Shown one piece after another: positions 1-64,000 of a DNA stretch of 64,000 bases; positions within the stretch are counted from its first letter, which is position 1, and every line of letters starts with the position of its first letter. The stretch spans positions 142,890 to 206,889 of the forward strand of contig NZ_KK211360.1 in assembly GCF_000621865.1 (NCBI RefSeq), written 5' to 3'. The notes under the pieces were generated by a model. The model saw only the letters and a program-made list of their open reading frames with translations. It ran no database searches and was not told the origin of the DNA. Both the position numbers and the translations under genes were made by a program. The stretch comes from Pseudobutyrivibrio sp. MD2005. GTDB lineage: Bacteria > Bacillota > Clostridia > Lachnospirales > Lachnospiraceae.

Positions 1-2
1 TT

Positions 3-515
3 GATTCAGTTGATAAAGAAACATTTATTGGTTTATTTGATAATACGAAAATGAGTGAGGCTGAAATGGAAGTTTATGATTCTTTTTGTAGACAGTGCTC
101 TAAAGCCAAGAGTTTTCTGCTTTTAACTGACAACTGCGGGGAAATAGTTTTAGATAAACTTATGTTGGAACAATTAAAAAAGAGATTCCCTAATTTGGAA
201 ATCACTGTTATGGTTAGAGGTGCTGATATATATAATGATGCTACCTTAGAAGATGCAAGATATGTGGGACTTGATACTCTAGGTACTATAATTACCAACG
301 GCAGAAGAATGGCAGGCACAGTCTACAAAATGCTTCCTGATAAGGCAAAATCTGTAATTGATAATTCAGATATAATATTTGCGAAAGGCCAGGCTAATTA
401 TGAATCTTTTGCTGGCGAAGGACATCATGCATTCTATACATTCTTATGTAAATGCGACTTGTTTATAAATCGATTTAATGTACCAAAACTGACAGGGATA
501 TTTGTAGAGGAATGA
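3..515 (+). CDS. DUF89 / ARMT1-like metal-dependent phosphatase, 5' truncated by window edge
   Basis: The reading frame is open from the first bases of the window to the stop at 515, so only about 170 C-terminal residues are visible and the true start lies upstream. The segment LLTDNCGEIVLDKLMLEQL, then VRGADIYNDAT, ITNGRR and AKGQANYESF, match the conserved blocks of the DUF89 (ARMT1-like) fold. In that family Asp/Asn residues bind a divalent metal and the enzymes dephosphorylate damaged or excess phosphometabolites; the substrate here is unknown. The stop overlaps the next gene's ATG (ATGA at 512-515), so the two are probably translationally coupled. Family assignment is firm, function is not. 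Confidence 0.8.
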   Translation, partial: DSVDKETFIGLFDNTKMSEAEMEVYDSFCRQCSKAKSFLLLTDNCGEIVLDKLMLEQLKKRFPNLEITVMVRGADIYNDATLEDARYVGLDTLGTIITNGRRMAGTVYKMLPDKAKSVIDNSDIIFAKGQANYESFAGEGHHAFYTFLCKCDLFINRFNVPKLTGIFVEE

Positions 516-1267
516 TTATTAAAAATATGAAACGACTTTTAAATTCCAATCATCTTAAACTAATCGCAATAATCGCAATGACCATAGATCATGGGGCTGA
601 TTTGCTGTATCCAGGATTCCCTTTAGAGGCTGGGGCATTTGTATTGCATTTTATTGGACGTATTACAGCACCAATCATGTGGTTCTTTATCTGCGAGGGA
701 TATCATTACACGAAAGATGCAAAGAAATATATGATGCGTCTTGGCATATTTGCCTTGATTTCTCACTTTGCATATTGTTTTTGCTTTGGAATCAGTTTAA
801 ATCCTTTTACTGGAAGCATATTTAATAGAACAAGCGTAATGTATCCGCTGTTTATTGCAGTGGTTGTTCTTTATTTAGAGGATAATTGGAAGGCTGATAT
901 TTGGCTGCTTAAGCGATGTGTTATTACCATCCTCATATTAAGTACGTTCCCTGCTGATTGGAGCTGTATAGCAGTGCTTGCTATTTTATGGATGTACGAT
1001 AAAAGAGGTAATTTAGAAAAGCAAATGATAGGAATGCTTGGGTGGGTTGCTGTTTATGGCATCGTCTCCTTTTTATTTGTCAGCAAAGTATACGCAGTTG
1101 AATTAGTTGGGGTATTAACTGTATATCCGATTTTGAAGCTATATAATGGAACACGCGGTAATGCAAGATTCATGAAATGGGTTTTCTATATTTATTATCC
1201 TTTACATTTATTTATTATTGGACTAATTCGTATATACGTATATGGAAATATTAATATTTGTATTTAG
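512..1267 (+). CDS. TraX family membrane protein
   Basis: This is a 251-residue polytopic membrane protein. The start (NHLKLIAIIAMTIDHGADLLYP), followed by IGRITAPIMWFFICEGYHYT and a C-terminal FYIYYPLHLFIIGLIRIY, is typical of the TraX family, named after the F-plasmid pilin acetylase and common as a stand-alone chromosomal gene in Firmicutes. I count roughly seven hydrophobic segments. A role as a membrane O- or N-acyltransferase is family inference; no pilus genes are nearby. It overlaps the DUF89 gene by four bases. An in-frame ATG at 527 is an alternative start. A good terminator follows. Confidence 0.8.
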   Translation: MIIKNMKRLLNSNHLKLIAIIAMTIDHGADLLYPGFPLEAGAFVLHFIGRITAPIMWFFICEGYHYTKDAKKYMMRLGIFALISHFAYCFCFGISLNPFTGSIFNRTSVMYPLFIAVVVLYLEDNWKADIWLLKRCVITILILSTFPADWSCIAVLAILWMYDKRGNLEKQMIGMLGWVAVYGIVSFLFVSKVYAVELVGVLTVYPILKLYNGTRGNARFMKWVFYIYYPLHLFIIGLIRIYVYGNINICI

Positions 1268-1278
1268 CATAAGTGTAA

Positions 1279-1316
1279 AACAGGCATAAAACAGTGTGGT
1301 CTATGCCTGTTTTTTT
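1279..1316 (+). terminator. Rho-independent terminator after the TraX gene
   Basis: Stem AACAGGCATA (1279-1288) pairs with TATGCCTGTT (1302-1311), followed by a run of T. It ends the DUF89-TraX transcript. Confidence 0.85.
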
Positions 1317-1376
1317 ATTGATGTTATTATATTTATAGATAAAATAATGGATAACAGGTAACGGAGGAGTTTAATT

Positions 1377-1715
1377 ATGGATAACAAATTTATTGCGTAT
1401 TGTGGTTTGGATTGTGAGAGTTGTGAGGCTCGGTTAGCGACAATTAATGATGACAATGAACTTAGAAAAAAGGTTGCAAAAGAATGGTCAGAAATGAACA
1501 AGGCTGATATTAGGCCAGAAATGATTAATTGTGTAGGCTGTAGAATGGAAGGAATCAAGTTTGCATATTGTGAATCTATGTGTCCTGTAAGACAGTGCGC
1601 AATGGCAAAAGAAATGGATACATGTGGTACTTGTAAAGAAATTAACTCTTGCCCTAAAGTAGGCGCTATTATAAATAATAGTCTAGAGGCAAAAGAACGT
1701 CTGCTAGGAAAATAG
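1377..1715 (+). CDS. DUF3795 cysteine-rich protein
   Basis: This 112-residue soluble protein starts MDNKFIAYCGLDCESCEA and has further cysteines in NCVGC, YCESMCPVRQC, TCGTC and SCPK. This is the layout of DUF3795, a small family of unknown function presumed to bind a metal or an iron-sulfur cluster. GGAGG at 1363-1367 supports ATG 1377. It is followed directly by the remains of a hydrolase gene and then a CPBP protease, probably one transcription unit originally. Confidence 0.8.
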   Translation: MDNKFIAYCGLDCESCEARLATINDDNELRKKVAKEWSEMNKADIRPEMINCVGCRMEGIKFAYCESMCPVRQCAMAKEMDTCGTCKEINSCPKVGAIINNSLEAKERLLGK

Positions 1716-1717
1716 GA

Positions 1718-1823
1718 ACATCTGATAAGTATGAAACTATTATGGAGGGAGGAGAGCACTGGTTCCATACGGATGAGCAAATGCGATTTTGAATAATTGG
1801 ATGCAAATGTGCAGAGGAAAGTA
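1718..1823 (+). pseudogene. Remnant of an alpha/beta hydrolase C-terminus
   Basis: Read in the frame of 1718, the DNA encodes TSDKYETIMEGGEHWFHTDE and then QMRF before TGA at 1790. Skipping back one base in the T-run at 1787-1790 continues as LNNWMQMCRGK up to a TAA just before the next gene. Phrases like EGGEHWFHT-EQM-FLDNW are familiar from the catalytic-His end of serine alpha/beta hydrolases. There is no start and no body, and one base is missing, so this is a decayed tail. The family call rests on about 35 residues. Confidence 0.55.
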
Positions 1824-1824
1824 A

Positions 1825-2595
1825 ATGGAGAAACGTGTTAAAAGATATATCATATCAACATATTTAGTATTTTGGTTTATGGTTCTTGGAATTTGTGGGA
1901 CAGCTAGCATGGTTTTTCACTGTCCTCCTGTTGTGATGAGAGTGCTTTCAAATGTTTGTGCCTGGGCGCCTACTATAGTTCTGTTAGCTGGGTTTAGATA
2001 TTTTTGTCCGAATCAATCTATAGGTGGTTTTTATAAGAGGGCCTTTAGCGGCAAGATATCTCTTTTAAAGCTAATAATGGCTGGCGGTATTACATTAACG
2101 GCAACTCTTATTACAGTATTTTTATTATCTATCGTACAGGGGAAGTCCTTTCAGTCATACTGGGAGCTGGGAGCATATCCATTGTGGGCATCGTTTTTAT
2201 TTTCGATAACTACTGGTCCGACTGGAGAAGAATCTGGATGGAGAGGATACTTGAGGCCATATCTTAACTCAAAATATAGCTTCTTTTATGCAAGCATGCT
2301 CCAGGGAATTATCTGGGCTTTCTGGCATACAGTTTTGTGGTTTGTAGATTCAGATTTTCAAGGTCTAGATATGCTTCCATACATTGTCTCAAATATAATT
2401 GTAATGAGTGGTCTTTGCTTTATTATGAATTATTTTATGGAAGGCAATGATAATCTTATTTATGGAATCGTGGTTCATTTTTGCTTTAACTTTTTGTATT
2501 GCTTTTTGAATGTAGGGATTCTATTTTATGCAATACTTTCTTTAGTCTATATTTTGCTTATTGGAATAATATATTTTTTAGTAAAGAGGCGATAG
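1825..2595 (+). CDS. CPBP family intramembrane glutamic endopeptidase
   Basis: A 256-residue membrane protein with about seven hydrophobic segments. It carries the CPBP (Abi/Rce1-like) motifs: TGEESGWRGYLRP near residue 135 with the paired Glu and Arg, FWHTVLW near 170 and VHFCFNFLY near 217 with the metal-ligand or catalytic His residues. Members process membrane-anchored proteins or protect bacteriocin producers; the substrate here is not evident. It starts immediately after the decayed hydrolase (AGAGGAAAG, then ATG 1825). The 321 bp downstream hold repeat array A. Confidence 0.85.
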   Translation: MEKRVKRYIISTYLVFWFMVLGICGTASMVFHCPPVVMRVLSNVCAWAPTIVLLAGFRYFCPNQSIGGFYKRAFSGKISLLKLIMAGGITLTATLITVFLLSIVQGKSFQSYWELGAYPLWASFLFSITTGPTGEESGWRGYLRPYLNSKYSFFYASMLQGIIWAFWHTVLWFVDSDFQGLDMLPYIVSNIIVMSGLCFIMNYFMEGNDNLIYGIVVHFCFNFLYCFLNVGILFYAILSLVYILLIGIIYFLVKRR

Positions 2596-2648
2596 CGATA
2601 TGCTATACGATCGCATGGGATACATTCGCAAGGTTTATTCTTAGTATT

Positions 2649-2874
2649 TTGCAATCATTTTATTAATTTAAGCTAGATACATGCAATAATAGGAGCTTTA
2701 TTAAAGAGAATTGCATGTAAATATTGAAATTATAGTTGGTTACATGCAAAATGAAGTTGGTATCTAAAGTGATTTGCAAGTATTTAAAGAAAAGTGTTTC
2801 AGATACATGCAAATGGATTTTATACAACCTTAATTACAGCATGTATATAATTGATATTGCTTAGATACATGCAA
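2649..2874. repeat. Array A: eight alternating-orientation motifs forming four 38-39 bp dyads
   Basis: The gene-free stretch 2596-2916 contains eight copies of TTGCATGTATCT or its complement AGATACATGCAA. Exact AGATACATGCAA copies lie at 2675, 2801 and 2863, and a close copy ends at 2749. Complement copies begin at 2649, 2711 (TTGCATGTAA), 2774 (TTGCAAGTAT) and 2837 (CAGCATGTAT). They pair as inverted repeats 2649-2686, 2711-2749, 2774-2812 and 2837-2874, with starts 62, 63 and 63 bp apart. The array is symmetric about 2761.5. Spacers are AT-rich and not alike. Arrays B and C share this geometry with a different motif. Confidence 0.85.
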
Positions 2875-2916
2875 TTTAGATTAATGGAAGCAAAAGTAGT
2901 TTAGGAGATAAGACCT

Positions 2917-3279
2917 ATGAAACTAAGAAATGTATTAATTGTAGTAAAAGACATACAAAAATCTAAGAAGTATTATCATGATTTATTCGGTCTTGATATG
3001 ATTTTAGATAATGATGGTAATATGATTTTGACAGAGGGGTTAGTACTTCAGGAAGAAAAGTACTGGAAGGAATTTCTTGGAAAGGACACTGTTTGGAAGG
3101 GAAACTGTAGTGAGCTTTACTTTGAGGAATCAAATATTGAGGAATTCTTAGAAAAGCTTTTAAAACTATATCCAGATACTGAATTCGTAAATACGTTAAT
3201 GACTCATTCCTGGGGACAGAAAGTGATTCGCTTCTATGATCTCGATGGAAATCTTATAGAGGTAGGAACGCCAGCGTAA
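2917..3279 (+). CDS. VOC (glyoxalase/bleomycin resistance) superfamily protein
   Basis: A 120-residue single-module VOC protein: KLRNVLIVVKDIQKSKKYYHDLFGLDMI at the N-terminus and FYDLDGNLIEVG at the C-terminus are the hallmark beta-alpha-beta-beta-beta ends, the latter carrying the usual metal-ligand Glu. The first-strand ligand position is not a His, so metal binding is uncertain. The family includes glyoxalases, antibiotic-binding proteins and dioxygenases; a specific role cannot be assigned. GGAGA at 2904 precedes ATG 2917. Array A ends 42 bp upstream, so it may act on this gene. Confidence 0.8.
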   Translation: MKLRNVLIVVKDIQKSKKYYHDLFGLDMILDNDGNMILTEGLVLQEEKYWKEFLGKDTVWKGNCSELYFEESNIEEFLEKLLKLYPDTEFVNTLMTHSWGQKVIRFYDLDGNLIEVGTPA

Positions 3280-3290
3280 AGGATTCTTTA

Positions 3291-3332
3291 ATAAGGCAAG
3301 GCCGCAAAATTTGATGGTCTTGCCTTATTTGC
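3291..3332 (+). terminator. Terminator after the VOC gene
   Basis: Stem ATAAGGCAAGGCC (3291-3303) pairs, with one mismatch, with GGTCTTGCCTTAT (3316-3328), followed by a T-rich tail. It separates the VOC gene from the his operon promoter. Confidence 0.8.
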
Positions 3333-3352
3333 ATTATAATAAAGGTACATTG

Positions 3353-3381
3353 TTGACTTAGAGTGTATTATAATGTATAAT
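3353..3381 (+). promoter_or_regulatory. Consensus promoter of the his operon
   Basis: TTGACT (3353-3358), 17 bp, TATAAT (3376-3381). A second TATAAT-like sequence overlaps just upstream. Transcription should begin near 3388, inside the inverted repeat described next. Confidence 0.85.
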
Positions 3382-3409
3382 CACTTTAGTTCTTTATCAG
3401 ACTAAAGTG
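3382..3409 (+). promoter_or_regulatory. Perfect inverted repeat at the his transcription start
   Basis: CACTTTAGT (3382-3390) and ACTAAAGTG (3401-3409) form a perfect 9-bp inverted repeat with a 10-bp spacer. It lies directly over the predicted start site and just before the hisZ ribosome site. It could be a repressor operator or a 5' hairpin. I see no T-box or leader peptide. Confidence 0.55.
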
Positions 3410-3421
3410 CGAGGTGGGAAA

Positions 3422-4408
3422 ATGAAAAATCTAACTTTACACACTCCAGAGGGAGTAAGAGACATCTATAACAGTGAATATGAGCAGCGTTTAGATGTTC
3501 TTTACAATTTAAGAAAGTGTTTTAAGGGCTCAGGTTACATGCCTATTTCCACACCTACTTTTGAATATTTCGATACTTTTTCAAAAGAGGTGGGTTCTTG
3601 CAAATCAAATGAAATGTTCAAGTTTTTTGACAGAGATGGAAATACTTTAGTCTTGAGACCTGACATTACACCTTCAGTTGCTAGAGCTGCAGCAATGTAC
3701 TTTTCAGACACAGATGAAGCAGTAAAGCTTTCTTATGAGGGCAATGTATTTATTAATTATCATAGCCTTCAGGGACGCCTTAAAGAAAGCACCCAGGCAG
3801 GTTGTGAGTTTATAGGTGACAGCTCAGCTACAGCTGATGCAGAGATTCTTACAATCGTTGTTAATGCATTAAAAAATGTTGGACTAAAAGAATTTGAAAT
3901 CGGTGTAGGTCATATAGATGTTGTAAGAGGATTGATTGATGCTGCAAATCTATCAGAGGCCAAAGAGGAGAATCTGATTAATCTTATATCAAATAAAAAT
4001 TTCTTCGGTGCAAAGGAGCTTCTTGAACAGGAAGAAGTAAGTAAGGGCCTGATTGATTTATTTGATATTACAGGCAAAATTATGAACTCACCTAAAGAGT
4101 GGGCGCCATATATGGAAAAAGCTAAAAAATACAAAAAAGTATATGATGCTTTGGAATACCTTACTAAGCTATACGAATTACTTAATAAAAACGGAGTTAT
4201 GGAATATATATCATTTGAGCTTGGTATGATTTCAGAGTACAAGTATTATACAGGAATCATCTTTACAGGATATTCTTATGGTGTTGGCGAACCGCTTGTA
4301 AAGGGAGGCAGATATGATTCGCTACTTTCACACTTTGGAAAGGATTCACCAGCTATTGGATTTGCTATAACAGTTGACCAGTTAATGTTAGCACTTAGGA
4401 GAAGGTAA
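3422..4408 (+). CDS. hisZ: ATP phosphoribosyltransferase regulatory subunit
   Basis: This 328-residue HisRS-paralog activates the short-form HisG in the first step of histidine synthesis and senses histidine. [12 protein letters not shown], the motif-2-like [14 protein letters not shown] and the C-terminal [28 protein letters not shown] are typical of HisZ. ATG 3422 is chosen over an upstream in-frame GTG at 3407 because GAGGTGGG (3411-3418) is the ribosome site and HisZ proteins begin near this methionine. It is the first gene of the operon, and its stop overlaps hisG (TAATG). Confidence 0.93.
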
Positions 4409-5067
4409 TGAGTGAAGATAGATATTTAACATTTGCCCTTGGAAAAGGGCGATTAGCTAAAAAAACACTTGAGCTTTTCGAGAGTATTGGAATCACTTGC
4501 GAAGAAATGAAGGATCCTGATACCAGAAAGCTGATTTTTACAAACGAGGAATTAAAGCTTAGATTCTTCCTTGCCAAGGGGCCAGATGTTCCAACATACG
4601 TTGAATATGGTGCTGCGGATATAGGTGTTGTTGGAGAGGATACAATTCTTGAGGAAAACAGAAACATCTATGAGGTTTTAGATCTTGGCTTTGGAAAATG
4701 CCGTATGTGTGTGTGCGGACCTGCTGAAGCAGCAGAGCTTTTGAAACATCATGAGCTCATCAGGGTTGCCAGCAAGTACCCTCGAATAGCCAAGAATTAT
4801 TTCTATAACCAAAAGAATCAGACAGTTGAAATCATTAAGCTTAATGGCTCTATTGAGCTTGCGCCTATTGTAGGTTTATCTGAGGTTATAGTTGATATTG
4901 TTGAGACCGGTTCTACACTTAGAGAAAACGGCCTTGTTGTTTTAGAGGAAGTATGTCCTTTATCTGCAAGAATGGTTGTTAATCAGGTTTCAATGAAGAT
5001 GGAAAATGAAAGAATTACAGACCTTATTGAAAGGTTGAAGGGAGCTCTTGAAAATGAAAAAGCTTAA
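4408..5067 (+). CDS. hisG: ATP phosphoribosyltransferase, short form catalytic subunit
   Basis: Condenses ATP and PRPP to phosphoribosyl-ATP, the committed step of histidine synthesis. At 219 residues it is the short HisG that lacks the C-terminal regulatory domain, consistent with hisZ directly upstream. Visible motifs: [18 protein letters not shown] at the N-terminus, [18 protein letters not shown], and the PRPP loop [16 protein letters not shown] near residue 165. The start overlaps the hisZ stop, and hisD begins inside its 3' end. Confidence 0.95.
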
Positions 5068-6346
5068 GCTTACAAAAGATACAATTGATAATATTTTAGA
5101 GTCACTTCTTAAGCGAAGCCCAAGCCAATATACTGAGTATGAAAGTACCGTAAACGATATCGTAAATACGGTAAGAGAAAAAGGCGACGAGGCAGTATTC
5201 GCATATACGAAGAAATTCGATGGAGCAGATATAAATGCTTCTAATATAGTCGTTACTAAAGAAGAGATAGAAGAGGCTTACACTAAGGTGCCTTCTGAGT
5301 TGATAGAGGTCATTAGAAAGGCACTCGTTAATATCGAACGCTATCATGCAAAGCAAAAGCAAAATAGCTGGTTTACATCTGAAGAAGGAATTATTCTTGG
5401 ACAGAAGGTGACACCTCTTGCTAAGGTTGGCGTGTATGTTCCAGGTGGCAAGGCAGTGTATCCTTCCTCTGTACTTATGAATGTAATGCCGGCAAAGGTT
5501 GCCGGGGTTCCAGAAATCTACATGACAACCCCATGCGACAAAGAGGGTAAAGTTAACCCTGGCACACTTGTAGCTGCAAATGAGGCAGGCGTTGATGTTA
5601 TTTATAAATGCGGTGGTGCACAGGCCATAGCAGCTCTTGCTTTTGGTACAGAAAGTATTGCTAAGGTTGATAAGATCGTAGGCCCAGGAAATATTTTTGT
5701 AGCCCTTGCAAAGAAGGCTGTATTTGGATATGTTTCTATTGATTCTATTGCAGGACCATCTGAGATACTTGTTCTTGCAGATGAGACAGCAAATCCAACA
5801 TATGTTGCTGCAGATTTATTATCACAGGCAGAACATGATGAGCTTGCATCTGCAATTCTTGTCACTACATCAGCAAAGCTTGCAGATGAAGTTGAAAGTG
5901 AGATTGAAAGATTCGTAAAGATTCTTTCAAGAAAGGATATTATTCAAAAGTCCCTTGATAATTTTGGATATTTGCTTATCGCAGATGACAAAAAGGACGC
6001 TATCGATTGCGTAAACGCTATAGCATCTGAGCATCTTGAAGTGGTTACAGCAAATCCATTTGAGGACATGACATATATCAAAAACGCTGGTGCAATTTTC
6101 TTGGGGCAGTATTCTTCCGAGCCTCTTGGAGATTATTTTGCTGGTCCAAATCATGTCCTTCCTACAAACGGTACAGCTAGATTTTTCTCAGCTCTTTCAG
6201 TGGATGATTTCATCAAAAAATCTAGCATTATTTCTTACTCGAAAGAAGCGCTAAAAGCTGTTTATCCAGACATTGTAAAATTTGCAAATAACGAGCAACT
6301 TACAGCTCATGCAAATTCAATTAAAGTGAGATTTGAAGATATATAA
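5054..6346 (+). CDS. hisD: Histidinol dehydrogenase
   Basis: Oxidises L-histidinol to L-histidine in two NAD-dependent steps. The 430-residue protein has the standard blocks [55 protein letters not shown], the [18 protein letters not shown] and [12 protein letters not shown] region with zinc ligands Gln and His, and ASEHLEVVT near the C-terminus. ATG 5054, with GGGAG at 5040-5044, is preferred to an in-frame TTG two codons earlier. It overlaps the end of hisG by 14 bases. Confidence 0.95.
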
Positions 6347-6416
6347 TCTGCTTTAAATATTACTTTATTTTGGGTATAATAGTTTTGGTTGAAATATTAA
6401 AAATTTGGGGTGAATT

Positions 6417-7010
6417 ATGTCTGATGAACGCAGAGCTCGTATAGCTAGAAAAACAAAAGAAACAGATATTACAATTGACTTTTCATTAGATGGGGTAGGT
6501 AATTGTAATGTAAATTCTGGTATAGGTTTTTTTGATCACATGTTAGATGCTTTTACGCGTCACGGACTGTTTGATATGACAGCTGAAATCAAGGGGGATT
6601 TACAGGTAGATTGTCATCATACCATCGAAGACACAGGCATTGTGCTTGGTAATGCTATTAAAAAGGCATGCGGCAGCAAGCGTGGAATCAAGCGATATGG
6701 TAGTTGCATTCTTCCTATGGACGAGACATTGGTTATGGTTGCTATCGATCTTTCAGGTAGGCCATATTTTTCCTTTGAAGCAGATTTTCCAACCGAGAAA
6801 ATCGGTTACATGGATACAGAAATGGTAAAGGAATTTTTCTATGCAATTTCTTATTCTGCAGCGATGAATTTACATATTAAGGTACTCACTCCTGGTAATT
6901 CTCATCATATGGCAGAGGCTATGTTTAAAGCTTTTGCAAAGGCATTAGATGAGGCTACCGTCATAGACCCTCGCATAAAGGATGCCATGACCACGAAGGG
7001 TACTATCTAG
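6417..7010 (+). CDS. hisB: Imidazoleglycerol-phosphate dehydratase
   Basis: Dehydrates imidazoleglycerol phosphate to imidazoleacetol phosphate. This is the 197-residue monofunctional form, without the phosphatase domain seen in enterobacteria. Key features: [34 protein letters not shown] with the manganese-binding His/Glu cluster, and a second cluster [17 protein letters not shown] near the end. GGGG precedes ATG 6417. A 70-bp gap from hisD contains a TATAAT at 6375-6380 without a convincing -35, so an internal promoter is possible but unproven. Confidence 0.95.
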
Positions 7011-7029
7011 ATATTTAAGGAGCATAATT

Positions 7030-8310
7030 ATGGAACACAAGAATATGGTTGCCACTATCTATATTAAGGATGGTATGGCAGTTAAGAGTCCTACAGAACT
7101 TGATAAAAAGAAGGACGTTTTAGAACTTGCATCAGTTTATGATGATAGTGGAATTGATAAAATCATTTGCTATGATTTATCAACTGATGATGATGAGCAC
7201 GAAAAGAATATTTTAGCCATTCGCGAAATCAATAGAAATGTTCAGGTTAAAACAGCAGGTGGCGGAAATATCAAGCGATTAGAAGATGTTAAAAAGCTTC
7301 TTTACGCAGGATGCGTTGAAGTTATTTTAAATGGTTCAAAACCAGAGACAATCGATCTTATCAAAGAGGCATCAGCTCGTTTTGGTGCTAATAAAATGCT
7401 TGTCAGTCTTGCGACAGTTGATTTCCTTTTTAAGACAAAGGATTTCTTACAAGATAATGTTCACGAGCTTCTCATTATGAACACAACACTTTTAGAGGGT
7501 CTCGAGAACATCACCAACATCCCTTACATTGTTCAAGTGGATGATTATGATTTTGATTATGTTTTAAAGCTTCTCAAATCAGATCAGATTCGTGGTATTT
7601 CTGGTACTTTTATCAATGACACCAAATCTGATGTTATGCAGATTAAGAGCGAATTATCTGATGCCGGAATAAAGATGGACAACTTCGAACCAAAGCTTAC
7701 ATGGGCGGATTTAAAGCCTAATTCAGATGGATTAGTTCCTGCTGTTGTTCAGGATTTCCAGACAGGCGAAGTCCTTATGGTTGCCTATATGAATGAGGAT
7801 TCTCTCAACGCCACAATCCGCACAGGCAAGATGACTTACTTCTCACGCTCAAGACAGTCACTTTGGGTCAAGGGCGAGACAAGTGGACACTATCAGTACG
7901 TTAAGTCATTGACGGCTGACTGTGATTTTGATACTATTTTGGCGAAAGTTTCTCAAGTTGGAGTTGCATGTCACACTGGCGCACCTAGCTGCTTCTTCAA
8001 CGAGATTGTTAAAAAGGAGTATGTTGAGCGTAATCCGCTTAAAGTCTTTGAGGATGTTTATGCTGTCATCATGGACAGAAAGGAACATCCAAAGGAAGGT
8101 TCTTACACCAATTATTTGTTTGATAAGGGCCTTGATAAAATTCTCAAGAAGGTTGGCGAAGAGGCTACTGAAATTGTCATCGCGGCCAAGAATCCTGATG
8201 CTGAGGAGACCAAATACGAAATCTCTGATTTCTTATATCACTTAATGGTTCTTATGGCTGAAAAGGGAGTTACTTGGGAAGATATCACTTCGGAGTTAGC
8301 TCAGAGATAA
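7030..8310 (+). CDS. hisIE: HisA/HisF-like domain fused to bifunctional HisIE
   Basis: This 426-residue protein has three parts. Residues 1-215 resemble the HisA/HisF barrel ([38 protein letters not shown]), but the usual catalytic acids are not evident, so the domain may be inactive or structural. Residues 223-325 are HisI, phosphoribosyl-AMP cyclohydrolase, with the metal site TADCDFD and [10 protein letters not shown]. Residues 330-426 are HisE, phosphoribosyl-ATP pyrophosphatase ([32 protein letters not shown]). HisI and HisE catalyse steps 3 and 2 of the pathway. hisH, hisA, hisF and hisC are not in this window. Confidence 0.88.
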
Positions 8311-8315
8311 TTTAT

Positions 8316-10184
8316 ATGAAAAGACTTGCTTTACCTGACGATATTTTGATGCAGATTGATAAGCCTGCTCGCTATATCGGCAACGAATTTAATAGCGTGA
8401 AAAAGAATCCAGCTGACGTAGACATCAGATTTGCTATGTGCTTTCCTGATGTTTACGAAGTTGGTATGTCACACCTTGGAATAGCTATTCTTTACGATAT
8501 GCTAAACCGTAGGGAAGACACATATTGTGAAAGGGTATATTCGCCTTGGCCAGATTTACATAATCTGATGAAGGAAAGGAATATACCTCTTTTTGCGTTG
8601 GAATCTCAAGATCCAATTAAGGGATTTGATTTCATTGGTATGACACTTCAGTACGAGATGTGCTATACAAATATTTTACAGATTCTTGATTTGGCTGGCG
8701 TTGCTCTTTTATCTAGAGATAGAGAAAATGATGATCCAATCGTTATCGTAGGTGGCCCTTGTGCTACCAATCCAGAGCCAATAGCAGATTTTATTGATTT
8801 AGCTTATGTTGGCGAGGGTGAGACTAGCTACGGTGCACTTCTTGATTTATACAAAGAGTGTAAGGCCGCTGGCTTTAATAGAGCTGAGTTTTTACACAAA
8901 GCTAGTCACATTCCAGGAATATACGTACCTAGTCTATATCAGGTTACATATAAAGAATCTGACGGTACCATCGAAAGCTTTAAGCCTATTTATGATGATG
9001 TGCCTTCAACTGTTGTAAGACAGGTAGTAAAGGATTTGGATTCATCACCTTATCCTACCAAAATGCTTATACCTTTTGTCCGTGCAATTCAGGATAGAGT
9101 TGTTTTGGAAATTCAGCGCGGATGTATCCGTGGATGTAGATTCTGTCAGGCTGGCATGATTTATAGACCAAATAGAGAAAAGTCTGTAGAGGTACTAAAA
9201 GCTCAAGCGAAAGAGCTTTTAGCTTCAACAGGTCACGAGGAAATCAGTCTTAGTTCCCTTTCATCAAGTGATTACCATGCACTTGGCGAGCTTATGGATT
9301 TCCTTATTGATGATTGTTTATCAGAAGGTGTTAATGTATCATTACCGTCTTTACGAATTGATGCTTTCTCACTTGATGTTATGAGCAAGGTGCAGGATGT
9401 TAGAAAATCAAGTGTTACCTTTGCTCCAGAAGCAGGCTCTCAGAGAATGCGTAACGTCATTAATAAAGGTCTTACTGTTGAAGATATCATTGGCGGTGCA
9501 ACAATGGCATTCAAAGGTGGATGGAATAAAGTTAAGTTCTATTTCATGCTTGGCTTGCCATCTGAGACTGACGAAGATATGAAGGCTATTCCACGCCTTG
9601 CAAATGACGTAGCGGCTGCATATTACGAGACTGTTCCAAAGGAGCAGCGTCAGGGTAGATGTCAGATTACCATTTCTACATCATTCTTCGTGCCAAAGCC
9701 ATTTACACCATTCCAGTGGGCTCCAATGTACGAAGCAGGAGAATATTTGCGCCGAGCCAAGGTTGTTAATGACGAGATGAAAGCTCAGCTCAATCAAAAG
9801 TCTCTTAAATACAATTGGCATCATTCAGATGTAACTGTACTTGAAGGTGTTTTTGCTCGTGGTGACAGACGTCTTTGCCCAGCGATTTTAGATGCATATA
9901 ATAGCGGATGTTTCTTTGATGCCTGGGGTGAGTACTTTGATTTTGATAAGTGGCTTGCTGCATTTGAAAAGAACAATATCTCTATTGATTTTTATGCTTA
10001 CAGACAGCGTGACTTGGATGAAATTTTCCCATGGGATTTCATTGATTGTCATGTAACAAAAGATTTCTTAAAACGTGAATGGAATAACGCTATGAACGCA
10101 AAGGTTACTCCTAACTGTAAAATGGGCTGCAGTGGTTGTGGCTCTGCAAGAATCGGATCGGGGGTATGTCACAATGCGCGTTAG
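8316..10184 (+). CDS. B12-binding radical SAM protein, TIGR03960 family
   Basis: A 622-residue protein with an N-terminal cobalamin-binding-like domain (RFAMCFPDVYEVGMSHLGIAIL, VIVGGPCATNPEPIADFID) and a radical SAM core with the cluster motif RGCIRGCRFCQAG near residue 273. The C-terminal tail CKMGCSGCG carries three more cysteines. ATG 8316 is chosen because the family begins with (M)-LALPDDILMQIDKPARYIG; in-frame upstream codons lie inside hisIE. It always travels with the next gene in Firmicutes, upstream of RNase G and L21. The reaction is unknown; RNA modification has been suspected from context only. Confidence 0.88.
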   Translation: MKRLALPDDILMQIDKPARYIGNEFNSVKKNPADVDIRFAMCFPDVYEVGMSHLGIAILYDMLNRREDTYCERVYSPWPDLHNLMKERNIPLFALESQDPIKGFDFIGMTLQYEMCYTNILQILDLAGVALLSRDRENDDPIVIVGGPCATNPEPIADFIDLAYVGEGETSYGALLDLYKECKAAGFNRAEFLHKASHIPGIYVPSLYQVTYKESDGTIESFKPIYDDVPSTVVRQVVKDLDSSPYPTKMLIPFVRAIQDRVVLEIQRGCIRGCRFCQAGMIYRPNREKSVEVLKAQAKELLASTGHEEISLSSLSSSDYHALGELMDFLIDDCLSEGVNVSLPSLRIDAFSLDVMSKVQDVRKSSVTFAPEAGSQRMRNVINKGLTVEDIIGGATMAFKGGWNKVKFYFMLGLPSETDEDMKAIPRLANDVAAAYYETVPKEQRQGRCQITISTSFFVPKPFTPFQWAPMYEAGEYLRRAKVVNDEMKAQLNQKSLKYNWHHSDVTVLEGVFARGDRRLCPAILDAYNSGCFFDAWGEYFDFDKWLAAFEKNNISIDFYAYRQRDLDEIFPWDFIDCHVTKDFLKREWNNAMNAKVTPNCKMGCSGCGSARIGSGVCHNAR

Positions 10185-10890
10185 AGTTAGATTTGAAAAA
10201 ACAGGAATAATGAGATATGTTGGCCATTTGGATTTAATGCGTTTCTTCCAAAAGGCTGTAAAAAGAGCTGGTCTTCCTATCAGATATTCTGAAGGCTTTA
10301 ATCCACATCAGATTATGTCTTTTGCTGCGCCACTTGGCGTAGGTCTTACATCTTCTGGAGAGTACATGGACATTGATATAAAAGAAGAGGTGGCTTCTGC
10401 ATCAGGAATTGAAGCATTAAATGTAAATATGGTTGAAGGGCTTGCTATTACAAGCTTCAAATACCTGCCAGATACGGCGGAAAAATGTATGAGTGCTGTT
10501 ACAGCAGCCAGCTATACAGTGACATATAAGGACTCTAAGGATGATGTCTGCTATATTGAAAATATTAAAGACCTCAAGGAAAAATTCTTTGACGAGGCAG
10601 CAAGCATCAATATTGTCAAGAAGACAAAAAAAGGTGAAAGAGAGCTTGATTTAAAGCCTTTGATTTACAGGTTTAACTTGGAGGTAAAGGAAGGCGTTCC
10701 TGTTTATGATTTACTTTTATCATCAGGAAGTACCGACAATATCAAACCAGAGCTTGTGATAAAGGCTTTTCATGAATTCTTAGGATTGCCAGAGTTTGAT
10801 GAGCTTTCACTTGATATCCACAGAACAGATATGTATACAGGAGAACCTGATAACTTTGTTTCTTTGGGAGACATAGGAGATGAGCGTTAA
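10174..10890 (+). CDS. TIGR03936 / DUF2344 radical-SAM-associated protein
   Basis: This 238-residue protein is the standard partner of the preceding radical SAM enzyme. RVRFEKTGIMRYVGHLDLMRFFQ, followed by KRAGLPIRYSEGFNPHQIMSFA and PLGVGLTSSGEYMDI, is the conserved N-terminal signature. ATG 10174 overlaps the upstream stop by 11 bases, so the pair is translationally coupled; a GTG at 10132 in frame is less likely because it adds residues absent from the family. Its biochemical role is unknown. Confidence 0.88.
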   Translation: MRVRVRFEKTGIMRYVGHLDLMRFFQKAVKRAGLPIRYSEGFNPHQIMSFAAPLGVGLTSSGEYMDIDIKEEVASASGIEALNVNMVEGLAITSFKYLPDTAEKCMSAVTAASYTVTYKDSKDDVCYIENIKDLKEKFFDEAASINIVKKTKKGERELDLKPLIYRFNLEVKEGVPVYDLLLSSGSTDNIKPELVIKAFHEFLGLPEFDELSLDIHRTDMYTGEPDNFVSLGDIGDER

Positions 10891-10983
10891 AAAGATATTT
10901 TGAATCCGTTATGGTTGTTTTTTGATGTAAAAGTAATTAAAATTTAATTAGAAGTAATTAATAATTCAAAGGAGACAAAATAT

Positions 10984-11253
10984 ATGATGTATCCTTATAT
11001 TACAATGGCTGATGGAACAGAAATTGTTCATTCGCAAATAATACATGAAGACAATATTGAAAAAGTGATTGTTCATTTTGAAAGACCAACTAATGATGGG
11101 TTCAATACTGCGAGATGTGAATTGCCTACATATAAGTGGCTAATAAAAGAAGGATATTCCGAAGAAGAAATTGAGTTTTTTGAGCAATTTTTAAAGTCCA
11201 ATGCTCATCTTTTATATAAATATGCCGCAAATGGAGGTATTCATATTGCCTAG
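10984..11253 (+). CDS. Hypothetical protein paired with a DUF4160 gene
   Basis: An 89-residue acidic protein (YITMADGTEIVHSQIIHED, IVHFERPTNDGFNTARCELP, EEEIEFFEQFLKSNAHLLYK). I recognise no named domain. AAAGGAGA at 10970 supports ATG 10984 (or 10987). It overlaps the following DUF4160 gene, whose ribosome site lies inside its 3' end, so the two are a coupled pair. DUF4160 genes often sit beside a small partner in toxin-antitoxin-like modules; this gene could be that partner. It is inserted within the otherwise conserved cluster. Confidence 0.7.
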   Translation: MMYPYITMADGTEIVHSQIIHEDNIEKVIVHFERPTNDGFNTARCELPTYKWLIKEGYSEEEIEFFEQFLKSNAHLLYKYAANGGIHIA

Positions 11254-11524
11254 TATTTTTACAGTTAGTGGATATAAAGTTTATTTTTGGTCAAATGAAA
11301 ATAATGAACCTATCCATGTACATGTTTCTAAGGGACAACCCTCTATTAATGGTACTAAAATATGGTTAACTAGTAAGGGTGGATGTATCCTTGCAAGTAA
11401 TGGAAGTAATATTCCTAAAAAAGAATTAAATGAATTAATGGAAATTATTTCTGTGCAGTTTTTTATTATATGTGATGCATGGAAAAAGCATTTTGTAACT
11501 GATGAAATTAAATTCTTTTGCTGA
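11246..11524 (+). CDS. DUF4160 domain protein (TTG start)
   Basis: The translated start (M)PSIFTVSGYKVYFWSNENNEPIHVHVSKG matches the DUF4160 family, which opens MPTI-F-GY-v-F-sne-nEP-HiHV. About 92 residues. The start is TTG 11246, seven bases after GGAGG (11234-11238); the upstream in-frame ATG at 11201 would add residues foreign to the family and has no ribosome site. Members are small proteins found next to DUF2442 or other small genes and are suspected toxin-antitoxin components. Here the partner overlaps by eight bases upstream. Confidence 0.78.
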   Translation: MPSIFTVSGYKVYFWSNENNEPIHVHVSKGQPSINGTKIWLTSKGGCILASNGSNIPKKELNELMEIISVQFFIICDAWKKHFVTDEIKFFC

Positions 11525-11525
11525 T

Positions 11526-12428
11526 ATGAAAATACAAAAAATAATAATTACAAAAGGTGAATATTTAGATAAGGAGCTTCGGCTCCTTGTTTCTTTTGAT
11601 GAGAAAGATAACGTTGTAGATATTGTTAATCTGGATGTTTCAAAAGTTGGTGAGATTCATGAAGCTACTGTAGAAAAAGTTCTAAACGATATAGAAGCAT
11701 GCATTGTAAAGCTGGATTCAGGGGATAAAGGATTTATTGAAAATAGAAAGCTTAAGCCGGATTGTTTTTTAGTAAGACATTCTGAAAAAAAGCTAGTATG
11801 TCAGGCTGATAAGTTTTATGTTCAGATATCTCAGGATAGAAAAGGTGTGAAGCCATATTCCTGCAACTTTATTTGCTCTTTAGATGATTGCCCCAATAAT
11901 TATGGTTTCGTTAATTACTATTTGGAGCATATCGTTAACGGTGAATGTGAAATAATTTCAGATTTGTCTGAGATTTTTAAGAAGAACTTAAATGTTCGAT
12001 TTTATGAAGATGAAGAGATAACTTTATGGAACCTGTATGGCCTAAATGCAATATTAGATAAAGCGTTATCTAAAGTAGTTCACTTGAAATCAGGAGCCAA
12101 TATAGTCATCGAACCTACAGAAGCACTTACTGTAATAGATGTTAATACATCTAAAAGCTATGGCAAGTCAAATGCTATGAATACTAATATTGAGGCTTTA
12201 TCTGAAATCTCAAAGCAAGTGAGACTTCGTTCTATTTCAGGTATAATAATTATTGATTTATTAAAGGTGTCTAAGAAAGAAGAGGCTGAGCTTATGGAAT
12301 TAGCTAAGCATATATTTTCTTATGATTATTCACAAATAACCATTCATGGTTTTACAAATCTAGGTTTGTTAGAAATCACAAGAAGCAGAGTTTTTGCACC
12401 TTTGCTTCAGGGTATAAAGGGAGCTTAA
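11526..12428 (+). CDS. rng: Ribonuclease E/G family protein, short form
   Basis: About 300 residues. Residues 30-90 form an S1-like RNA-binding segment (GEIHEATVEKVLNDIEACIV, DSGDKGFI). The DNase-I-like catalytic region has EPTEALTVIDVNTSKSYGKS, NIEALSEISKQVRLRSISGIIIIDLL and GLLEITRSRV. The two aspartates (VIDVN, IIDLL) match the metal-binding catalytic pair of RNase E. The protein ends where longer RNase G proteins continue into the zinc-link region, so it is a minimal form. ATG 11526 is used; ATG 11502 would overlap the DUF4160 gene. Position before L21/L27 is usual for Firmicutes. Confidence 0.85.
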   Translation: MKIQKIIITKGEYLDKELRLLVSFDEKDNVVDIVNLDVSKVGEIHEATVEKVLNDIEACIVKLDSGDKGFIENRKLKPDCFLVRHSEKKLVCQADKFYVQISQDRKGVKPYSCNFICSLDDCPNNYGFVNYYLEHIVNGECEIISDLSEIFKKNLNVRFYEDEEITLWNLYGLNAILDKALSKVVHLKSGANIVIEPTEALTVIDVNTSKSYGKSNAMNTNIEALSEISKQVRLRSISGIIIIDLLKVSKKEEAELMELAKHIFSYDYSQITIHGFTNLGLLEITRSRVFAPLLQGIKGA

Positions 12429-13033
12429 TGATGAAAAGTAATATAAAGCAAAGAATCGTAATCATTATTTTTGCGATTATGGTTGGTGTAGGCGTACCTG
12501 AGCTGATGACTAATTATTTTGGTGAGGGTGTCAAGGCAGATGATAAGGGGCTAGCCCAAGAGGAGAGCAATTTGGAAGCTGTTAAATTTATCAGAACTGT
12601 AGATGGCGATACAATTATTGTTGAGGATGCCTCAGGCAATCAGCAGCGTGTTCGCATGATCGGCATTGATACTCCTGAGTCTGTTGCCAAAGAAGAAGAG
12701 CGCAATAACGAGTATGGTGTGATGGCATCAGACTATACTAAGCAATTATTTTCTGAAACAGACACAGTCTACCTGGAGTATGATATTGATGATGATGACC
12801 AGTATGATAGAACTTTGGCATATATCTGGCTTCAGGATGTGGAAGATACATTTGACGAGACTAATATAGAAAAATATATGGTAAATGCCATAATAGTAAA
12901 AGATGGTTACGGTGTTGCTAAAAGATACGAGCCAACTGTAGCCCATGATGACACGCTTCAAAAGCTTATGAATGAAGCTAGAGATGATAATACAGGGCTA
13001 TGGCAGTATCAAGGCTTTAAGGATCTTTGGTAA
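12428..13033 (+). CDS. Secreted or membrane-anchored thermonuclease (SNase-like)
   Basis: A 201-residue protein with an N-terminal hydrophobic segment (IVIIIFAIMVGVGVPELM) acting as signal or anchor, then a staphylococcal-nuclease fold: FIRTVDGDTIIVE with the calcium-binding Asp, RVRMIGIDTPES with the catalytic Arg, and YDRTLAYIWL with the second Arg. It should cleave nucleic acids outside the cell. The start overlaps the RNase G stop (TAATG). It is not a normal member of this conserved cluster. Confidence 0.85.
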   Translation: MMKSNIKQRIVIIIFAIMVGVGVPELMTNYFGEGVKADDKGLAQEESNLEAVKFIRTVDGDTIIVEDASGNQQRVRMIGIDTPESVAKEEERNNEYGVMASDYTKQLFSETDTVYLEYDIDDDDQYDRTLAYIWLQDVEDTFDETNIEKYMVNAIIVKDGYGVAKRYEPTVAHDDTLQKLMNEARDDNTGLWQYQGFKDLW

Positions 13034-13134
13034 GCACAATTTAAACATAATAGCGTGATATAATGTAGCATGATTTTGGTATCTAATGTTTCATTTTCAG
13101 AAAGGAAAAATCCTACAAGGGATAGGCTTAGATT

Positions 13135-13503
13135 ATGGAATTAAACGATATTATACATGTTGTTGAAGAAAAGGCTAAGTTGATAGCTGATGAGGAAATT
13201 GTCAAATATAACAAATCTTTTCCAGAAGTAAATCTTACTGATGAAGCAAGAGAAGCAGTCAGAGTAAGGGCATTATCACAGCTTACGTTGCAGCTTAGTA
13301 AGTTCCACTTCAGAGAAGGGACAGAGCTTTCGGAGCAGTTCAATACCTGGTTTGCTGAAAATGAAGAAGAGGATTTGCGAAGGACTTGCAAACACTGTCT
13401 TGATGATGAAGTAAAAAAGATACGAGACGCAACAGGTAAGAATCTTAGCTCTCTTGATGCTTATCTAAAGAAGCATTTAGGGGATGCTCATACTATAGAA
13501 TAA
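13135..13503 (+). CDS. Hypothetical acidic protein
   Basis: A 122-residue, highly charged, mostly helical protein without signal or membrane segment (ELNDIIHVVEEKAKLIADEE, RRTCKHCLDDEVKKI). I do not recognise a family. One CKHC pair is present, too little for a zinc site alone. It sits between the nuclease and the L21 leader with no clear terminator downstream. Confidence 0.6.
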   Translation: MELNDIIHVVEEKAKLIADEEIVKYNKSFPEVNLTDEAREAVRVRALSQLTLQLSKFHFREGTELSEQFNTWFAENEEEDLRRTCKHCLDDEVKKIRDATGKNLSSLDAYLKKHLGDAHTIE

Positions 13504-13530
13504 TTTTAAGAATTTTCTTTTTATTTTGCA

Positions 13531-13559
13531 TTGACGTAGTGAAAAACCTATGTTAATAT
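13531..13559 (+). promoter_or_regulatory. Promoter of the L21-Prp-L27 operon
   Basis: TTGACG (13531-13536), 17 bp, TAATAT (13554-13559). It lies immediately before the L21 leader. Confidence 0.8.
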
Positions 13560-13565
13560 ACTTGA

Positions 13566-13650
13566 GTATGCCGCTCAGTGTGGTTTTTTAAGTGTGTTTC
13601 ATTCCGAAACACCACCGAAACTGGCGAGTAATGATAAAAAGGAGGAGCAA
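13566..13650 (+). ncRNA. Ribosomal protein L21 leader RNA
   Basis: The 5' leader between the promoter and rplU contains GTATGCCGCTCAGTGTGG, then a GTGTTTC...GAAACAC hairpin, ACCACCGAAACTGGCGAG and the GGAGGAG ribosome site. This order matches the Firmicutes L21 leader, a structured mRNA element thought to let L21 autoregulate its own operon. Boundaries are approximate. Confidence 0.75.
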
Positions 13651-13652
13651 CC

Positions 13653-13961
13653 ATGTACGCAATTATTGCAACAGGTGGTAAGCAGTACAAAGTTTCTGAA
13701 GGCGATATCATTACCATTGAAAAGCTTGGTGTAGAAGCTGGTGAGAAGGTTACTTTTGATCAGGTTCTTGCTGTTAGCGACAAGGATCTCAAGGTTGGCG
13801 ACCCAACAGTTAAGGGTGCTACAGTAGAGGCTTCTGTTGTTAAAGAAGGCAGAGGTAAGAAGGTAATCGTTTACAAGTACAAGAGAAAAACAGGTTACCA
13901 CAAGAAGAATGGCCACAGACAGGCTTTCACTCAGGTTAAGATTGAGAAGATTAACGGCTAA
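13653..13961 (+). CDS. rplU: 50S ribosomal protein L21
   Basis: 102 residues, full length. [17 protein letters not shown] at the start and [21 protein letters not shown] at the end are diagnostic. First gene of the L21-Prp-L27 operon, three bases before prp. Confidence 0.97.
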
Positions 13962-13963
13962 TT

Positions 13964-14290
13964 ATGGTTTCCGTTATTATTACTAAGCAGGGAACAGAGT
14001 ACAAGCAGATTTCATTAGATGGTCATGCTGGTGATGTTGAGGCTGGACAAAATATTGTCTGCGCCGCAGTTTCAGTTTTAGCTATCAACACTTTTAATAG
14101 CATTGAACGATTTACCAATGATGCTTTTACAGTTGATGCTGCTGAAGATGGAGGTCATTTACTCATGGCTTTTCCAGAACAGCTTTCTGATAAATCTAAG
14201 CTTTTATTAGATTCTTTGTTACTCGGTTTAGACGAAATTCAAAAACAATACGGTGATGAATACATTTCATTACAATACAAGGAGGTGTAA
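13964..14290 (+). CDS. prp: Ribosomal-processing cysteine protease Prp
   Basis: A 108-residue protease (formerly YsxB/DUF464) that removes the N-terminal extension of L27 in Firmicutes. The catalytic His is in SLDGHAGD near residue 22 and the catalytic Cys in NIVCAAVSVLAINT near residue 34. It sits between rplU and rpmA as usual, and the downstream L27 carries the matching cleavage site. Confidence 0.95.
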   Translation: MVSVIITKQGTEYKQISLDGHAGDVEAGQNIVCAAVSVLAINTFNSIERFTNDAFTVDAAEDGGHLLMAFPEQLSDKSKLLLDSLLLGLDEIQKQYGDEYISLQYKEV

Positions 14291-14293
14291 GAC

Positions 14294-14578
14294 ATGTTAC
14301 AGATGAACCTTCAGTTCTTCGCTCATAAAAAGGGTGTAGGCTCTACAAAGAACGGTAGAGATTCAGAGTCTAAGAGATTAGGCGCAAAAAGAGCAGACGG
14401 TCAGTTCGTTAAGGCTGGCAATATTCTTTACAGACAGCGTGGTACAAAGATTCTTCCAGGCAACAATGTAGGTCTCGGTGGAGACGATACACTTTTTGCT
14501 TTAGTTGATGGAGTACTTCGTTTCGAAAGAAAAGGTAGAGACAAGAAGCAGGCTTCTGTCTATCCAGTAGAACAGTAA
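14294..14578 (+). CDS. rpmA: 50S ribosomal protein L27 with Prp-cleaved leader
   Basis: 94 residues. The N-terminal [20 protein letters not shown] includes the Prp site; cleavage after LQFF leaves AHKKG, which reaches the peptidyl transferase centre. GGAGGTG at 14281-14287 points to ATG 14294. A strong terminator follows. Confidence 0.97.
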
Positions 14579-14584
14579 TTGATT

Positions 14585-14624
14585 GACCCGACTACGCGTA
14601 TTACGTAAGTCGGGTCGTTTTTTT
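14585..14624 (+). terminator. Terminator of the L21-L27 operon
   Basis: GACCCGACT (14585-14593) pairs with AGTCGGGTC (14608-14616), followed by seven T. Confidence 0.92.
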
Positions 14625-14673
14625 AGTAACAACGTAGTTAATCATAATAGCTGATTTTAGCTGTTTGAGAGGA

Positions 14674-14766
14674 GTTCTGTAGCTAACAATCTCTAATTGT
14701 TTTCAAGCGAAGTTTTCTATACTGAGCGGAAAACTATTAGGATTGTGAGTGTAACAGAACGGTCTT
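14674..14766 (+). ncRNA. Candidate structured RNA with nested helices upstream of obgE
   Basis: Three helices nest in order: GTTCTGT (14674-14680) with ACAGAAC (14754-14760), ACAATC (14686-14691) with GATTGT (14741-14746), and AGTTTTC (14711-14717) with GAAAACT (14729-14735). A short T-run (14763-14767) follows the outer helix. The 225-bp interval 14579-14804 has no ORF. This could be an obgE leader with a terminator-like end or a free small RNA. I do not recognise a named family. Confidence 0.5.
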
Positions 14767-14783
14767 TTTAATAGCGCGGATAA

Positions 14784-16091
<1,308 letters not shown>

Positions 16092-16102
16092 GAGGTAGAA
16101 AA

Positions 16103-16390
16103 ATGACTAATAAACAAAGAGCTTATTTATCATCTCTAGCAGCCGATATTACCCCTATTTTACAGATCGGTAAGGCAAGTCTTACACCAGAGCATACACA
16201 GGCTGTAGATGAGGCGCTTGAGGCTAGAGAGCTTATTAAAATAAATGTACTTAAGAATTGCTTTGACGATCCTCGCGAGATGGCTCAGATTCTTGCAGAG
16301 CGTACTCATTCAGAGGTTGTTAGAGTTATCGGAAAGAAGATTATTCTTTACAGAGCTTCAAAGAAGCCTGTTATTAAATTACCTAATTAA
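16103..16390 (+). CDS. yhbY: YhbY/CRM-domain RNA-binding protein
   Basis: A 95-residue single CRM-domain protein: LTPEHTQAVDEALEARELIKI and VRVIGKKIILYRASKKP are conserved, including the GKKI/L segment. Members associate with pre-50S ribosomal particles. It lies between obgE and nadD, consistent with a ribosome-biogenesis role. Confidence 0.9.
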   Translation: MTNKQRAYLSSLAADITPILQIGKASLTPEHTQAVDEALEARELIKINVLKNCFDDPREMAQILAERTHSEVVRVIGKKIILYRASKKPVIKLPN

Positions 16391-16402
16391 TAGGAGCTTG
16401 AA

Positions 16403-17596
16403 ATGGCTAGAATTGGTGTTTACGGCGGCACCTTCAATCCCATCCACAATACTCACATTGAGATTGCTAAGGCAGCCCTTGTTCAGTTTGATTTAGATAT
16501 TGTGTATTTTCTTGTGGCAGGCGCTCCACCACATAAGGACACTGCGGACAAAATCTCTGATATTAATCGACTCGAGATGGTTCGCCTTGCCCTTAAGGGG
16601 GAAGATTGCCTTGCTTTAGATGATCGCGAAATTTATCGCGCAGGCAAAAGCTATTCATATATTACTTTTACTGAGTATAATAAGGAGCATCCTGATGATG
16701 AAATTTTCTTTATCATGGGTAGCGATAGCCTAATCAATTTCAAAAATTGGGTTAAACCCGATATTATTTCTGAATTCGCGACTGTTTTAGTGGCACCACG
16801 TTTGGGTGACGATTTCGAAAGTCTTGAGAAAGCCATTCACGAATGTAAGAATATGTTTGTTGGAGATTTTATGCTCATTGATTATAAAGCAAATGGCTTG
16901 TCATCATCAGAAATCAGAAAGTCCTTTTACAAGGATTTAAGCATAAAGGGATACGTAAAACCAAATGTAGCTGAATATATTATAGAGCATAATTTATACA
17001 GCGATTATTCCTATACAAATGCCGATATTGTGCGTTTGGATAATGAAATGAAAAAGGAGCTTAAGCCTAGCAGATACGTACACACTCTTGGTGTTGCATC
17101 CACAGCTTATGATCTTGCAATCAAATGGAATTATCCTGCTGTTACTGCACAGGTTGCCGGAATGCTTCATGATTGTGCTAAATGTATATCAGATGAAAAG
17201 CGAATCAGCGTCTGCGAAAAGAACAATATTACGATTACAGACATTGAGCGAAAATATCCTCATTTGCTTCATGGAAAGGTTGGCGCTCATTATTGTAAAA
17301 GCAAATATGATGTTTTTGACGAGCAGATTGCTCATGCGATTGCTGTTCACACCACTGGTTGTCCTAACATGAATCTTTTAGATAAGATTATATTTGTTGC
17401 GGATTATATTGAACCTGGCCGTGATAAGCAGCCTCGTTTAGATGTTATTAGATATACAGCATTTAATGATTTAGATTTATGCGTTTATCTGATTTTAGAG
17501 GATTCGGTTAATTATTTAAATTCAAATCCTGATATGGTTGATCCAACAACAATAGAAACGTTCGAATATTATAAAAAGTATATGGAAGAGAGGTAG
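16403..17596 (+). CDS. nadD: Fused NadD - YqeK: nicotinate-nucleotide adenylyltransferase with HD hydrolase domain
   Basis: 397 residues. Positions 1-200 are NadD: GVYGGTFNPIHNTHIEIA with the HxGH-like nucleotidyl-transfer loop (here HNTH), IMGSDSLINFKNW and GLSSSEIRKS. It makes deaminated NAD from NaMN. Positions about 213-397 are a YqeK HD domain (RYVHTLGVASTAYDLA, GMLHDCAKC, AIAVHTTG), a family that hydrolyses diadenosine tetraphosphate and related dinucleotides. The two are separate adjacent genes in Bacillus; a fusion is common in Lachnospiraceae. Confidence 0.92.
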   Translation: MARIGVYGGTFNPIHNTHIEIAKAALVQFDLDIVYFLVAGAPPHKDTADKISDINRLEMVRLALKGEDCLALDDREIYRAGKSYSYITFTEYNKEHPDDEIFFIMGSDSLINFKNWVKPDIISEFATVLVAPRLGDDFESLEKAIHECKNMFVGDFMLIDYKANGLSSSEIRKSFYKDLSIKGYVKPNVAEYIIEHNLYSDYSYTNADIVRLDNEMKKELKPSRYVHTLGVASTAYDLAIKWNYPAVTAQVAGMLHDCAKCISDEKRISVCEKNNITITDIERKYPHLLHGKVGAHYCKSKYDVFDEQIAHAIAVHTTGCPNMNLLDKIIFVADYIEPGRDKQPRLDVIRYTAFNDLDLCVYLILEDSVNYLNSNPDMVDPTTIETFEYYKKYMEER

Positions 17597-17599
17597 AAC

Positions 17600-17947
17600 A
17601 TGGAATCTAGAGAGATGGCAAAGTTAGTTTGCAAAGCCCTTGATGATAAAAAGGCTATAGATGTAAAGGCTATAGATATTTCAGAGGTTAGCGTTATGGC
17701 TGATTTCTTTATTGTAGCTTCAGCTTCAAACCAGAGCCAGATGAATGCTATGCAGGATGAGGTAGATAGAGTACTTTATGAGCAGGGTATTCATGCAAAA
17801 TCAATCGAAGGAAATAGAGCAAGCACATGGGTGCTTATGGACTATGAAGATGTTATCGTTCACTTATTCTCAGAGGAAGATAGATTATTCTATGATCTTG
17901 AGAGAATCTGGAAAGATGGAATCATTATAGATGCGAAAGATCTTTAA
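17600..17947 (+). CDS. rsfS: Ribosomal silencing factor RsfS
   Basis: 115 residues: VKAIDISEVSVMADFFIVASASNQ near the start, then IEGNRASTWVLMDYEDVIVHLFSEEDRLFYDLERIW. RsfS binds L14 and blocks subunit joining when nutrients are short. It ends the obgE operon, four bases after nadD-yqeK. Confidence 0.95.
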   Translation: MESREMAKLVCKALDDKKAIDVKAIDISEVSVMADFFIVASASNQSQMNAMQDEVDRVLYEQGIHAKSIEGNRASTWVLMDYEDVIVHLFSEEDRLFYDLERIWKDGIIIDAKDL

Positions 17948-17978
17948 AAAAACGACCCCAATTTTGGGGTCGTTTTTC
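17948..17978. terminator. Bidirectional terminator between rsfS and lexA
   Basis: ACGACCCCA (17952-17960) pairs with TGGGGTCGT (17965-17973), with A-runs before and T-runs after, so it works on both strands for the converging genes. Confidence 0.92.
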
Positions 17979-17979
17979 G

Positions 17980-18594
17980 TTAGAAGAAACGGAACACACC
18001 GAATACTTTACCAAGGATTACACAATTCTCAACAATGATTGGATCCATAGTGTCGTTTTCAGGCTGAAGACGAATGTGACCATCTTCTTTATAGAATGTC
18101 TTAACTGTAGCGCTATCATCCACAAGTGCTACAACCATATCACCATTTTTGGCTGTATCCTGCTGCTGAACTATAATAGTGTCACCATCAAGAATACCTG
18201 CATTAATCATAGATTCACCCTTTACTCTGAGCATGAATGTCTGCTGATTAGGCATATGCTCGGCAGGGATAGGGAAGTATTCATCAATGTTTTGAACGGC
18301 AAGAAGAGGCTGGCCAGCTGCTACTTTACCAACAACAGGAACATTAACAACTTCTCTACGAACTAAATTGAAATTATCATCGACGATTTCGATGGCACGT
18401 GGCTTAGAAGGGTCACGCTTTATATAACCATTTTTCTCAAGTGTCTCAAGATGAGAGTGTACTGAGGATGTGGATTTAAGATTACAAGCATCGCAGAGCT
18501 CTCTAACTGTAGGAGGGTATCCTTTGTTTAGTATTTCTGTCTTTATAACTTCAAGAATTTCACGCTGCTTTGCAGAAATTTTTCCATAAGCCAT
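17980..18594 (-). CDS. lexA: LexA SOS repressor
   Basis: 204 residues. The N-terminal winged helix includes LNKGYPPTVRELCDACNLKS and SVHSHLETLEKNGYI. The self-cleavage site is in VGKVAAGQPLLA near residue 93, the catalytic Ser in VKGESMINAGI near 129 and the Lys in ATVKTFYKED near 166. It represses DNA-damage genes until RecA triggers self-cleavage. The divergent neighbour is the YneA-like gene, as in Bacillus. Confidence 0.96.
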   Translation of the reverse strand: MAYGKISAKQREILEVIKTEILNKGYPPTVRELCDACNLKSTSSVHSHLETLEKNGYIKRDPSKPRAIEIVDDNFNLVRREVVNVPVVGKVAAGQPLLAVQNIDEYFPIPAEHMPNQQTFMLRVKGESMINAGILDGDTIIVQQQDTAKNGDMVVALVDDSATVKTFYKEDGHIRLQPENDTMDPIIVENCVILGKVFGVFRFF

Positions 18595-18640
18595 AGGGAA
18601 AAGCTCCTTTCCATTTATTTTCTATTTATACCTTAGCATA

Positions 18641-18656
18641 CGGAACATATTTTTGC
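18641..18656 (-). promoter_or_regulatory. Probable LexA box in front of lexA
   Basis: On the minus strand GCAAAAATATGTTCCG resembles the Gram-positive SOS box CGAACRNRYGTTYG in its right half. It is weaker in the left half. It lies about 50 bp before the lexA start and fits autorepression. Confidence 0.5.
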
Positions 18657-18691
18657 AAACACATTTTCCGAAATTTTGTTCGAAAAATGTG

Positions 18692-18720
18692 TTGACAAAA
18701 CGAACGTTCGGATTTATATT
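18692..18720 (+). promoter_or_regulatory. Promoter of the LysM gene with an embedded LexA-type operator
   Basis: TTGACA (18692-18697), 17 bp, TATATT (18715-18720). The spacer contains CGAACGTTCG (18701-18710), a palindrome made of the two SOS half-sites without the usual 4-bp gap. Confidence 0.8.
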
Positions 18721-18725
18721 AATAC

Positions 18726-18741
18726 CAGAACAAAGGTTCCG
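18726..18741 (+). promoter_or_regulatory. LexA (SOS) box downstream of the -10
   Basis: CAGAACAAAGGTTCCG contains GAAC-N4-GTTC, the arrangement of the Gram-positive SOS box. It covers the transcription start of the LysM gene. Confidence 0.7.
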
Positions 18742-18765
18742 AACATCTTTTTGGAGGTGAATAAT

Positions 18766-19095
18766 ATGAGAAAGAACACTAAGGCATATCAGATTATTAG
18801 AATTAGAAAAATTATGTTAGTTATTATTATAGCGTTCACTGTATTTATGAGTGTTTCTCTTTTTTCAAATAAGGCTGACGCTGAAACAAATAGGGAAGTA
18901 TATACATATTACACTAGCTATGAGATACAGCCTGGTGACACTCTATGGACTATAGCAGATCAGTTTATGGGGCCAGATTTCACCGACAAAGAAGATTTTA
19001 TTGATAATATTAAATCCATAAATCATCTTGGAACAGATGATATTACAGCTGGAAAACATCTTGTTATTGAATACACTTCCTTTGAAGAATTATAA
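18766..19095 (+). CDS. YneA-like SOS-regulated LysM protein
   Basis: A 109-residue protein with one membrane segment (IMLVIIIAFTVFMSVSLF, about 17-34) and an extracytoplasmic LysM domain (YEIQPGDTLWTIADQFMG to ITAGKHLVIEY). In Bacillus the divergent neighbour of lexA is yneA, a membrane-LysM protein that halts division during the SOS response. Size, topology, position and SOS boxes all match. GGAGGTG (18753-18759) supports ATG 18766. Function is inferred from architecture and context. Confidence 0.8.
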   Translation: MRKNTKAYQIIRIRKIMLVIIIAFTVFMSVSLFSNKADAETNREVYTYYTSYEIQPGDTLWTIADQFMGPDFTDKEDFIDNIKSINHLGTDDITAGKHLVIEYTSFEEL

Positions 19096-19110
19096 ACCAA
19101 TCATAATTAG

Positions 19111-19140
19111 AATTGCTTGCAATTAAATCAAATGTAATAT
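19111..19140 (+). promoter_or_regulatory. Possible promoter with small palindrome before the radical SAM gene
   Basis: TTGCTT (19113-19118), 16 bp, TAATAT (19135-19140). The -35 overlaps the palindrome AATTGC-TT-GCAATT (19111-19124). Modest match only. Confidence 0.35.
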
Positions 19141-19177
19141 AATATTTATATCAAGAAATATTACGAGGTGGTTTATT

Positions 19178-20266
19178 ATGAGCAAGGATTTTGATATTCA
19201 AAGCTATATGACTAAGGGTGTGGAGCGCGTAGTAAAGGATTCCCTTAGAGCTACTTTTAAAAATCCTAAAGAAAGTATATTTATGGGCAAATTTGCCTTA
19301 GCAACAAAGAAGGCATCTGATATTAGAAAGAAATACGAGGCTGAAGATTTACATGTACCTCCATTTTTAATCGCTTCCATTACTAGTAATTGTAATCTTC
19401 ATTGTGCGGGATGTTATTCCAGGGAAAATGAGGCTACAAAGGACTGTGAGCCAGTTAATCAGCTTACAGATGCACAGTGGCTTGATATATTTAACGAGGC
19501 AGAAGCACTTGGGATTAGCTTTATTTTACTTGCAGGGGGAGAACCTCTTCTTAGAAAAGATGTAATTAAAGCTGCAGCGAAAAAGCCTAACATTCTGTTT
19601 CCTATTTTTACAAATGGTGTTTTCATCAGTGATGAATATTTTGAGCTATTTGATAATAATAGAAATCTAGTTCCGATTATGAGTATTGAAGGTCATAAGG
19701 AAGCTACAGATAACAGACGTGGCGCTGGTATTTATGATAAGCTTATCAGCAATATGGAAAAGTTTAAGGCTAATAATCAAATATTTGGAAATTCAGTTAC
19801 AGTCACGACAGAAAATATTGACGATGTTCTTTCTGATGATTTCATTTCTATGCTTCAAGGGTATGGATGTAAAGCTGTTATTTTTGTTGAGTACGTTCCA
19901 GTTTCTGATGAGAGCAAAGAGCTTGCCCTTACAGAAGAAATGGAAGAAAAGCTAAGACAAAGAATCGCAGTACTTAGAGATTCATATGAGGATATAGTAT
20001 TTATATCATTTCCAGGTGACGAAAAGTCCTCTGGAGGATGTGTAGCTGCAGGTAGAGGCTTTTTCCATATTAACTCACATGGAGCAGCAGAGCCATGTCC
20101 ATTTTCTCCTTTCTCAGATACAAATGTATTAGAGCTAGGATTAAAAGGAGCCATTAGTTCTAAGCTGTTTAATAGCTTGCAATCAGGCGATATTCTAATG
20201 GATGACCATGTTGGTGGATGTGTGCTTTATGAAAAACGTGACCAAGTTCAGGCATTGCTTGGATAA
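19178..20266 (+). CDS. Radical SAM protein
   Basis: 362 residues. The 4Fe-4S SAM motif is in TSNCNLHCAGCYSRENE near residue 70, followed by LLAGGEPLLRKDVI, the GGEP SAM-binding motif. Late cysteines (SGGCVAAGRGFF, AEPCPFSPFSD, GGCVLYE) suggest a short SPASM-like auxiliary cluster region. This fits the peptide- and cofactor-maturation branch of the superfamily, but no precursor peptide gene is next to it, so the substrate is unknown. Single gene with its own upstream region; GAGGTGG precedes ATG 19178. Confidence 0.82.
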   Translation: MSKDFDIQSYMTKGVERVVKDSLRATFKNPKESIFMGKFALATKKASDIRKKYEAEDLHVPPFLIASITSNCNLHCAGCYSRENEATKDCEPVNQLTDAQWLDIFNEAEALGISFILLAGGEPLLRKDVIKAAAKKPNILFPIFTNGVFISDEYFELFDNNRNLVPIMSIEGHKEATDNRRGAGIYDKLISNMEKFKANNQIFGNSVTVTTENIDDVLSDDFISMLQGYGCKAVIFVEYVPVSDESKELALTEEMEEKLRQRIAVLRDSYEDIVFISFPGDEKSSGGCVAAGRGFFHINSHGAAEPCPFSPFSDTNVLELGLKGAISSKLFNSLQSGDILMDDHVGGCVLYEKRDQVQALLG

Positions 20267-20381
20267 GAATTATTCCTTCAATCGATAATATGTTTATTGA
20301 TTTGAGAGACACAGCGGAATATGTTAATATATTTCTTGGCTAAAATATTATTTTGCACAACATATTGTGTCAGGAGAATAG

Positions 20382-21140
20382 ATGTTACGTTTTATTATTG
20401 CGATATTGTCTAACTTAAAGCGTGGGCCAAAGATTGTTTCTACAATGCGTAAAATGATTAAGCATAAGGAAAAATATCCTGAAAAGACACGCTATGCATA
20501 CGCTTTAAGGCTAATCAGATATCTAAAGAAAAGTGCCAGGATTTCAACAGAAATATATGGCACTGAAAACTTGCCTGAGGAAGGCGGATACGTAATGTAT
20601 CCAAATCATCAAGGAAAATATGATGCTTTAGGCATTATGTATGCCCATAGAGAACCATGCACATTTGTAATGGATAAGGCCAAATCATACGGATTTTTAG
20701 TTCGAGAAATGGTAGATTTGCTTGGAGCAAAGCGTTTGGCACTAGATGATGTTCGTCAGAACATTCGCATTATGGATCAGATAACAAAAGAAGTGCTTGA
20801 GGGAACCCGCTTTATTCTGTTTTCTGAGGGTGGTTATGCCACCAATGGCAACATTGTTCAGCGTTTCAAGCCTGGAAGCTTTAAATGCGCTATGAGGGCC
20901 AAGGTGCCTATCATTCCGGTTACACTTATTGATTCATATCTAGCTTTCAACAGTTTTAAACCGGGACCAGTCACTACAAAAGTTATATTTGGCAGGCCAA
21001 TCACCTACGATATGTACAAAGATATGAAGACCCATGAGGTGGCAGATATCGTTAGAAGTACCATTATTTCAACTATGGAAGAATTTGGTGTCTATGTTAA
21101 CAATCCGGAGAACAATCCTAAAATCCATGAAGAAAACTAA
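20382..21140 (+). CDS. Lysophospholipid acyltransferase (PlsC-like)
   Basis: 252 residues. YPNHQGKYDALGIM is a variant of the NHxxxxD catalytic motif, and ILFSEGGYATNG corresponds to the glycerophosphate-binding block FPEGxR with Gly in place of Arg. IPVIPVTLIDS follows. It probably acylates 1-acylglycerol-3-phosphate or a related lipid at the membrane. The variant second block leaves the exact acceptor open. Confidence 0.85.
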   Translation: MLRFIIAILSNLKRGPKIVSTMRKMIKHKEKYPEKTRYAYALRLIRYLKKSARISTEIYGTENLPEEGGYVMYPNHQGKYDALGIMYAHREPCTFVMDKAKSYGFLVREMVDLLGAKRLALDDVRQNIRIMDQITKEVLEGTRFILFSEGGYATNGNIVQRFKPGSFKCAMRAKVPIIPVTLIDSYLAFNSFKPGPVTTKVIFGRPITYDMYKDMKTHEVADIVRSTIISTMEEFGVYVNNPENNPKIHEEN

Positions 21141-21150
21141 AATATGCTAT

Positions 21151-21180
21151 GAGCTTTGATTTAATTCAAAGCTCTTTTTT
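21151..21180 (+). terminator. Terminator after the acyltransferase
   Basis: GAGCTTTGA (21151-21159) pairs with TCAAAGCTC (21166-21174), followed by T6. Confidence 0.88.
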
Positions 21181-21331
21181 AATTTATAGGAAAGATTCTG
21201 TGATTCCTATAAAGTGTTGGTTATAAATATAATTGTAACCAGAATTTCTAAAATGGACATAATTTCATAAAATTTATAGTTTATAATGACTTAAAGAATT
21301 GTGGGGAATGGTTCAATTTAGGGGGTTAAAT

Positions 21332-21784
21332 ATGATTTTAAAGGAGTATGATGGTGATTTATTTCACGTCAATGATCGAGAAACGTATTATGCCCAGGGG
21401 ATATCAGCCGACTTTGCGATGAAAAAAGGCATTTCTGTCAAATTTAACATGACATACAATACAAAAAATAGACTTGTTTCAAAATACGGAAATTACTTAA
21501 ATAAATGGGATAACACCAGGGATGGTTCACAGGGATTTTGCATTCTTGAAGATAAGGTCCTTAATCTTGTTATTAAAAGAAATTATATGGATTCACCGAC
21601 ACTGGTATCTGTTAGCATGGCCTTTTTTGAAATGAGAAGTGCTATAGTTACAAATAAAATTAGGGTCGTATCAATGCCGCAAATAGGATGTGGCCTTGAT
21701 GGGCTTATGTGGGAAGATGTAAAAAAGCAATTAATAATCGCATTAGAAGACACTGATGTCACAATAAAAGTATATAGAACTTAA
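21332..21784 (+). CDS. Macro domain protein (ADP-ribose-binding type)
   Basis: About 150 residues. HVNDRETYYAQGISADFAMKK and VSMPQIGCGLDGLMWEDVKKQL are the ends of a macro domain; the PxIGCGLDGL loop resembles the DNA-damage (TARG1/ALC1) branch that removes or binds ADP-ribose. ATG 21332 with GGGGG upstream is used rather than an in-frame TTG at 21299. No ADP-ribosyltransferase (DarT-like) gene is adjacent, so it is a solitary macro protein. It is followed 18 bp later by the diguanylate cyclase. Confidence 0.78.
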   Translation: MILKEYDGDLFHVNDRETYYAQGISADFAMKKGISVKFNMTYNTKNRLVSKYGNYLNKWDNTRDGSQGFCILEDKVLNLVIKRNYMDSPTLVSVSMAFFEMRSAIVTNKIRVVSMPQIGCGLDGLMWEDVKKQLIIALEDTDVTIKVYRT

Positions 21785-21801
21785 CCAGAGGAGCATGATT
21801 T

Positions 21802-22830
21802 ATGGAAATGAATGTTAGAAGAGCGAAACTAATGGGAAGTATATTATCTATTAGCTTTTTCTTTATACATGTACTTATGTATAATATTTTTCTACAGTGT
21901 GGCGTTACTCCTATGGTTAGATTTAATGTATTCAGTATTCTTTTCTATCCTTTCATGACAGTGTGTATATTAAAAGGCTGGTATAGATTGTATGGTTTTG
22001 GAACTTATTTAGAAGTTGTTGCCCATATGACACTATCAATTATTTTTACTGGATGGGATAATGGATTTCAGGTAACACTGTTTGCTTTGAGCGTACTTGC
22101 GTTTTATGCAGAATACGTATGCAGTACACTTAAGACAAAATATTTTAGAGTTCTTTCAATCTGTATAGTTGGTATGGTCGCTTATATTGGTTCATACATT
22201 TACGTGTTTTTCCATGGGCATCCATATAATATGCCTGTAAAAGCAAATTATTGTTTAACAATTATTTGGGGCATAGTTACATTTATAATTGTTATAGCGG
22301 TTATGCAAGTATTCATATACATAGTTAAAGAATCAGAAGAAAAGCTTGAGCACCAGATGTCCCATGACAAGCTTACAACCTTACCTAATCGTTACTATTT
22401 TTCAAATTATATTGAGGATATTAACAATAATCGAGGGTTGAATGGTTATTGGATCGCAATCGCTGATATTGATGATTTTAAGCAGATTAATGATACTTAT
22501 GGACATAATTGTGGAGATTATGTTTTAGCCACTGTAAGTGATATCTTTAGAAACCATGACGAGGTGTTATGCTGTAGATGGGGCGGAGAGGAATTTATTT
22601 TCGTTAGCTCTGGAAGAGGCGGACAAGTGGAAGGTTATGAATTCATTGATGATCTGCGTAAAATAATTGAGAATTATGAATTTCGGTTTAATGGATTTAG
22701 CTTTTATGTAACTGTTACTATTGGAATGGCAGTTTATGACAATGACATGACTATTGATTCATGGATTAGTACCGCTGATGGCAAGCTATATGAAGGCAAG
22801 CATAATGGTAAGAACAAGATTGTTTTATAG
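21802..22830 (+). CDS. Membrane diguanylate cyclase (GGDEF)
   Basis: 342 residues. The first 180 form about six membrane segments, an unassigned sensor module. The GGDEF domain follows (HDKLTTLPNRYYF, AIADIDDFKQINDTYGHNCGD) with an intact active site RWGGEEFIF near residue 258. It should make cyclic di-GMP. The HD-GYP protein at 51990-53003 is a candidate antagonist in the same window. Confidence 0.92.
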   Translation: MEMNVRRAKLMGSILSISFFFIHVLMYNIFLQCGVTPMVRFNVFSILFYPFMTVCILKGWYRLYGFGTYLEVVAHMTLSIIFTGWDNGFQVTLFALSVLAFYAEYVCSTLKTKYFRVLSICIVGMVAYIGSYIYVFFHGHPYNMPVKANYCLTIIWGIVTFIIVIAVMQVFIYIVKESEEKLEHQMSHDKLTTLPNRYYFSNYIEDINNNRGLNGYWIAIADIDDFKQINDTYGHNCGDYVLATVSDIFRNHDEVLCCRWGGEEFIFVSSGRGGQVEGYEFIDDLRKIIENYEFRFNGFSFYVTVTIGMAVYDNDMTIDSWISTADGKLYEGKHNGKNKIVL

Positions 22831-22844
22831 TTTAAAAAACATTA

Positions 22845-22874
22845 AAGACCCACCGATAATGGTGGGTCTTAATT
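22845..22874. terminator. Terminator between the GGDEF gene and sstT
   Basis: AAGACCCACC (22845-22854) pairs with GGTGGGTCTT (22861-22870), lying between two convergent genes. Confidence 0.9.
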
Positions 22875-22905
22875 ATATAGTAATGAACATTTTGAATTAG
22901 CAATA

Positions 22906-24159
22906 TTAGATATCTACTTTTGTTGTTCCGCCGAGGAATGTAGGAAGTGATTTTCCATCGCGCTTCCACTGAGAGTATTCGGCAGTAGCAGCAAACATAA
23001 CGTCACCAGCTGAATTAAGAGCTGTCTCTACAGAATCCTGTACAACTCCAATGATAAATCCTACTGCAACAACCTGCATTGCAACATCTGAGTTAACACC
23101 AAATAATGAGCAAGCCATTGGAATAAGAAGTAATGAACCACCTGCAACACCTGAAGCTCCACAAGCTGCAAGAGTAGCAATGAAAGCAAGGATTAATGCT
23201 GTTGCAAACGATACCTGAATTCCGACTGTATTAGCTGCTGCAAGTGACATAACAGCGATTGTAATAGCTGCACCATCCATGTTGATTGTTGCGCCAAGAG
23301 GAATTGAAACGGCATACATTTCTCTATCCATACCGAGAGCTTCACAAAGCTCCATGTTTACAGGAATATTAGCAGCAGAGCTTCGTGTAAAGAATGCTGT
23401 TACGCCTGATTCCTTAAGGCATCTAAATACTAGTGGATATGGGTTTGTGCGAAGAACAATTGCTGCAAGCAATGGATCAACAACAAGAGCAACTGTGAGC
23501 ATGCATCCAACTAAAAGAGCGAGGAGTTTACCATAATCTGTGAAGATTGCAAGTCCATTAGTTGATACGTTTGCGTAAACAAGACCCATGATACCGAATG
23601 GTGCAAGGTTAATAATCCATTTAACTGCTAAAGATACGAGTTCTGAAATATCTTCCATTACTTTCTTGGTTGTATCGCTAGCTGTTCTCTTTGCTGCAAG
23701 ACCAAAAATTACTGCCCAGAATAGAATACCGATATAGCGACCATCAACGATAGCGCCAACTGGGTTGCCGACCATAGTAGAAAGAAGATTAGAAAGGACT
23801 TCACCAACACCTGTTGGAATTGTTTCTGCTTCAGCGGCTTCAGTAAGTACGATTGTTTGTGGGAACATAAAGCTACCAACTACAGCTACAAAAGAAGCAA
23901 GTAAAGTACTTACCATGTAGAGCAGGATAACGAGACCGAAACGGCGGTCGAGTTTATCATTGCCCTGAGCAAGTGATGAAATAACGAGTACAAATACAAG
24001 TACAGGAGCTACGGCCTTTAATGCGCCTACAAAAATAGTTCCTAATAAAGAGATACAATTTAAATTATCAAACAGAAGTCCAAGGACAACACCAATTAAT
24101 AAACCGCATAATATTCTGATGATAAGACTTATGCTGCTGTACATTTTTATGATTTTCAT
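22906..24159 (-). CDS. sstT: Serine/threonine:sodium symporter SstT
   Basis: 417 residues of the DAACS family. The N-terminal segment SLIIRILCGLLIGVVLGL and the conserved blocks TRSSAANIPVNME, IPLGATINMDGAAI and ACGASGVAGGSLLLIPMACS match SstT, which imports serine and threonine with Na+. It follows the AgcS gene on the same strand with a 42-bp gap, so the two are likely co-transcribed as an amino acid uptake pair. Confidence 0.92.
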   Translation of the reverse strand: MKIIKMYSSISLIIRILCGLLIGVVLGLLFDNLNCISLLGTIFVGALKAVAPVLVFVLVISSLAQGNDKLDRRFGLVILLYMVSTLLASFVAVVGSFMFPQTIVLTEAAEAETIPTGVGEVLSNLLSTMVGNPVGAIVDGRYIGILFWAVIFGLAAKRTASDTTKKVMEDISELVSLAVKWIINLAPFGIMGLVYANVSTNGLAIFTDYGKLLALLVGCMLTVALVVDPLLAAIVLRTNPYPLVFRCLKESGVTAFFTRSSAANIPVNMELCEALGMDREMYAVSIPLGATINMDGAAITIAVMSLAAANTVGIQVSFATALILAFIATLAACGASGVAGGSLLLIPMACSLFGVNSDVAMQVVAVGFIIGVVQDSVETALNSAGDVMFAATAEYSQWKRDGKSLPTFLGGTTKVDI

Positions 24160-24201
24160 ATTATTTCTCCTAAGTTTTATTATAAGATGAAGGTATATAG
24201 A

Positions 24202-25731
24202 TTAAGCAGTTTTATTAGCTTCTTTTTCTAGGCTTTTTTTTTGCTTTAATTCGTGCTCGTGAAGCTCCTGAATGTCATCAAGTGCAGAAAGCATTGGCTT
24301 TACATCTTTGTGCTGAAGATTTCTTTGAATGTAATTGTGTGTAATCTTCATTACCGTACCACTAAGACTTAAAACACCAATAAGGTTTGGAATGGCCATC
24401 ATACCATTTAAAGTATCTGAAATATCCCAAGCGAGAGATAAGTCCATTGTTGCACCAACTACAATAAATAATACGAATACAATCTGATAGAACTTAATAT
24501 TCTTTCTTCCAAAGAGATATTCGAATCCTTTGCTACCATATTGGCTCCAGCCTAATGTTGTAGAGAAGGCGAAGAGTAAGATCGCAACAGCGATAAACAT
24601 TGAACCAAAGCGTCCAAATACTGTTGAAAATGCTTCAGCTACAAGAGCAGTTGAAACCTGGTCTGAGATTACAACACCTGTTTCAAGATCAACAAGTCCA
24701 CTTGAAAGCACAGCGAAGGCTGTAATTGTACAAACAACAATTGTATCCGCGAATACTTCGAAGATACCCCACATACCCTGAACAACTGGCTCTCTAACAT
24801 TAGAAGATGAGTGAACCATTACTGAAGAACCAAGACCTGCTTCGTTTGAGAAAACGCCGCGCTTCATTCCCCATTGAACTGCCATTGCAACACCGCTACC
24901 AACAATACCACCGCCAACAGCACGCATACCAAAAGCGCCTTTAATAATAGAAGTGAATACTGCACCAAACTGATTGATGTGAACAGCGCATACAATGATT
25001 GCACAAATCATATAAATAACGGCCATGAAAGGTACAAGCTTTTCAGTAACTGCTGCAATTCGCTTAAGTCCACCTACAATTACTAATGCTCCAAGAATCA
25101 TAAGGAAAATACCAGTTACTAATGAAGGGATACCAAAGGCTGACTTAATATTTACAGCGATAGAATTTACCTGGCCCATATTACCGATACCAAATGATGC
25201 ACCAATACAAAATACACTAAATAATGTGGCGAGTATCGCACCGATTTGCTTACAACCCTTTTTAGAACCTAGGCCATCGTGAAGATAATACATGGCACCG
25301 CCACACCATTCATTTCTTTCATTACGTCTGCGGTAGTATATACCAAGAACATTTTCGGCAAAGTTTGTCATCATACCGAAGAAAGCAACAATCCACATCC
25401 AAAAGATAGCACCAGGACCACCAGAAGCTATGGCTGCTGCAACACCGGCGATATTTCCTGTTCCAATTGTAGCTGCAAGTGCTGTGCAAAGACTTTGGAA
25501 CTGGGAAATCTGTGTATCTTCCTTATGTGTATGTGCTGTAACATGTGAGTCTTTGAAGATACCGCCAATTGTATTAGAAAGCCAATGCTTAAAATGACTA
25601 ATCTGGAAAAACTTGGTGAGGCATGTCATGAGAATACCTGTTCCAACCAGCAAGATAAGCATTGGAAGTCCCCATACAAATCCGTTAATTGCGTTATTGA
25701 TTACTTCAACTTTTGATAGAAAGCTTTCCAT
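24202..25731 (-). CDS. Alanine/glycine:cation symporter (AgcS family)
   Basis: 509 residues with about eleven membrane segments. ALAATIGTGNIAGVAAAIASGGPGAIFWMW is the family signature, and GVFSNEAGLGSSVMVHSSS is the other conserved block. Members import alanine or glycine with Na+. It reads before sstT from a good promoter and starts at ATG 25731 behind GGAGG. Confidence 0.92.
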   Translation of the reverse strand: MESFLSKVEVINNAINGFVWGLPMLILLVGTGILMTCLTKFFQISHFKHWLSNTIGGIFKDSHVTAHTHKEDTQISQFQSLCTALAATIGTGNIAGVAAAIASGGPGAIFWMWIVAFFGMMTNFAENVLGIYYRRRNERNEWCGGAMYYLHDGLGSKKGCKQIGAILATLFSVFCIGASFGIGNMGQVNSIAVNIKSAFGIPSLVTGIFLMILGALVIVGGLKRIAAVTEKLVPFMAVIYMICAIIVCAVHINQFGAVFTSIIKGAFGMRAVGGGIVGSGVAMAVQWGMKRGVFSNEAGLGSSVMVHSSSNVREPVVQGMWGIFEVFADTIVVCTITAFAVLSSGLVDLETGVVISDQVSTALVAEAFSTVFGRFGSMFIAVAILLFAFSTTLGWSQYGSKGFEYLFGRKNIKFYQIVFVLFIVVGATMDLSLAWDISDTLNGMMAIPNLIGVLSLSGTVMKITHNYIQRNLQHKDVKPMLSALDDIQELHEHELKQKKSLEKEANKTA

Positions 25732-25782
25732 ATTTCCTCCTCTTACTTTCGGGCACCTGAATTACCCAAAAAATATATGAAG

Positions 25783-25811
25783 AATATACCATACTACTTT
25801 ACTAATGTAAA
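25783..25811 (-). promoter_or_regulatory. Promoter of the agcS-sstT unit
   Basis: On the minus strand TTTACA (25811-25806), 17 bp, TATATT (25788-25783). The -35 lies inside the palindrome ACTTTA-CTAA-TGTAAAGT, a possible operator. Confidence 0.6.
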
Positions 25812-25963
25812 GTGTTAAATTGTGTTATAATATCTTAATAAATAATGAGGTTTATATGTAATTTTGCTATAATATCAACGAAGAGAAATCTTTAGGTAAT
25901 ATTTCATCGCTATAAATGATTTAAAGCCATAACTTCATATTTATAAATGGGAGATACTTGTAA

Positions 25964-26656
25964 ATGTTAAAAACTGTTGTTATATATGGGCAGAACCACA
26001 AAAGCTCGACTTATCATATTGCCCATAGCTTAGCTGAGAAAATAGGCGGCGATATAACAGAATATTTTTTGCCAAGAGACTTTGGTGAGTTTTGCCTTGG
26101 ATGTAATACATGTTTTTTCAAAACTGCTGATCACTGTCCACATTATGCGAAGTTGCAGCCTATTATTAAATCATTAGACGAGTCTGACGTAATAATTCTT
26201 GCAAGTCCAGTTTATGTATATCATGTAACTGGTCCAATGAAAGCATTTTTAGATCATTTTGGTAATAGATGGATGGTCCATTGTCCAGAAGAATCCATGT
26301 TTAAAAAGCAGGGAGTTTGTATCTGTACAGCTGCCGGTGGAGGTATGAAATCTACATTAAAAGATATGGTAGATAGCCTTTCTTTCTGGGGTGTTGCAAG
26401 AATTCGTAAATACGGTAAGGCTGTTATGGCTGTAAATTGGGAGGGTGTCAGTGATAAAAAGAAAGCTCTCATTGATAAAGATATGACATTTCTTGCCAAT
26501 AAGATAATTAAAAACAGCAAAAATGTTAGGGCTTCATTAAAGACTAAGCTATTATTTTACTGTATGAGATTTGTTCAAAGAATCAGTAAAAATCCAAAGG
26601 ATACTAAATACTGGAATGATAAAGGATGGCTTAAAGATAAAAGGCCTTGGAAATAA
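25964..26656 (+). CDS. Flavodoxin-fold NAD(P)H-dependent oxidoreductase
   Basis: 230 residues. TVVIYGQNHKSSTYHIAHSL is the FMN phosphate loop, FCLGCNTCFFKTADHCPHY carries four cysteines that could hold an Fe-S cluster as in iron-sulfur flavoproteins, and VIILASPVYVYHVTGPMKAFLDHFG is the conserved mid-block of the FMN_red family. Electron donor and acceptor are unknown. A C-terminal extension of about 60 basic residues is not part of the fold. Confidence 0.82.
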   Translation: MLKTVVIYGQNHKSSTYHIAHSLAEKIGGDITEYFLPRDFGEFCLGCNTCFFKTADHCPHYAKLQPIIKSLDESDVIILASPVYVYHVTGPMKAFLDHFGNRWMVHCPEESMFKKQGVCICTAAGGGMKSTLKDMVDSLSFWGVARIRKYGKAVMAVNWEGVSDKKKALIDKDMTFLANKIIKNSKNVRASLKTKLLFYCMRFVQRISKNPKDTKYWNDKGWLKDKRPWK

Positions 26657-26658
26657 TA

Positions 26659-26697
26659 AAAGCGCACTATTCAAATGAGTAGTGCGCTTTATTTCTT
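26659..26697. terminator. Terminator between the flavoprotein and LysR genes
   Basis: AAAGCGCACT (26659-26668) pairs with AGTGCGCTTT (26681-26690), between convergent genes. Confidence 0.88.
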
Positions 26698-26705
26698 TTG
26701 GGCAA

Positions 26706-27668
26706 CTAGAGTTTTAGTGCAAGCTTGGCCTGAACAAATTCTCGAAAAGCAGCTGCTGCTGGTGTTTCTTCTTTTTCAGTATTTTGGTAAAGATTAATAA
26801 TTCGCTTAATATCTGGATTATCAAGTTTTATCATTTTAGCTTGAGAAAAACCAGCCAGGCCAGGAGCGTTCTGAGGGATTAGTGCTACGCACTCACTTCG
26901 TGAAATCATTTCTAAAACAATACTGTAGTGTGTGGTTTCCAATCTGCAATTAGGTATGAACCCATATTGCTTACAAAGTTCAAGAATTCTTGCTCTATGA
27001 GAATGTTCAGCCGTAGGTAAAATGAAAGGAAGATCTGCGGCCTCTTTAAGAGAAATAATATCTTTTGAGGCGATTTTCATATCTTTATTTACAACCAAAG
27101 CATACGGCTCATCCATTATTTTCACAAGATGCTTAAAGGAATTATTGGTGTTATGACTATTAGTATCATCAAAGTTATTTGAAGAACTTGCAGGCGTTCT
27201 TGCAAAGCCATCAGAAAAATTTATATGTGTATCACCAGAGGTGGCTCTAATTGCAAAATCACAATCATCCCAATCAACATAATTATCGTATGCGTAGGAT
27301 GTCTTTTCACAGAGAAGAATGTTGGGATATAGAAGTGAAAACTCTGAAATCAATCTAGCTACGTGCATATTTTCAACGCAGGTGACAATTGAAAGAGAGC
27401 CTGCAGTTTTAGAATTTGTTTTTGATGCAAGTCGAATTAAATCTACCTGAGACAGAAACTGCTCACAGGTATTATAGAATTCTTTACCACTTTGACTTAG
27501 GATGATGTTTCTTCCAGCTCTTTCAAAAAGAACCATATCTAGTTCCTTTTCCATAGTTTTGATTATTCTACTAAGAGCAGGTTGCGATACATGCAATTCT
27601 TCTGCGGCTTTAGTCATGTTTCCGATTTCTGCGATTTTTCTAAAATATTCTAATTGAGTGGTATTCAT
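26706..27668 (-). CDS. LysR family transcriptional regulator
   Basis: 320 residues. The N-terminal HTH is typical (LEYFRKIAEIGNMTKAAEEL, HVSQPALSRIIKTMEKELD), followed by a periplasmic-binding-like effector domain. A serine/asparagine-rich insert (SSSNNFDDTNSHNTNNS, near residue 165) is unusual. It is divergent from the esterase/permease pair with two palindromes in between, so that pair is the likely target. The effector is unknown. Confidence 0.88.
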   Translation of the reverse strand: MNTTQLEYFRKIAEIGNMTKAAEELHVSQPALSRIIKTMEKELDMVLFERAGRNIILSQSGKEFYNTCEQFLSQVDLIRLASKTNSKTAGSLSIVTCVENMHVARLISEFSLLYPNILLCEKTSYAYDNYVDWDDCDFAIRATSGDTHINFSDGFARTPASSSNNFDDTNSHNTNNSFKHLVKIMDEPYALVVNKDMKIASKDIISLKEAADLPFILPTAEHSHRARILELCKQYGFIPNCRLETTHYSIVLEMISRSECVALIPQNAPGLAGFSQAKMIKLDNPDIKRIINLYQNTEKEETPAAAAFREFVQAKLALKL

Positions 27669-27742
27669 TTTAACTCCATTTTGTCTAAAAAGTAAGTTAT
27701 ATAATTATCAATATTGCACTAAAATGCTATGGAAAATAAATA

Positions 27743-27791
27743 AATCATAACATTACTGTTATGATTATATACCAAAATGTCTATTAGACAT
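27743..27791. promoter_or_regulatory. Two palindromes in the LysR-esterase intergenic region
   Basis: AATCATAACA-TTAC-TGTTATGATT (27743-27766) has perfect 10-bp arms. ATGTCTA-T-TAGACAT (27777-27791) is a second perfect palindrome 11 bp later. Both are candidate operators for the divergent LysR protein. Confidence 0.6.
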
Positions 27792-27861
27792 AGAGGAGAT
27801 TTGCAAATATACTTTAAGTATAAATTAGTTAAATAATTAACAAGATAGAAAGGGAATGGTT

Positions 27862-28851
27862 ATGGATAAGAATTTTCCGACAAACCGCAGTATCTGGATT
27901 AAATCAGAGCCTGAAATTGACGTAACACAATTTGCAAAGACCGAACTAGATATTCAATACGCCAATGAATCTGTTAATCAGATTTTAGATATATGGTATC
28001 CAGATAAGGGAGAGGGCCCATATCCTGTTGTGATAGTATTTCATGGTGGGGCTTTCGCTGCTGGTCATAAGCGTACTCATTATATTAAGAGCATGTGTAA
28101 GCCGATTTCACAGGGCTATGCTATTGCAACAATTGAGTATCGTCTTTATTCTGAGGCCAAGTGGCCAGCGCAGCTATATGATGGAAAGGCTGCAATCAGA
28201 TTTTTAAGAGCTAATGCAGAAAAATACAATCTTGATCCAAACAAATTTGTTGTTTGGGGAAACTCTGCAGGAGGAAATGTTACTCAGCTTTTAGCAGTGA
28301 CAGGGGATAATCCAGAGATGGATGATTTATCAATAGGAGTTGAAGCTTCTAGCAAGGTGCAGGCAGCAATTGCCTGGTACACAACTAGTGAGCTTATGAG
28401 TTGTGAACAGTTTGGTTTTGATATAGCAGAAAAGCGTAATGCAACAGGTGCTGGTAAAGGAATGATGCCAGGTGATGGTAAAGGGGCAAACTCTATGTTT
28501 GGAGAGCTTTTAGGTTTTAATCCATTATGGTATCCTGAAAAAACATTAAAGGCTAGTCCGATTGCGTACGTTACTAAGGATTGTCCTCCAATGCTTCTAC
28601 AGCATGGATTAAATGATATGGTTATAGATCCAAGACAATCGATTTACATGAAAGAGAAGATTGATGCTCTATGTGGAGAGGGTCGTGCTGAATTAGATCT
28701 TTTTGAAGGGGAGCCACATGGAAGTCAGGTAATTAAAGCGGACGAAAACATTAACCGTTGTATTGATTGGTTGGATAAGATTTTCTGGGATGGAAAGAAC
28801 CCATATAGATGTCCGTTAAAAGACATTAAAGTTCTACCATTAGAACAATAG
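27862..28851 (+). CDS. Alpha/beta hydrolase (BD-FAE-type esterase)
   Basis: About 330 residues. VVIVFHGGAFAAGHKRTHYI carries the HGG oxyanion motif, VVWGNSAGGNVTQLL the nucleophile Ser (G-N-S-A-G), and EPHGSQV the catalytic His. This is the profile of short carboxylesterases, including feruloyl esterases, that deacylate small or plant-derived esters. ATG 27862 is chosen for its spacing from AAAGGG; ATG 27856 is possible. Absence of a signal peptide places it in the cytoplasm, after import by the permease encoded next. Confidence 0.82.
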   Translation: MDKNFPTNRSIWIKSEPEIDVTQFAKTELDIQYANESVNQILDIWYPDKGEGPYPVVIVFHGGAFAAGHKRTHYIKSMCKPISQGYAIATIEYRLYSEAKWPAQLYDGKAAIRFLRANAEKYNLDPNKFVVWGNSAGGNVTQLLAVTGDNPEMDDLSIGVEASSKVQAAIAWYTTSELMSCEQFGFDIAEKRNATGAGKGMMPGDGKGANSMFGELLGFNPLWYPEKTLKASPIAYVTKDCPPMLLQHGLNDMVIDPRQSIYMKEKIDALCGEGRAELDLFEGEPHGSQVIKADENINRCIDWLDKIFWDGKNPYRCPLKDIKVLPLEQ

Positions 28852-28881
28852 TAATCATGTATAAAGGAAAGGGAGTTTAAA

Positions 28882-30219
28882 ATGGCTACAACAATTTCTG
28901 TATTAGGCCTTCTATTGGCGGCAATTTTGTTTATTGTGGTTGTATGGAAGGGGTTAGATGTATTTACATCTACAATTATTGTATCGTTTATAATTATTGC
29001 TACTAGCTGGATGAACTGGTGGGATTCGCTTACAAATTATGCTGGTGGATACACAGCATTCATTGGAAGTCAGATTTTCGTGCTTGTTATTGGTGCTGTA
29101 TTTGGTGAGCTTATGGCTGCTTCAGGAACAGCAGAGGCAATCGCCAATGTCATTACTGAAAAGCTTGGTGTAAAAAATGTTATTCTTTCAATTACAGTTA
29201 TAACAACAGTATTTGTATATGTTGGTATTTCTGGATTCGTAGTACTTTTTGTTATTGCACCTATAGCAACAGTTATGATGAAGCGTGCTGGTTATCCTTA
29301 TAGAATGATTCCTGGAATCATCTTCATCGGAGCTACATGCTCAGCTATGTTGCCTTATGCAATTAATGTTACAAACACAATTCCTGCATCAATTATTGCA
29401 GAGCAGCTTCCTGGCGAAAGCGTTTCACTTGGTAGTGCGCCAGTTCTTGGTATTGTTGCATTTGTTGTTTCAACAGCAGTTGGTTATGGATATATGGTAT
29501 ATGCAGCAAAGAAGGCTGCCGTTGCTGAGGGAACAGTAGTTGATACTACAACACCGGTAAAGATTGTTCCTACTCGTGATGATCTACCTTCAGTAGGCGT
29601 TGCACTTATTCCATTTATCGTTGTAATTGGACTTGTACTTGCGTTCTCAAATGTTAAGGCTATTAAGATGGAAAATGCCAACGCAGTCGTAGTTCTTGCT
29701 ATGTTTGTGGGAAGTGTATTACTTGTTGTTCTTTGCCACAAGCAGATAGGTGACAAGCTTAAAGATACTATTGGAAAGGGAGTACAAAACGGTGTTGGCG
29801 CAACTGTTATGGCTGCTGCAATTATCGGTTTTTCAACTGTACTTCAGTCAAGTATTGGTTTTGAAGCTATTAAGAATTGGGTTTTAAACTTCAATATGAA
29901 TCCATACATTACAGAGTTCCTTGGATTAAATATCCTGGCTGGAATCATGGGTAGTGGAACAGCCGCTGTTCAGACATTCTTCCAGTTCTTTACAACAACT
30001 CTTGTTCAAAAGGGGGCAAGCCCAGCTGCGTTACATCGTATTGCTCCAGCAGCTGTTACAGGTATGAATACTCTTCCAAATGCAGGCGGTATGGTCGCTC
30101 AGCTTAACTGGATGAAGATTTCTCTTAAGGATGGTTACTGGTATGTATTTGTTACATCTGTAATTGCTCCTATGGTTGGTGCTTTTGTTGCATGTCTTGT
30201 AGCAATGGTAATGTATTAA
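28882..30219 (+). CDS. GntP-like permease
   Basis: 445 residues, about twelve membrane segments. The layout (LLLAAILFIVVVWKGLDVF at the N-terminus, GSQIFVLVIGAVFGELMAASGTAEAIAN, and a late ILAGIMGSGTAAVQTFF with PAAVTGMNTLPNAGGMVAQLN) resembles the GntP/CitMHS group of carboxylate importers. Being 30 bp behind the esterase and divergent from the LysR gene suggests it imports an esterified or acidic organic compound that the esterase then processes. The substrate is unknown. Confidence 0.7.
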   Translation: MATTISVLGLLLAAILFIVVVWKGLDVFTSTIIVSFIIIATSWMNWWDSLTNYAGGYTAFIGSQIFVLVIGAVFGELMAASGTAEAIANVITEKLGVKNVILSITVITTVFVYVGISGFVVLFVIAPIATVMMKRAGYPYRMIPGIIFIGATCSAMLPYAINVTNTIPASIIAEQLPGESVSLGSAPVLGIVAFVVSTAVGYGYMVYAAKKAAVAEGTVVDTTTPVKIVPTRDDLPSVGVALIPFIVVIGLVLAFSNVKAIKMENANAVVVLAMFVGSVLLVVLCHKQIGDKLKDTIGKGVQNGVGATVMAAAIIGFSTVLQSSIGFEAIKNWVLNFNMNPYITEFLGLNILAGIMGSGTAAVQTFFQFFTTTLVQKGASPAALHRIAPAAVTGMNTLPNAGGMVAQLNWMKISLKDGYWYVFVTSVIAPMVGAFVACLVAMVMY

Positions 30220-30245
30220 TAATATATTGTAAGAGCTATAAAATA

Positions 30246-30279
30246 AGCGCTTATCTCATTATTGGGATGGGCGCTTTTG
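30246..30279 (+). terminator. Terminator after the permease
   Basis: AAGCGC-TT-ATCTC pairs with GGGAT-GG-GCGCTT around ATTATT, followed by TTTT. Confidence 0.7.
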
Positions 30280-30346
30280 TGATTATATGATAAAGTAATT
30301 GTATTGTGACTTTAAGGGAAAACAAAAGAATTAAAAGGAGAATGTT

Positions 30347-30592
30347 ATGCAGGAGTTAGTATTACACAGAGTATATAAGCATTTTAAAGGAGATTATTAT
30401 TTAGTGGAGGATGTAGCAAAAGACTCCGAAACCCAAGAAGATATGGTGGTTTATCGTAAGCTTTATGATGACGGGTCACTTTGGGTTAGACCTAAAGAAA
30501 TGTTTTTATCTGAGGTTGATCATGAAAAATATCCTGAAGTTAAGCAGAAATACCGCTTTGAACTTCAGGATATTGCAAGCAAGAAACATTAA
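30347..30592 (+). CDS. DUF1653 domain protein
   Basis: 81 residues; [39 protein letters not shown], then [13 protein letters not shown], is the whole DUF1653 domain, a small beta-rich family of unknown function. Monocistronic with its own terminator. AAAAGGAG precedes ATG 30347. Confidence 0.88.
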
Positions 30593-30599
30593 ATAGTAA

Positions 30600-30628
30600 A
30601 AAGGGACGCCAATTGGCGTCCCTTAAAT
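30600..30628 (+). terminator. Terminator after the DUF1653 gene
   Basis: AAGGGACGCCAATTGGCGTCCCTT (30601-30624) is a near-perfect palindrome with an AATT loop; the T-run is weak. Confidence 0.75.
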
Positions 30629-30759
30629 TATGTTTAACAAATTTGCTATAGATATAATCTATTGCCAGATATAAATTATTGGAATTATACAGAGCCAAAA
30701 TGTAGTGATAGGATATGACCAAGTTCTTCAAGAATAATAAATACATGGAGGCAACTTAG

Positions 30760-31818
30760 TTGATTGAACTAGAAAACATTGTAAAAACATTTTCCGATGG
30801 CGGAGAAAATAGCGTAGAAGCATTAAAGAATGTTTCAGTAAGTATTAACGATGGAGATATATACGGAATTATAGGTTTTTCTGGGGCAGGAAAATCAACA
30901 TTGGTTAGATGTATAAATCTTTTGGAAAAACCTTCATCCGGCACTGTTAAGATTGATGGAATTGATATTACTGAGCTTAAGCCAAAGGAGCTTAGAGAAG
31001 AAAGAAAAAAGATTGGAATGATATTTCAGCACTTCAATCTTATGCCATCCAGAACAGTAATAGAAAATATTATCTTACCGTTAAAGCATAGTGGTTTATC
31101 AAAAGAAGAAATCTATGGGAGAGCAAGATATTTGTTGGGGCTTGTTGAGCTATCTGATAAAGAAAATGCTTATCCAGCTGAGTTATCTGGAGGACAAAAA
31201 CAGCGAGTTGCAATTGCAAGAGCACTAGCAAATAATCCAAAGATTCTTCTTTCAGACGAGGCAACAAGTGCTCTTGATCCACAGACTACAGATTCTATTT
31301 TAAAGCTTCTAAAGAAATTGAATTCTAAACTAAATATTACGATTGTTGTTATCACTCATGAGATGGATGTAATTAAACAAATCTGTAATAAAGTTGCAGT
31401 AATGGATCAGGGTGAAGTTGTAGAGACAGGTGATGTGTTTGATATATTTGCTAATCCTCAGGAAAAGCTAACTAAGGACTTTATTAAGACTACATCCAAT
31501 CTTTATAAGCTGGAGGATATTTTAAGCGACAATCCAGACGGCATTTCAATTCAAGCTGATGATGTGGTGGCACGACTTACATATCTTAAGAAGGATGTTT
31601 CAGAGCCAATCATTTCTACTGTTACAAAGAAGTTTGATTTGAATTTAAATATTTTACTTGCAGATGTGGAAATTGTTTCAGGAGCTCCAATCGGTGGTAC
31701 TGTTGTAATCTTTAGTGGAGACCCAAAAAATATCGAGGGTGCTATTAAGTACTTGAAAGATAAGAGCGTACGAGTTGACATAATTAATTTTGATAAGGAG
31801 ACCGACAAAAATGAATAA
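30760..31818 (+). CDS. metN: Methionine ABC transporter ATP-binding protein
   Basis: 352 residues. Walker A GFSGAGKST near residue 37, signature LSGGQKQRVAIARAL near 137 and Walker B ILLSDEATSALDP near 158. The C-terminal NIL domain (about 270-350) is the methionine-sensing domain that distinguishes MetN. The start is TTG 30760, eight bases after GGAGG (30747-30751). A TATAAT at 30653-30658 may serve as -10. I found no SAM riboswitch upstream. First gene of a six-gene operon. Confidence 0.9.
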   Translation: MIELENIVKTFSDGGENSVEALKNVSVSINDGDIYGIIGFSGAGKSTLVRCINLLEKPSSGTVKIDGIDITELKPKELREERKKIGMIFQHFNLMPSRTVIENIILPLKHSGLSKEEIYGRARYLLGLVELSDKENAYPAELSGGQKQRVAIARALANNPKILLSDEATSALDPQTTDSILKLLKKLNSKLNITIVVITHEMDVIKQICNKVAVMDQGEVVETGDVFDIFANPQEKLTKDFIKTTSNLYKLEDILSDNPDGISIQADDVVARLTYLKKDVSEPIISTVTKKFDLNLNILLADVEIVSGAPIGGTVVIFSGDPKNIEGAIKYLKDKSVRVDIINFDKETDKNE

Positions 31819-32494
31819 TAGTTTTGCAGAGCTTGCTCCAAATCTTTCAGATAAATGGGCTGATTTTATTCAGGCGATAATCGACACATTCATTATGGAG
31901 CTTTGGGCAGGAGCCATAGTATTTATCATTGGATTTATATTTGGAATCATTCTTACTGTAACACGTAGTGGAGGGATTCTAGAAAACAAATATATTTATA
32001 AAGTATTGGATATAATTACAAATCTATTTAGATCAATACCTTTTATTATTTTGCTGACAGCACTTATGCCACTTTCAAGATTACTGATGGGAACGGCAAT
32101 TTACATTAGAGGTGCTATTGTTCCACTTGTATTTGGGGCAGTTCCATTTTTCACAAGACAGGTACAATCAGCGTTGGCACAGACTTCAGATGGCCTTATA
32201 GAAGCTGCTACAGCAATGGGACTATCTCCATTTGACATTATCATAAGAGTCTATTTAAGAGAAAGTATAGGACCACTTGCAAGAGCTACAACCATTACGG
32301 CAATAAGCCTTCTTGGACTTACAGCCATGGCTGGTGTAGTTGGAGCAGGAGGACTTGGAGATTTTGCAATCAGATATGGTCATGATAGAAACATGACAGA
32401 TATAACTTGGGCAACGGTTATTGTTTTGGTAATAGTTGTGAGCGTATTTCAGTTTGCTGGTGACAAGGTAGCAAAGAAAAATTCTCATGATTAA
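31811..32494 (+). CDS. metI: Methionine ABC transporter permease
   Basis: About 227 residues with five to six membrane segments. The EAA loop region (SDGLIEAATAMGLSPFDIIIRVYLRES) and GLTAMAGVVGAGGLGDFAIRYG are typical of MetI. ATG 31811 overlaps the metN end by eight bases and has AAGGAGA upstream. Confidence 0.92.
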   Translation: MNNSFAELAPNLSDKWADFIQAIIDTFIMELWAGAIVFIIGFIFGIILTVTRSGGILENKYIYKVLDIITNLFRSIPFIILLTALMPLSRLLMGTAIYIRGAIVPLVFGAVPFFTRQVQSALAQTSDGLIEAATAMGLSPFDIIIRVYLRESIGPLARATTITAISLLGLTAMAGVVGAGGLGDFAIRYGHDRNMTDITWATVIVLVIVVSVFQFAGDKVAKKNSHD

Positions 32495-32520
32495 ATAAAT
32501 AAGATATAGAAGGAGACATT

Positions 32521-33423
32521 ATGAAAAAGAAATTTTTATCTATTTTACTAACACTTACTACAGTGGCAACACTGGCAGGCTGCGGAGCAAATACAGGCTC
32601 TGAAAATCAAACTGATGGAACAAAGGAAGCTGCAACAGAACAAGCAGCTGATGGAGAAACAGTCGATATTAAGATTGGCGTTGTAGGCTCTATTTACGAA
32701 GATCTTTGGGCAAATGCTGTAGATACACTTGCAGATGAAGGAATTAACCTTGAAATTGTACAGTTTTCAGATTATGTAACACCAAATAATGCTCTTGCAA
32801 ATGGCGAGATTGATTTAAATGCATTCCAGCATCAGATTTATCTTCAGTCAGAAATTGATCAGTATGGATATGATTTAACAAATATCGGAAATACGTTTAT
32901 CATCCCTCTTAATTTATATTCTGAAAAGATTAAGTCGGTAGATGAACTTAAGGATGGTGATACAATTGCTGTACCAAATGATCCTACAAATGAAGGTAGA
33001 GCTTTAAAGGTACTTGAGGCAGCTGGAGTAATCACCCTTAAAGATAATGATAATTTCAATCCAACTCTAGATGATATTGAAAAGTACAATGTGAAAGTGA
33101 CAATCGAGGAGCTTGCAGCAAATACAATTCCTTCAACTCTTCCAGATGTTACAGCAGCAATCATTAATGGTAACTATGCTTTAGACTTTGGTCTTGATGT
33201 TGAAAGTGCAATTTACAAGGATACAGTACTTGATGAAGAAAAGTATTGGAATCTTATTGCCGCAAGAACCGAAGATCTTTCAGATCCTGAATTAGTAGCT
33301 GCTTATGAGAAGGTTGTAGAGGCATTCCAGACAGATGCAACAGAGAGTGTATTCAATGATACATTTGGCGGATACTTCATCAAAGTAGGTTGGGACCAGG
33401 ATAGATTAAGCGAGTATAAATAA
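32521..33423 (+). CDS. metQ: Methionine-binding lipoprotein MetQ (NlpA family)
   Basis: 300 residues, with a lipoprotein signal (KFLSILLTLTTVATLAGC; Cys 21). The mature part matches NlpA/MetQ: VQFSDYVTPNNALANGEIDLNAFQH, DTIAVPNDPTNEGRALKVLE and LDFGLDVESAIYKD. It captures methionine or a related amino acid derivative at the membrane surface for MetNI. Its stop overlaps the next start (TAATG). Confidence 0.92.
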   Translation: MKKKFLSILLTLTTVATLAGCGANTGSENQTDGTKEAATEQAADGETVDIKIGVVGSIYEDLWANAVDTLADEGINLEIVQFSDYVTPNNALANGEIDLNAFQHQIYLQSEIDQYGYDLTNIGNTFIIPLNLYSEKIKSVDELKDGDTIAVPNDPTNEGRALKVLEAAGVITLKDNDNFNPTLDDIEKYNVKVTIEELAANTIPSTLPDVTAAIINGNYALDFGLDVESAIYKDTVLDEEKYWNLIAARTEDLSDPELVAAYEKVVEAFQTDATESVFNDTFGGYFIKVGWDQDRLSEYK

Positions 33424-34593
33424 TGAGACCATTATCAGAAAGAACAGCAAATTTTACAGACTCAGTCATTAGAAGAATGACAAGAGTGTCAAATAAATAT
33501 TCCGCAATAAATCTTTCTCAAGGATTTCCGGATTTTGATCCACCAAAAGGAAATCCTTGATAGATTAAAAGAGGTTGCAAGCGAGGATTTTCATCAATAT
33601 TCAATTACTTGGGGTGCGCAAAATACAAGAGAAGCATTGGCAGCAAAGGCAACAAGATTTATGGGAATAAATGTTGACCCAAATAGTGAAGTGGTAATTA
33701 CATGTGGTGGTACTGAAGCCATGATGGCAGCGGTGATGAGTGTTTGCAATCCTGGAGATAAGGTGGTTATTTTTTCGCCATTTTACGAAAACTATGGAGC
33801 TGACTCTATTCTATCTGGTGCCGAGCCTATATATGTTCCTTTGAAGCCTCCAACATTTTCCTTTGATGCCGACGAGCTTGAGGCTGCATTTAAGAAGGGG
33901 GCAAAAGCTTTGATACTTTGCAATCCTTCTAATCCATCGGGAAAAGTCTTTACCTTAGAAGAAATGCAAACTATTGCAGACATCGCCATCAGATATGATG
34001 CATATATCATTACAGATGAAGTGTATGAACATATAGTTTATAGCCCAAATAAGATGGTGTACATGGCGGCTCTTCCAGGAATGAGGGAGAGAACTATAGT
34101 GACAGGATCTTTATCAAAGACATATTCCATTACAGGCTGGAGACTTGGTTATACTATAGCGCCTACAGAAATCACTGAACGTATTCGTAAAGTACATGAT
34201 TTTCTAACTGTTGGAGCAGCTGCACCTTTACAAGAGGCAATTGTAACGGGGCTTAAATTTTCTGATGAATATTACAAAGATTTACTTGAAAAATATACTC
34301 ATAAAAGAGATCTGTTTTGCGATGGTCTTGCTGATATCGGATTAAAGTTTAAAAAGCCAGAAGGCGCCTACTATGTAATGGTAGATATTTCGGATTGGAA
34401 GTATGATGATGATTTGAAATTCTGCTACGATTTGGCTGAAAAAGTTGGAGTTGGAGCGGTTCCTGGCTCAAGCTTTTTCCATGAAAACATTAATAATTAC
34501 GTCAGATTTCATTTTGCAAAAAAAGATGAAACATTAAATGGCGCATTAGAACGACTTGCAGATATAAAGAAAAAGATGGAAGTGGCTAAATGA
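33423..34593 (+). pseudogene. Class I PLP-dependent aminotransferase, frameshifted near the N-terminus in this sequence
   Basis: ATG 33423 opens RPLSERTANFTDSV, then INLSQGFPDFDPPK, but this frame stops at 33558. The next frame continues at once with EILDRLKEVASEDFHQYSIT and runs to 34593. Deleting one A from AAAA (33545-33548) joins them into a normal 389-residue enzyme with the PLP lysine in GSLSKTYSITGWRLGY, plus NPSNPSGKVF and DEVYEHIVY. The rest of the frame is intact, so this is a recent mutation, a sequencing error or, less likely, recoding. It overlaps metQ and the next gene, implying use in metQ-linked amino acid metabolism. Confidence 0.8.
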
Positions 34594-35780
34594 TAGATAT
34601 TCTTAATAAAGCTAGAGATAATAGAGACTATATAATTGAATTACGACGAGATTTTCATAGTCATCCAGAATTATCTTTGCAGGAATTTAGAACAACCGAA
34701 AGAATCGAAATTGAGCTTGAAAAATTAGGTATTAAACATAAGAGGGTATCTGAAACTGGGGTTGTAGGCATTTTGGAAGGCGATTTAAAATCGGAAAATG
34801 AAGTTGCACTTAGAGCTGATATAGATGCGTTGCCGATATTAGAAATCAAGGGGAGAGAGTACGGTTCAAAAAATCCAGGTGTCATGCACGCCTGTGGACA
34901 TGATTCACATACTGCTATGTTACTAGGAGCGGCAAAAATATTATCTGAACATAAATCATCTCTAAAAGGAAAGGTTCGCTTTTTGTTTCAACCGGCAGAG
35001 GAAATCGGAACTGGTGGAAAAATATTTGTAAATAAAAAATGCGATACGCTTGGAAAAGCAAATAGAATTCTTGGTATCCATTGTGCTCCGGATTTACGAA
35101 GTGGCACTATTGGTATCAAAAAAGGCATCAATAATGCTAGTGTAGATCATTTCACCATAAAGATAACTGGCAAAGAGGCTCATGTGTGTAAGCCTGAAGA
35201 AGGTGTGGATGCTTTATATATTGCAAGTCAAATTGTGGTTACCTTGCAAGGAATAGTATCTCGAATGACATCACCAATTGAACCGGTGATAATCGGCGTT
35301 GGAAAGCTTGAGGCAGGCACGGCTTACAATATTGTAGCTGGTTCGGCAGTACTTGAAGGCACTACAAGAAATGTGTCAGACGAAAATAGAAAGAAAGTTA
35401 ATAATCTTATTAATGATGCTGCGAAGTCTATAGCAAAGCTTTATGGCGGTGATGCCATAGTTGAATGGGAAGATTTTGCATCTGTCTTAGTGAATCCTGA
35501 AACTGGTTGTGATGAAGCTATTAAGGCTGTTAGGGGAGTTTTCGGGAATGACTTAAAGATCAAAACTGATAGAGACATTTATCTTTCAGGCGATGATTTT
35601 TGCGAATATCAAAAAGAAATCGAGGGTGTTTACGTTTATCTTGGAACAGGTAATCCTGATGTGCCAGGCAGTGAGAATCCTTATCATACCTTTGATTTTG
35701 ATATTGATGAAAATGCTCTAGAAATCGGCGCTGCAATTTATGCTGGTTATGCAGACTGGGTGCTTAATAATCTTGACTAA
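34590..35780 (+). CDS. M20 family amidohydrolase (N-acyl-amino acid deacylase)
   Basis: 396 residues. RRDFHSHPELSLQEFRTTE at the N-terminus, MHACGHDSHTAMLLGAAKIL with metal ligands Cys/His near residue 107, and FLFQPAEEIGTGGK with the Glu pair near 140 match the aminoacylase/hippurate hydrolase group (M20D). It removes the acyl group from N-acyl amino acids. Its start overlaps the aminotransferase stop (ATGA). In an operon with metNIQ it would free an imported acylated amino acid. Confidence 0.9.
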   Translation: MIDILNKARDNRDYIIELRRDFHSHPELSLQEFRTTERIEIELEKLGIKHKRVSETGVVGILEGDLKSENEVALRADIDALPILEIKGREYGSKNPGVMHACGHDSHTAMLLGAAKILSEHKSSLKGKVRFLFQPAEEIGTGGKIFVNKKCDTLGKANRILGIHCAPDLRSGTIGIKKGINNASVDHFTIKITGKEAHVCKPEEGVDALYIASQIVVTLQGIVSRMTSPIEPVIIGVGKLEAGTAYNIVAGSAVLEGTTRNVSDENRKKVNNLINDAAKSIAKLYGGDAIVEWEDFASVLVNPETGCDEAIKAVRGVFGNDLKIKTDRDIYLSGDDFCEYQKEIEGVYVYLGTGNPDVPGSENPYHTFDFDIDENALEIGAAIYAGYADWVLNNLD

Positions 35781-35792
35781 AGGGGACATAAT

Positions 35793-36725
35793 ATGAGTGA
35801 TTTTAAAGTTGGAATAATTGGTTTAGGGCATGTTGGAGCCCATGTTTTATATACGTTGGCTTTACAGGGGCTTGCCGATGATTTTGTGCTTGTAGATCTT
35901 GAAGAGAAAAAAGGAAAGCTGACTGCTGAAAGGCAGGATATTCTTGATTCCACAGAATTCTTACCTCACAGAGTAAATATTAGAATAGGCGAAATAGAGG
36001 ATTTGGGGGACAGGGATGTTATCGTAAATGCGGTAGGTGATATAGCTGCTCTAAAAGGCTCTAATACAAGGCTTATGGAGCTTGAATTTAACACTAAGGC
36101 TATTGCAAGCTATGGCACCCGCTTAAAGAACTCTGGATTTAATGGCATACTTATTAATATTTCAAATCCATGTGATGTTATTACTAAAAAGCTTAGTGAT
36201 ATTCTTAGCTTAGAAAAGGGAAGAGTTTTTGGGACTGGAACAGGACTTGATACTGCAAGATTAAAGCTTCGTCTTCAAGAAAAATCTGGCGTAAGTGCCG
36301 AATCTATCACTGCATATATGATAGGTGAGCATGGCAGCAATCAGATTGCCCCTGCGTCAGCTATAAGCTTCAATGGGCTTTCATTATTCGATTTCGAAAA
36401 GGCCAAAGGAATTAAGTTTGACTTACCTGAAATAGAAAAGGATGCCAAAGAAGGCGGCTGGATTACATATAACGGAAAATTCTGTACAGAATATGCAATA
36501 GCTCTTACTGCCGCTCGTTTAGTAAGATTCGTAAGGTATGATGAGAAAGCAATTGTTCCTGTAAGTGCGCCCCTTGAAGGGGAATATGACGAAAACGAAC
36601 TGTTTGTAGGTGTTCCAGCAATTGTAGGAAGAAATGGAATTGAAAAAGTCATCGAGATTCCACTTTCAGAATCAGATAAAAAACGTTTTCATGATTGCTG
36701 CGAAAGCATAAGAGCTAATCTATAA
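35793..36725 (+). CDS. L-2-hydroxyacid dehydrogenase (lactate/hydroxyisocaproate type)
   Basis: 310 residues. NAD-binding GIIGLGHVGAHVLY, then SGFNGILINISNPCDVIT, FGTGTGLDTARLKLRL and the catalytic MIGEHGSNQ. LKxSGFxGILxxISNPxDVIT with GTGTxLDTAR is closer to L-2-hydroxyisocaproate dehydrogenases than to classical lactate dehydrogenase. It would reduce a 2-oxo acid, such as the product of the operon's aminotransferase, to the hydroxy acid and regenerate NAD+. Substrate preference is inferred. Confidence 0.8.
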   Translation: MSDFKVGIIGLGHVGAHVLYTLALQGLADDFVLVDLEEKKGKLTAERQDILDSTEFLPHRVNIRIGEIEDLGDRDVIVNAVGDIAALKGSNTRLMELEFNTKAIASYGTRLKNSGFNGILINISNPCDVITKKLSDILSLEKGRVFGTGTGLDTARLKLRLQEKSGVSAESITAYMIGEHGSNQIAPASAISFNGLSLFDFEKAKGIKFDLPEIEKDAKEGGWITYNGKFCTEYAIALTAARLVRFVRYDEKAIVPVSAPLEGEYDENELFVGVPAIVGRNGIEKVIEIPLSESDKKRFHDCCESIRANL

Positions 36726-36907
36726 AAGAGAAAAAATGCTTTTGACTCAAAACATATTTTGAATGCTGGAATGTCCTACGATATTGAGACTGCCTAGGTT
36801 TAAGAGAATGCTGTATTTATCAACATTCTTCATACTAAGTGAAATAATACCTAAAAATTGCTATAAATATTTGTGCAGTATTCGGCCGGAAGATTACTTC
36901 AAAACGT

Positions 36908-36937
36908 TTGACTTCTAATAGCATAAAGGTGTATTTT
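36908..36937 (+). promoter_or_regulatory. Promoter of the sugar ABC operon
   Basis: TTGACT (36908-36913), 18 bp, TATTTT (36932-36937). The first operator starts 13 bp after the -10. The rest of 36726-36907 shows no gene or clear structure. Confidence 0.65.
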
Positions 36938-36949
36938 AAGTATAGAAAA

Positions 36950-36967
36950 TATGGAACGGGTTCCATA
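36950..36967 (+). promoter_or_regulatory. LacI-family operator O1
   Basis: TATGGAAC-GG-GTTCCATA: perfect 8-bp arms. It covers the transcription start. Identical to O2 64 bp downstream. Confidence 0.85.
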
Positions 36968-36978
36968 GCATAAAATAG

Positions 36979-37004
36979 AACGCAGGACCGGGCTGCGTTT
37001 TTTA
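36979..37004 (+). terminator. Terminator/attenuator in the leader between the two operators
   Basis: AACGCAG (36979-36985) pairs with CTGCGTT (36993-36999), followed by T6. It lies downstream of the promoter and upstream of the first gene, so it would limit readthrough. Confidence 0.75.
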
Positions 37005-37013
37005 TTGAGGGGA

Positions 37014-37031
37014 TATGGAACGGGTTCCATA
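37014..37031 (+). promoter_or_regulatory. LacI-family operator O2
   Basis: An exact second copy of TATGGAAC-GG-GTTCCATA, 33 bp before the start codon of the binding-protein gene. Two identical sites 64 bp apart would allow repressor looping or roadblocking. Confidence 0.85.
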
Positions 37032-37063
37032 TATATGATTTGAAATTAGGAGGAGAGAGAAAA

Positions 37064-38419
37064 ATGAAAAGAAAAATGCTTTGCACAACACTTGCTATTA
37101 TGATGGCATCATCGCTTATTGCTTGTGGTTCTTCAAAGTCTTCAGATGACGCAGGAACAGAAGCTGCTGCAAACACACAGGGAGATATGGAGAATGCAGT
37201 AATTACAATTTGGTCTCCAAGTGATAAGGAGTCTATTGAAAATTGGTGGGCTGAGAAAATAGATGAATGGAACGCTGAGCATCCAGATATGCTTGCAGCT
37301 AGAGAGGCAATTGATCGTTCTGATTCATATGCTTATGACAATAAGATTGCAACTGCAGTTACATCAAATGACCTTCCTTCAATTTTCTTTGTTGATGGAC
37401 CACAGGTTTCATATTATGCAGCTAATGACATCATCGTTCCTATTACAGATTATTTTAGTGATGAGATTGACGATTTTGATCCTGCAACTCAGGCTCAGTG
37501 CACATATAATGGAGAATTATATGCAATCTCTGCAACACAGTCTGGTGTAGCTTTCTACTACAATAAGGATTTATTAAAGGAATGTGGTGTTGATACAGAT
37601 GACTTGGATTCAAGAACACTTGATAATCCTATCACATGGTCAGAAATGGCAGACATCGCTAAGAAATGTACAACAGATAGCTATGTAGGAACACACATTA
37701 TCATGGATCACGGCGAAGGTATTCCTTATGCACTTGAGCCAATGTATCTTTCAGCTGGAAAGGATTACATTTCAGAAGATGGTACAACAGCTGATGGCTA
37801 TGTAAATAGTGACGAAGCAGTTAAGACAACAGCATATCTTGCAGATTTAATTGCAAACGGATATGCAAATGTAGATCCAATTACAGATGAGTTTTTAAAT
37901 GGTGCATGTGCTACTGAATTAGGTGGTTCATGGGATGTTGCAACTCTTGAGGCAAACGCTGATTTTGATTGGGGTGTAACATATTATCCTGTTGCTGATG
38001 ATACTAAAAAGGCAGTTTCTCCTTGCGGTGACTGGTCAGCTGCAGTATCAAAGGATTGTGAGAACGTTGAGGCTACAGGTGAGTTCCTTAAGTGGTTAAT
38101 GAATACAGAAAATGTCGCTTCATATGCAGATGCTATCGCAAAGCCTGCAACACGTGCATCATCATATGATGAAGAGTGCATGGCAGCATACGCTGAAGGA
38201 CCAAGAGCATTATTCGTAGAGCAGCTTCAGAACACAGCAGCTCCACGTCCAAGAACTCCATCTTATGCAACATTCTCAACAGATTATGCAGAGGCAATGA
38301 CAAATATATTCTCTGACGCAGCTTCAACAAAGAGCGTTGATGAATCATACATCAAAGAGCAGCTTGATTCGGTAGCTGAAAGTTTTGCTGAGGATTACAA
38401 TACTTACTACGCAAAGTAG
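37064..38419 (+). CDS. Sugar ABC transporter substrate-binding lipoprotein
   Basis: About 451 residues. ATG 37064 with AGGAGG upstream gives a lipoprotein signal (KMLCTTLAIMMASSLIAC); an in-frame TTG at 37040 is rejected. The mature protein has the cluster-1 fold used for oligosaccharides (VITIWSPSDKESIENWWAEK, YAISATQSGVAFYYNKDLL, GACATELGGSWDVATLE). The downstream terminator before the permeases suggests the binding protein is made in excess. Controlled by the LacI-type operators upstream. Confidence 0.9.
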   Translation: MKRKMLCTTLAIMMASSLIACGSSKSSDDAGTEAAANTQGDMENAVITIWSPSDKESIENWWAEKIDEWNAEHPDMLAAREAIDRSDSYAYDNKIATAVTSNDLPSIFFVDGPQVSYYAANDIIVPITDYFSDEIDDFDPATQAQCTYNGELYAISATQSGVAFYYNKDLLKECGVDTDDLDSRTLDNPITWSEMADIAKKCTTDSYVGTHIIMDHGEGIPYALEPMYLSAGKDYISEDGTTADGYVNSDEAVKTTAYLADLIANGYANVDPITDEFLNGACATELGGSWDVATLEANADFDWGVTYYPVADDTKKAVSPCGDWSAAVSKDCENVEATGEFLKWLMNTENVASYADAIAKPATRASSYDEECMAAYAEGPRALFVEQLQNTAAPRPRTPSYATFSTDYAEAMTNIFSDAASTKSVDESYIKEQLDSVAESFAEDYNTYYAK

Positions 38420-38442
38420 TTCGTAATGGTAAAAACAATTAT

Positions 38443-38477
38443 AAAAGTCGCATCTATTATGGTGCGACTTTTATAAA
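38443..38477 (+). terminator. Intra-operon terminator between binding protein and permeases
   Basis: AAAGTCGCA and TGCGACTTT flank TCTATTATGG, followed by T-rich sequence. It would attenuate permease expression. Confidence 0.85.
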
Positions 38478-38530
38478 ATAAACTCACGTGAAAACGACTA
38501 GAGAATTACATAAAAATGGGAGCAATATCT

Positions 38531-39427
38531 ATGGCAAAAATTGAAAAACTGTCTGGAAGAAAAAGAGATGAACGTATTGCTGGATATGTTTTCGCGCTGC
38601 CTGCAGTAGGTTTACTGCTTGCTTTTCTTGCAGTACCAATAATATATACGATTTACTATTCAGTATTTCAATATCAGGTAATGAGACCAAACGATATTTT
38701 ATTCGTTGGACTTGAGAATTATAAGAAATTATTTTCAGATTCAGACTTCTGGATTTCATTAAAAAACACATTTTACTTCACAATTGTAGTTGTGCCTGTA
38801 CAGTGCACATTGGCATTGGTACTTGCAATGCTTGTATCAAAAAAATATAGGGGAGTTTCATTTTTTAGAACGATGTATTTCAGTCCACAGTTAACATCTA
38901 TGGTTGTTATATCTGTTCTTTGGACTGTTTTATATAATTCAAATCCTAATACAGGATTAATCAATGCTCTTTTAGCAAATTTAGGAATGGAGCCAATCAA
39001 CTTCCTGACTAATGAAAAAACAGCCATGAATTCAATCATTTTCATGTCTGCATGGCAGGGAGCTGGTTATCAGATGATGATTTTTTTGGCAGGCTTACAA
39101 GGCATTCCTAAAGATCAATATGAAGCTGCTTCGGTAGATGGTGCGACACCATGGCAACAGTTTTTGTTTGTTACACTTCCTAATCTAAAGGGAACAATTA
39201 AGTATGTCATTATGATTACCATGATTCAGGCCATGAAGTTGTTTACACAGCCTTATGTAATGACACAGGGTGGTCCTAGAAATTCAACAAAAACTATGGT
39301 GTATTACATCTATACACAGGGTTTCCAAAAAGGAAATTTTGGATATGCCTGCGCAGTTGCTGCTGTATTTTTCGTAATAGTTGTGGCTATGTCCCTATTC
39401 CTACAGAAAGTAACAGCAGACAAATGA
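38531..39427 (+). CDS. Sugar ABC transporter permease (MalF-like)
   Basis: About 298 residues with six membrane segments. The EAA motif is in YEAASVDGATPWQQFLFVTLPNL near the C-terminal third. ATG 38531 follows GGGAG by seven bases; ATG 38516 is less likely. It pairs with the next gene. No ATPase gene is present here; Firmicutes often share one MsmX-type ATPase among many sugar systems. Confidence 0.9.
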   Translation: MAKIEKLSGRKRDERIAGYVFALPAVGLLLAFLAVPIIYTIYYSVFQYQVMRPNDILFVGLENYKKLFSDSDFWISLKNTFYFTIVVVPVQCTLALVLAMLVSKKYRGVSFFRTMYFSPQLTSMVVISVLWTVLYNSNPNTGLINALLANLGMEPINFLTNEKTAMNSIIFMSAWQGAGYQMMIFLAGLQGIPKDQYEAASVDGATPWQQFLFVTLPNLKGTIKYVIMITMIQAMKLFTQPYVMTQGGPRNSTKTMVYYIYTQGFQKGNFGYACAVAAVFFVIVVAMSLFLQKVTADK

Positions 39428-39439
39428 AAGGAGTAGCTT

Positions 39440-40285
39440 ATGAAATCTTTAAAAGCGCAAAATGCTCTTCAAAAAATATTCTTTTATGCTGGTAATACAA
39501 TTATTGGAATTATTTTTGTGTCTCCACTAATCTGGATGATAGCTGCATCGCTGAAGCCGGAAGCAAAGATATTTGCAAATATGAATTCAATAAAGACTTT
39601 CATTCCTGAAGAGGCTAGTTTGGACAACTTTATTGAAGTTTTTAGAAGAGTAGATTTAGCTAATGTTTTTAAAAACACACTTACATATATTTTATTAATA
39701 CTGGTTCTAGATTTATTAATTAATTCAATCTGCGGATATGCACTTGCTAAATTCCGTTTTAGAGGAAGAAAACTAATACTTAGTTTTGTTGTAGCGCTTA
39801 TGGTTATGCCTATGGAGGCTATATTGCTTCCAATGTATATAGAAATGAGCCAATTAGACTGGGTAAATTCACTACCTGCACTAGTGGTTCCTTCAATTGC
39901 AAAATGCTTCTCAATCTATATGTTTTATAACTTTTTCAAAGACATACCAGATGATTTATTAGAGGCGGCATCAATTGATGGCAGCTCTCCAATAAGAACA
40001 TTTTTTAGCATTGTAATGCCTATTTCAAAGACAGTTTATGCTACAGTATTTATCCTTGATTTTGTAGCACATTGGAATGATTTCATGTGGCCATTCTTAG
40101 TAATGACAGGAAAAGATAAGCGTACAATTCAGCTTGCAGTTCAATCGTTCTTTGGAACACAGCCTGTTCATTATAGCGCTATTATGGCTTCCTTAGTTTT
40201 ATCTGCAATTCCAATGATTGTTATGTTTGTATTCATGCAGAAATACTATGTTGAAGGTATTGCTTCTTCAGGTATAAAAGGTTAA
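39440..40285 (+). CDS. Sugar ABC transporter permease (MalG-like)
   Basis: 281 residues, six membrane segments. EAA motif LLEAASIDGSSPIRTFFSIVMPIS, and the MalG-type C-terminus (MFVFMQKYYVEGIASSGIKG). AAAGGAG precedes ATG 39440, 12 bp after the MalF-like gene. Confidence 0.9.
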   Translation: MKSLKAQNALQKIFFYAGNTIIGIIFVSPLIWMIAASLKPEAKIFANMNSIKTFIPEEASLDNFIEVFRRVDLANVFKNTLTYILLILVLDLLINSICGYALAKFRFRGRKLILSFVVALMVMPMEAILLPMYIEMSQLDWVNSLPALVVPSIAKCFSIYMFYNFFKDIPDDLLEAASIDGSSPIRTFFSIVMPISKTVYATVFILDFVAHWNDFMWPFLVMTGKDKRTIQLAVQSFFGTQPVHYSAIMASLVLSAIPMIVMFVFMQKYYVEGIASSGIKG

Positions 40286-40299
40286 AAAACACAGTTTAA

Positions 40300-40321
40300 T
40301 AATCAATTATTTGCTTGATTA
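40300..40321 (+). promoter_or_regulatory. Small dyad before the LacI-family gene
   Basis: TAATCAA (40300-40306) and TTGATTA (40315-40321) form an inverted repeat. It could be a weak terminator or an operator; it does not resemble O1/O2. Confidence 0.35.
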
Positions 40322-40374
40322 ATCATCCAAAAACCTATATCGTAAACTATATCCACGAGAAAGGATAAGAACGT

Positions 40375-41358
40375 ATGGCGACAATTAGGGATGTAGCACA
40401 AAGGGCAGGCGTTGGAGTAGCGACAGTGTCTAGAGTGCTTAGTGAAAATGGATATGTAAAAGAGGAAACAAGGCAAAAGGTACTTGAGGCAATTCAGGAA
40501 TTAAACTATACCCCAAATGAGATTGCAAGAAATTTGTACTATAAAAGAACGGGGATTGTTGCTGTAATTATCCCTCAAATTTCCCATCCATTTTTCGCAG
40601 AATTTGTAGATAAAGTGGTTGTAGAACTATTTTCGTATAATTATAAAGCTATGATTTGCAATACATGGTCAGATGGCAGCTATGAACTTCAGTATTTTGA
40701 TATGCTGAAACGCAACATGGTGGACGGCATCATATGTGGAACTCATTCTATTACCAATGAAGAGTACTTCAATATTGATAGGCCGATTGTGGCTTTAGAT
40801 CACACATTTGGTAAAGCTATACCGTGCGTTTCAGTTAATCATAAAGAAGGTGGCCGTCTAGCCGCTATGGAGCTTATTGAGGCTGGTTGCAAAAACGTGT
40901 TGCAGTTTAGAGGCTCTTCGAAAACCGGTTCTCCAGCTTTGCTTAGACATGATGTATTTGAACAAATAATAAAGGAACATGGCATTGGCTACCATGAAAT
41001 ATTAACAGACATAAACGATGTGTCTGAAGCATCTGCTGATAAAGCTACTTATGAATTTATAAATAATTATTCAGATGTAGATGGTATATTTGGCACAGAC
41101 ATTATAGTTATGTCGGCCATGAAAAGGGCTCACGAAAAAGGAATAGATATTCCGGGTCAATTAAAAGTGGTAGGTTATGATGGAACAGAGATGAGCAGGC
41201 TTGCCTCCCCAGGACTTACTACCATTTGCCAACCGATTGGTGATTTGGCCAAAGAATCAGTCAAAATTATGATGGACCTTATTAACGGTAAAGACGTAGA
41301 TACTAACGAGGTGCATTTATCAGTTAGTTTACATAGAGATAAATCTACGGCGCATTAA
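40375..41358 (+). CDS. LacI family transcriptional regulator
   Basis: 327 residues. The HTH is ATIRDVAQRAGVGVATVSRVL, then YTPNEIARNL with the hinge region; the rest is a sugar-binding periplasmic-type domain (GIVAVIIPQISHPFFAEFVD, VDGIFGTDIIVMSAMKRAHE, KVVGYDGTEMSRLASPGLTT). The adjacent O1/O2 palindromes are its probable targets, with derepression by the transported sugar. A glycoside hydrolase gene, often linked, is not visible here. Confidence 0.9.
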   Translation: MATIRDVAQRAGVGVATVSRVLSENGYVKEETRQKVLEAIQELNYTPNEIARNLYYKRTGIVAVIIPQISHPFFAEFVDKVVVELFSYNYKAMICNTWSDGSYELQYFDMLKRNMVDGIICGTHSITNEEYFNIDRPIVALDHTFGKAIPCVSVNHKEGGRLAAMELIEAGCKNVLQFRGSSKTGSPALLRHDVFEQIIKEHGIGYHEILTDINDVSEASADKATYEFINNYSDVDGIFGTDIIVMSAMKRAHEKGIDIPGQLKVVGYDGTEMSRLASPGLTTICQPIGDLAKESVKIMMDLINGKDVDTNEVHLSVSLHRDKSTAH

Positions 41359-41402
41359 TATTGTTTATATGACTTTTTCTTCATCCTTCATATTCTTATA
41401 TA

Positions 41403-41447
41403 GAAGAGGTTTTGAATTCATTTTAGAATTCGGACCTCTTCATTTTT
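41403..41447 (+). terminator. Terminator after the LacI gene
   Basis: GAAGAGGT (41403-41410) pairs with ACCTCTTC (41434-41441), with an inner GAATTC pairing, followed by T6. Confidence 0.88.
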
Positions 41448-41526
41448 TATTGCTATGAATTAGCACTAGTTTTAAAATGAAAACATGATATGGAATTAGG
41501 GGATATTGAGTAAAGGAGGAGGCGGT

Positions 41527-42807
41527 ATGAAGCATAGTATCGATACTTATAGGCTATACGCAGATGAAAGTGTTATTACATTTTCTGTCAGAATTAAGGT
41601 CACCATGAAAGATGAGGTGGATATTAATATTCTAAGACATGCGGTTAATGTTGCAATTAAGAGATACCCATATTTTGCTGTGAAGGTTGTGCTTGGCGAA
41701 GATGGTGGTTATGATTTTGAGCCTAATAATCTAGATGTAGTTGTCATGCCAACACCTAAAAAGCTTCCGCCTCTTGGAAGTGAAGAAGTGAATCTGCATC
41801 TATTGTATGTGGATTGTGATGGGAAAAATATTAATTTTAATATTAGTCATTCTATGTGCGGTGGAAGAGGTATTCTACCTTGGGTAATGACAAATGTATA
41901 TCAGTATGTAGTAGAAAAATATGGAGTTACTCCAAATGTGCCTGGAATTAGAAAGCCAGATAGTCCTTTGCTGCCAGGGGAAGCTGATGAGCCTAGCTTA
42001 GAGACAATCCCTGATGAGGAGCCTATTTATGAATATAAGAGTAAAAATCCGGTTGTAATGCTGATTGATTATCTCAATGGTTTATATAATCCTTTAAAAA
42101 GAAATCCTAATTATTATTTCTTTACATTTAATCAAAAGGACATTATGAATTTTGCAAAAGATAATGATTCAAGCGTGGCAGCATTTTTCTTAGTTGCCTT
42201 AGCAAAGGCTCTTCATACATTACTTCCAGAAAAATATGAGGTGATTGGCGGTGAAATAGCTCATAATCCATCGGCGGATATCGGAATGCCTAACACACAT
42301 TGTGATCTTTTGTCGCATATTCACATTGATTATAAAAGGGATTATTTTAACTATGATATTGATAAACTTGGTACACTTACCAGAAGCCAGATAATTCTTC
42401 AGGCTGATCCTTCAGTTAGCGCTTACGAGCTAAAAAAGCGTCTAATGCTAATAGAAGAAGTCGATAAAATTGATGGTCTCAAAAATAAGCGCTCGTTCTA
42501 TCAGAAAAATGATCCAAGTAGGGGCAAGGATGCTAAGCATGGAACGTTTATTGTAAATTATACAGGTAAGATGGATTGGGGTGATGTGGCAGACTATGTA
42601 GAAAGCTATGGAGCATTAGTAGATGGTCATCTGCTTCTGGAAGTTACATCTATGGCGGATAAAATATTTGTTACATTCATGCAACTCATCAAAGAAAGCA
42701 AGTATGTAAATGCATTTTGTAAAGTAATGGATGACCTGGGAATTGAATATAAGATAGAAGGGCCATACAAAAACAATAGGCCAAAGCATCAGGTGCCACA
42801 AAAATAG
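41527..42807 (+). CDS. Condensation/acyltransferase-like protein
   Basis: About 426 residues, cytoplasmic. The N-terminal TYRLYADESVITFSVRIKV and HAVNVAIKRYPYFAVKVV, followed by INFNISHSMCGGRGILPWVM, resemble the condensation-domain/alcohol-acyltransferase fold, in which the His of HxxxxGxG is catalytic. The usual second His (HHxxxDG) is not seen. GGAGG supports ATG 41527 over TTG 41506. No NRPS genes are nearby. A CoA-dependent acyltransferase is the best guess. Confidence 0.6.
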   Translation: MKHSIDTYRLYADESVITFSVRIKVTMKDEVDINILRHAVNVAIKRYPYFAVKVVLGEDGGYDFEPNNLDVVVMPTPKKLPPLGSEEVNLHLLYVDCDGKNINFNISHSMCGGRGILPWVMTNVYQYVVEKYGVTPNVPGIRKPDSPLLPGEADEPSLETIPDEEPIYEYKSKNPVVMLIDYLNGLYNPLKRNPNYYFFTFNQKDIMNFAKDNDSSVAAFFLVALAKALHTLLPEKYEVIGGEIAHNPSADIGMPNTHCDLLSHIHIDYKRDYFNYDIDKLGTLTRSQIILQADPSVSAYELKKRLMLIEEVDKIDGLKNKRSFYQKNDPSRGKDAKHGTFIVNYTGKMDWGDVADYVESYGALVDGHLLLEVTSMADKIFVTFMQLIKESKYVNAFCKVMDDLGIEYKIEGPYKNNRPKHQVPQK

Positions 42808-42900
42808 CTTGAGGCTTTTTATTAGCTGAAATAGTATTAACAAAATTGGGAGAAATGTATGAAAAAGCTTTTTAAAGGTATTTTATAAGATTTGTGTTTT

Positions 42901-43162
42901 TACGGTAATAGTATTTGAATTGTTTTAATTGTACCGTAGTATTATTTGATGGTTGAGAGACATTTACGGTAAATGTGTTGATGTTTACGCTGTAATACCG
43001 TAGAAATCATATAGAAAATGGAATGTGTAGATTTAATTGAGTTAAATTGAAGAAATATCTTACGGAATAGAATCATTAATTAGGCATAGAATTCCGTAAA
43101 ATGAGCTATATTAAGATTTTTAACTACGGTATGAAACGCATAAAAGATGAATTTGTTCCGTA
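42901..43162. repeat. Array B: eight TACGGNA motifs forming four 38-bp dyads
   Basis: The 480-bp gap 42808-43288 has no gene up to the zinc-ribbon fragment. It holds TACGG at 42901, 42965, 43061 and 43125, and CCGTA at 42934, 42998, 43094 and 43158. They pair as TACGG...CCGTA dyads of exactly 38 bp. Dyad starts are 64, 96 and 64 bp apart, giving perfect symmetry about 43031.5. Every copy extends to TACGGWA on its strand. Spacers are unrelated to each other and to array C. Confidence 0.9.
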
Positions 43163-43288
43163 AAAGAAGAAATTTAATGACAAATACAGGGGGCACAAAT
43201 GTGACTATCATACAACCATAAAAACTGATAGAATTACAGTAGACGGCCATTACTAGAAAATGGGCTATTTTTAAAACCAGTTTATGGA

Positions 43289-43387
43289 TTGGGAAAGGCT
43301 AAGGGCTTCTTCAAACACAGCAATAACTGTGGCTATGAGACATCAGAAGACTTTGATTTTTGCCCTAAGTGTGGAAGGAGGTTTTGA
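43289..43387 (+). pseudogene. Zinc-ribbon fragment or mini-ORF
   Basis: The frame reads GKAKGFFKHSNNCGYETSED, then FDFCPKCGRRF and a stop; the same frame is open back to a TAG near 43236. Two CxxC-like half-sites (NCGY and CPKCG) form a zinc ribbon of the type found at the end of small zinc-ribbon proteins. TTG 43289 is the only plausible start and lacks a ribosome site, so it may be the relic of a longer gene. Its stop lies one base before the next ATG, and its last codons contain that gene's ribosome site. Confidence 0.45.
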
Positions 43388-43388
43388 A

Positions 43389-43601
43389 ATGGATGTTAAG
43401 GATATTATTACTAAGGTAGCAGGTAACAAGGATCTTTTAGACAAGCTTAAGTCGGCAGATGTTAATCAGGCAAAAGACCTTTTAAATAAGGCCGGTGTAA
43501 AAGTTGACGAGGCTGATGTCAAGAAGGTTAAAGATGCATTAGCCGACGGAAAAATTGATATGAAAGAGATTAAAGATATTGCCGGAGGCCTATTTAAGTA
43601 A
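43389..43601 (+). CDS. Hypothetical 70-residue helical protein
   Basis: MDVKDIITKVAGNKDLLDKL followed by two amphipathic helices (VNQAKDLLNKAGVKVDEADV, KIDMKEIKDIAGGLFK). It is lysine/aspartate-rich, with no Cys and no membrane segment. AAGGAGG at 43375-43381 supports ATG 43389. I do not recognise a family; helix-bundle or EF-hand-like packing is possible but not shown. Confidence 0.6.
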   Translation: MDVKDIITKVAGNKDLLDKLKSADVNQAKDLLNKAGVKVDEADVKKVKDALADGKIDMKEIKDIAGGLFK

Positions 43602-43630
43602 GCTAGTATTTAGAAAAGGAGCGTAATGTC

Positions 43631-43972
43631 ATGCCATTTATTGATTCAAAAATTACAGTACCAGTTACTTCAGAATTGAAGGAAGAAATCAAATCAGAAT
43701 TAGGAAAGCTCATAACTACTTTAGGTAAAAGTGAAACTTATCTAATGGTCGGAATTGAAGATGCTTATGACCTATGGCTTGGTGGTAAGAAGCTTGATAA
43801 AGGCGCTTATGTTTCTGTAAGTCTATATGGAAATGCACCAGCAGAATCATACGATAAACTCACAGGCCAAATCTGTAGTTTGTTTGAGGAAAAGCTTGGA
43901 ATTCCAGGTAATGCCGTATATGTAACCTATCACCCTGTAAATGACTGGGGCTGGAATGGAAGTAACTTTTAA
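43631..43972 (+). CDS. MIF-like phenylpyruvate tautomerase
   Basis: 113 residues. The start MPFIDSKITVPVT places Pro2 as the catalytic base, the hallmark of the macrophage migration inhibitory factor/tautomerase superfamily. SETYLMVGIEDAYDLWLGG and YVTYHPVNDWGWNGSNF match the bacterial MIF branch. It should interconvert keto and enol forms of phenylpyruvate-like compounds; the physiological role in bacteria is unclear. The stop overlaps the next start (TAATG). Confidence 0.85.
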   Translation: MPFIDSKITVPVTSELKEEIKSELGKLITTLGKSETYLMVGIEDAYDLWLGGKKLDKGAYVSVSLYGNAPAESYDKLTGQICSLFEEKLGIPGNAVYVTYHPVNDWGWNGSNF

Positions 43973-44367
43973 TGAATAGAGAAGAGTGGTTTGCTCAGCT
44001 GTTTACAAGGCTGGGCAATTCTAAATTTAGAACAAGTTTTAAATTAAAGCAAAAAGATATAGACTATATACATGAGAAGGGGCTAGATACTATAAGAGAT
44101 CACGCTGCAGATTTCATTGCTAAAAGAGAAGCTCCTGCTGTTATCCCTAATGATGGCAAGCAAACTCCTACAAAGGGCCATCCTGTATTCGTTGCTCAAC
44201 ATGCAACAGCTACCTGTTGTAGAGAGTGCATTAGAAAATGGCACAAAATGCAGCCTGGCAAGGAACTAAGCCAAATTCAGCAAGATTATTTAGTTGATGT
44301 AATCATGACATGGATTGAGAAAGAGTTAGAAGCCAATGGGGAGACGAAAGAAGAAAAGAAATCTTAA
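43972..44367 (+). CDS. DUF4186 domain protein
   Basis: 131 residues. LFTRLGNSKFRTSFKLKQKD, DHAADFIAKREAPAVIPNDGKQ and HPVFVAQHATATCCRECIRKWHKM are the DUF4186 blocks; the CCxxC and His residues suggest metal binding. Function unknown. It overlaps the HNH gene by 32 bases and is coupled to the MIF gene. Confidence 0.82.
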   Translation: MNREEWFAQLFTRLGNSKFRTSFKLKQKDIDYIHEKGLDTIRDHAADFIAKREAPAVIPNDGKQTPTKGHPVFVAQHATATCCRECIRKWHKMQPGKELSQIQQDYLVDVIMTWIEKELEANGETKEEKKS

Positions 44368-44611
44368 ATCAGAAGTTTGGAAGAAGTCTAATGGCCTGTG
44401 TGCCAAATGTGGTAAAGCAGTGCCTATTGATAAACAAACAATAGACCATTTCATTCCTAAATATCATGGTGGAACTGATGACTTTAGAAATCTTATTCCA
44501 CTTTGCAAAGCCTGTAACAGAGCAAAAGGCTCTAGACTTATGTCCGTAGAAGATTGCTGTAAATATCTAGGCAAAGAATACATAGATGAACTTATAAAAT
44601 ATTCAAGATAA
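44336..44611 (+). CDS. HNH endonuclease domain protein
   Basis: 91 residues. GLCAKCGKAVP, IDHFIPKYHGGTDDFRNLIPLC and CKACNRAKGSR form a complete HNH nuclease with its CxxC...CxxC structural zinc. It is small enough to be mostly the catalytic domain. The basic N-terminus (GRRKKKRNLKSEVWKK) may bind DNA. The 32-base overlap with DUF4186 implies coupled translation and a functional link. Confidence 0.85.
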   Translation: MGRRKKKRNLKSEVWKKSNGLCAKCGKAVPIDKQTIDHFIPKYHGGTDDFRNLIPLCKACNRAKGSRLMSVEDCCKYLGKEYIDELIKYSR

Positions 44612-44622
44612 TGGGAGGTTAT

Positions 44623-44793
44623 ATGGAAACCTGGTTTTACGTAGTAGAAAGTATTGATGGCGATTATGCCAATTTAAAGAGAACTGATATTGACACAGAT
44701 GAGCTCAAATTAGTAGCTCGTGCCTTGCTACCTGCAGATATAGAAGAGGGTAGTAATTTGAAATATGAACTGATGCAATATTTTCTAATCTAG
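44623..44793 (+). CDS. Small DUF3006-like protein
   Basis: 56 residues: WFYVVESIDGDYANLKRTD, then ARALLPADIEEGSNLKYEL. The IEGDYA-L-E / LP-eikEGd layout resembles DUF3006, a short family of unknown role. GGGAGG at 44612-44617 points to ATG 44623 rather than 44611. Confidence 0.6.
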   Translation: METWFYVVESIDGDYANLKRTDIDTDELKLVARALLPADIEEGSNLKYELMQYFLI

Positions 44794-44806
44794 GGGAGGA
44801 TAGCAA

Positions 44807-45265
44807 ATGAGCAGATTAAAAACACTTCGTGAATACGTAGATAAAGAACTAAATCTTTTGGAAGAAGAGAAGCGCACCAGTGCTACAGCACATCTTTATG
44901 GTGTATCTCTTGCAGCCACAATTCTAGCAAAGAAACGTGGGCTTAATGAAGAACTTGCAGCAATGGCAGCAATGCTTCACGATATGCATGCATATAAGAG
45001 TGGCTCATATGATGATCACGCACATTTAGGCGCTGATTTAGCTAGAAAGATTCTTGATGAATTAGCTATAACTTCTGCAGAAGAAACAGATACCATTTGC
45101 TCTGCAATATATCATCATGATGACAAACTAGTAATTGATTCCCCTATGGATGAACTTCTTAAGGATGCCGATGTAATAGACCATTGTTTTAAAGATTCAT
45201 CTAAGCCTATCAAAGAAAAAGAGCAAAAGCGATATGAAAACCTTTGTAAAGAGTTCGGTTTGTAG
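44807..45265 (+). CDS. HD domain phosphohydrolase
   Basis: 152 residues. SATAHLYGVSLAATILAKKRG, AAMLHDMHAYK with the HD pair near residue 61, AIYHHDD and LLKDADVIDHCF provide the metal ligands of an HD-type phosphohydrolase. It is a single domain of the short uncharacterised HD type. The substrate is unknown. Confidence 0.82.
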   Translation: MSRLKTLREYVDKELNLLEEEKRTSATAHLYGVSLAATILAKKRGLNEELAAMAAMLHDMHAYKSGSYDDHAHLGADLARKILDELAITSAEETDTICSAIYHHDDKLVIDSPMDELLKDADVIDHCFKDSSKPIKEKEQKRYENLCKEFGL

Positions 45266-45288
45266 AAATGATATTTGGGAGGTCTAAC

Positions 45289-45702
45289 ATGTGGTTTGTA
45301 TTTGCTTTATTATCAGCTATATTCGCTGCCTTAACTTCAATCTTAGCTAAGATTGGTATTGAAGGAGTAAACTCAAACTTAGCTACAGCTATTCGTACTG
45401 TCGTGGTGGTTGCTATGGCCTGGATAATGGTGTTTATCACAAATACCCAAAGTGGCGTAGTTGCTATAAGCAAAAAGAGCTGGATTTTCCTAATATTATC
45501 CGGTCTGGCTACTGGTGCATCGTGGTTATGCTACTACAAGGCTTTGCAGATTGGTGATGCATCTAAAGTTGTTCCGATTGATAAGCTAAGTGTTGTTATC
45601 ACTCTAGTTTTAGCTTTTGTATTTTTACATGAAGACTTTACTATAAAATCACTTGCAGGATGTGCACTAATTGGTGCTGGAACCTTATTGTTGGTACTTT
45701 AA
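45289..45702 (+). CDS. EamA-like transporter (single-repeat DMT)
   Basis: 137 residues, four to five membrane segments, one EamA repeat: WFVFALLSAIFAALTSILAK, TGASWLCYYKALQIGDASKV and PIDKLSVVITLVLAFVFLHE. At half the usual length it probably works as a dimer. GGGAGG and ATG 45289 define the start. The substrate is unknown. Confidence 0.85.
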   Translation: MWFVFALLSAIFAALTSILAKIGIEGVNSNLATAIRTVVVVAMAWIMVFITNTQSGVVAISKKSWIFLILSGLATGASWLCYYKALQIGDASKVVPIDKLSVVITLVLAFVFLHEDFTIKSLAGCALIGAGTLLLVL

Positions 45703-45732
45703 GAATACTAATTTGGGGACTCTTAATTATCG

Positions 45733-45832
45733 TGCGGAAGGCGGGGTGAGGTGGAAATAGAAAAAGGTCCAGTGGACCTTTTTCCCACCGAACCGACCGA
45801 CGAAGCCCTTCAGGGCGAGGAGACCTTGAACC
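45733..45832. repeat. 100-bp repeat, copy 1
   Basis: Identical over 100 bp to 47336-47435. It begins TGCGGAAGGCGGG, the same 13 bases as the 3' end of the nearby tRNA-Leu on this strand, and contains the hairpins AAAAAGGTCCA-GT-GGACCTTTTT and GCCCT-TC-AGGGC. It ends in CCTTGAACC. A palindrome CCGACATATATGTCGG (45831-45846) follows. It is GC-rich compared with its surroundings, which suggests a mobile or recently acquired sequence. Confidence 0.9.
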
Positions 45833-45875
45833 GACATATATGTCGGGAACACCTGTAAAATCAAGGAGGAAAAGC

Positions 45876-45977
45876 ATGCCGGCATTACCCGTTGTCCCTT
45901 TGGTTGTCTTTTTTATAAATCCCTTAATTACAGGCATTTTACACATATTAATACGAGGACATTCTAAATTGATTTAA
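45876..45977 (+). CDS. 33-residue hydrophobic peptide
   Basis: MPALPVVPLVVFFINPLITG followed by ILHILIRGHSKLI. AAGGAGGA (45863-45870), five bases before ATG, is an excellent ribosome site. One membrane helix and a short basic tail resemble type I toxin (Fst/TxpA-like) peptides. No antitoxin RNA is demonstrated. It lies between the 100-bp repeat and the transposase gene. Confidence 0.5.
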   Translation: MPALPVVPLVVFFINPLITGILHILIRGHSKLI

Positions 45978-46033
45978 TGATTGTTTTAGGTAATACAAGA
46001 TGATATTATTAACATAAGGAGTAATATATTTAT

Positions 46034-46846
46034 ATGACAGGTATAAACGCAAAAGTTGCGGAGCAGAATGATGCTAAGGTTAAGAAGCTTGTCGATGATA
46101 TGACACTTTTCGACGATGATTTAATGACTTTAGTATTCAACCATAATATTCCAGCAACAGAACTTCTTTTGAGAATTATTCTTGGAAGAAATATACAAGT
46201 AACTGATATTGAAGTTCAAGAGGAATTAAGGAGTCCTATAGTAGGCGGTAGAGATATAACTCTTGATGTTCATGCGATTGACGTAAATGGCGATGAAATA
46301 GATATCGAGGTACAAGGCAGCTCTGAAGGTGCTCATGTACGCAGACCAAGATTTCATAGTGCCGTAATCGACTCAAGAATGCTTAAAGAAGGAGATGCCT
46401 TTAAGATCCTAAAAGATTCTTATGTAATCTTCATTTACAAACATGATAAATTTGGTAAGGGATTACCGATATATAGAGCAGATAGAGTTGTTCTTGAAAC
46501 AGGAGAGCCATTAAATGACGGCTCACACATTATATATGTAAATGGTAAATATAAAGGAAATGATGAAATCGGTATGCTGATGCATGATTTCAATTCAAAG
46601 ACTTCCGACGGCATGTATTACAAGGAATTAGCCGAAGGTCTACATCATTTCAAGGAAACTGAGGAAGGACGTGATATTATGTGTGAATCAGTAAAAAAAT
46701 ACGCAGAAGAATACAAGACTGAAGACAAAATTGAAACTGTTAAAAATCTTATGACAAATATGAAATGGACTCTTGAACAGACTCTCACTAATATGGGCGT
46801 TTCAGACAGAGAGCGTTCAATAATCACTCAGCAACTTCAAAAATAG
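46034..46846 (+). CDS. Rpn/PD-(D/E)XK nuclease family transposase
   Basis: 270 residues. DDDLMTLVFNHNIPATELLLRIIL at the start, DITLDVHAIDVNGDEIDIEVQGS with the D...ExQ nuclease core near residues 75-95, and RPRFHSAVIDSRMLKEGD match the PD-(D/E)XK nuclease family transposase group related to the recombination-promoting RpnA. These genes are numerous in Lachnospiraceae and act in recombination or DNA transfer. AAGGAG precedes ATG 46034. It lies between the two 100-bp repeats. Confidence 0.88.
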   Translation: MTGINAKVAEQNDAKVKKLVDDMTLFDDDLMTLVFNHNIPATELLLRIILGRNIQVTDIEVQEELRSPIVGGRDITLDVHAIDVNGDEIDIEVQGSSEGAHVRRPRFHSAVIDSRMLKEGDAFKILKDSYVIFIYKHDKFGKGLPIYRADRVVLETGEPLNDGSHIIYVNGKYKGNDEIGMLMHDFNSKTSDGMYYKELAEGLHHFKETEEGRDIMCESVKKYAEEYKTEDKIETVKNLMTNMKWTLEQTLTNMGVSDRERSIITQQLQK

Positions 46847-46857
46847 GCTATAACAAA

Positions 46858-46898
46858 AGTAGCAGCAGGACACATTAGTGTCACTGCTGCTACTTTTA
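46858..46898 (+). terminator. Terminator after the transposase gene
   Basis: AGCAGCAG-GACAC pairs with GTGTC-ACTGCTGCT around ATTA, followed by TTTT. Confidence 0.85.
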
Positions 46899-46904
46899 TA
46901 TTCT

Positions 46905-47210
46905 CTAAATAAAGGTCTCCAGCGTATCATTTGCAGGACTAAGCATTGCTAATAAATCTTCGCACCAGCCTGCTTGTTTTTGTGCATCTGGATGGTTAAT
47001 GGTTTTCATCCATGAATAAACATGCTTAATTATGGCAGTTGCATCCATCTGAGCACTAGTGAATAATCTATTACCATATTCAGCTATATTATTATTTTCA
47101 TGCAATTCATCCTGATATTTTAGTGATTTATAGGCTGCGTAATTATTTATGGCACCAGGAATCTTATTTCCAATATGTCCCTGATATGTTAGATATGCAA
47201 ATATCTCCAT
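46905..47210 (-). CDS. Hypothetical protein, possibly a gene fragment
   Basis: 101 residues, soluble (IGNKIPGAINNYAAYKSLKY, IIKHVYSWMKTINHPDAQKQ). No family recognised. No ribosome site precedes the start at 47210, so it may be a 5'-truncated remnant carried with the repeat-flanked segment. Confidence 0.45.
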   Translation of the reverse strand: MEIFAYLTYQGHIGNKIPGAINNYAAYKSLKYQDELHENNNIAEYGNRLFTSAQMDATAIIKHVYSWMKTINHPDAQKQAGWCEDLLAMLSPANDTLETFI

Positions 47211-47335
47211 TTCAGTAGCATTTATTGTAGATTACATCAAGACCCCAAAAGCACTATTATGATTTAGAATGAGTCTTAATTCCAATGTATTCATCCCTAA
47301 TAATGTGTCTCTTACAAAGAGAGCAGAATAACCAA

Positions 47336-47435
47336 TGCGGAAGGCGGGGTGAGGTGGAAATAGAAAAAGGTCCAGTGGACCTTTTTCCCACCGAACCGAC
47401 CGACGAAGCCCTTCAGGGCGAGGAGACCTTGAACC
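47336..47435. repeat. 100-bp repeat, copy 2
   Basis: Exact copy of 45733-45832. It continues into a different hairpin: GAGACCTTGAACC pairs with GGTTCAAGG-GA-CTC (to about 47452). The stretch 47211-47540 holds this repeat and AT-rich sequence but no convincing gene; an apparent reading frame through it merely crosses the repeat. Confidence 0.9.
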
Positions 47436-47540
47436 TCGGGTTCAAGGGACTCTTCGGCCTGTTAATTAAGAACAAGGATGCATTATACATTTTTCTATAT
47501 AAAAAAAGAACTAGGAATGCATTCTAGTTCTTAATTAAAA

Positions 47541-47625
47541 TGCGGAAGGCGGGACTTGAACCCGCACGACTGCAATAGCCACAAGATCCTTAGTCTTGCT
47601 CGTCTGCCAGTTCCGACACTTCCGC
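47541..47625 (-). tRNA. tRNA-Leu (anticodon AAG)
   Basis: On the minus strand the acceptor arms GCGGAAG and CTTCCGC pair, the D-loop has AACTGGCAGAC, the anticodon stem is CAAGA/TCTTG around CTAAGGA (anticodon AAG), a long variable arm follows, and the T-arm is GCGGG-TTCAAGT-CCCGC. Length 85 with a class II variable arm confirms Leu. The CCA end is not encoded. Confidence 0.93.
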
Positions 47626-47653
47626 AGGTGCGATATGTTTCGCAACGAAATAT

Positions 47654-47682
47654 ATACTATCATTCAATTCGGCATACGTCAA
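47654..47682 (-). promoter_or_regulatory. Promoter of tRNA-Leu
   Basis: On the minus strand TTGACG (47682-47677), 17 bp, TAGTAT (47659-47654), about 30 bp before the tRNA. Confidence 0.8.
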
Positions 47683-47824
47683 CAGAAAATCAAAAAATAA
47701 AAATATTCGTAATATTCAATTTATAGACCTTAAAGGTCACCTTTGATATAATAAAAATAGTATATTTGTCAGATAATTCCCTAAGTAAGTCCCTGGGATG
47801 GATTGATTTTTGGGAGGTGAAGGC

Positions 47825-50641
47825 GTGAGGAAAACGCTTGTCATTGTTATCGACCTGATGATAATGGGATTGATATTATTCTTCATAGTTCAGTATGCCA
47901 ATAATAAGATGCGCGAGAGCAATGATAGCGTTATTGAGGCATTTGAAAAAATGACTGTCAGTGCTGAGCAGATTGTCACTAATTATTTGGAAGATGAGCA
48001 GCATTTATGTGATATCTGGTCAAATTACATCAATCGCTCTGCTGAGGCTGGAAATCCAATGACAGCTGAAGAAGCAATTTCTTTTATCAGAAAGGCAAAG
48101 ATTTCGCCAATTATCTATGGTCATTTGATTTTTCCAGAGGATCCGAACATAAGCGGTATTTCTACGCACTCTAGCTTGTCAGATCCAGATGATTATTCCG
48201 TTTCATATCGAAATATTAACCTATTTGATAATATCGATAATATCAGTAGAGAAGATGGTGTGGTAAACCTGACAAGAGCCTATACCAACCCTCAAAACGG
48301 AGTTCAATCAATTGCTTTTTTGAATGTAGTTACGATTTTAGATGAAGATACAGGTGAGTTAAAAGAAGGGCTTTTAATGCGTGTAGAGCCTGTAAGCGTC
48401 CTCGAAGAGAAGCTTGTGTTCTTAAATGGCGAATATGAAAGTGTTGAAATTTCGCTGATAAATAAGGACGGAGATTATTTAGTACATGGTCATTCTTTAA
48501 AGAACTCCAATTTTTTTGAATACTATAAATCTTATAATCAAGCAAATATCGATGATTTTAATACCATGATAGATAGGGTTACAACAAAATCAGGTACTAT
48601 GACCATGTTTAATTCAAAGGGAGAGGAATGTGTAATATCTTATACGCCTTTGAAATCAATGAATACCTGGTCGTTGCTTGCGTATATACCTGCAGGGGAA
48701 TTGGCAAGCAACACAGCTATAGACTGGCTTCTTCTTGGAATGGTAACGCTTGGATTACTGATACTTTTGGTGTTTAATTATATAATTTTGATGTTTTACA
48801 ACAGGAAATTGTCGGAAGCTGCAGAGATTGCTAATCAGGCAAATGAAGCAAAATCTCACTTCCTGTCAACTATGTCCCATGATATTAGAACTCCTATGAA
48901 TGCAATTTTGGGCCTTAATGAAATGGTTCTTAGGGACACTCATGAAGATGAGATTGTGGCTTATTCCGAAAGTATCAGAACGGCAGGTAAAACATTGCTC
49001 GGGCTGATTAATGATATTCTGGATTTTTCAAAAATAGAAGCAGGAAAAATGGATATTGTAAATGTTGATTATAGTTTTGCCTCCATGCTGAATGATCTTG
49101 TGAATATGGTTCAAGGAAAGGCGGAAGATAAGGGATTAAAATTTGATCTTGATGTAGACCATAATATTCCATCTGTTTTAAGCGGTGATGAGATTAGAAT
49201 AAAACAGATTATTACAAACATCCTTTCAAATGCTGTTAAATACACAAAGGACGGTTCGATTACCTTCAAGGCCGGCTTCGAAAAAATTGAAGATGAAGCG
49301 AATTCTATCTTCCTTAAGATAAGCGTAAGTGATACAGGAATCGGCATAAAGCCAGAGGATATGAATCGTCTTTTTAAGGCTTTTGAGCGCATTGATGAAA
49401 ATAAAAATAGAAATATTGAAGGTACAGGACTTGGAATGAGCATAGCCCAGAGCTTTCTTAACCTAATGGGGAGCCAAATTGAGGTAGAAAGTGAATACGG
49501 AAGTGGGTCTACTTTTTCATTTAAATTAAAGCAGGACGTAAAAGACTGGAATCCAATTGGAGATTATGAAGAGACATTCAAACGTGCTATCTCCGAAAGA
49601 AAAAAATACCGTGAGATGTTTACTGCACCTAATGCCAGACTTTTAGTGGTAGATGATACAAGTGTGAATCTTTCAGTATTTAAGAGTCTTTTGAAGCGTA
49701 CGAAAGTGCAAATCGATACGGCAATCTGTGGTGATGAAGGAATTAAATTCTATAAAGAAACTCATTACGACATTATTTTCCTAGACCATATGATGCCTGA
49801 AAAGGATGGTATAGAGACTCTTAATGAGATGAAGGCTTTATCAAATACGCCTAATGATAATACACCTATTGTGTGTCTTACAGCCAATGCTATTTCTGGA
49901 ATGCGAGAAAAATACATAAGCGCTGGTTTTGACGATTACATGACAAAACCTATCGACCCAGATAGATTAGAGCCTTTGCTACTTTCATATCTACCGAAGG
50001 AAAAGATTGCTCCTGCCTCTAACACTGAGGAAATAGATGATTTCTTCATACCAGACTTCATCTTAGATTTAGATGATTTGGATGTTAATACAGGATTGGC
50101 ACATTGCGGAAGTCGCGAATCTTATATGGAGACATTGAAAGACTATCTTGATACAGGAAGTAAAAATAGCGACGAGATTGAAAAGTACTGGCAAGCTGGT
50201 GATCTGAAAAATACAGCTATAAAGGTACATGCATTAAAGAGTACTTCTCGTGTGATTGGTGCTTTAAAACTTGGAGATTTAGCGGCAAGACTTGAAAAGG
50301 CTGCCGAATCCGGGGATAGAGCTATTCTAGAAAATGAATTGGGATATTTGCTTGTTGAGTACCAAAAGCTACTAAAGGCATTAGCTCCACTTGGTTGCAT
50401 TAAAGAAGATATAAATGATAACAAGCCTCTCATTTCAAATGAAGCTCTTAATGATGCTTATTTAAATATAAAAAATAGTTGCGATTCATATGATTATGAT
50501 AATGTTGAGCACATTATTAAATCATTAGAAGAATATAGTTTTCCAGAAAATGAAGCTACACGTTTCAATGACTTAAAGAAGGCTATTGATAATTTTGATT
50601 ACGATTTGATACCAGAAATTCTAGCACAGAAAGAAGGTTAA
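47825..50641 (+). CDS. Hybrid sensor histidine kinase with receiver and HPt domains
   Basis: About 938 residues: N-terminal membrane segment, an extracellular Cache-like sensor (about 30-285), a second membrane segment (LLLGMVTLGLLILLVFNYII), HisKA with SHDIRTPMNAILG, HATPase (SNAVKYTKDGS, DTGIGI, GTGLGMSIA), a receiver with phospho-Asp in FLDHMMPEKDG, and an HPt domain with KVHALKSTSRVIGA. The start is GTG 47825, six bases after GGAGGTG. Phosphate should pass through HPt to the response regulator two genes downstream. Confidence 0.92.
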   Translation: MRKTLVIVIDLMIMGLILFFIVQYANNKMRESNDSVIEAFEKMTVSAEQIVTNYLEDEQHLCDIWSNYINRSAEAGNPMTAEEAISFIRKAKISPIIYGHLIFPEDPNISGISTHSSLSDPDDYSVSYRNINLFDNIDNISREDGVVNLTRAYTNPQNGVQSIAFLNVVTILDEDTGELKEGLLMRVEPVSVLEEKLVFLNGEYESVEISLINKDGDYLVHGHSLKNSNFFEYYKSYNQANIDDFNTMIDRVTTKSGTMTMFNSKGEECVISYTPLKSMNTWSLLAYIPAGELASNTAIDWLLLGMVTLGLLILLVFNYIILMFYNRKLSEAAEIANQANEAKSHFLSTMSHDIRTPMNAILGLNEMVLRDTHEDEIVAYSESIRTAGKTLLGLINDILDFSKIEAGKMDIVNVDYSFASMLNDLVNMVQGKAEDKGLKFDLDVDHNIPSVLSGDEIRIKQIITNILSNAVKYTKDGSITFKAGFEKIEDEANSIFLKISVSDTGIGIKPEDMNRLFKAFERIDENKNRNIEGTGLGMSIAQSFLNLMGSQIEVESEYGSGSTFSFKLKQDVKDWNPIGDYEETFKRAISERKKYREMFTAPNARLLVVDDTSVNLSVFKSLLKRTKVQIDTAICGDEGIKFYKETHYDIIFLDHMMPEKDGIETLNEMKALSNTPNDNTPIVCLTANAISGMREKYISAGFDDYMTKPIDPDRLEPLLLSYLPKEKIAPASNTEEIDDFFIPDFILDLDDLDVNTGLAHCGSRESYMETLKDYLDTGSKNSDEIEKYWQAGDLKNTAIKVHALKSTSRVIGALKLGDLAARLEKAAESGDRAILENELGYLLVEYQKLLKALAPLGCIKEDINDNKPLISNEALNDAYLNIKNSCDSYDYDNVEHIIKSLEEYSFPENEATRFNDLKKAIDNFDYDLIPEILAQKEG

Positions 50642-50643
50642 AG

Positions 50644-51969
50644 ATGGTTAATTCAAGGGGTTTTAAAACAAAAACATTTTTCAAAAAAACAATTGCCGTT
50701 GCATCTGTTTTCATCATGGTAATTTCCATAGGATGTGGCAAGAAAGTGGAAGATACTGGGGAATTTCAGCCTAAGCTATCAACAGAGACATCATGCGAAA
50801 TAAGTGTGGCTGGCAATTATTCTAATTTTGAATCACTTGAAAGTGAATTCGAAAGATTCAATGAAATATATCCAAATGTTAGTTTAAATTACGTTTCCAT
50901 GGACGATTATGAAAATACTATAGCAAGTGCCTTACTAAGTGATGAGGCGCCAGATATATACGTAACGCAGTCATGGATGCTTGATGACGATAGGATGGCT
51001 CCTCTTTTTGACAACGCAGAAGTGCTATCAGATCCAGAATTAGGAATTGATTTGGATTGTATTAGAAAAGGCGCCAGATGGACCCAGGAGAATGGAGATG
51101 TAATCATGCTTCCAATATTTACAAGGTCTTATGGAATGCTTGTAAATATGGACATTTTTGAAGAAAATGGCCTTGAGATTCCTGAAAACTATGATGAACT
51201 AATGGATGTCTGCGAGAAGTTAAAGGCAGCAGGATACGAATCACCTATAATGGGTGCAAACGGAACTACAGTATCAGGGATTTATTATTCATTTGCATTT
51301 CCTTTATTCTGCGATGAAGTGCTGAAGAATCCAGATTCTGTTGATGGGCTTAATTCTTTGGATGCCTCTGCTGGTGAAGCCATGCGAACATCATTAAGTA
51401 AGATTAAAGTATTTGTTGATGCAGGATATATCAATCCAGAAAAATGCTCTGAGGAAATAGCAGATGATTATGATGCCGTTATTCTTAGATTTTTCGAGGG
51501 TGATGTGCCGATGATGCTTGGAAGTGGCGATATGGTATCCGGTACCCAAAAGAGAGAGAGTAAGTCCGAGGCATTTATAGAAAATCCTTTTAAATACCAG
51601 TTTTATGTAGTACCTACAGGTGACGATGGCGGATATTTCCTTGATGCTGTAAATCTGTTTTTCAGTGTAAATATAAACAGCAGTAATCTTGATATGACTA
51701 ATGAATTTATCAGATTCATAGCAAGAGAAAAAGAGCTAGGCAATATGGCGACAATTAAGCGACTCATCACTCCAACAAACGATTTTTCTTTAGATGAGGT
51801 CTATTCGTCACTAGATGGTTTCCCAGAGGATAGAGCTTTCAGCTTTCAGGAAACAGGTTTAAATGATGCAGTCACTAAGGAGTATCGCGCAGCTGCGTAT
51901 AAGGTGGCTAATGGCATGCTTTCTGTAGATGAGGCAATTAATGAATATGGTAGTTTGTGGGAAGAATAA
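50644..51969 (+). CDS. Substrate-binding lipoprotein of the kinase operon
   Basis: 441 residues. Lipoprotein signal KKTIAVASVFIMVISIGC with Cys near residue 29. The mature protein is an extracellular solute-binding fold (FERFNEIYPNVSLNYVSM, APDIYVTQSWMLDDD, GDVPMMLGSGDMVSG). It has no transporter genes around it and starts three bases after the kinase stop. It probably presents a ligand, perhaps a sugar, to the kinase's external domain. Confidence 0.85.
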   Translation: MVNSRGFKTKTFFKKTIAVASVFIMVISIGCGKKVEDTGEFQPKLSTETSCEISVAGNYSNFESLESEFERFNEIYPNVSLNYVSMDDYENTIASALLSDEAPDIYVTQSWMLDDDRMAPLFDNAEVLSDPELGIDLDCIRKGARWTQENGDVIMLPIFTRSYGMLVNMDIFEENGLEIPENYDELMDVCEKLKAAGYESPIMGANGTTVSGIYYSFAFPLFCDEVLKNPDSVDGLNSLDASAGEAMRTSLSKIKVFVDAGYINPEKCSEEIADDYDAVILRFFEGDVPMMLGSGDMVSGTQKRESKSEAFIENPFKYQFYVVPTGDDGGYFLDAVNLFFSVNINSSNLDMTNEFIRFIAREKELGNMATIKRLITPTNDFSLDEVYSSLDGFPEDRAFSFQETGLNDAVTKEYRAAAYKVANGMLSVDEAINEYGSLWEE

Positions 51970-51989
51970 ATGAAGCAGAAAGGGTACTA

Positions 51990-53003
51990 ATGGACGAACG
52001 TATAGTTGTAGTAGATGATGATGCGATTATTTTAAAAAACGCTAATGGGGTTTTATCTAAAGCAGGCTTTAAGGTTACATGTCTAAAAAGTGGAAGGCTT
52101 CTTTTAGATTACGTAAAAATGAACACTGTAGATATGCTTCTTTTAGATATCAAAATGCCAGAACTTGATGGATTTGAAACAATGAAGCTGCTTAGAGAAT
52201 GGGAACATGAAAACTGCGAACAAGAGATACCTGTGATTTTCTTTACGGCTAACGACGATTGTGATTCTGAAAAGACGGGTCTTTCATTAGGTGCCATGGA
52301 TTTTATTCGAAAACCATTTGTTGCTGAAGTTTTAACTTTGCGTGTAACACATCTTTTGGATTTAATAAGATTGCAACGAGATTTACATGCAGAGGTTGTT
52401 CGCAAAACAAAGGAAATAGAAGGCTTATCTCTTCATGTAGTTCATACTTTGGCAGATGCAATTGATGCAAAGGATGCTTATACAAAGGGCCATTCCGGAC
52501 GAGTGGCTGATTATGCTCGTGAAATCGCCAAAAGATATGGTTATTCCTATGAAAGACAGGAAGAAATCTATATGATGGGCCTTCTTCATGACGTAGGTAA
52601 AATCGGCGTTCCTGACGCTGTGATTAATAAGCCAGGTAAATTGACAGATGAGGAGTTTGAGAAGATTAAAACTCATCCTAAACGAGGGGCACAGATATTG
52701 GAAAACATCGAAGAAATGCCAAAGCTTGCTATTGGAGCCAGATGGCACCACGAAAGATTTGACGGCCGTGGTTATCCTGATGGCCTTTCTGGGGAAGATA
52801 TTCCGGAAGAGGCTAGAATCATCGCTGTGGCTGATGCCTATGATGCAATGACCAGTAATCGTAGCTACAGAGGTCTAATTCCTCAGGAAGTAGTAAAGGA
52901 AGAGTTGGAGAAAGGTTCCGGCTCCCAGTTTGATCCAAGATTTGCTGCAATAATGCTAGATATAATTGCAGAAGATGTGGATTATAATTTGCATGAACAC
53001 TGA
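51990..53003 (+). CDS. Response regulator with HD-GYP cyclic di-GMP phosphodiesterase domain
   Basis: About 337 residues. Receiver domain (IVVVDDDAIILKNANGVL, phospho-Asp in LLLDIKMPELDG, FIRKPF), then HD-GYP with KGHSGRVADYAREIAKR, LLHDVGKIGVPD and HHERFDGRGYPDGL, an intact motif. It should degrade cyclic di-GMP when phosphorylated. ATG 51990 is used; GTG 51957 lies within the preceding gene. It is the output of the three-gene sensing operon. Confidence 0.92.
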   Translation: MDERIVVVDDDAIILKNANGVLSKAGFKVTCLKSGRLLLDYVKMNTVDMLLLDIKMPELDGFETMKLLREWEHENCEQEIPVIFFTANDDCDSEKTGLSLGAMDFIRKPFVAEVLTLRVTHLLDLIRLQRDLHAEVVRKTKEIEGLSLHVVHTLADAIDAKDAYTKGHSGRVADYAREIAKRYGYSYERQEEIYMMGLLHDVGKIGVPDAVINKPGKLTDEEFEKIKTHPKRGAQILENIEEMPKLAIGARWHHERFDGRGYPDGLSGEDIPEEARIIAVADAYDAMTSNRSYRGLIPQEVVKEELEKGSGSQFDPRFAAIMLDIIAEDVDYNLHEH

Positions 53004-53023
53004 TCAAAATAATTGATTTTTTT

Positions 53024-53056
53024 AGAGCATATTCATAGGAGTATGCTCTATATTTT
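53024..53056 (+). terminator. Terminator after the HD-GYP gene
   Basis: AGAGCATA (53024-53031) pairs with TATGCTCT (53042-53049), followed by a T-rich tail. Confidence 0.8.
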
Positions 53057-53133
53057 TATATATAAAATAGTTGCAGTCTGTTTGTTAAAGTAGTATATTG
53101 CTACTATAATAATTCGAAGGAGAAAATGTATTT

Positions 53134-54084
53134 ATGAAAAATAAAAAACTATTATTGGTTGGACTTGCAGCAATGATGCTTTTGGGATGTGGAAAATCAG
53201 ATGATTCTAATGAGGATGATTATGATATACACGACAGATTTGAGGAGGAAGATGCTGAAGAAAAAGAAGACTCTGAGGAGATAGAAGAGGATGAAGATAA
53301 ATCAGATGAGAAATCTGATAATGAAATGCGCTACATTGGAGAAATCCCATTGCTTAGTGAAGACGATGATCCTGATGGATTAGATATGTATTTCCAATAC
53401 GAAGGCAATACCAGAGATGATTATATTTATATTTCATCTCTTACATTGGTTAATGGCAAAAACAAAGATATAGTTGATGAGTGTGGATTTAACTATAGCG
53501 AAATTTCGGGATGTTACGATTTAGTAACTGATGATAACAGAGAATATATCTTTTTAGATGTTGCCTGGGGCAATGATTACTATGATATTTATGAGTTTGA
53601 TATAACAAAAGGTAATGCCGAATATATTGGAGAGATAGGGCACGTTCATTCGTATGTAGATGAATTAAATTCTGGCGCACCAGATTTTAGCGACCCAGAT
53701 AATATTTTGATTGCAGATGTTTCCGGGGCACTTGGTACATGTATCTGCTATGATTATTATCATATAGGCGAAGATGGCTCACTTGAATCAAACACAACAG
53801 GCGCCATCATATCCCATGTATCTTCAGAAAGCATTACTTCAAACACAGCCATGGAGCTGGAAGTTGTAGATGCAGATGGTAATCTTACTGGGGAAAAAAT
53901 CACAGTACCTTCTGGCAGCACCTTTGTACCAGTTAGAACAAATCTGGATGATTGGATAGATGCTGAAGTTAATGGAGGTACTACAGTAAGACTTCATTAC
54001 ACTTACGATTATGATTCATACGAATATTTTATTAACGGATCAAATATCGAAGATATATTCTCAGGAATTATGTATGTTGGATAG
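53134..54084 (+). CDS. Acidic hypothetical lipoprotein
   Basis: 316 residues. Signal KLLLVGLAAMMLLGC gives a lipid-anchored Cys at 20, followed by an extremely acidic linker of about 45 residues (DDYDIHDRFEEEDAEEKEDS). The remainder (about 65-316) is a beta-rich extracellular domain without a recognised family. AAGGAG precedes ATG 53134. Confidence 0.75.
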   Translation: MKNKKLLLVGLAAMMLLGCGKSDDSNEDDYDIHDRFEEEDAEEKEDSEEIEEDEDKSDEKSDNEMRYIGEIPLLSEDDDPDGLDMYFQYEGNTRDDYIYISSLTLVNGKNKDIVDECGFNYSEISGCYDLVTDDNREYIFLDVAWGNDYYDIYEFDITKGNAEYIGEIGHVHSYVDELNSGAPDFSDPDNILIADVSGALGTCICYDYYHIGEDGSLESNTTGAIISHVSSESITSNTAMELEVVDADGNLTGEKITVPSGSTFVPVRTNLDDWIDAEVNGGTTVRLHYTYDYDSYEYFINGSNIEDIFSGIMYVG

Positions 54085-54115
54085 GATATTAAGAATAAAA
54101 TATTTAGGGGAAATA

Positions 54116-54811
54116 ATGAAAAGCAATATTGAATTATCAAAAGAACAGCGACTTGCTGTTTTACAAACAGCGGCATCTGATTTATCAAGCAAATTCCCTT
54201 TTATTTGTACTATTGAGCAAGGGATGCTTATTATTCAAGTAGATTGGAAAGATACTACTTTTATCAATGGGCCAGGGCTTACAAGAGAACAAAAATCCTA
54301 TAGGCATATTGTAAGATTAAAGCCTAATGGCAAATTTGCTACATTGGACGTTTATGTAGAAAATTATGAATCCGTAGGGCTTGGAGGATTGACTATAGGA
54401 AGAAGAGAGTTTGCAGGAAAATCGGTTAGGTTTAATTGGGAAGCTCAGATTGGAAAGGATAATCAGACAGGCAAAACAGGGCTGATAGTTAATAAGTTTA
54501 GTTCTCGAAGCATACAGGCGCCTGTAAAAGAATATTTTTCCAATTTAGGCTATGCGTATCAGCGTTATTCATTAGCAGATGATTGGCATGGAATTTCTTT
54601 TAACATGAGAGTTGTTCTTGGTTTATTGTTTATGTTTGCATCAGGAATTATGATTCCAGGGATTATTTATTCTTGTATTGTAGAATCTGATAAGGGTGTA
54701 TATATTTCTATCGCTGCATTTATTTTCTCGTTTTTTTTAATTGGAATAGGTATACTTATTAGTGGAATTAAAGATATGATTAAACAAAAAAGAAACGAAG
54801 AATGGGATTGA
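54116..54811 (+). CDS. Hypothetical protein with C-terminal membrane hairpin
   Basis: About 231 residues. A cytoplasmic N-terminal part (KFPFICTIEQGMLIIQVDWK, IVRLKPNGKFATLDVYVEN) is followed by two membrane segments (VVLGLLFMFASGIMIPGIIY, ISIAAFIFSFFLIGIGILIS) and a basic tail. GGGG before ATG 54116 sets the start. No family recognised. Confidence 0.7.
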   Translation: MKSNIELSKEQRLAVLQTAASDLSSKFPFICTIEQGMLIIQVDWKDTTFINGPGLTREQKSYRHIVRLKPNGKFATLDVYVENYESVGLGGLTIGRREFAGKSVRFNWEAQIGKDNQTGKTGLIVNKFSSRSIQAPVKEYFSNLGYAYQRYSLADDWHGISFNMRVVLGLLFMFASGIMIPGIIYSCIVESDKGVYISIAAFIFSFFLIGIGILISGIKDMIKQKRNEEWD

Positions 54812-54827
54812 TATTGGGAGGATAGAA

Positions 54828-55715
54828 ATGTCAAAAATAAGCGATGACGTAAGAAAAGCGTTTAAGGAAACGGATGATTTAAGAGATTTAGGGTTAACTA
54901 CACCTGATAGCATTGTTAGATACGATGACATTTGTTATGGAGAAGATGCAAAGTGGCAATCTTTAGACGTATATAGACCTAAGAACGCAGGGGATGAGAA
55001 GCTGCCTGTTATAGTTAGTGTTCATGGCGGAGCTTGGGTATATGGAGATAAAGAACGCTATTCTTTTTACTGTATGGACTTAGCAACAAGGGGCTTTGCT
55101 GTTGTAAATTTTACCTATAGACTGGCTCCAGAATTTCAGTTTCCAGCCTCATTAGAAGATACAAATTCTGTTTTCAAGTGGGTTTTTGCTCATGCTTCAG
55201 AATACTGCTTTGATACTGAAAATGTTTTTGCGGTAGGAGACTCGGCTGGCGCACATATTTTAGGTCTTTATTCAGCATTTTGTACTAATAAAGATTATAC
55301 TAAGCTTTTCAGTTTTAAGCCTTTAGAGGGCTTCAAACCAAAGGCAATTGTGCTAAATTGTGGTGCATTTAAACTGGAATTATCTGATGATCCCGAAGAC
55401 ATGAACACAGGCCTTATGCACGATTTAATGCCGAATCATGGTACAGAAGAAGAAATGGAACTGATTAATGTATCATCAAAAGTGAACTCAGATTTTCCTC
55501 CATGTTTTATTGTAACTGCTACAGGAGATTTTTTGATAGATCAGCCAGCACTTATGATAGATAAGTTTATAAAGTATTCAGTGCCTCACGAATTTCATTT
55601 TTATGGTGATAAAGATAATGAATTGGGTCATGTTTTCATGCTGAGAATTCGAGAGGATGCTGCCAAAATATGTAATGATGAAGAATGTGATTTCTTTAGA
55701 AAATTTATAAATTAG
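54828..55715 (+). CDS. Alpha/beta hydrolase (esterase/lipase type)
   Basis: 295 residues. VSVHGGAWVYGDKERY has the HGG oxyanion hole, AVGDSAGAHILGLYS the nucleophile (GDSAG) and LGHVFML the catalytic His, as in hormone-sensitive-lipase-type carboxylesterases. No signal peptide. GGGAGG precedes ATG 54828. Natural substrate unknown. Confidence 0.85.
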   Translation: MSKISDDVRKAFKETDDLRDLGLTTPDSIVRYDDICYGEDAKWQSLDVYRPKNAGDEKLPVIVSVHGGAWVYGDKERYSFYCMDLATRGFAVVNFTYRLAPEFQFPASLEDTNSVFKWVFAHASEYCFDTENVFAVGDSAGAHILGLYSAFCTNKDYTKLFSFKPLEGFKPKAIVLNCGAFKLELSDDPEDMNTGLMHDLMPNHGTEEEMELINVSSKVNSDFPPCFIVTATGDFLIDQPALMIDKFIKYSVPHEFHFYGDKDNELGHVFMLRIREDAAKICNDEECDFFRKFIN

Positions 55716-55770
55716 ATATGTGTTGTCTAAAATCAGATGACTTTGTAAAAATAAGTAAGAGGCGATTTAG

Positions 55771-56244
55771 ATGAATACAGAAAAAGCTTTACTAAGAAAA
55801 TATGAAGATGATTTAAATGTAAGCGGTATAGGTGTAATCATCATGGGCGCATGGAGCTGTGCGAAAGTCTTTATTGAAGTTTTGCTGAACTCTGATGATG
55901 TTTTTGGTGAAGAGGGTGGAATAAAGGATTTGGGGCCTGTTGGTATATCTATAGTGCTCATTCTGGTTTTTATTCTTTCGCTTATTATTATGAAAATACA
56001 TTTGTATATTGGCGGAAATGCAATGAAAGCTTCTAAAGGAAAGCAACACAAAAAAGGATATTTTGTTGCTGCAATAATATACGCTGTAATAAATGTGCTA
56101 GGTTTGTTGCCTTATTATGAAAGTCTGCAGAATGTGGATACGATTGATACGACAATCGCGTCAATCTTGGTGGATCTTACCACTATCTACATTTTGATAA
56201 TTGTAATAATTTCAACACTCAAAATTAAAAGAATCAATGATTGA
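55771..56244 (+). CDS. Hypothetical membrane protein, four segments
   Basis: 157 residues with about four hydrophobic stretches (GIGVIIMGAWSCAKVFIEVL, GISIVLILVFILSLIIMKIH, GYFVAAIIYAVINVLGLLPY, DLTTIYILIIVIISTLKI). No family recognised. Co-directional with the genes around it. Confidence 0.65.
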   Translation: MNTEKALLRKYEDDLNVSGIGVIIMGAWSCAKVFIEVLLNSDDVFGEEGGIKDLGPVGISIVLILVFILSLIIMKIHLYIGGNAMKASKGKQHKKGYFVAAIIYAVINVLGLLPYYESLQNVDTIDTTIASILVDLTTIYILIIVIISTLKIKRIND

Positions 56245-56265
56245 GATACGGGGGTAAACCAATAT

Positions 56266-57393
56266 ATGCAGGAAGATTTTCACTATTACGCAACATATTG
56301 CGCAGCTTTTATAGCCGGTTATTCTCATAAAGAAAGCTTGGATATTGCATATAGTGCACAGTTTGTTGATGTGTGTTCGAGAACTCTTTTATCTAAAATA
56401 AAAGGGCCTGGCAATGCTGCAACAACACAGCTACAGCTAGAGCTTATGGATGCCAGAACAGATCCGGTTGGGCTTCAGGATATTACTCGCATTTGGTCAT
56501 CATTCCATTTTCTGCCTAAGGATCTTTTTGCTGAAAAAAAGAAATGCTCAAGACGCTATCGCAACAAGTACAGACTTATATGTGGTCCCAACGGTGATTT
56601 GGTAGTAAAAACAGTGGAGCTTGCAAAAGGAAAGCCTATTCAGTCCGTTGGAATTGCAATGCATGTGTTGGCTGATACTTGGGCTCATGCCAATTTTGCA
56701 GGCACACCATCTCTAGTTATAAATAATACTAATTATGTATTCTATGAGCTCATCCCTGAGGGGGACGGTTTTAAGGAAAGGCAAATCAAATTTGTACATA
56801 AGAAATCAGTGCCAGATGATTTAGATAATAGTGTTTATACAAATAGTTTATATCAAAGTAATGAGAATTCTATTATGAATCTAGGGCACGGTAGAGCGGG
56901 ACATCTGCCAGATTATAGTTTCGTCAGATATAAATATCTTCCTGCATGGGGTGAATATGGAGAAATCACAAAGGATAATCCATCAGACTATATGAAAGCC
57001 TTTACTCAAATGATTTATGCGATGAAATATATTCGTGGAATTAATCAATCATTTGAAATAGATAAATATGATACTGAGGCAATTAGCCAGTGGAAGGAAC
57101 GGATTCAAGGCATTATCGAAAAAAGACAGCTTTTAGCCAGTGAAGACTGGAAAGCTTTTGGAGAAGAATTGTCCGGACAAGTCATAGAAGATTTTGCCAT
57201 AGATAAATATTTTAATGAATATGTGTCTGCCAACAAAAAAGATAAGGATGAGACTTATTTAGGTAAGTTCATTCGTGGCGCAATTGCTCACAAGGGCATG
57301 GTTATTGATGAAATAGGAAAGAGTGGAAACAAGCTTGCAGGTGTTGCTAGAGGCAGCTTTCTCAATAGGTTTTTTAGAGGAAATCAAAAATGA
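56266..57393 (+). CDS. DUF6765 family protein
   Basis: 375 residues. MQEDFHYYATYCAAFIAGYS and GIAMHVLADTWAHANFAGTP are typical of DUF6765, proteins with a His/Asp-rich zinc-phospholipase-like helical core; the repeated His residues (HYYA, HVLADTWAH) are likely metal ligands. Function unknown. It overlaps the next gene (ATGA). Confidence 0.75.
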   Translation: MQEDFHYYATYCAAFIAGYSHKESLDIAYSAQFVDVCSRTLLSKIKGPGNAATTQLQLELMDARTDPVGLQDITRIWSSFHFLPKDLFAEKKKCSRRYRNKYRLICGPNGDLVVKTVELAKGKPIQSVGIAMHVLADTWAHANFAGTPSLVINNTNYVFYELIPEGDGFKERQIKFVHKKSVPDDLDNSVYTNSLYQSNENSIMNLGHGRAGHLPDYSFVRYKYLPAWGEYGEITKDNPSDYMKAFTQMIYAMKYIRGINQSFEIDKYDTEAISQWKERIQGIIEKRQLLASEDWKAFGEELSGQVIEDFAIDKYFNEYVSANKKDKDETYLGKFIRGAIAHKGMVIDEIGKSGNKLAGVARGSFLNRFFRGNQK

Positions 57394-57926
57394 CAATTTT
57401 TCAAAGAATCAGAAACATTTTAATTGGATTAATAATGATTCTAATTGGGTTAATTTTCCTAATAAACCCAAGCGATGAGGCATATATTTTAGTTATTGGA
57501 GTATTATTTTTAGGTCTTACCATAAAAGGAATCAAGGATATTATTTTTTATATAACTATGGCAAGACATATGGTTGGAGGCAAAATCATTTTGTTTCAAG
57601 GAGTTGTTTTGCTTGATTTTGCCTTACTAACAGGTTCATTATCCAATGTGCCAAAAATATATATACTTTTGTATTTAGTATTGATTAATGGATTCGCTGG
57701 GATTGTTGAAGTCCTAAGGGCTTTAGAGTCTAAAAAGGAAGTAGATGGACCGTGGAAAATGAAATTTAGCCACGGCATCGTAAATTTTATTCTGGCATTA
57801 TCATGCCTGATTTTTATAAGACATAATAATACGGCTCTTATAATATATAGTATAGGCCTTATATATTCGGCCATTATGAGAATCATTAATTCTTTTAGAA
57901 GAACGACATTTATTCTGATTGAATAA
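57390..57926 (+). CDS. HdeD/DUF308-like membrane protein
   Basis: 178 residues in six hydrophobic segments, with the paired-segment pattern of DUF308 (ILIGLIMILIGLIFLINPSD, YILVIGVLFLGLTIKGIKDI). The role of such proteins is poorly known. Coupled to the DUF6765 gene by a four-base overlap. Confidence 0.65.
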   Translation: MTIFQRIRNILIGLIMILIGLIFLINPSDEAYILVIGVLFLGLTIKGIKDIIFYITMARHMVGGKIILFQGVVLLDFALLTGSLSNVPKIYILLYLVLINGFAGIVEVLRALESKKEVDGPWKMKFSHGIVNFILALSCLIFIRHNNTALIIYSIGLIYSAIMRIINSFRRTTFILIE

Positions 57927-57972
57927 TAGTCTTTACGCTACAGAATTTAACTAAGTGGAAAAGGGGAATAGC

Positions 57973-58491
57973 ATGTATTTAGTTTCAGCTTATTTTGATA
58001 ATGATACAACTGAGCATCTTCAGAAGTACATTGACATAATAGCAGAGGCATCTGGTAATAACTTTATGATTGATAATAATATTCCACCTCATATGACTTT
58101 AACTGCAATAGAGGCAAGAAGTGCAGAGGCATTATTGCCAGCATTCGATAATCTTAATGGCAAATTTAGTCCTGGGGAAATATCTATTATCTCTATTGGT
58201 CAGTTTATGCCGAAGGTGATTTATGCTGCTCCATATATTAATCAATATTTGTTTGAACTACAGCAGGATATTTGTGAGGTCTTTGCTAATATTCCAGAGA
58301 CGAATATCAGCAAATTTTATAAGCCGCTATCATGGTTTCCTCATATCACACTGGCAAAGACTTTAAACAAGGAGCAGATGACTAAAGCAGTTATGTGTAT
58401 GAGTGATTTTAAGGAACTGAAGGCAGATATTGTACGTATAAGCTTAGCCAGTGTTAATCCTCATAAAGATATAAAAGGAATACCAGATTAA
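57973..58491 (+). CDS. 2H phosphoesterase-like protein
   Basis: About 172 residues. Two HxT motifs, IPPHMTLTAIE near residue 40 and WFPHITLAKTL near 130, are the catalytic pair of the 2H superfamily, which includes 2'-5' RNA ligases and cyclic phosphodiesterases. It probably acts on RNA 2'-phosphate or cyclic nucleotide ends. AAAGGGG supports ATG 57973. Confidence 0.8.
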   Translation: MYLVSAYFDNDTTEHLQKYIDIIAEASGNNFMIDNNIPPHMTLTAIEARSAEALLPAFDNLNGKFSPGEISIISIGQFMPKVIYAAPYINQYLFELQQDICEVFANIPETNISKFYKPLSWFPHITLAKTLNKEQMTKAVMCMSDFKELKADIVRISLASVNPHKDIKGIPD

Positions 58492-58590
58492 TTATTCGAA
58501 TTAGGAATATAACGATGTGAAAAATGAATAACCACCAATCTCTTTAAATTGCTATAATCCAATAGTAGTAATTAATAAGGAGGTAGTGTT

Positions 58591-58974
58591 ATGGCTTGTT
58601 TTACAATACCAGCTGGCGAAGCTGTTGTAACAACAATAGTAAAGAAAACAATTGATAAGAAGGGGTTAAAACAGGAAAAATCTGAAAACAAGAGTGGTAT
58701 TCCATTTTCACGTAAGTTAAAGTGGCTTACAAATCTTCTTTGGGGAGGCTCAGTGCTTCTAGCATACGAGCATGTATGGCATGGAGAGGTTAAGCCATTT
58801 TTTCCATTTTTAACTGCGATGGAGAATCCGGCAGATAAAGCAGAAATGCTACATGAAATGGGAACAGTAGGTGTTGGAATGGCTGTTCTTGTAACTGTTG
58901 TATGGATTGGTATTTGCGTTGCGGCAGATATTATTGTTAAGCGTCCTCTTTCAGGCGTTAAATCTGGAAATTAG
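58591..58974 (+). CDS. Hypothetical membrane protein
   Basis: 127 residues. A basic N-terminal region (VVTTIVKKTIDKKGLKQEKS) is followed by two membrane segments (LKWLTNLLWGGSVLLAYEHV, GVGMAVLVTVVWIGICVAAD). No family recognised. GGAGG precedes ATG 58591; it is 11 bp before the next membrane gene, and the two probably form a pair. Confidence 0.7.
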   Translation: MACFTIPAGEAVVTTIVKKTIDKKGLKQEKSENKSGIPFSRKLKWLTNLLWGGSVLLAYEHVWHGEVKPFFPFLTAMENPADKAEMLHEMGTVGVGMAVLVTVVWIGICVAADIIVKRPLSGVKSGN

Positions 58975-58985
58975 GAGGTGCGGGC

Positions 58986-59285
58986 ATGACATTATTAATT
59001 ACAGTTTTTGCAGCTCTTATTACTACAATTTTGTGGTACAACAGAAAAAATGATGATATGAAACTTCATGTATTGATGTTTATGTTTTGGGGAGCATCTA
59101 TTATGTGGTTTGTAGATGCTATTGCTGAATATATAGAGATGGGAGCAGAATACTTTACCCCAGCATTAGAAGATATGATCAATGACAGCTTTTTAGGTCT
59201 TTCTGTTATTGCATTTGCAATGATTATTTGGATTGTATATGTTTTAATAAAAGACCCTAAGGGAGTTGTACGTAAAGCACTTTAA
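58986..59285 (+). CDS. Hypothetical small membrane protein
   Basis: 99 residues, three membrane segments (LLITVFAALITTILWYNRKN, LHVLMFMFWGASIMWFVDAI, LGLSVIAFAMIIWIVYVLIK). GGAGGTG precedes ATG 58986. No family recognised. Confidence 0.7.
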   Translation: MTLLITVFAALITTILWYNRKNDDMKLHVLMFMFWGASIMWFVDAIAEYIEMGAEYFTPALEDMINDSFLGLSVIAFAMIIWIVYVLIKDPKGVVRKAL

Positions 59286-59311
59286 TTGAATATGCACTAT
59301 ATCAAAGTAAG

Positions 59312-59345
59312 AAAGGGAGCTAGTTTGAACAGCTCCTTTAATTTT
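59312..59345 (+). terminator. Terminator after the membrane gene pair
   Basis: GGGAGCT pairs with AGCTCC around AGTTTGAAC, followed by TTTAATTTTT. The 3' half AGCTCCTTTAATTTT recurs at 60505. Confidence 0.8.
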
Positions 59346-59539
59346 TCCAATTTATGGATTCTAGACACACTTAATTTTTAGAATTATAGATTAAGCCTTT
59401 TATTATAGCGCTAAAACTAAATCATGGTTGGTACTAGTTGGGCGAAGTAAGAAATTATTGGTCAATGTCACATCTTTACAAGATTTGAACTATAAATAAA
59501 AATGTTAATAATATTCCAGCATGGTAGTTTGTAGGGATT

Positions 59540-59798
59540 TACGGTATGGATGTAGTTTTTCGAATAGTTTACCGTAGCTATTTTGGGTAACTTGACATAT
59601 TTTACGGTATAATCATTGAAAACTAACAATTAGTCCCGTAGAAATAGAGTGCTGATTGATAAAAGCAGATATAGATACATTGTTATTAGGCTTTATTCTA
59701 CGGGATATTTTGAGATTTCTATAGCTTATACCGTACTTTTTTATTATGTATGAAATATCACTACGGAACAACAATGATAATTCTAGAAATATCCCGTA
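59540..59798. repeat. Array C: eight TACGGNA motifs forming four 37-38 bp dyads
   Basis: TACGG at 59540, 59603, 59699 and 59762; CCGTA at 59572, 59636, 59731 and 59794. Dyad lengths are 37, 38, 37 and 37 bp; starts are 63, 96 and 63 bp apart, the same plan as array B 16.6 kb away. It is symmetric about 59669. Spacers do not match array B. The stretch 59346-59539 before it shows no gene; a 62-codon frame at 59750-59938 overlaps the array and is not credible. Confidence 0.9.
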
Positions 59799-59885
59799 AA
59801 CTAGAGCAAATTACAAGATTTAAAATAGATAAAGATAATAATGTCAGCTTGGAAACAGTCAAATCAACTAGTAAAATGAATAAAA

Positions 59886-60115
59886 TGAACCCCATAGAGT
59901 GGACACGCTCAAAAAAGAATAAACCGTATTTTTTATAACAAATCCAAGCCATAGACATGCTTTAACACGGATTATTCTATGTTTTATCCTTAAACCAAGT
60001 TGTGGACACGGATTTAACCGTCATTTGCTGATATAATTAGCAATGGAAGGATAATCATATGAAGAAAAATGCACATGTCTACACTGAAGAACAAATAAGA
60101 ATACTAAATATATAG
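59886..60115 (+). mobile_element. Scar of an IS3-type insertion sequence
   Basis: TGAACCCCATAGAGTGGACA (59886-59905) looks like an IS3-family terminal repeat; GTGGACACG recurs at 60002-60010. A short frame at 60059-60115 behind GGAAGGATAA encodes MKKNAHVYTEEQIRILNI and then stops. It resembles the first residues of IS3-type OrfA proteins with a YTEEQ-xIL motif. The rest of the element, including any transposase, is gone. Confidence 0.5.
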
Positions 60116-60150
60116 ACATTGATAAATCGGATTTTGAAAGGATTTTAAAT

Positions 60151-60450
60151 ATGAAAAACGCATTTTCTTGGCTGTTAATTTTGTTAAATGCGATTGGCTG
60201 CCTATGCCTTACTTATAGCAGTTATTTGTTTCTTTTCGGAGGCACTATAGTTGATGCACCAGATGCAATGCTTCCGATGGAAAGATGGGAAAGAGGAGGT
60301 TGGCTTCTTACTATTGGAATGATTCCACTAATAATAGCAAACATCTTTGGTTATGGATATATTCAATTTGGAAATAAGAAAAATAGACTGCTTATCTTCA
60401 TTCCATCTATTATCTGCGTAATTTTAGTAGCATGCTTCTGGGTGAAGTGA
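60151..60450 (+). CDS. Hypothetical small membrane protein
   Basis: 99 residues, three membrane segments (FSWLLILLNAIGCLCLTYSS, GWLLTIGMIPLIIANIFGYG, LLIFIPSIICVILVACFWVK). GAAAGGA precedes ATG 60151. No family recognised. Confidence 0.6.
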   Translation: MKNAFSWLLILLNAIGCLCLTYSSYLFLFGGTIVDAPDAMLPMERWERGGWLLTIGMIPLIIANIFGYGYIQFGNKKNRLLIFIPSIICVILVACFWVK

Positions 60451-60490
60451 ATTATATAATTTCAGTTTGTTTAGCTAAATAAACATATAA

Positions 60491-60520
60491 AAAAGGAGCT
60501 GATTAGCTCCTTTAATTTTG
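60491..60520 (+). terminator. Terminator after the small membrane gene
   Basis: AAAGGAGCT (60492-60500) pairs with AGCTCCTTT (60505-60513), followed by AATTTT. Beyond it, 60521-60690 shows no gene or clear structure. Confidence 0.88.
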
Positions 60521-60691
60521 CCTAATATTTCCATTACTAAATGCAATAGCACTATTGGTTTTGCTTTTACCTCTGTAATGTTGCATTAAATAGTTCTAGA
60601 TAATGAAGTACCGTGTTTACAAGAATATCATTTAAAGCAATTTCTATATATCTTACCCTAAAAAATATATAAATAGTTTAAAAATAAAATG

Positions 60692-60726
60692 CGATGTGCC
60701 CAAAAAGGTACATCGTTTTTTTTATT
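60692..60726 (+). terminator. Hairpin with T-run upstream of gene at 60781
   Basis: CGATGTGCC pairs with GGTACATCG with one mismatch, followed by eight T. It may end an upstream transcript or attenuate the next gene. Confidence 0.6.
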
Positions 60727-60780
60727 ATGTGCTCGTTAAGAAACACAGGTTTATGCACTATCTTAAGAAAGGTACAAAAA

Positions 60781-61179
60781 ATGGAATACACACTCTTATA
60801 CATTTTAACAGTACGATGTGATAACTCAAAATGTGAGGAAGATCTTGAACTTCATAGGATAACAGGCGTGGATGAAGAAAAAATATTTCTTCGGGACGGA
60901 TTTGTTGCCCGAGAGAAACTTATGAAAATGGAAGTTATAAAAGAGGATAAAAGAGAAATTATTTGTAGGGTTCCTTTTGTAATAAAGGAAGCTGCAATTG
61001 TTTGGGTTAGAGAAGTCTTAATGTATATAAGAAAAAGAGGTACCGAGGCCATGTATTATGCAGTAAACGATGAGTGGATGCGTATTCTAGATCCACGATA
61101 TGATGTGCGATGGTTTACTGGCGGCGCGAAGGTTGAAGCCTGGAAAAAAGAAATGCTAGAGATTACCACAAAACTTTAA
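60781..61179 (+). CDS. Hypothetical protein
   Basis: 132 residues, soluble, alpha/beta composition (TLLYILTVRCDNSKCEEDLE, VDEEKIFLRDGFVAREKLMK, WVREVLMYIRKRGTEAMYYA). No family recognised. AAGAAAGG upstream supports ATG 60781; upstream in-frame codons would run through the terminator-like hairpin. Confidence 0.6.
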   Translation: MEYTLLYILTVRCDNSKCEEDLELHRITGVDEEKIFLRDGFVAREKLMKMEVIKEDKREIICRVPFVIKEAAIVWVREVLMYIRKRGTEAMYYAVNDEWMRILDPRYDVRWFTGGAKVEAWKKEMLEITTKL

Positions 61180-61218
61180 ATTCAATAACTTTATACAGCA
61201 GAATCACAAGTAGAAAGA

Positions 61219-61647
61219 ATGAAATTAATGGAGGAAATTGTGGAACCGCAAAATGAAGAACAAAAGTTAGCTAGAAAACTAGCTAGAGCCCAAAAGGCTG
61301 TCGATAAGCAGTATGCTTGGCATGTCGAAAATGAATATGATTGGATTACGCTTGAGGTTGTGAAAGAGTATAGGCAAAAAGTAGAGTTATTGGGAGAGTA
61401 TAGGAAAAAAGTAGAGTTATTGGGAGAGGATGTAAGTGATACTGGAATAAGACGTAAGTTACGCATTGAGCTACAAAGAAAGTATGGGTTATTAGAAATA
61501 GAAGCTATAAATATTTTAAATGGTTATAATGTGCCTGCCTACTTGGCTAAATATGAACGCATAAAAAATAAAATACCTCTAGTAAAAATACAGGAACAAC
61601 AAAAAGCTCAAAATGATAGCAATGATAATTCTGATAGCAATGCATGA
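61219..61647 (+). CDS. Hypothetical coiled-coil protein with an internal tandem repeat
   Basis: 142 charged, helical residues, probably coiled coil (EEQKLARKLARAQKAVDKQY). EYRQKVELLG is followed directly by EYRKKVELLG, a perfect-phase 30-bp DNA duplication near 61367-61427. The tail NDSNDNSDSNA is low complexity. No clear ribosome site; ATG 61219 or 61228. Function unknown. Confidence 0.55.
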   Translation: MKLMEEIVEPQNEEQKLARKLARAQKAVDKQYAWHVENEYDWITLEVVKEYRQKVELLGEYRKKVELLGEDVSDTGIRRKLRIELQRKYGLLEIEAINILNGYNVPAYLAKYERIKNKIPLVKIQEQQKAQNDSNDNSDSNA

Positions 61648-61663
61648 TAGATTTTTTCAGGAT

Positions 61664-61697
61664 ATCTATGTGCCATAAAATGCACATAGATTAATGT
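61664..61697 (+). terminator. Hairpin before the WYL gene
   Basis: ATCTATGTGC (61664-61673) pairs perfectly with GCACATAGAT (61682-61691); the T-run is poor. Confidence 0.6.
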
Positions 61698-61738
61698 TAT
61701 TATCCTAAGTAGATAAAATTTGGCGAGGAGACAAGACT

Positions 61739-62722
61739 ATGTATGGAACTGGAACAAAGAAAATGCTGAATATGCTTATATTGGATATACTCCGAGAGTA
61801 TTCAGATAGTGAGCATAGGCTTCTACAACAGGATATTATCGATTTGCTAAAGACCAACTATGGAATGGATTGTGAAAGAAGAGCTGTTAAGAATAATATA
61901 GTAAGCCTTCAAGAGATGGGTTATGATATTGTGGCAAAACAGGGATATTATTTGAATACTAGAGATTTTACAGACGCAGAATTGCGTCTTTTGATAGATA
62001 GTATTTTTACATCTGGGGCCATTTCTGACAAAGCTGCCCATTCACTTGTAAAGAAGCTAGAACGTTATTCTAATAAATACTTTAAAGCGCATGTATCTCA
62101 TATTCACAGCACTTCAAGTGGGAAGAATACTGATAATCCAATGGTCATGGATTCTATAGCAATTATAGACGAAGCTATTTCAAAAGGTCGACAGATAGCG
62201 TTTTCTTACCTGCAATATGGAATTGATTTTAAGCTTCACCCTAAACGTAGTCAAAAATACATAGTAAGTCCTTACCAAATGATTAGTAATAGAGGTAAAT
62301 ACTATCTCATAGCAAAGACAGAGGAATATGAGAATCTCTCACATTTTAGGTTAGATAGAATTACTAATGTGGAGATACTAAAAGATAAAAATAAGCCAAT
62401 CAAAAGTATTCAGGGCTATGAAAGCGGTCTTAATTTAAAGGATTATTTAGCCGAGCATTTTTATATGTATTCCGGTGAAAGTATTCATATTAAGTTAAAA
62501 GCTCATGAGAATCTTATGGATAATCTGGTGGATAGCTTTGGAAAGGATTTTAGAGTTCTACCAGAAGGTGAAGATGAGATTATTGTTAGTTTGAAGTGCA
62601 ATCCAGACACTTTTTTCTACTGGGCAATGCAGTATGGATTGAACATTGAAGTTCTTGAACCAGAAAGTATGAGAAAACGCATCCAGAGTGCATGCAAGGA
62701 AATAGAAAAGAAGTATTGCTAA
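61739..62722 (+). CDS. WYL domain transcriptional regulator
   Basis: 327 residues. An N-terminal winged helix (RLLQQDIIDLLKTNYGMDCE, RRAVKNNIVSLQEMGYDI) is followed by a WYL domain (AISKGRQIAFSYLQYG, KYIVSPYQMISNRGKYYLIA, NLSHFRLDRITNVEIL) and a WCX-like C-terminus. WYL proteins sense nucleotides or single-stranded nucleic acid and often control DNA-damage or defence genes. The metallohydrolase follows 16 bp later and is the likely partner. Confidence 0.87.
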   Translation: MYGTGTKKMLNMLILDILREYSDSEHRLLQQDIIDLLKTNYGMDCERRAVKNNIVSLQEMGYDIVAKQGYYLNTRDFTDAELRLLIDSIFTSGAISDKAAHSLVKKLERYSNKYFKAHVSHIHSTSSGKNTDNPMVMDSIAIIDEAISKGRQIAFSYLQYGIDFKLHPKRSQKYIVSPYQMISNRGKYYLIAKTEEYENLSHFRLDRITNVEILKDKNKPIKSIQGYESGLNLKDYLAEHFYMYSGESIHIKLKAHENLMDNLVDSFGKDFRVLPEGEDEIIVSLKCNPDTFFYWAMQYGLNIEVLEPESMRKRIQSACKEIEKKYC

Positions 62723-62738
62723 TGACAGGAGATAAAGT

Positions 62739-63944
62739 ATGGAAACGAAGGGAACTGTAAAAGTTAGACTACACAGAGGTGCAAAGCAGATTGGTGGTGT
62801 GTGCACGGAAATATTTACAGATGATACTAGATTGTTATTTGATATAGGAGCACCGCTAGAAGGAGAAGGTGATCAAGCTAGACTTGATATAGATGGTGTT
62901 ACTACTGGCACTACAAATTGCGATGGTATTTTTCTCACGCACTATCATGGGGACCATATCGGTGAGGTTGATTTTGTTGACGTGGCGATTCCAGTCTATA
63001 TGGAAAAGCATGCTCGGAAAATTCTTGAGCTTCAACAGGATTATAAAAAAGGAGTAGTGGGAGCAGTATGGGCAGATAATGTTAATGAGATTGAAATTTG
63101 TAAGCCTATTAGGATTAAAGAGTTCACTATAACGGCGTTAGAATCAGACCATTCTGCTACTAACTCTGTAATGTTCTTAATAGAAGCATATGGTAAAAGA
63201 ATTCTTATTACTGGTGATTATCGTTTGCACGGTTTCTATAAGGATAAAGTAGAGGTTTCATTAATGAATCTAGGACATATTGATTTGATGATTACAGAAG
63301 GGACAAATATTTCTAAAGAAACCTCGTTGAATGTGCCATATCTTACAGAGCAGGCTTTAGTACCAGCTTTTGTAGAGGCATTTAAAAAGTATAAATATGT
63401 TTTCTTACTGGCATCTTCATCACAGTTAGATAGAATTGCATCATTTTCAAGATGTGTGCCAAATGGAAAGTATATGATAACTGATAGATATCAGTATGAT
63501 TTAATGAAGATATATGACGAAGAAAGAGAGGAAACTTTAAAATCTCGTAAGGTGTTGTACTCCAGTGATTATGTGTTGAAGAAGGCTGAAAAGGCTGGTT
63601 TTGGAATGGCTATTAGGTCAAATTATTATTTTCCGCTAATTGTAAAGGACTATTTCGAAAGACACCCAAAAGACACATGTATGATTTACTCTATGTGGAG
63701 TGGTTACATAAATAAGTATTCAAATATAAAGCAGTTGGTGGATTATTCCGGCGATAATTTAATTAAGGCGCATGTTTCTGGGCATGTTACGAAGGAAGAT
63801 TTAGAACGTGTAATTGGCATGATAAAACCAGAAAACATAATTGTTCATCATACCGAATCGAGTAACAGCACTGAAGAAAAACTTTTATTACCTCAAGGTG
63901 TAAAACTAATATCTGTGACAGATGGAGAGTTTATTGTTTTATAA
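62739..63944 (+). CDS. Metallo-beta-lactamase-fold hydrolase (RNase J-like)
   Basis: 401 residues. RLHRGAKQIGGVCTEIFTDD, then LTHYHGDHIGEVDF with the HxHxDH-like motif (HYHGDH), LESDHSATNSVMFLIEAYGKRILITGDYR and AHVSGHVTKEDLERVIGMIKP with C-terminal metal ligands. The last block resembles the beta-CASP region of RNase J/exonuclease-type proteins. It probably cleaves nucleic acid. It is co-transcribed with the WYL regulator. Confidence 0.8.
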   Translation: METKGTVKVRLHRGAKQIGGVCTEIFTDDTRLLFDIGAPLEGEGDQARLDIDGVTTGTTNCDGIFLTHYHGDHIGEVDFVDVAIPVYMEKHARKILELQQDYKKGVVGAVWADNVNEIEICKPIRIKEFTITALESDHSATNSVMFLIEAYGKRILITGDYRLHGFYKDKVEVSLMNLGHIDLMITEGTNISKETSLNVPYLTEQALVPAFVEAFKKYKYVFLLASSSQLDRIASFSRCVPNGKYMITDRYQYDLMKIYDEEREETLKSRKVLYSSDYVLKKAEKAGFGMAIRSNYYFPLIVKDYFERHPKDTCMIYSMWSGYINKYSNIKQLVDYSGDNLIKAHVSGHVTKEDLERVIGMIKPENIIVHHTESSNSTEEKLLLPQGVKLISVTDGEFIVL

Positions 63945-63965
63945 CGGAAAGGAAAATCACATACT

Positions 63966-64000
63966 ATGGACAGAGAATACACTGAAATAGAAAAAAATAT
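63966..64000 (+). CDS. Start of a gene cut by the window end
   Basis: ATG 63966, preceded by GGAAAGGAAA, opens MDREYTEIEKN before the window ends. Too short to identify. Confidence 0.5.
   Translation, partial: MDREYTEIEKN

Follow-up and report, generated by a model that had tools for sequence, protein, structure and literature searches.

The window, a 64,000-nucleotide stretch of the Pseudobutyrivibrio sp. MD2005 genome, contains three arrays of short inverted half-sites, designated A, B, and C, none of which is assigned to a strand. Array A (2649..2874) is flanked by a CAAX-protease-like and a glyoxalase-like gene. Its eight slots, reading TTGCATGTA or TACATGCAA in alternating orientation, start at 2649+, 2678-, 2711+, 2741-, 2774+, 2804-, 2837+, and 2866-, and thus follow one another at steps of 29/33/30/33/30/33/29 with no gap at the centre. 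Slot 2649+ is weak, having three mismatches and being called by eye, and slot 2837+ has two. Arrays B (42901..43162) and C (59540..59798) each comprise eight half-sites TACGGNA/TNCCGTA, with the wider consensus YTACGGNA. The 7-mers of B start at 42901+, 42932-, 42965+, 42996-, 43061+, 43092-, 43125+, and 43156- (steps 31/33/31/65/31/33/31), those of C at 59540+, 59570-, 59603+, 59634-, 59699+, 59729-, 59762+, and 59792- (steps 30/33/31/65/30/33/30). The inner half-sites are 65 bp apart, start to start, on either side of unstranded centres at 43003..43060 in B and 59641..59698 in C; the distance in B becomes 55-56 bp in some relatives.

A preliminary description of this DNA had ascribed to all three sites four dyads of 37-39 bp with a period of 62-64 bp. 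These values hold, the period in B and C being that of either half alone. The unrelated core of A is likewise borne out (TTGCATGTA as opposed to YTACGGNA), as is the intergenic siting, since A, B, and C all lie between ORFs of at least 80 aa; both B and C do overlap smaller ones of 53-65 aa. The overall symmetry then regarded as common to the three sites is so only in part: orientation alternates throughout, but the 65-bp interval between the inner sites of B and C has no equivalent in A, which continues at 30/33.

Beside C lies a small gene (60151..60450, + strand) encoding 99 aa without a Pfam match. A counterpart 55% identical to this protein adjoins a B/C-type unit in genome G001 (L272:1127-1429), on the opposite side. 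A WYL regulator in the window (61739-62722) offers a lead, as does P0001 (C15:19658-20692), an AAA-ATPase whose C terminus is a winged helix; the third A array lies 244 bp from its start. GNAT acetyltransferases, a very large family, adjoin four B/C units. In a subset of array neighbours, a Pfam scan revealed no recurrent DNA-binding family, no binder, and no parA/parB family.

We compared the arrays with shuffled sequence. The 9-mer TTTACSGTA, allowing at most one mismatch, matched 38 times in the window as opposed to 18.8 +/- 4.2 times after shuffling, and none of 100 shuffles reached 38. The count of TACATGCAA in the window was not in excess (36 vs 29.1; 14 of 100 shuffles reached 36). No chain of at least five A half-sites arose in 20 shuffles of 104 kb, and the exact A dyad pattern had eight matches in the genome against none for a reversed control. 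For A, it is the spacing rather than the count that is beyond chance. A motif-agnostic scan of 493 kb of the MD2005 genome returned ten chains of at least five half-sites, nine of them clear, while five shuffles returned none; the geometry that the preliminary description proposed to look for thus exceeds shuffled controls in its own genome, contrary to the outcome that was to refute it. The weak one among the ten is L033:17388-17611. Same-direction chains also exist (two of 5, unrelated to the arrays, in the 493 kb) and were seen at several loci. The scan is blind to degenerate half-sites, missing B, C, and the B/C unit in L246 of G020. Applied to 920 kb of G001, G028, G020, and G021, it found same-direction repeats and one short-step chain only, a result that says little because degenerate sites escape it and B/C-type units do exist in G001, G020, and G021. 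Wider step windows added two chains in relatives (L057 and L060).

Half-sites of unrelated spelling share a related layout: motifs A, B/C, D, E, and G occur in the MD2005 genome and F in a relative. The dyad period is 52-53 bp in G, 62-64 in A and B/C, 65 in F, and 74-75 in D and E (recorded values 52, 53, 63, 65, 74, and 75), with a poorer fit to whole turns for F (65) and D (75). Layout also differs by motif, open-ended arrays occurring as well as four-dyad units and the centre gap being confined to B/C. Geometry is therefore not identical across the motifs, and the earlier proposal is unsupported in the form given. The three-half-site pattern of motif A was found in one of the 29 genomes of the genus, had a single genome-contig match (a chain of three, no array), and had none in viral contigs.

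Motif G is present in 13 of the 29 genomes of the genus and, across the family, in 1 of 397 genomes drawn, that of MD2005 itself; four viral contigs have lone G dyads and none has a G array. The 30 G arrays, some of them orthologous, hold 412 half-sites in 418 slots at steps of 31/21 or 33/20, the largest having up to 28. In G mode I, the half-site columns carry 1.6-2.0 bits and the loop columns 0-1.0, the half-site conservation deriving in part from the selection rule (an 8-mer core with at most one mismatch). At places shared between species (between purN and purD, past the ATP synthase operon, and upstream of pgm) the loops differ while the half-sites are intact. The pgm-side array occurs in 6 of 28 loci and is absent at four loci that were read. 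In several drafts, arrays were found at contig ends; they probably break assemblies.

To follow B/C-type units in relatives, we used a model, R1, in place of the search pattern TTACGGTA..TACCGTAA, which matched in 0 of 29 genomes and missed even B and C because the sixth base is variable. R1 was built on B and C and matches these by construction, while its matches in other genomes are independent; 126 candidates were scored per genome, and match counts are to be read as "at least". A single match in viral contigs, inside a 752-aa ORF (R1 E 2e-5), was judged to be chance. With a chain rule fitted to B/C, chains of at least five half-sites appeared in 18 of 32 sources and not in the other 14, L278, L279, and L282-L284 being left out of this set. 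By reading, these 19 loci (the 14 chainless and the five left out) hold mostly runs of two dyads or of six sites (with gaps of, for example, 30/45/30/33/30), with little or no B/C structure at L279, L282, L283, L284, and L308. Since many units depart from the 33/centre/33 plan, the layout rule was dropped when gaps were counted; dyad width was fixed at 29-31 and all inter-dyad gaps of 16-150 bp were admitted. This count yielded 113 B/C dyads from 35 sources, four sources having none and some loci being orthologous; four or eight dyads were present in 18 of the 35. All 77 distinct gaps measure 32-34, 43-45, 54-56, 65-66, 118-119, 128, or 139 bp. Their period is 10.5-11 (R 0.94-0.96), and none of 5000 uniform simulations was as periodic, also with the 33 class removed. 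The gaps near 33, 44, 55, 65, 118, 128, and 139 are thus a ladder of one helical turn.

Some units move. One B/C unit is common to G019 and G001, where 393 bp agree at 94% between unrelated flanks; it reaches approximately as far as the next ORF's start codon, and in G001 part of its left end (40 bp) is repeated ~1.5 kb upstream. F is enclosed by concentric 23-nt inverted arms (91%); terminal inverted repeats of this sort, clear for F, were not established for A, B, or C. The core of the F arms, GGGACTGTGGC, occurs at six places in 2.8 Mb, counting overlaps: F accounts for two, a B/C unit and the vicinity of a G dyad for one each, and the last two delimit a BC-like stretch of G020. The D arrays on two contigs have loop and spacer sequence in common, as judged by eye. 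No convincing target-site duplication was found at the pgm-side G loci or at the two-context B/C unit.

We consider it probable that A, B, and C belong to a larger group of dispersible, non-coding elements between genes, whose protein-bound half-sites are held in helical phase. Most likely, a sequence-specific DNA-binding protein would occupy each half-site of 7-14 bp with one of its subunits. The dyads are rigid and the distance between them changes by whole helical turns only, so that sites would keep to one face of the DNA and a cooperative, bridged or wrapped complex becomes possible. Distinct motifs would have distinct, lineage-specific binders, for which the preliminary description had suggested putative paralogous proteins. 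The elements can spread as small units, to which the B/C unit in unrelated contexts and the concentric inverted repeats of F both point. As half-sites and spacing persist while the intervening DNA drifts, selection seems to favour binding in place. As to role, our best guess is that the elements structure the chromosome locally or insulate transcription units from one another, BIME-like in effect and without the function of a promoter operator. At the sequence level, unrelated DNA words on related pitches, separated by whole-turn gaps, point strongly to a protein assembly for which the face of the DNA counts together with its letters. Possibly, though we would not call it likely, the arrays represent an unrecognised class of chromosomal nucleoprotein element, in which a diversifying family of binders would combine conserved oligomer geometry with changing specificity on helix-phased alternating arrays, both four-dyad units and open-ended ones, dispersed through this clade and kept between genes by selection. 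If one binder family explains all motifs, it would be a new way for a bacterial lineage to mark intergenic DNA and, if true, a ready system for specificity change under constant architecture.

The same mobility might befit purely selfish MITE-like elements, the arrays then being bound by a trans-acting transposase or recombinase and the resident copies having no function. One B/C unit in unrelated contexts of two species, the left-end copy in G001, the inverted arms of F, the recurrent arm core, and the likeness of the D arrays all favour such an origin. However, intact half-sites amid differing loops at shared places would be unexpected for dead copies, a cognate transposase was not found, and target duplication was not established; we regard this explanation as unlikely. 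BIME/REP arrays, in which a RAYT transposase spreads tandem repetitive extragenic palindromes, resemble ours in being alternating, intergenic, lineage-specific, and several per genome (PMC2817692). A Y1_Tnp (PF01797) match is present in 10 of the 29 genomes of the genus, including four of the 13 G carriers (G007, G009, G013, and G024). Yet the RAYT prediction failed, for the other nine carriers have no match, among them MD2005 with a genome 99.98% complete, several of the nine being incomplete drafts. The units, moreover, are non-palindromic half-sites of 7-14 bp, and within-array compensation was not seen in a test of limited power. An origin as BIME/REP arrays is very improbable.

Ordinary operators, by which a transcription factor at several sites would control the promoter of the downstream gene, might account for the 22 of 29 arrays located between co-directional genes, for the moved B/C unit reaching near the next start codon, and for the promoter-like matches around C (11 vs 5.3 +/- 2.5 in shuffles); promoter and terminator matches at A, B, and L271 showed no excess. 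Against this, five arrays lie between convergent genes (classes 22/5/2), the classes resemble the background gaps (38 tandem, 7 convergent, and 7 divergent), one array separates purN from purD, the genes alongside have diverse functions, and an array may have as many as 28 half-sites, which makes operators quite improbable. Finally, every dyad might form a hairpin in a transcript. The arms can pair, the RNA fold of a G array has a z of -14.3, as inverted repeats would give, and pairing in pooled G mode II exceeds the shuffled value at positions 8-10 (45 vs 23.9, 33 vs 19.6, and 22 vs 15.2, of 53), as it does in pooled B/C (53/67 vs 47.7) and, slightly, at pooled mode I positions 9 and 10. Compensation was not seen at positions 0, 5, and 8 of the mode I arms (129/129.1, 126/126.3, and 123/123.3, observed/shuffled, of 135). 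Shuffling within arrays or genomes removes the excess (45 vs 45.7, 33 vs 32.9, and 53 vs 52.7), with low power where arrays are uniform; within the limited power of the test, differences between arrays explain the pooled mode II excess. In addition, the gaps track the DNA helix, A, B, and C fold weakly (z -1.9 to -2.7), and tRNA alone reaches the gathering score in an Rfam search of the window. Structured RNA is therefore the hardest to credit, and extremely improbable.

The helix-phased, protein-bound elements that we favour can be set beside several known systems. In the sopC centromere of plasmid F, a unit of ~43 bp that contains a dyad is repeated in tandem and bound by one protein. The arrays share its tandem dyads and a constant period close to an integral number of turns, but their half-sites are at least 13 bp apart, they occupy many places per genome, and no ParA/ParB was found among the scanned neighbours. 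The ends of plant En/Spm and of Tn7 contain several transposase sites, short motif copies of which some stand in both orientations; like them, our arrays repeat a short motif on a mobile unit, but they alternate strictly at a set pitch, are palindromic overall, and had no transposase that we could find. The CIRCE operator, TTAGCACTC-N9-GAGTGCTAA, has inverted arms of 9 bp that look like motif G (TTACCACTG). It is a single operator with a spacer of 9, whereas motif G has a spacer of 21 or 13 and forms arrays, and the likeness is probably coincidence. A CRISPR array was rejected: its direct repeats would be identical, at least 20 bp long, and separated by unique spacers, whereas the repeats here are of 7-14 bp and alternate in orientation. 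No described match to the arrays emerged from the literature searched, beyond whose reach most subscription journals lay. The lack of any Rfam match in the window apart from the tRNA supports the earlier suggestion of an undescribed element. For alternating orientation, BIMEs, which the preliminary description did not name, are a genuine precedent (PMC2817692). The BIME/REP arrays with RAYT of enterobacteria, pseudomonads, and Stenotrophomonas are also intergenic, lineage-specific, and variable in copy number. On our best reading, the arrays are nearest to BIMEs yet fail two defining BIME features, and they differ in their helix-phased spacing, their free loops, and their several unrelated motifs on a related geometry.

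Reading of the sequence confirmed the positions of all three intergenic arrays of alternating inverted half-sites proposed in the preliminary description. In array A (2649-2874), TTGCATGTA occupies eight slots, reversing direction from each to the next, at steps of 29-30 and 33, slot 1 being weak; arrays B (42901-43162) and C (59540-59798) each contain eight alternating TACGGNA half-sites at steps of 30-31 and 33, the inner two lying 65 bp apart. The dyad lengths and periods agree with those originally given, a dyad being a pair of inverted half-sites. The overall symmetry ascribed to all three arrays is only partly shared: A lacks the wide centre found in B and C.

The geometry scan against shuffled controls that had been suggested at the outset was carried out with a motif-agnostic scanner for alternating inverted 8-mers (steps 16 to 62, chains of at least five). 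It picked up ten chains in this genome, of which 493 kb was scanned, and a single one in 353 kb of its relatives, in contrast to none in five shuffles of either set; since the scanned stretches were partly picked around known matches, the chain count gives no unbiased density. Nine of the ten are clear and one is weak, the clear chains comprising five of A (in the window and on contig C15), two of motif D, one of G and one of E. A second control, for same-direction chains, found four in the 493 kb, two at A arrays and two unrelated. Motifs D (AAAAGGTATAACC, contigs C4 and C9) and E (CTTGCGATA, C4) have periods of 75 and 74, G (TTACCACTG, several places) has a period of 52, and F (ACTACGTGRGG, eight half-sites in the relative G005) one of 65. 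Divided by 10.5, the motif periods come near 5, 6 and 7 turns, with the worst fit for F and D; this informal comparison is suggestive of a related whole-turn pitch across different motifs.

A sequence-only model was built on the four halves of B and C. Of the 29 genomes in the genus, at least 19 contain a match to it with E no higher than 0.1, and at least 12 one with E no higher than 0.001. When chains were read by a rule tailored to arrays B and C, and the duplicates L270 and L274 were removed, 18 distinct B/C arrays were obtained, two here and 16 from G001, G017, G019, G020, G021 and G027; 14 of 32 sources contained no chain fitting this rule. Exactly eight sites occur in 13 of the 18, which divide equally between centre gaps of 55-56 and of 65-66 (nine arrays each). 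About 12 B/C loci are independent, because L271/L272, L289/L302, L291/L304, L292/L305 and L276/L293/L297 are related. The half-site consensus is YTACGGAANA (137 copies). In several drafts, arrays also lie at or near contig ends (L145, L296, L300 and L301 ends; L156 and L024 starts); the copy numbers counted in drafts are therefore probably too low.

The strongest evidence for a constraint on the face of double-stranded DNA is a ladder of gaps between B/C dyads. With dyad width fixed at 29-31 and between-dyad gaps left free (16 to 150 bp admitted), 35 sources yielded 113 dyads and 77 distinct gaps, four sources having no dyads. The gaps measured 32-34 (42 cases), 43-45 (10), 54-56 (10), 65-66 (9), 118-119 (3), 128 (2) and 139 (1), and none of the 77 fell outside these seven classes. 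Periodicity was high (R 0.94-0.96 at periods 10.5 to 11) and was equalled in none of 5000 uniform simulations, with or without the 33 class. The four-dyad layout first noticed in the window recurs, four or eight dyads being found in 18 of the 35 sources. Five B/C units (L280, L290, L294, L303 and L306) depart from the 33/65/33 order, their gaps running for example 55/45/33 or 44/45/33, still on the ladder.

Exact G dyads were found in 13 of the 29 genomes of the genus, as against 0 of 29 for a reversed control pattern, and in a family-wide draw of 397 genomes they occurred in this genome only. Thirty G arrays, some orthologous to one another, hold 412 half-sites in 418 slots, spaced in mode 31/21 (138 and 125 steps) or 33/20 (53 and 44), with few steps outside both. 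In mode I the information content is 1.6-2.0 bits at half-site columns and 0-1.0 in the loops, and in mode II it is 1.4-2.0 bits in the core, the half-site cores having been chosen with at most one mismatch and the loops without such selection. The arrays lie in the purN-purD gap, upstream of pgm and close to where the ATP synthase operon ends, at the same place in several species with differing copy number; the pgm-side array was found in 6 of 28 loci and is absent from four loci inspected. One purN-purD array (L163:2133-2642, G023) has TTACCACTG spaced at 52 bp along its first part and sites resembling TTACCACTAG spaced at 53 bp along the rest.

As to RNA structure, pooling over arrays gives a pairing excess at variable positions for mode II G dyads and for B/C dyads, and one G array folds strongly. 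The excess disappears once pairing is compared inside single arrays or genomes (45 vs 45.7, 33 vs 32.9, 53 vs 52.7), in a test that is weak for uniform arrays; folding of A, B and C is weak (z -1.9 to -2.7), and tRNA was the only Rfam family matched in the window. Similar hairpins (about TTCYTGAAARACATCAGTTTTTCARGAA) adjoin two different arrays (L026:9108-9147 and L040:6280-6311) and are possibly a recurring terminator. We infer, as the simplest remaining reading, that the arrays are probably protein-binding half-sites in helical phase; a BIME-like structuring role is the weakest part of this reading. Among 29 arrays with an ORF of at least 80 aa on both sides (three edge arrays and four duplicates or orthologues excluded), 22 lie between tandem, 5 between convergent and 2 between divergent genes, compared with 38, 7 and 7 background gaps. 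Neighbours are varied, GNAT acetyltransferases adjoining four B/C units, and promoter excess is absent at A, B and L271, with some around C. No DNA-binding family recurs among the array neighbours scanned. The initial impression was that the window holds no obvious binder; about 2 kb from C it encodes a regulator (61739-62722) that has a WYL domain and weakly matches an HTH. An AAA-ATPase with a C-terminal winged helix, a short way downstream of the third A array (L023:99-1133; C15:19658-20692), is a possible binder. Elsewhere in the window, perfect 100-bp direct repeats (45733-45832 and 47336-47435), each with a 25-bp near-palindrome (GAAAAAGGTCCAGTGGACCTTTTTC), flank a PDDEXK_2 family gene (46034-46846).

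Loci L271 (G019) and L272 (G001) have 393 bp in common at 94% within unrelated flanks, and G001 carries a 40-bp copy of the unit's left end about 1.5 kb upstream. F is flanked by inverted arms containing GGGACTGTGGC. In 2.8 Mb of sequence this word has six occurrences, counting overlaps: F accounts for two, a B/C unit and the vicinity of a G dyad for one each, and the remaining two border a BC-like stretch in G020. That stretch (L244:18820-19369, about 550 bp between the inverted arms) contains degenerate TACGGAA/TTACGTA half-sites. From the moved L271/L272 unit and the placement of F within GGGACTGTGGC arms, some arrays at least appear to be carried by small mobile units, at which no target duplication was established.

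The nearest known kind of element is the BIME, for which alternating REPs, dependence on the RAYT transposase and complementary mutations are described (PMC2817692). Two defining features fail here: 9 of the 13 G carriers, this genome included, have no match to Y1_Tnp, the RAYT family, and the arrays lack the palindromic, compensated units of BIMEs. The arrays are thus set apart from BIMEs, though nearest to them, and there is a fair, if somewhat less than even, chance that they form a class of their own.
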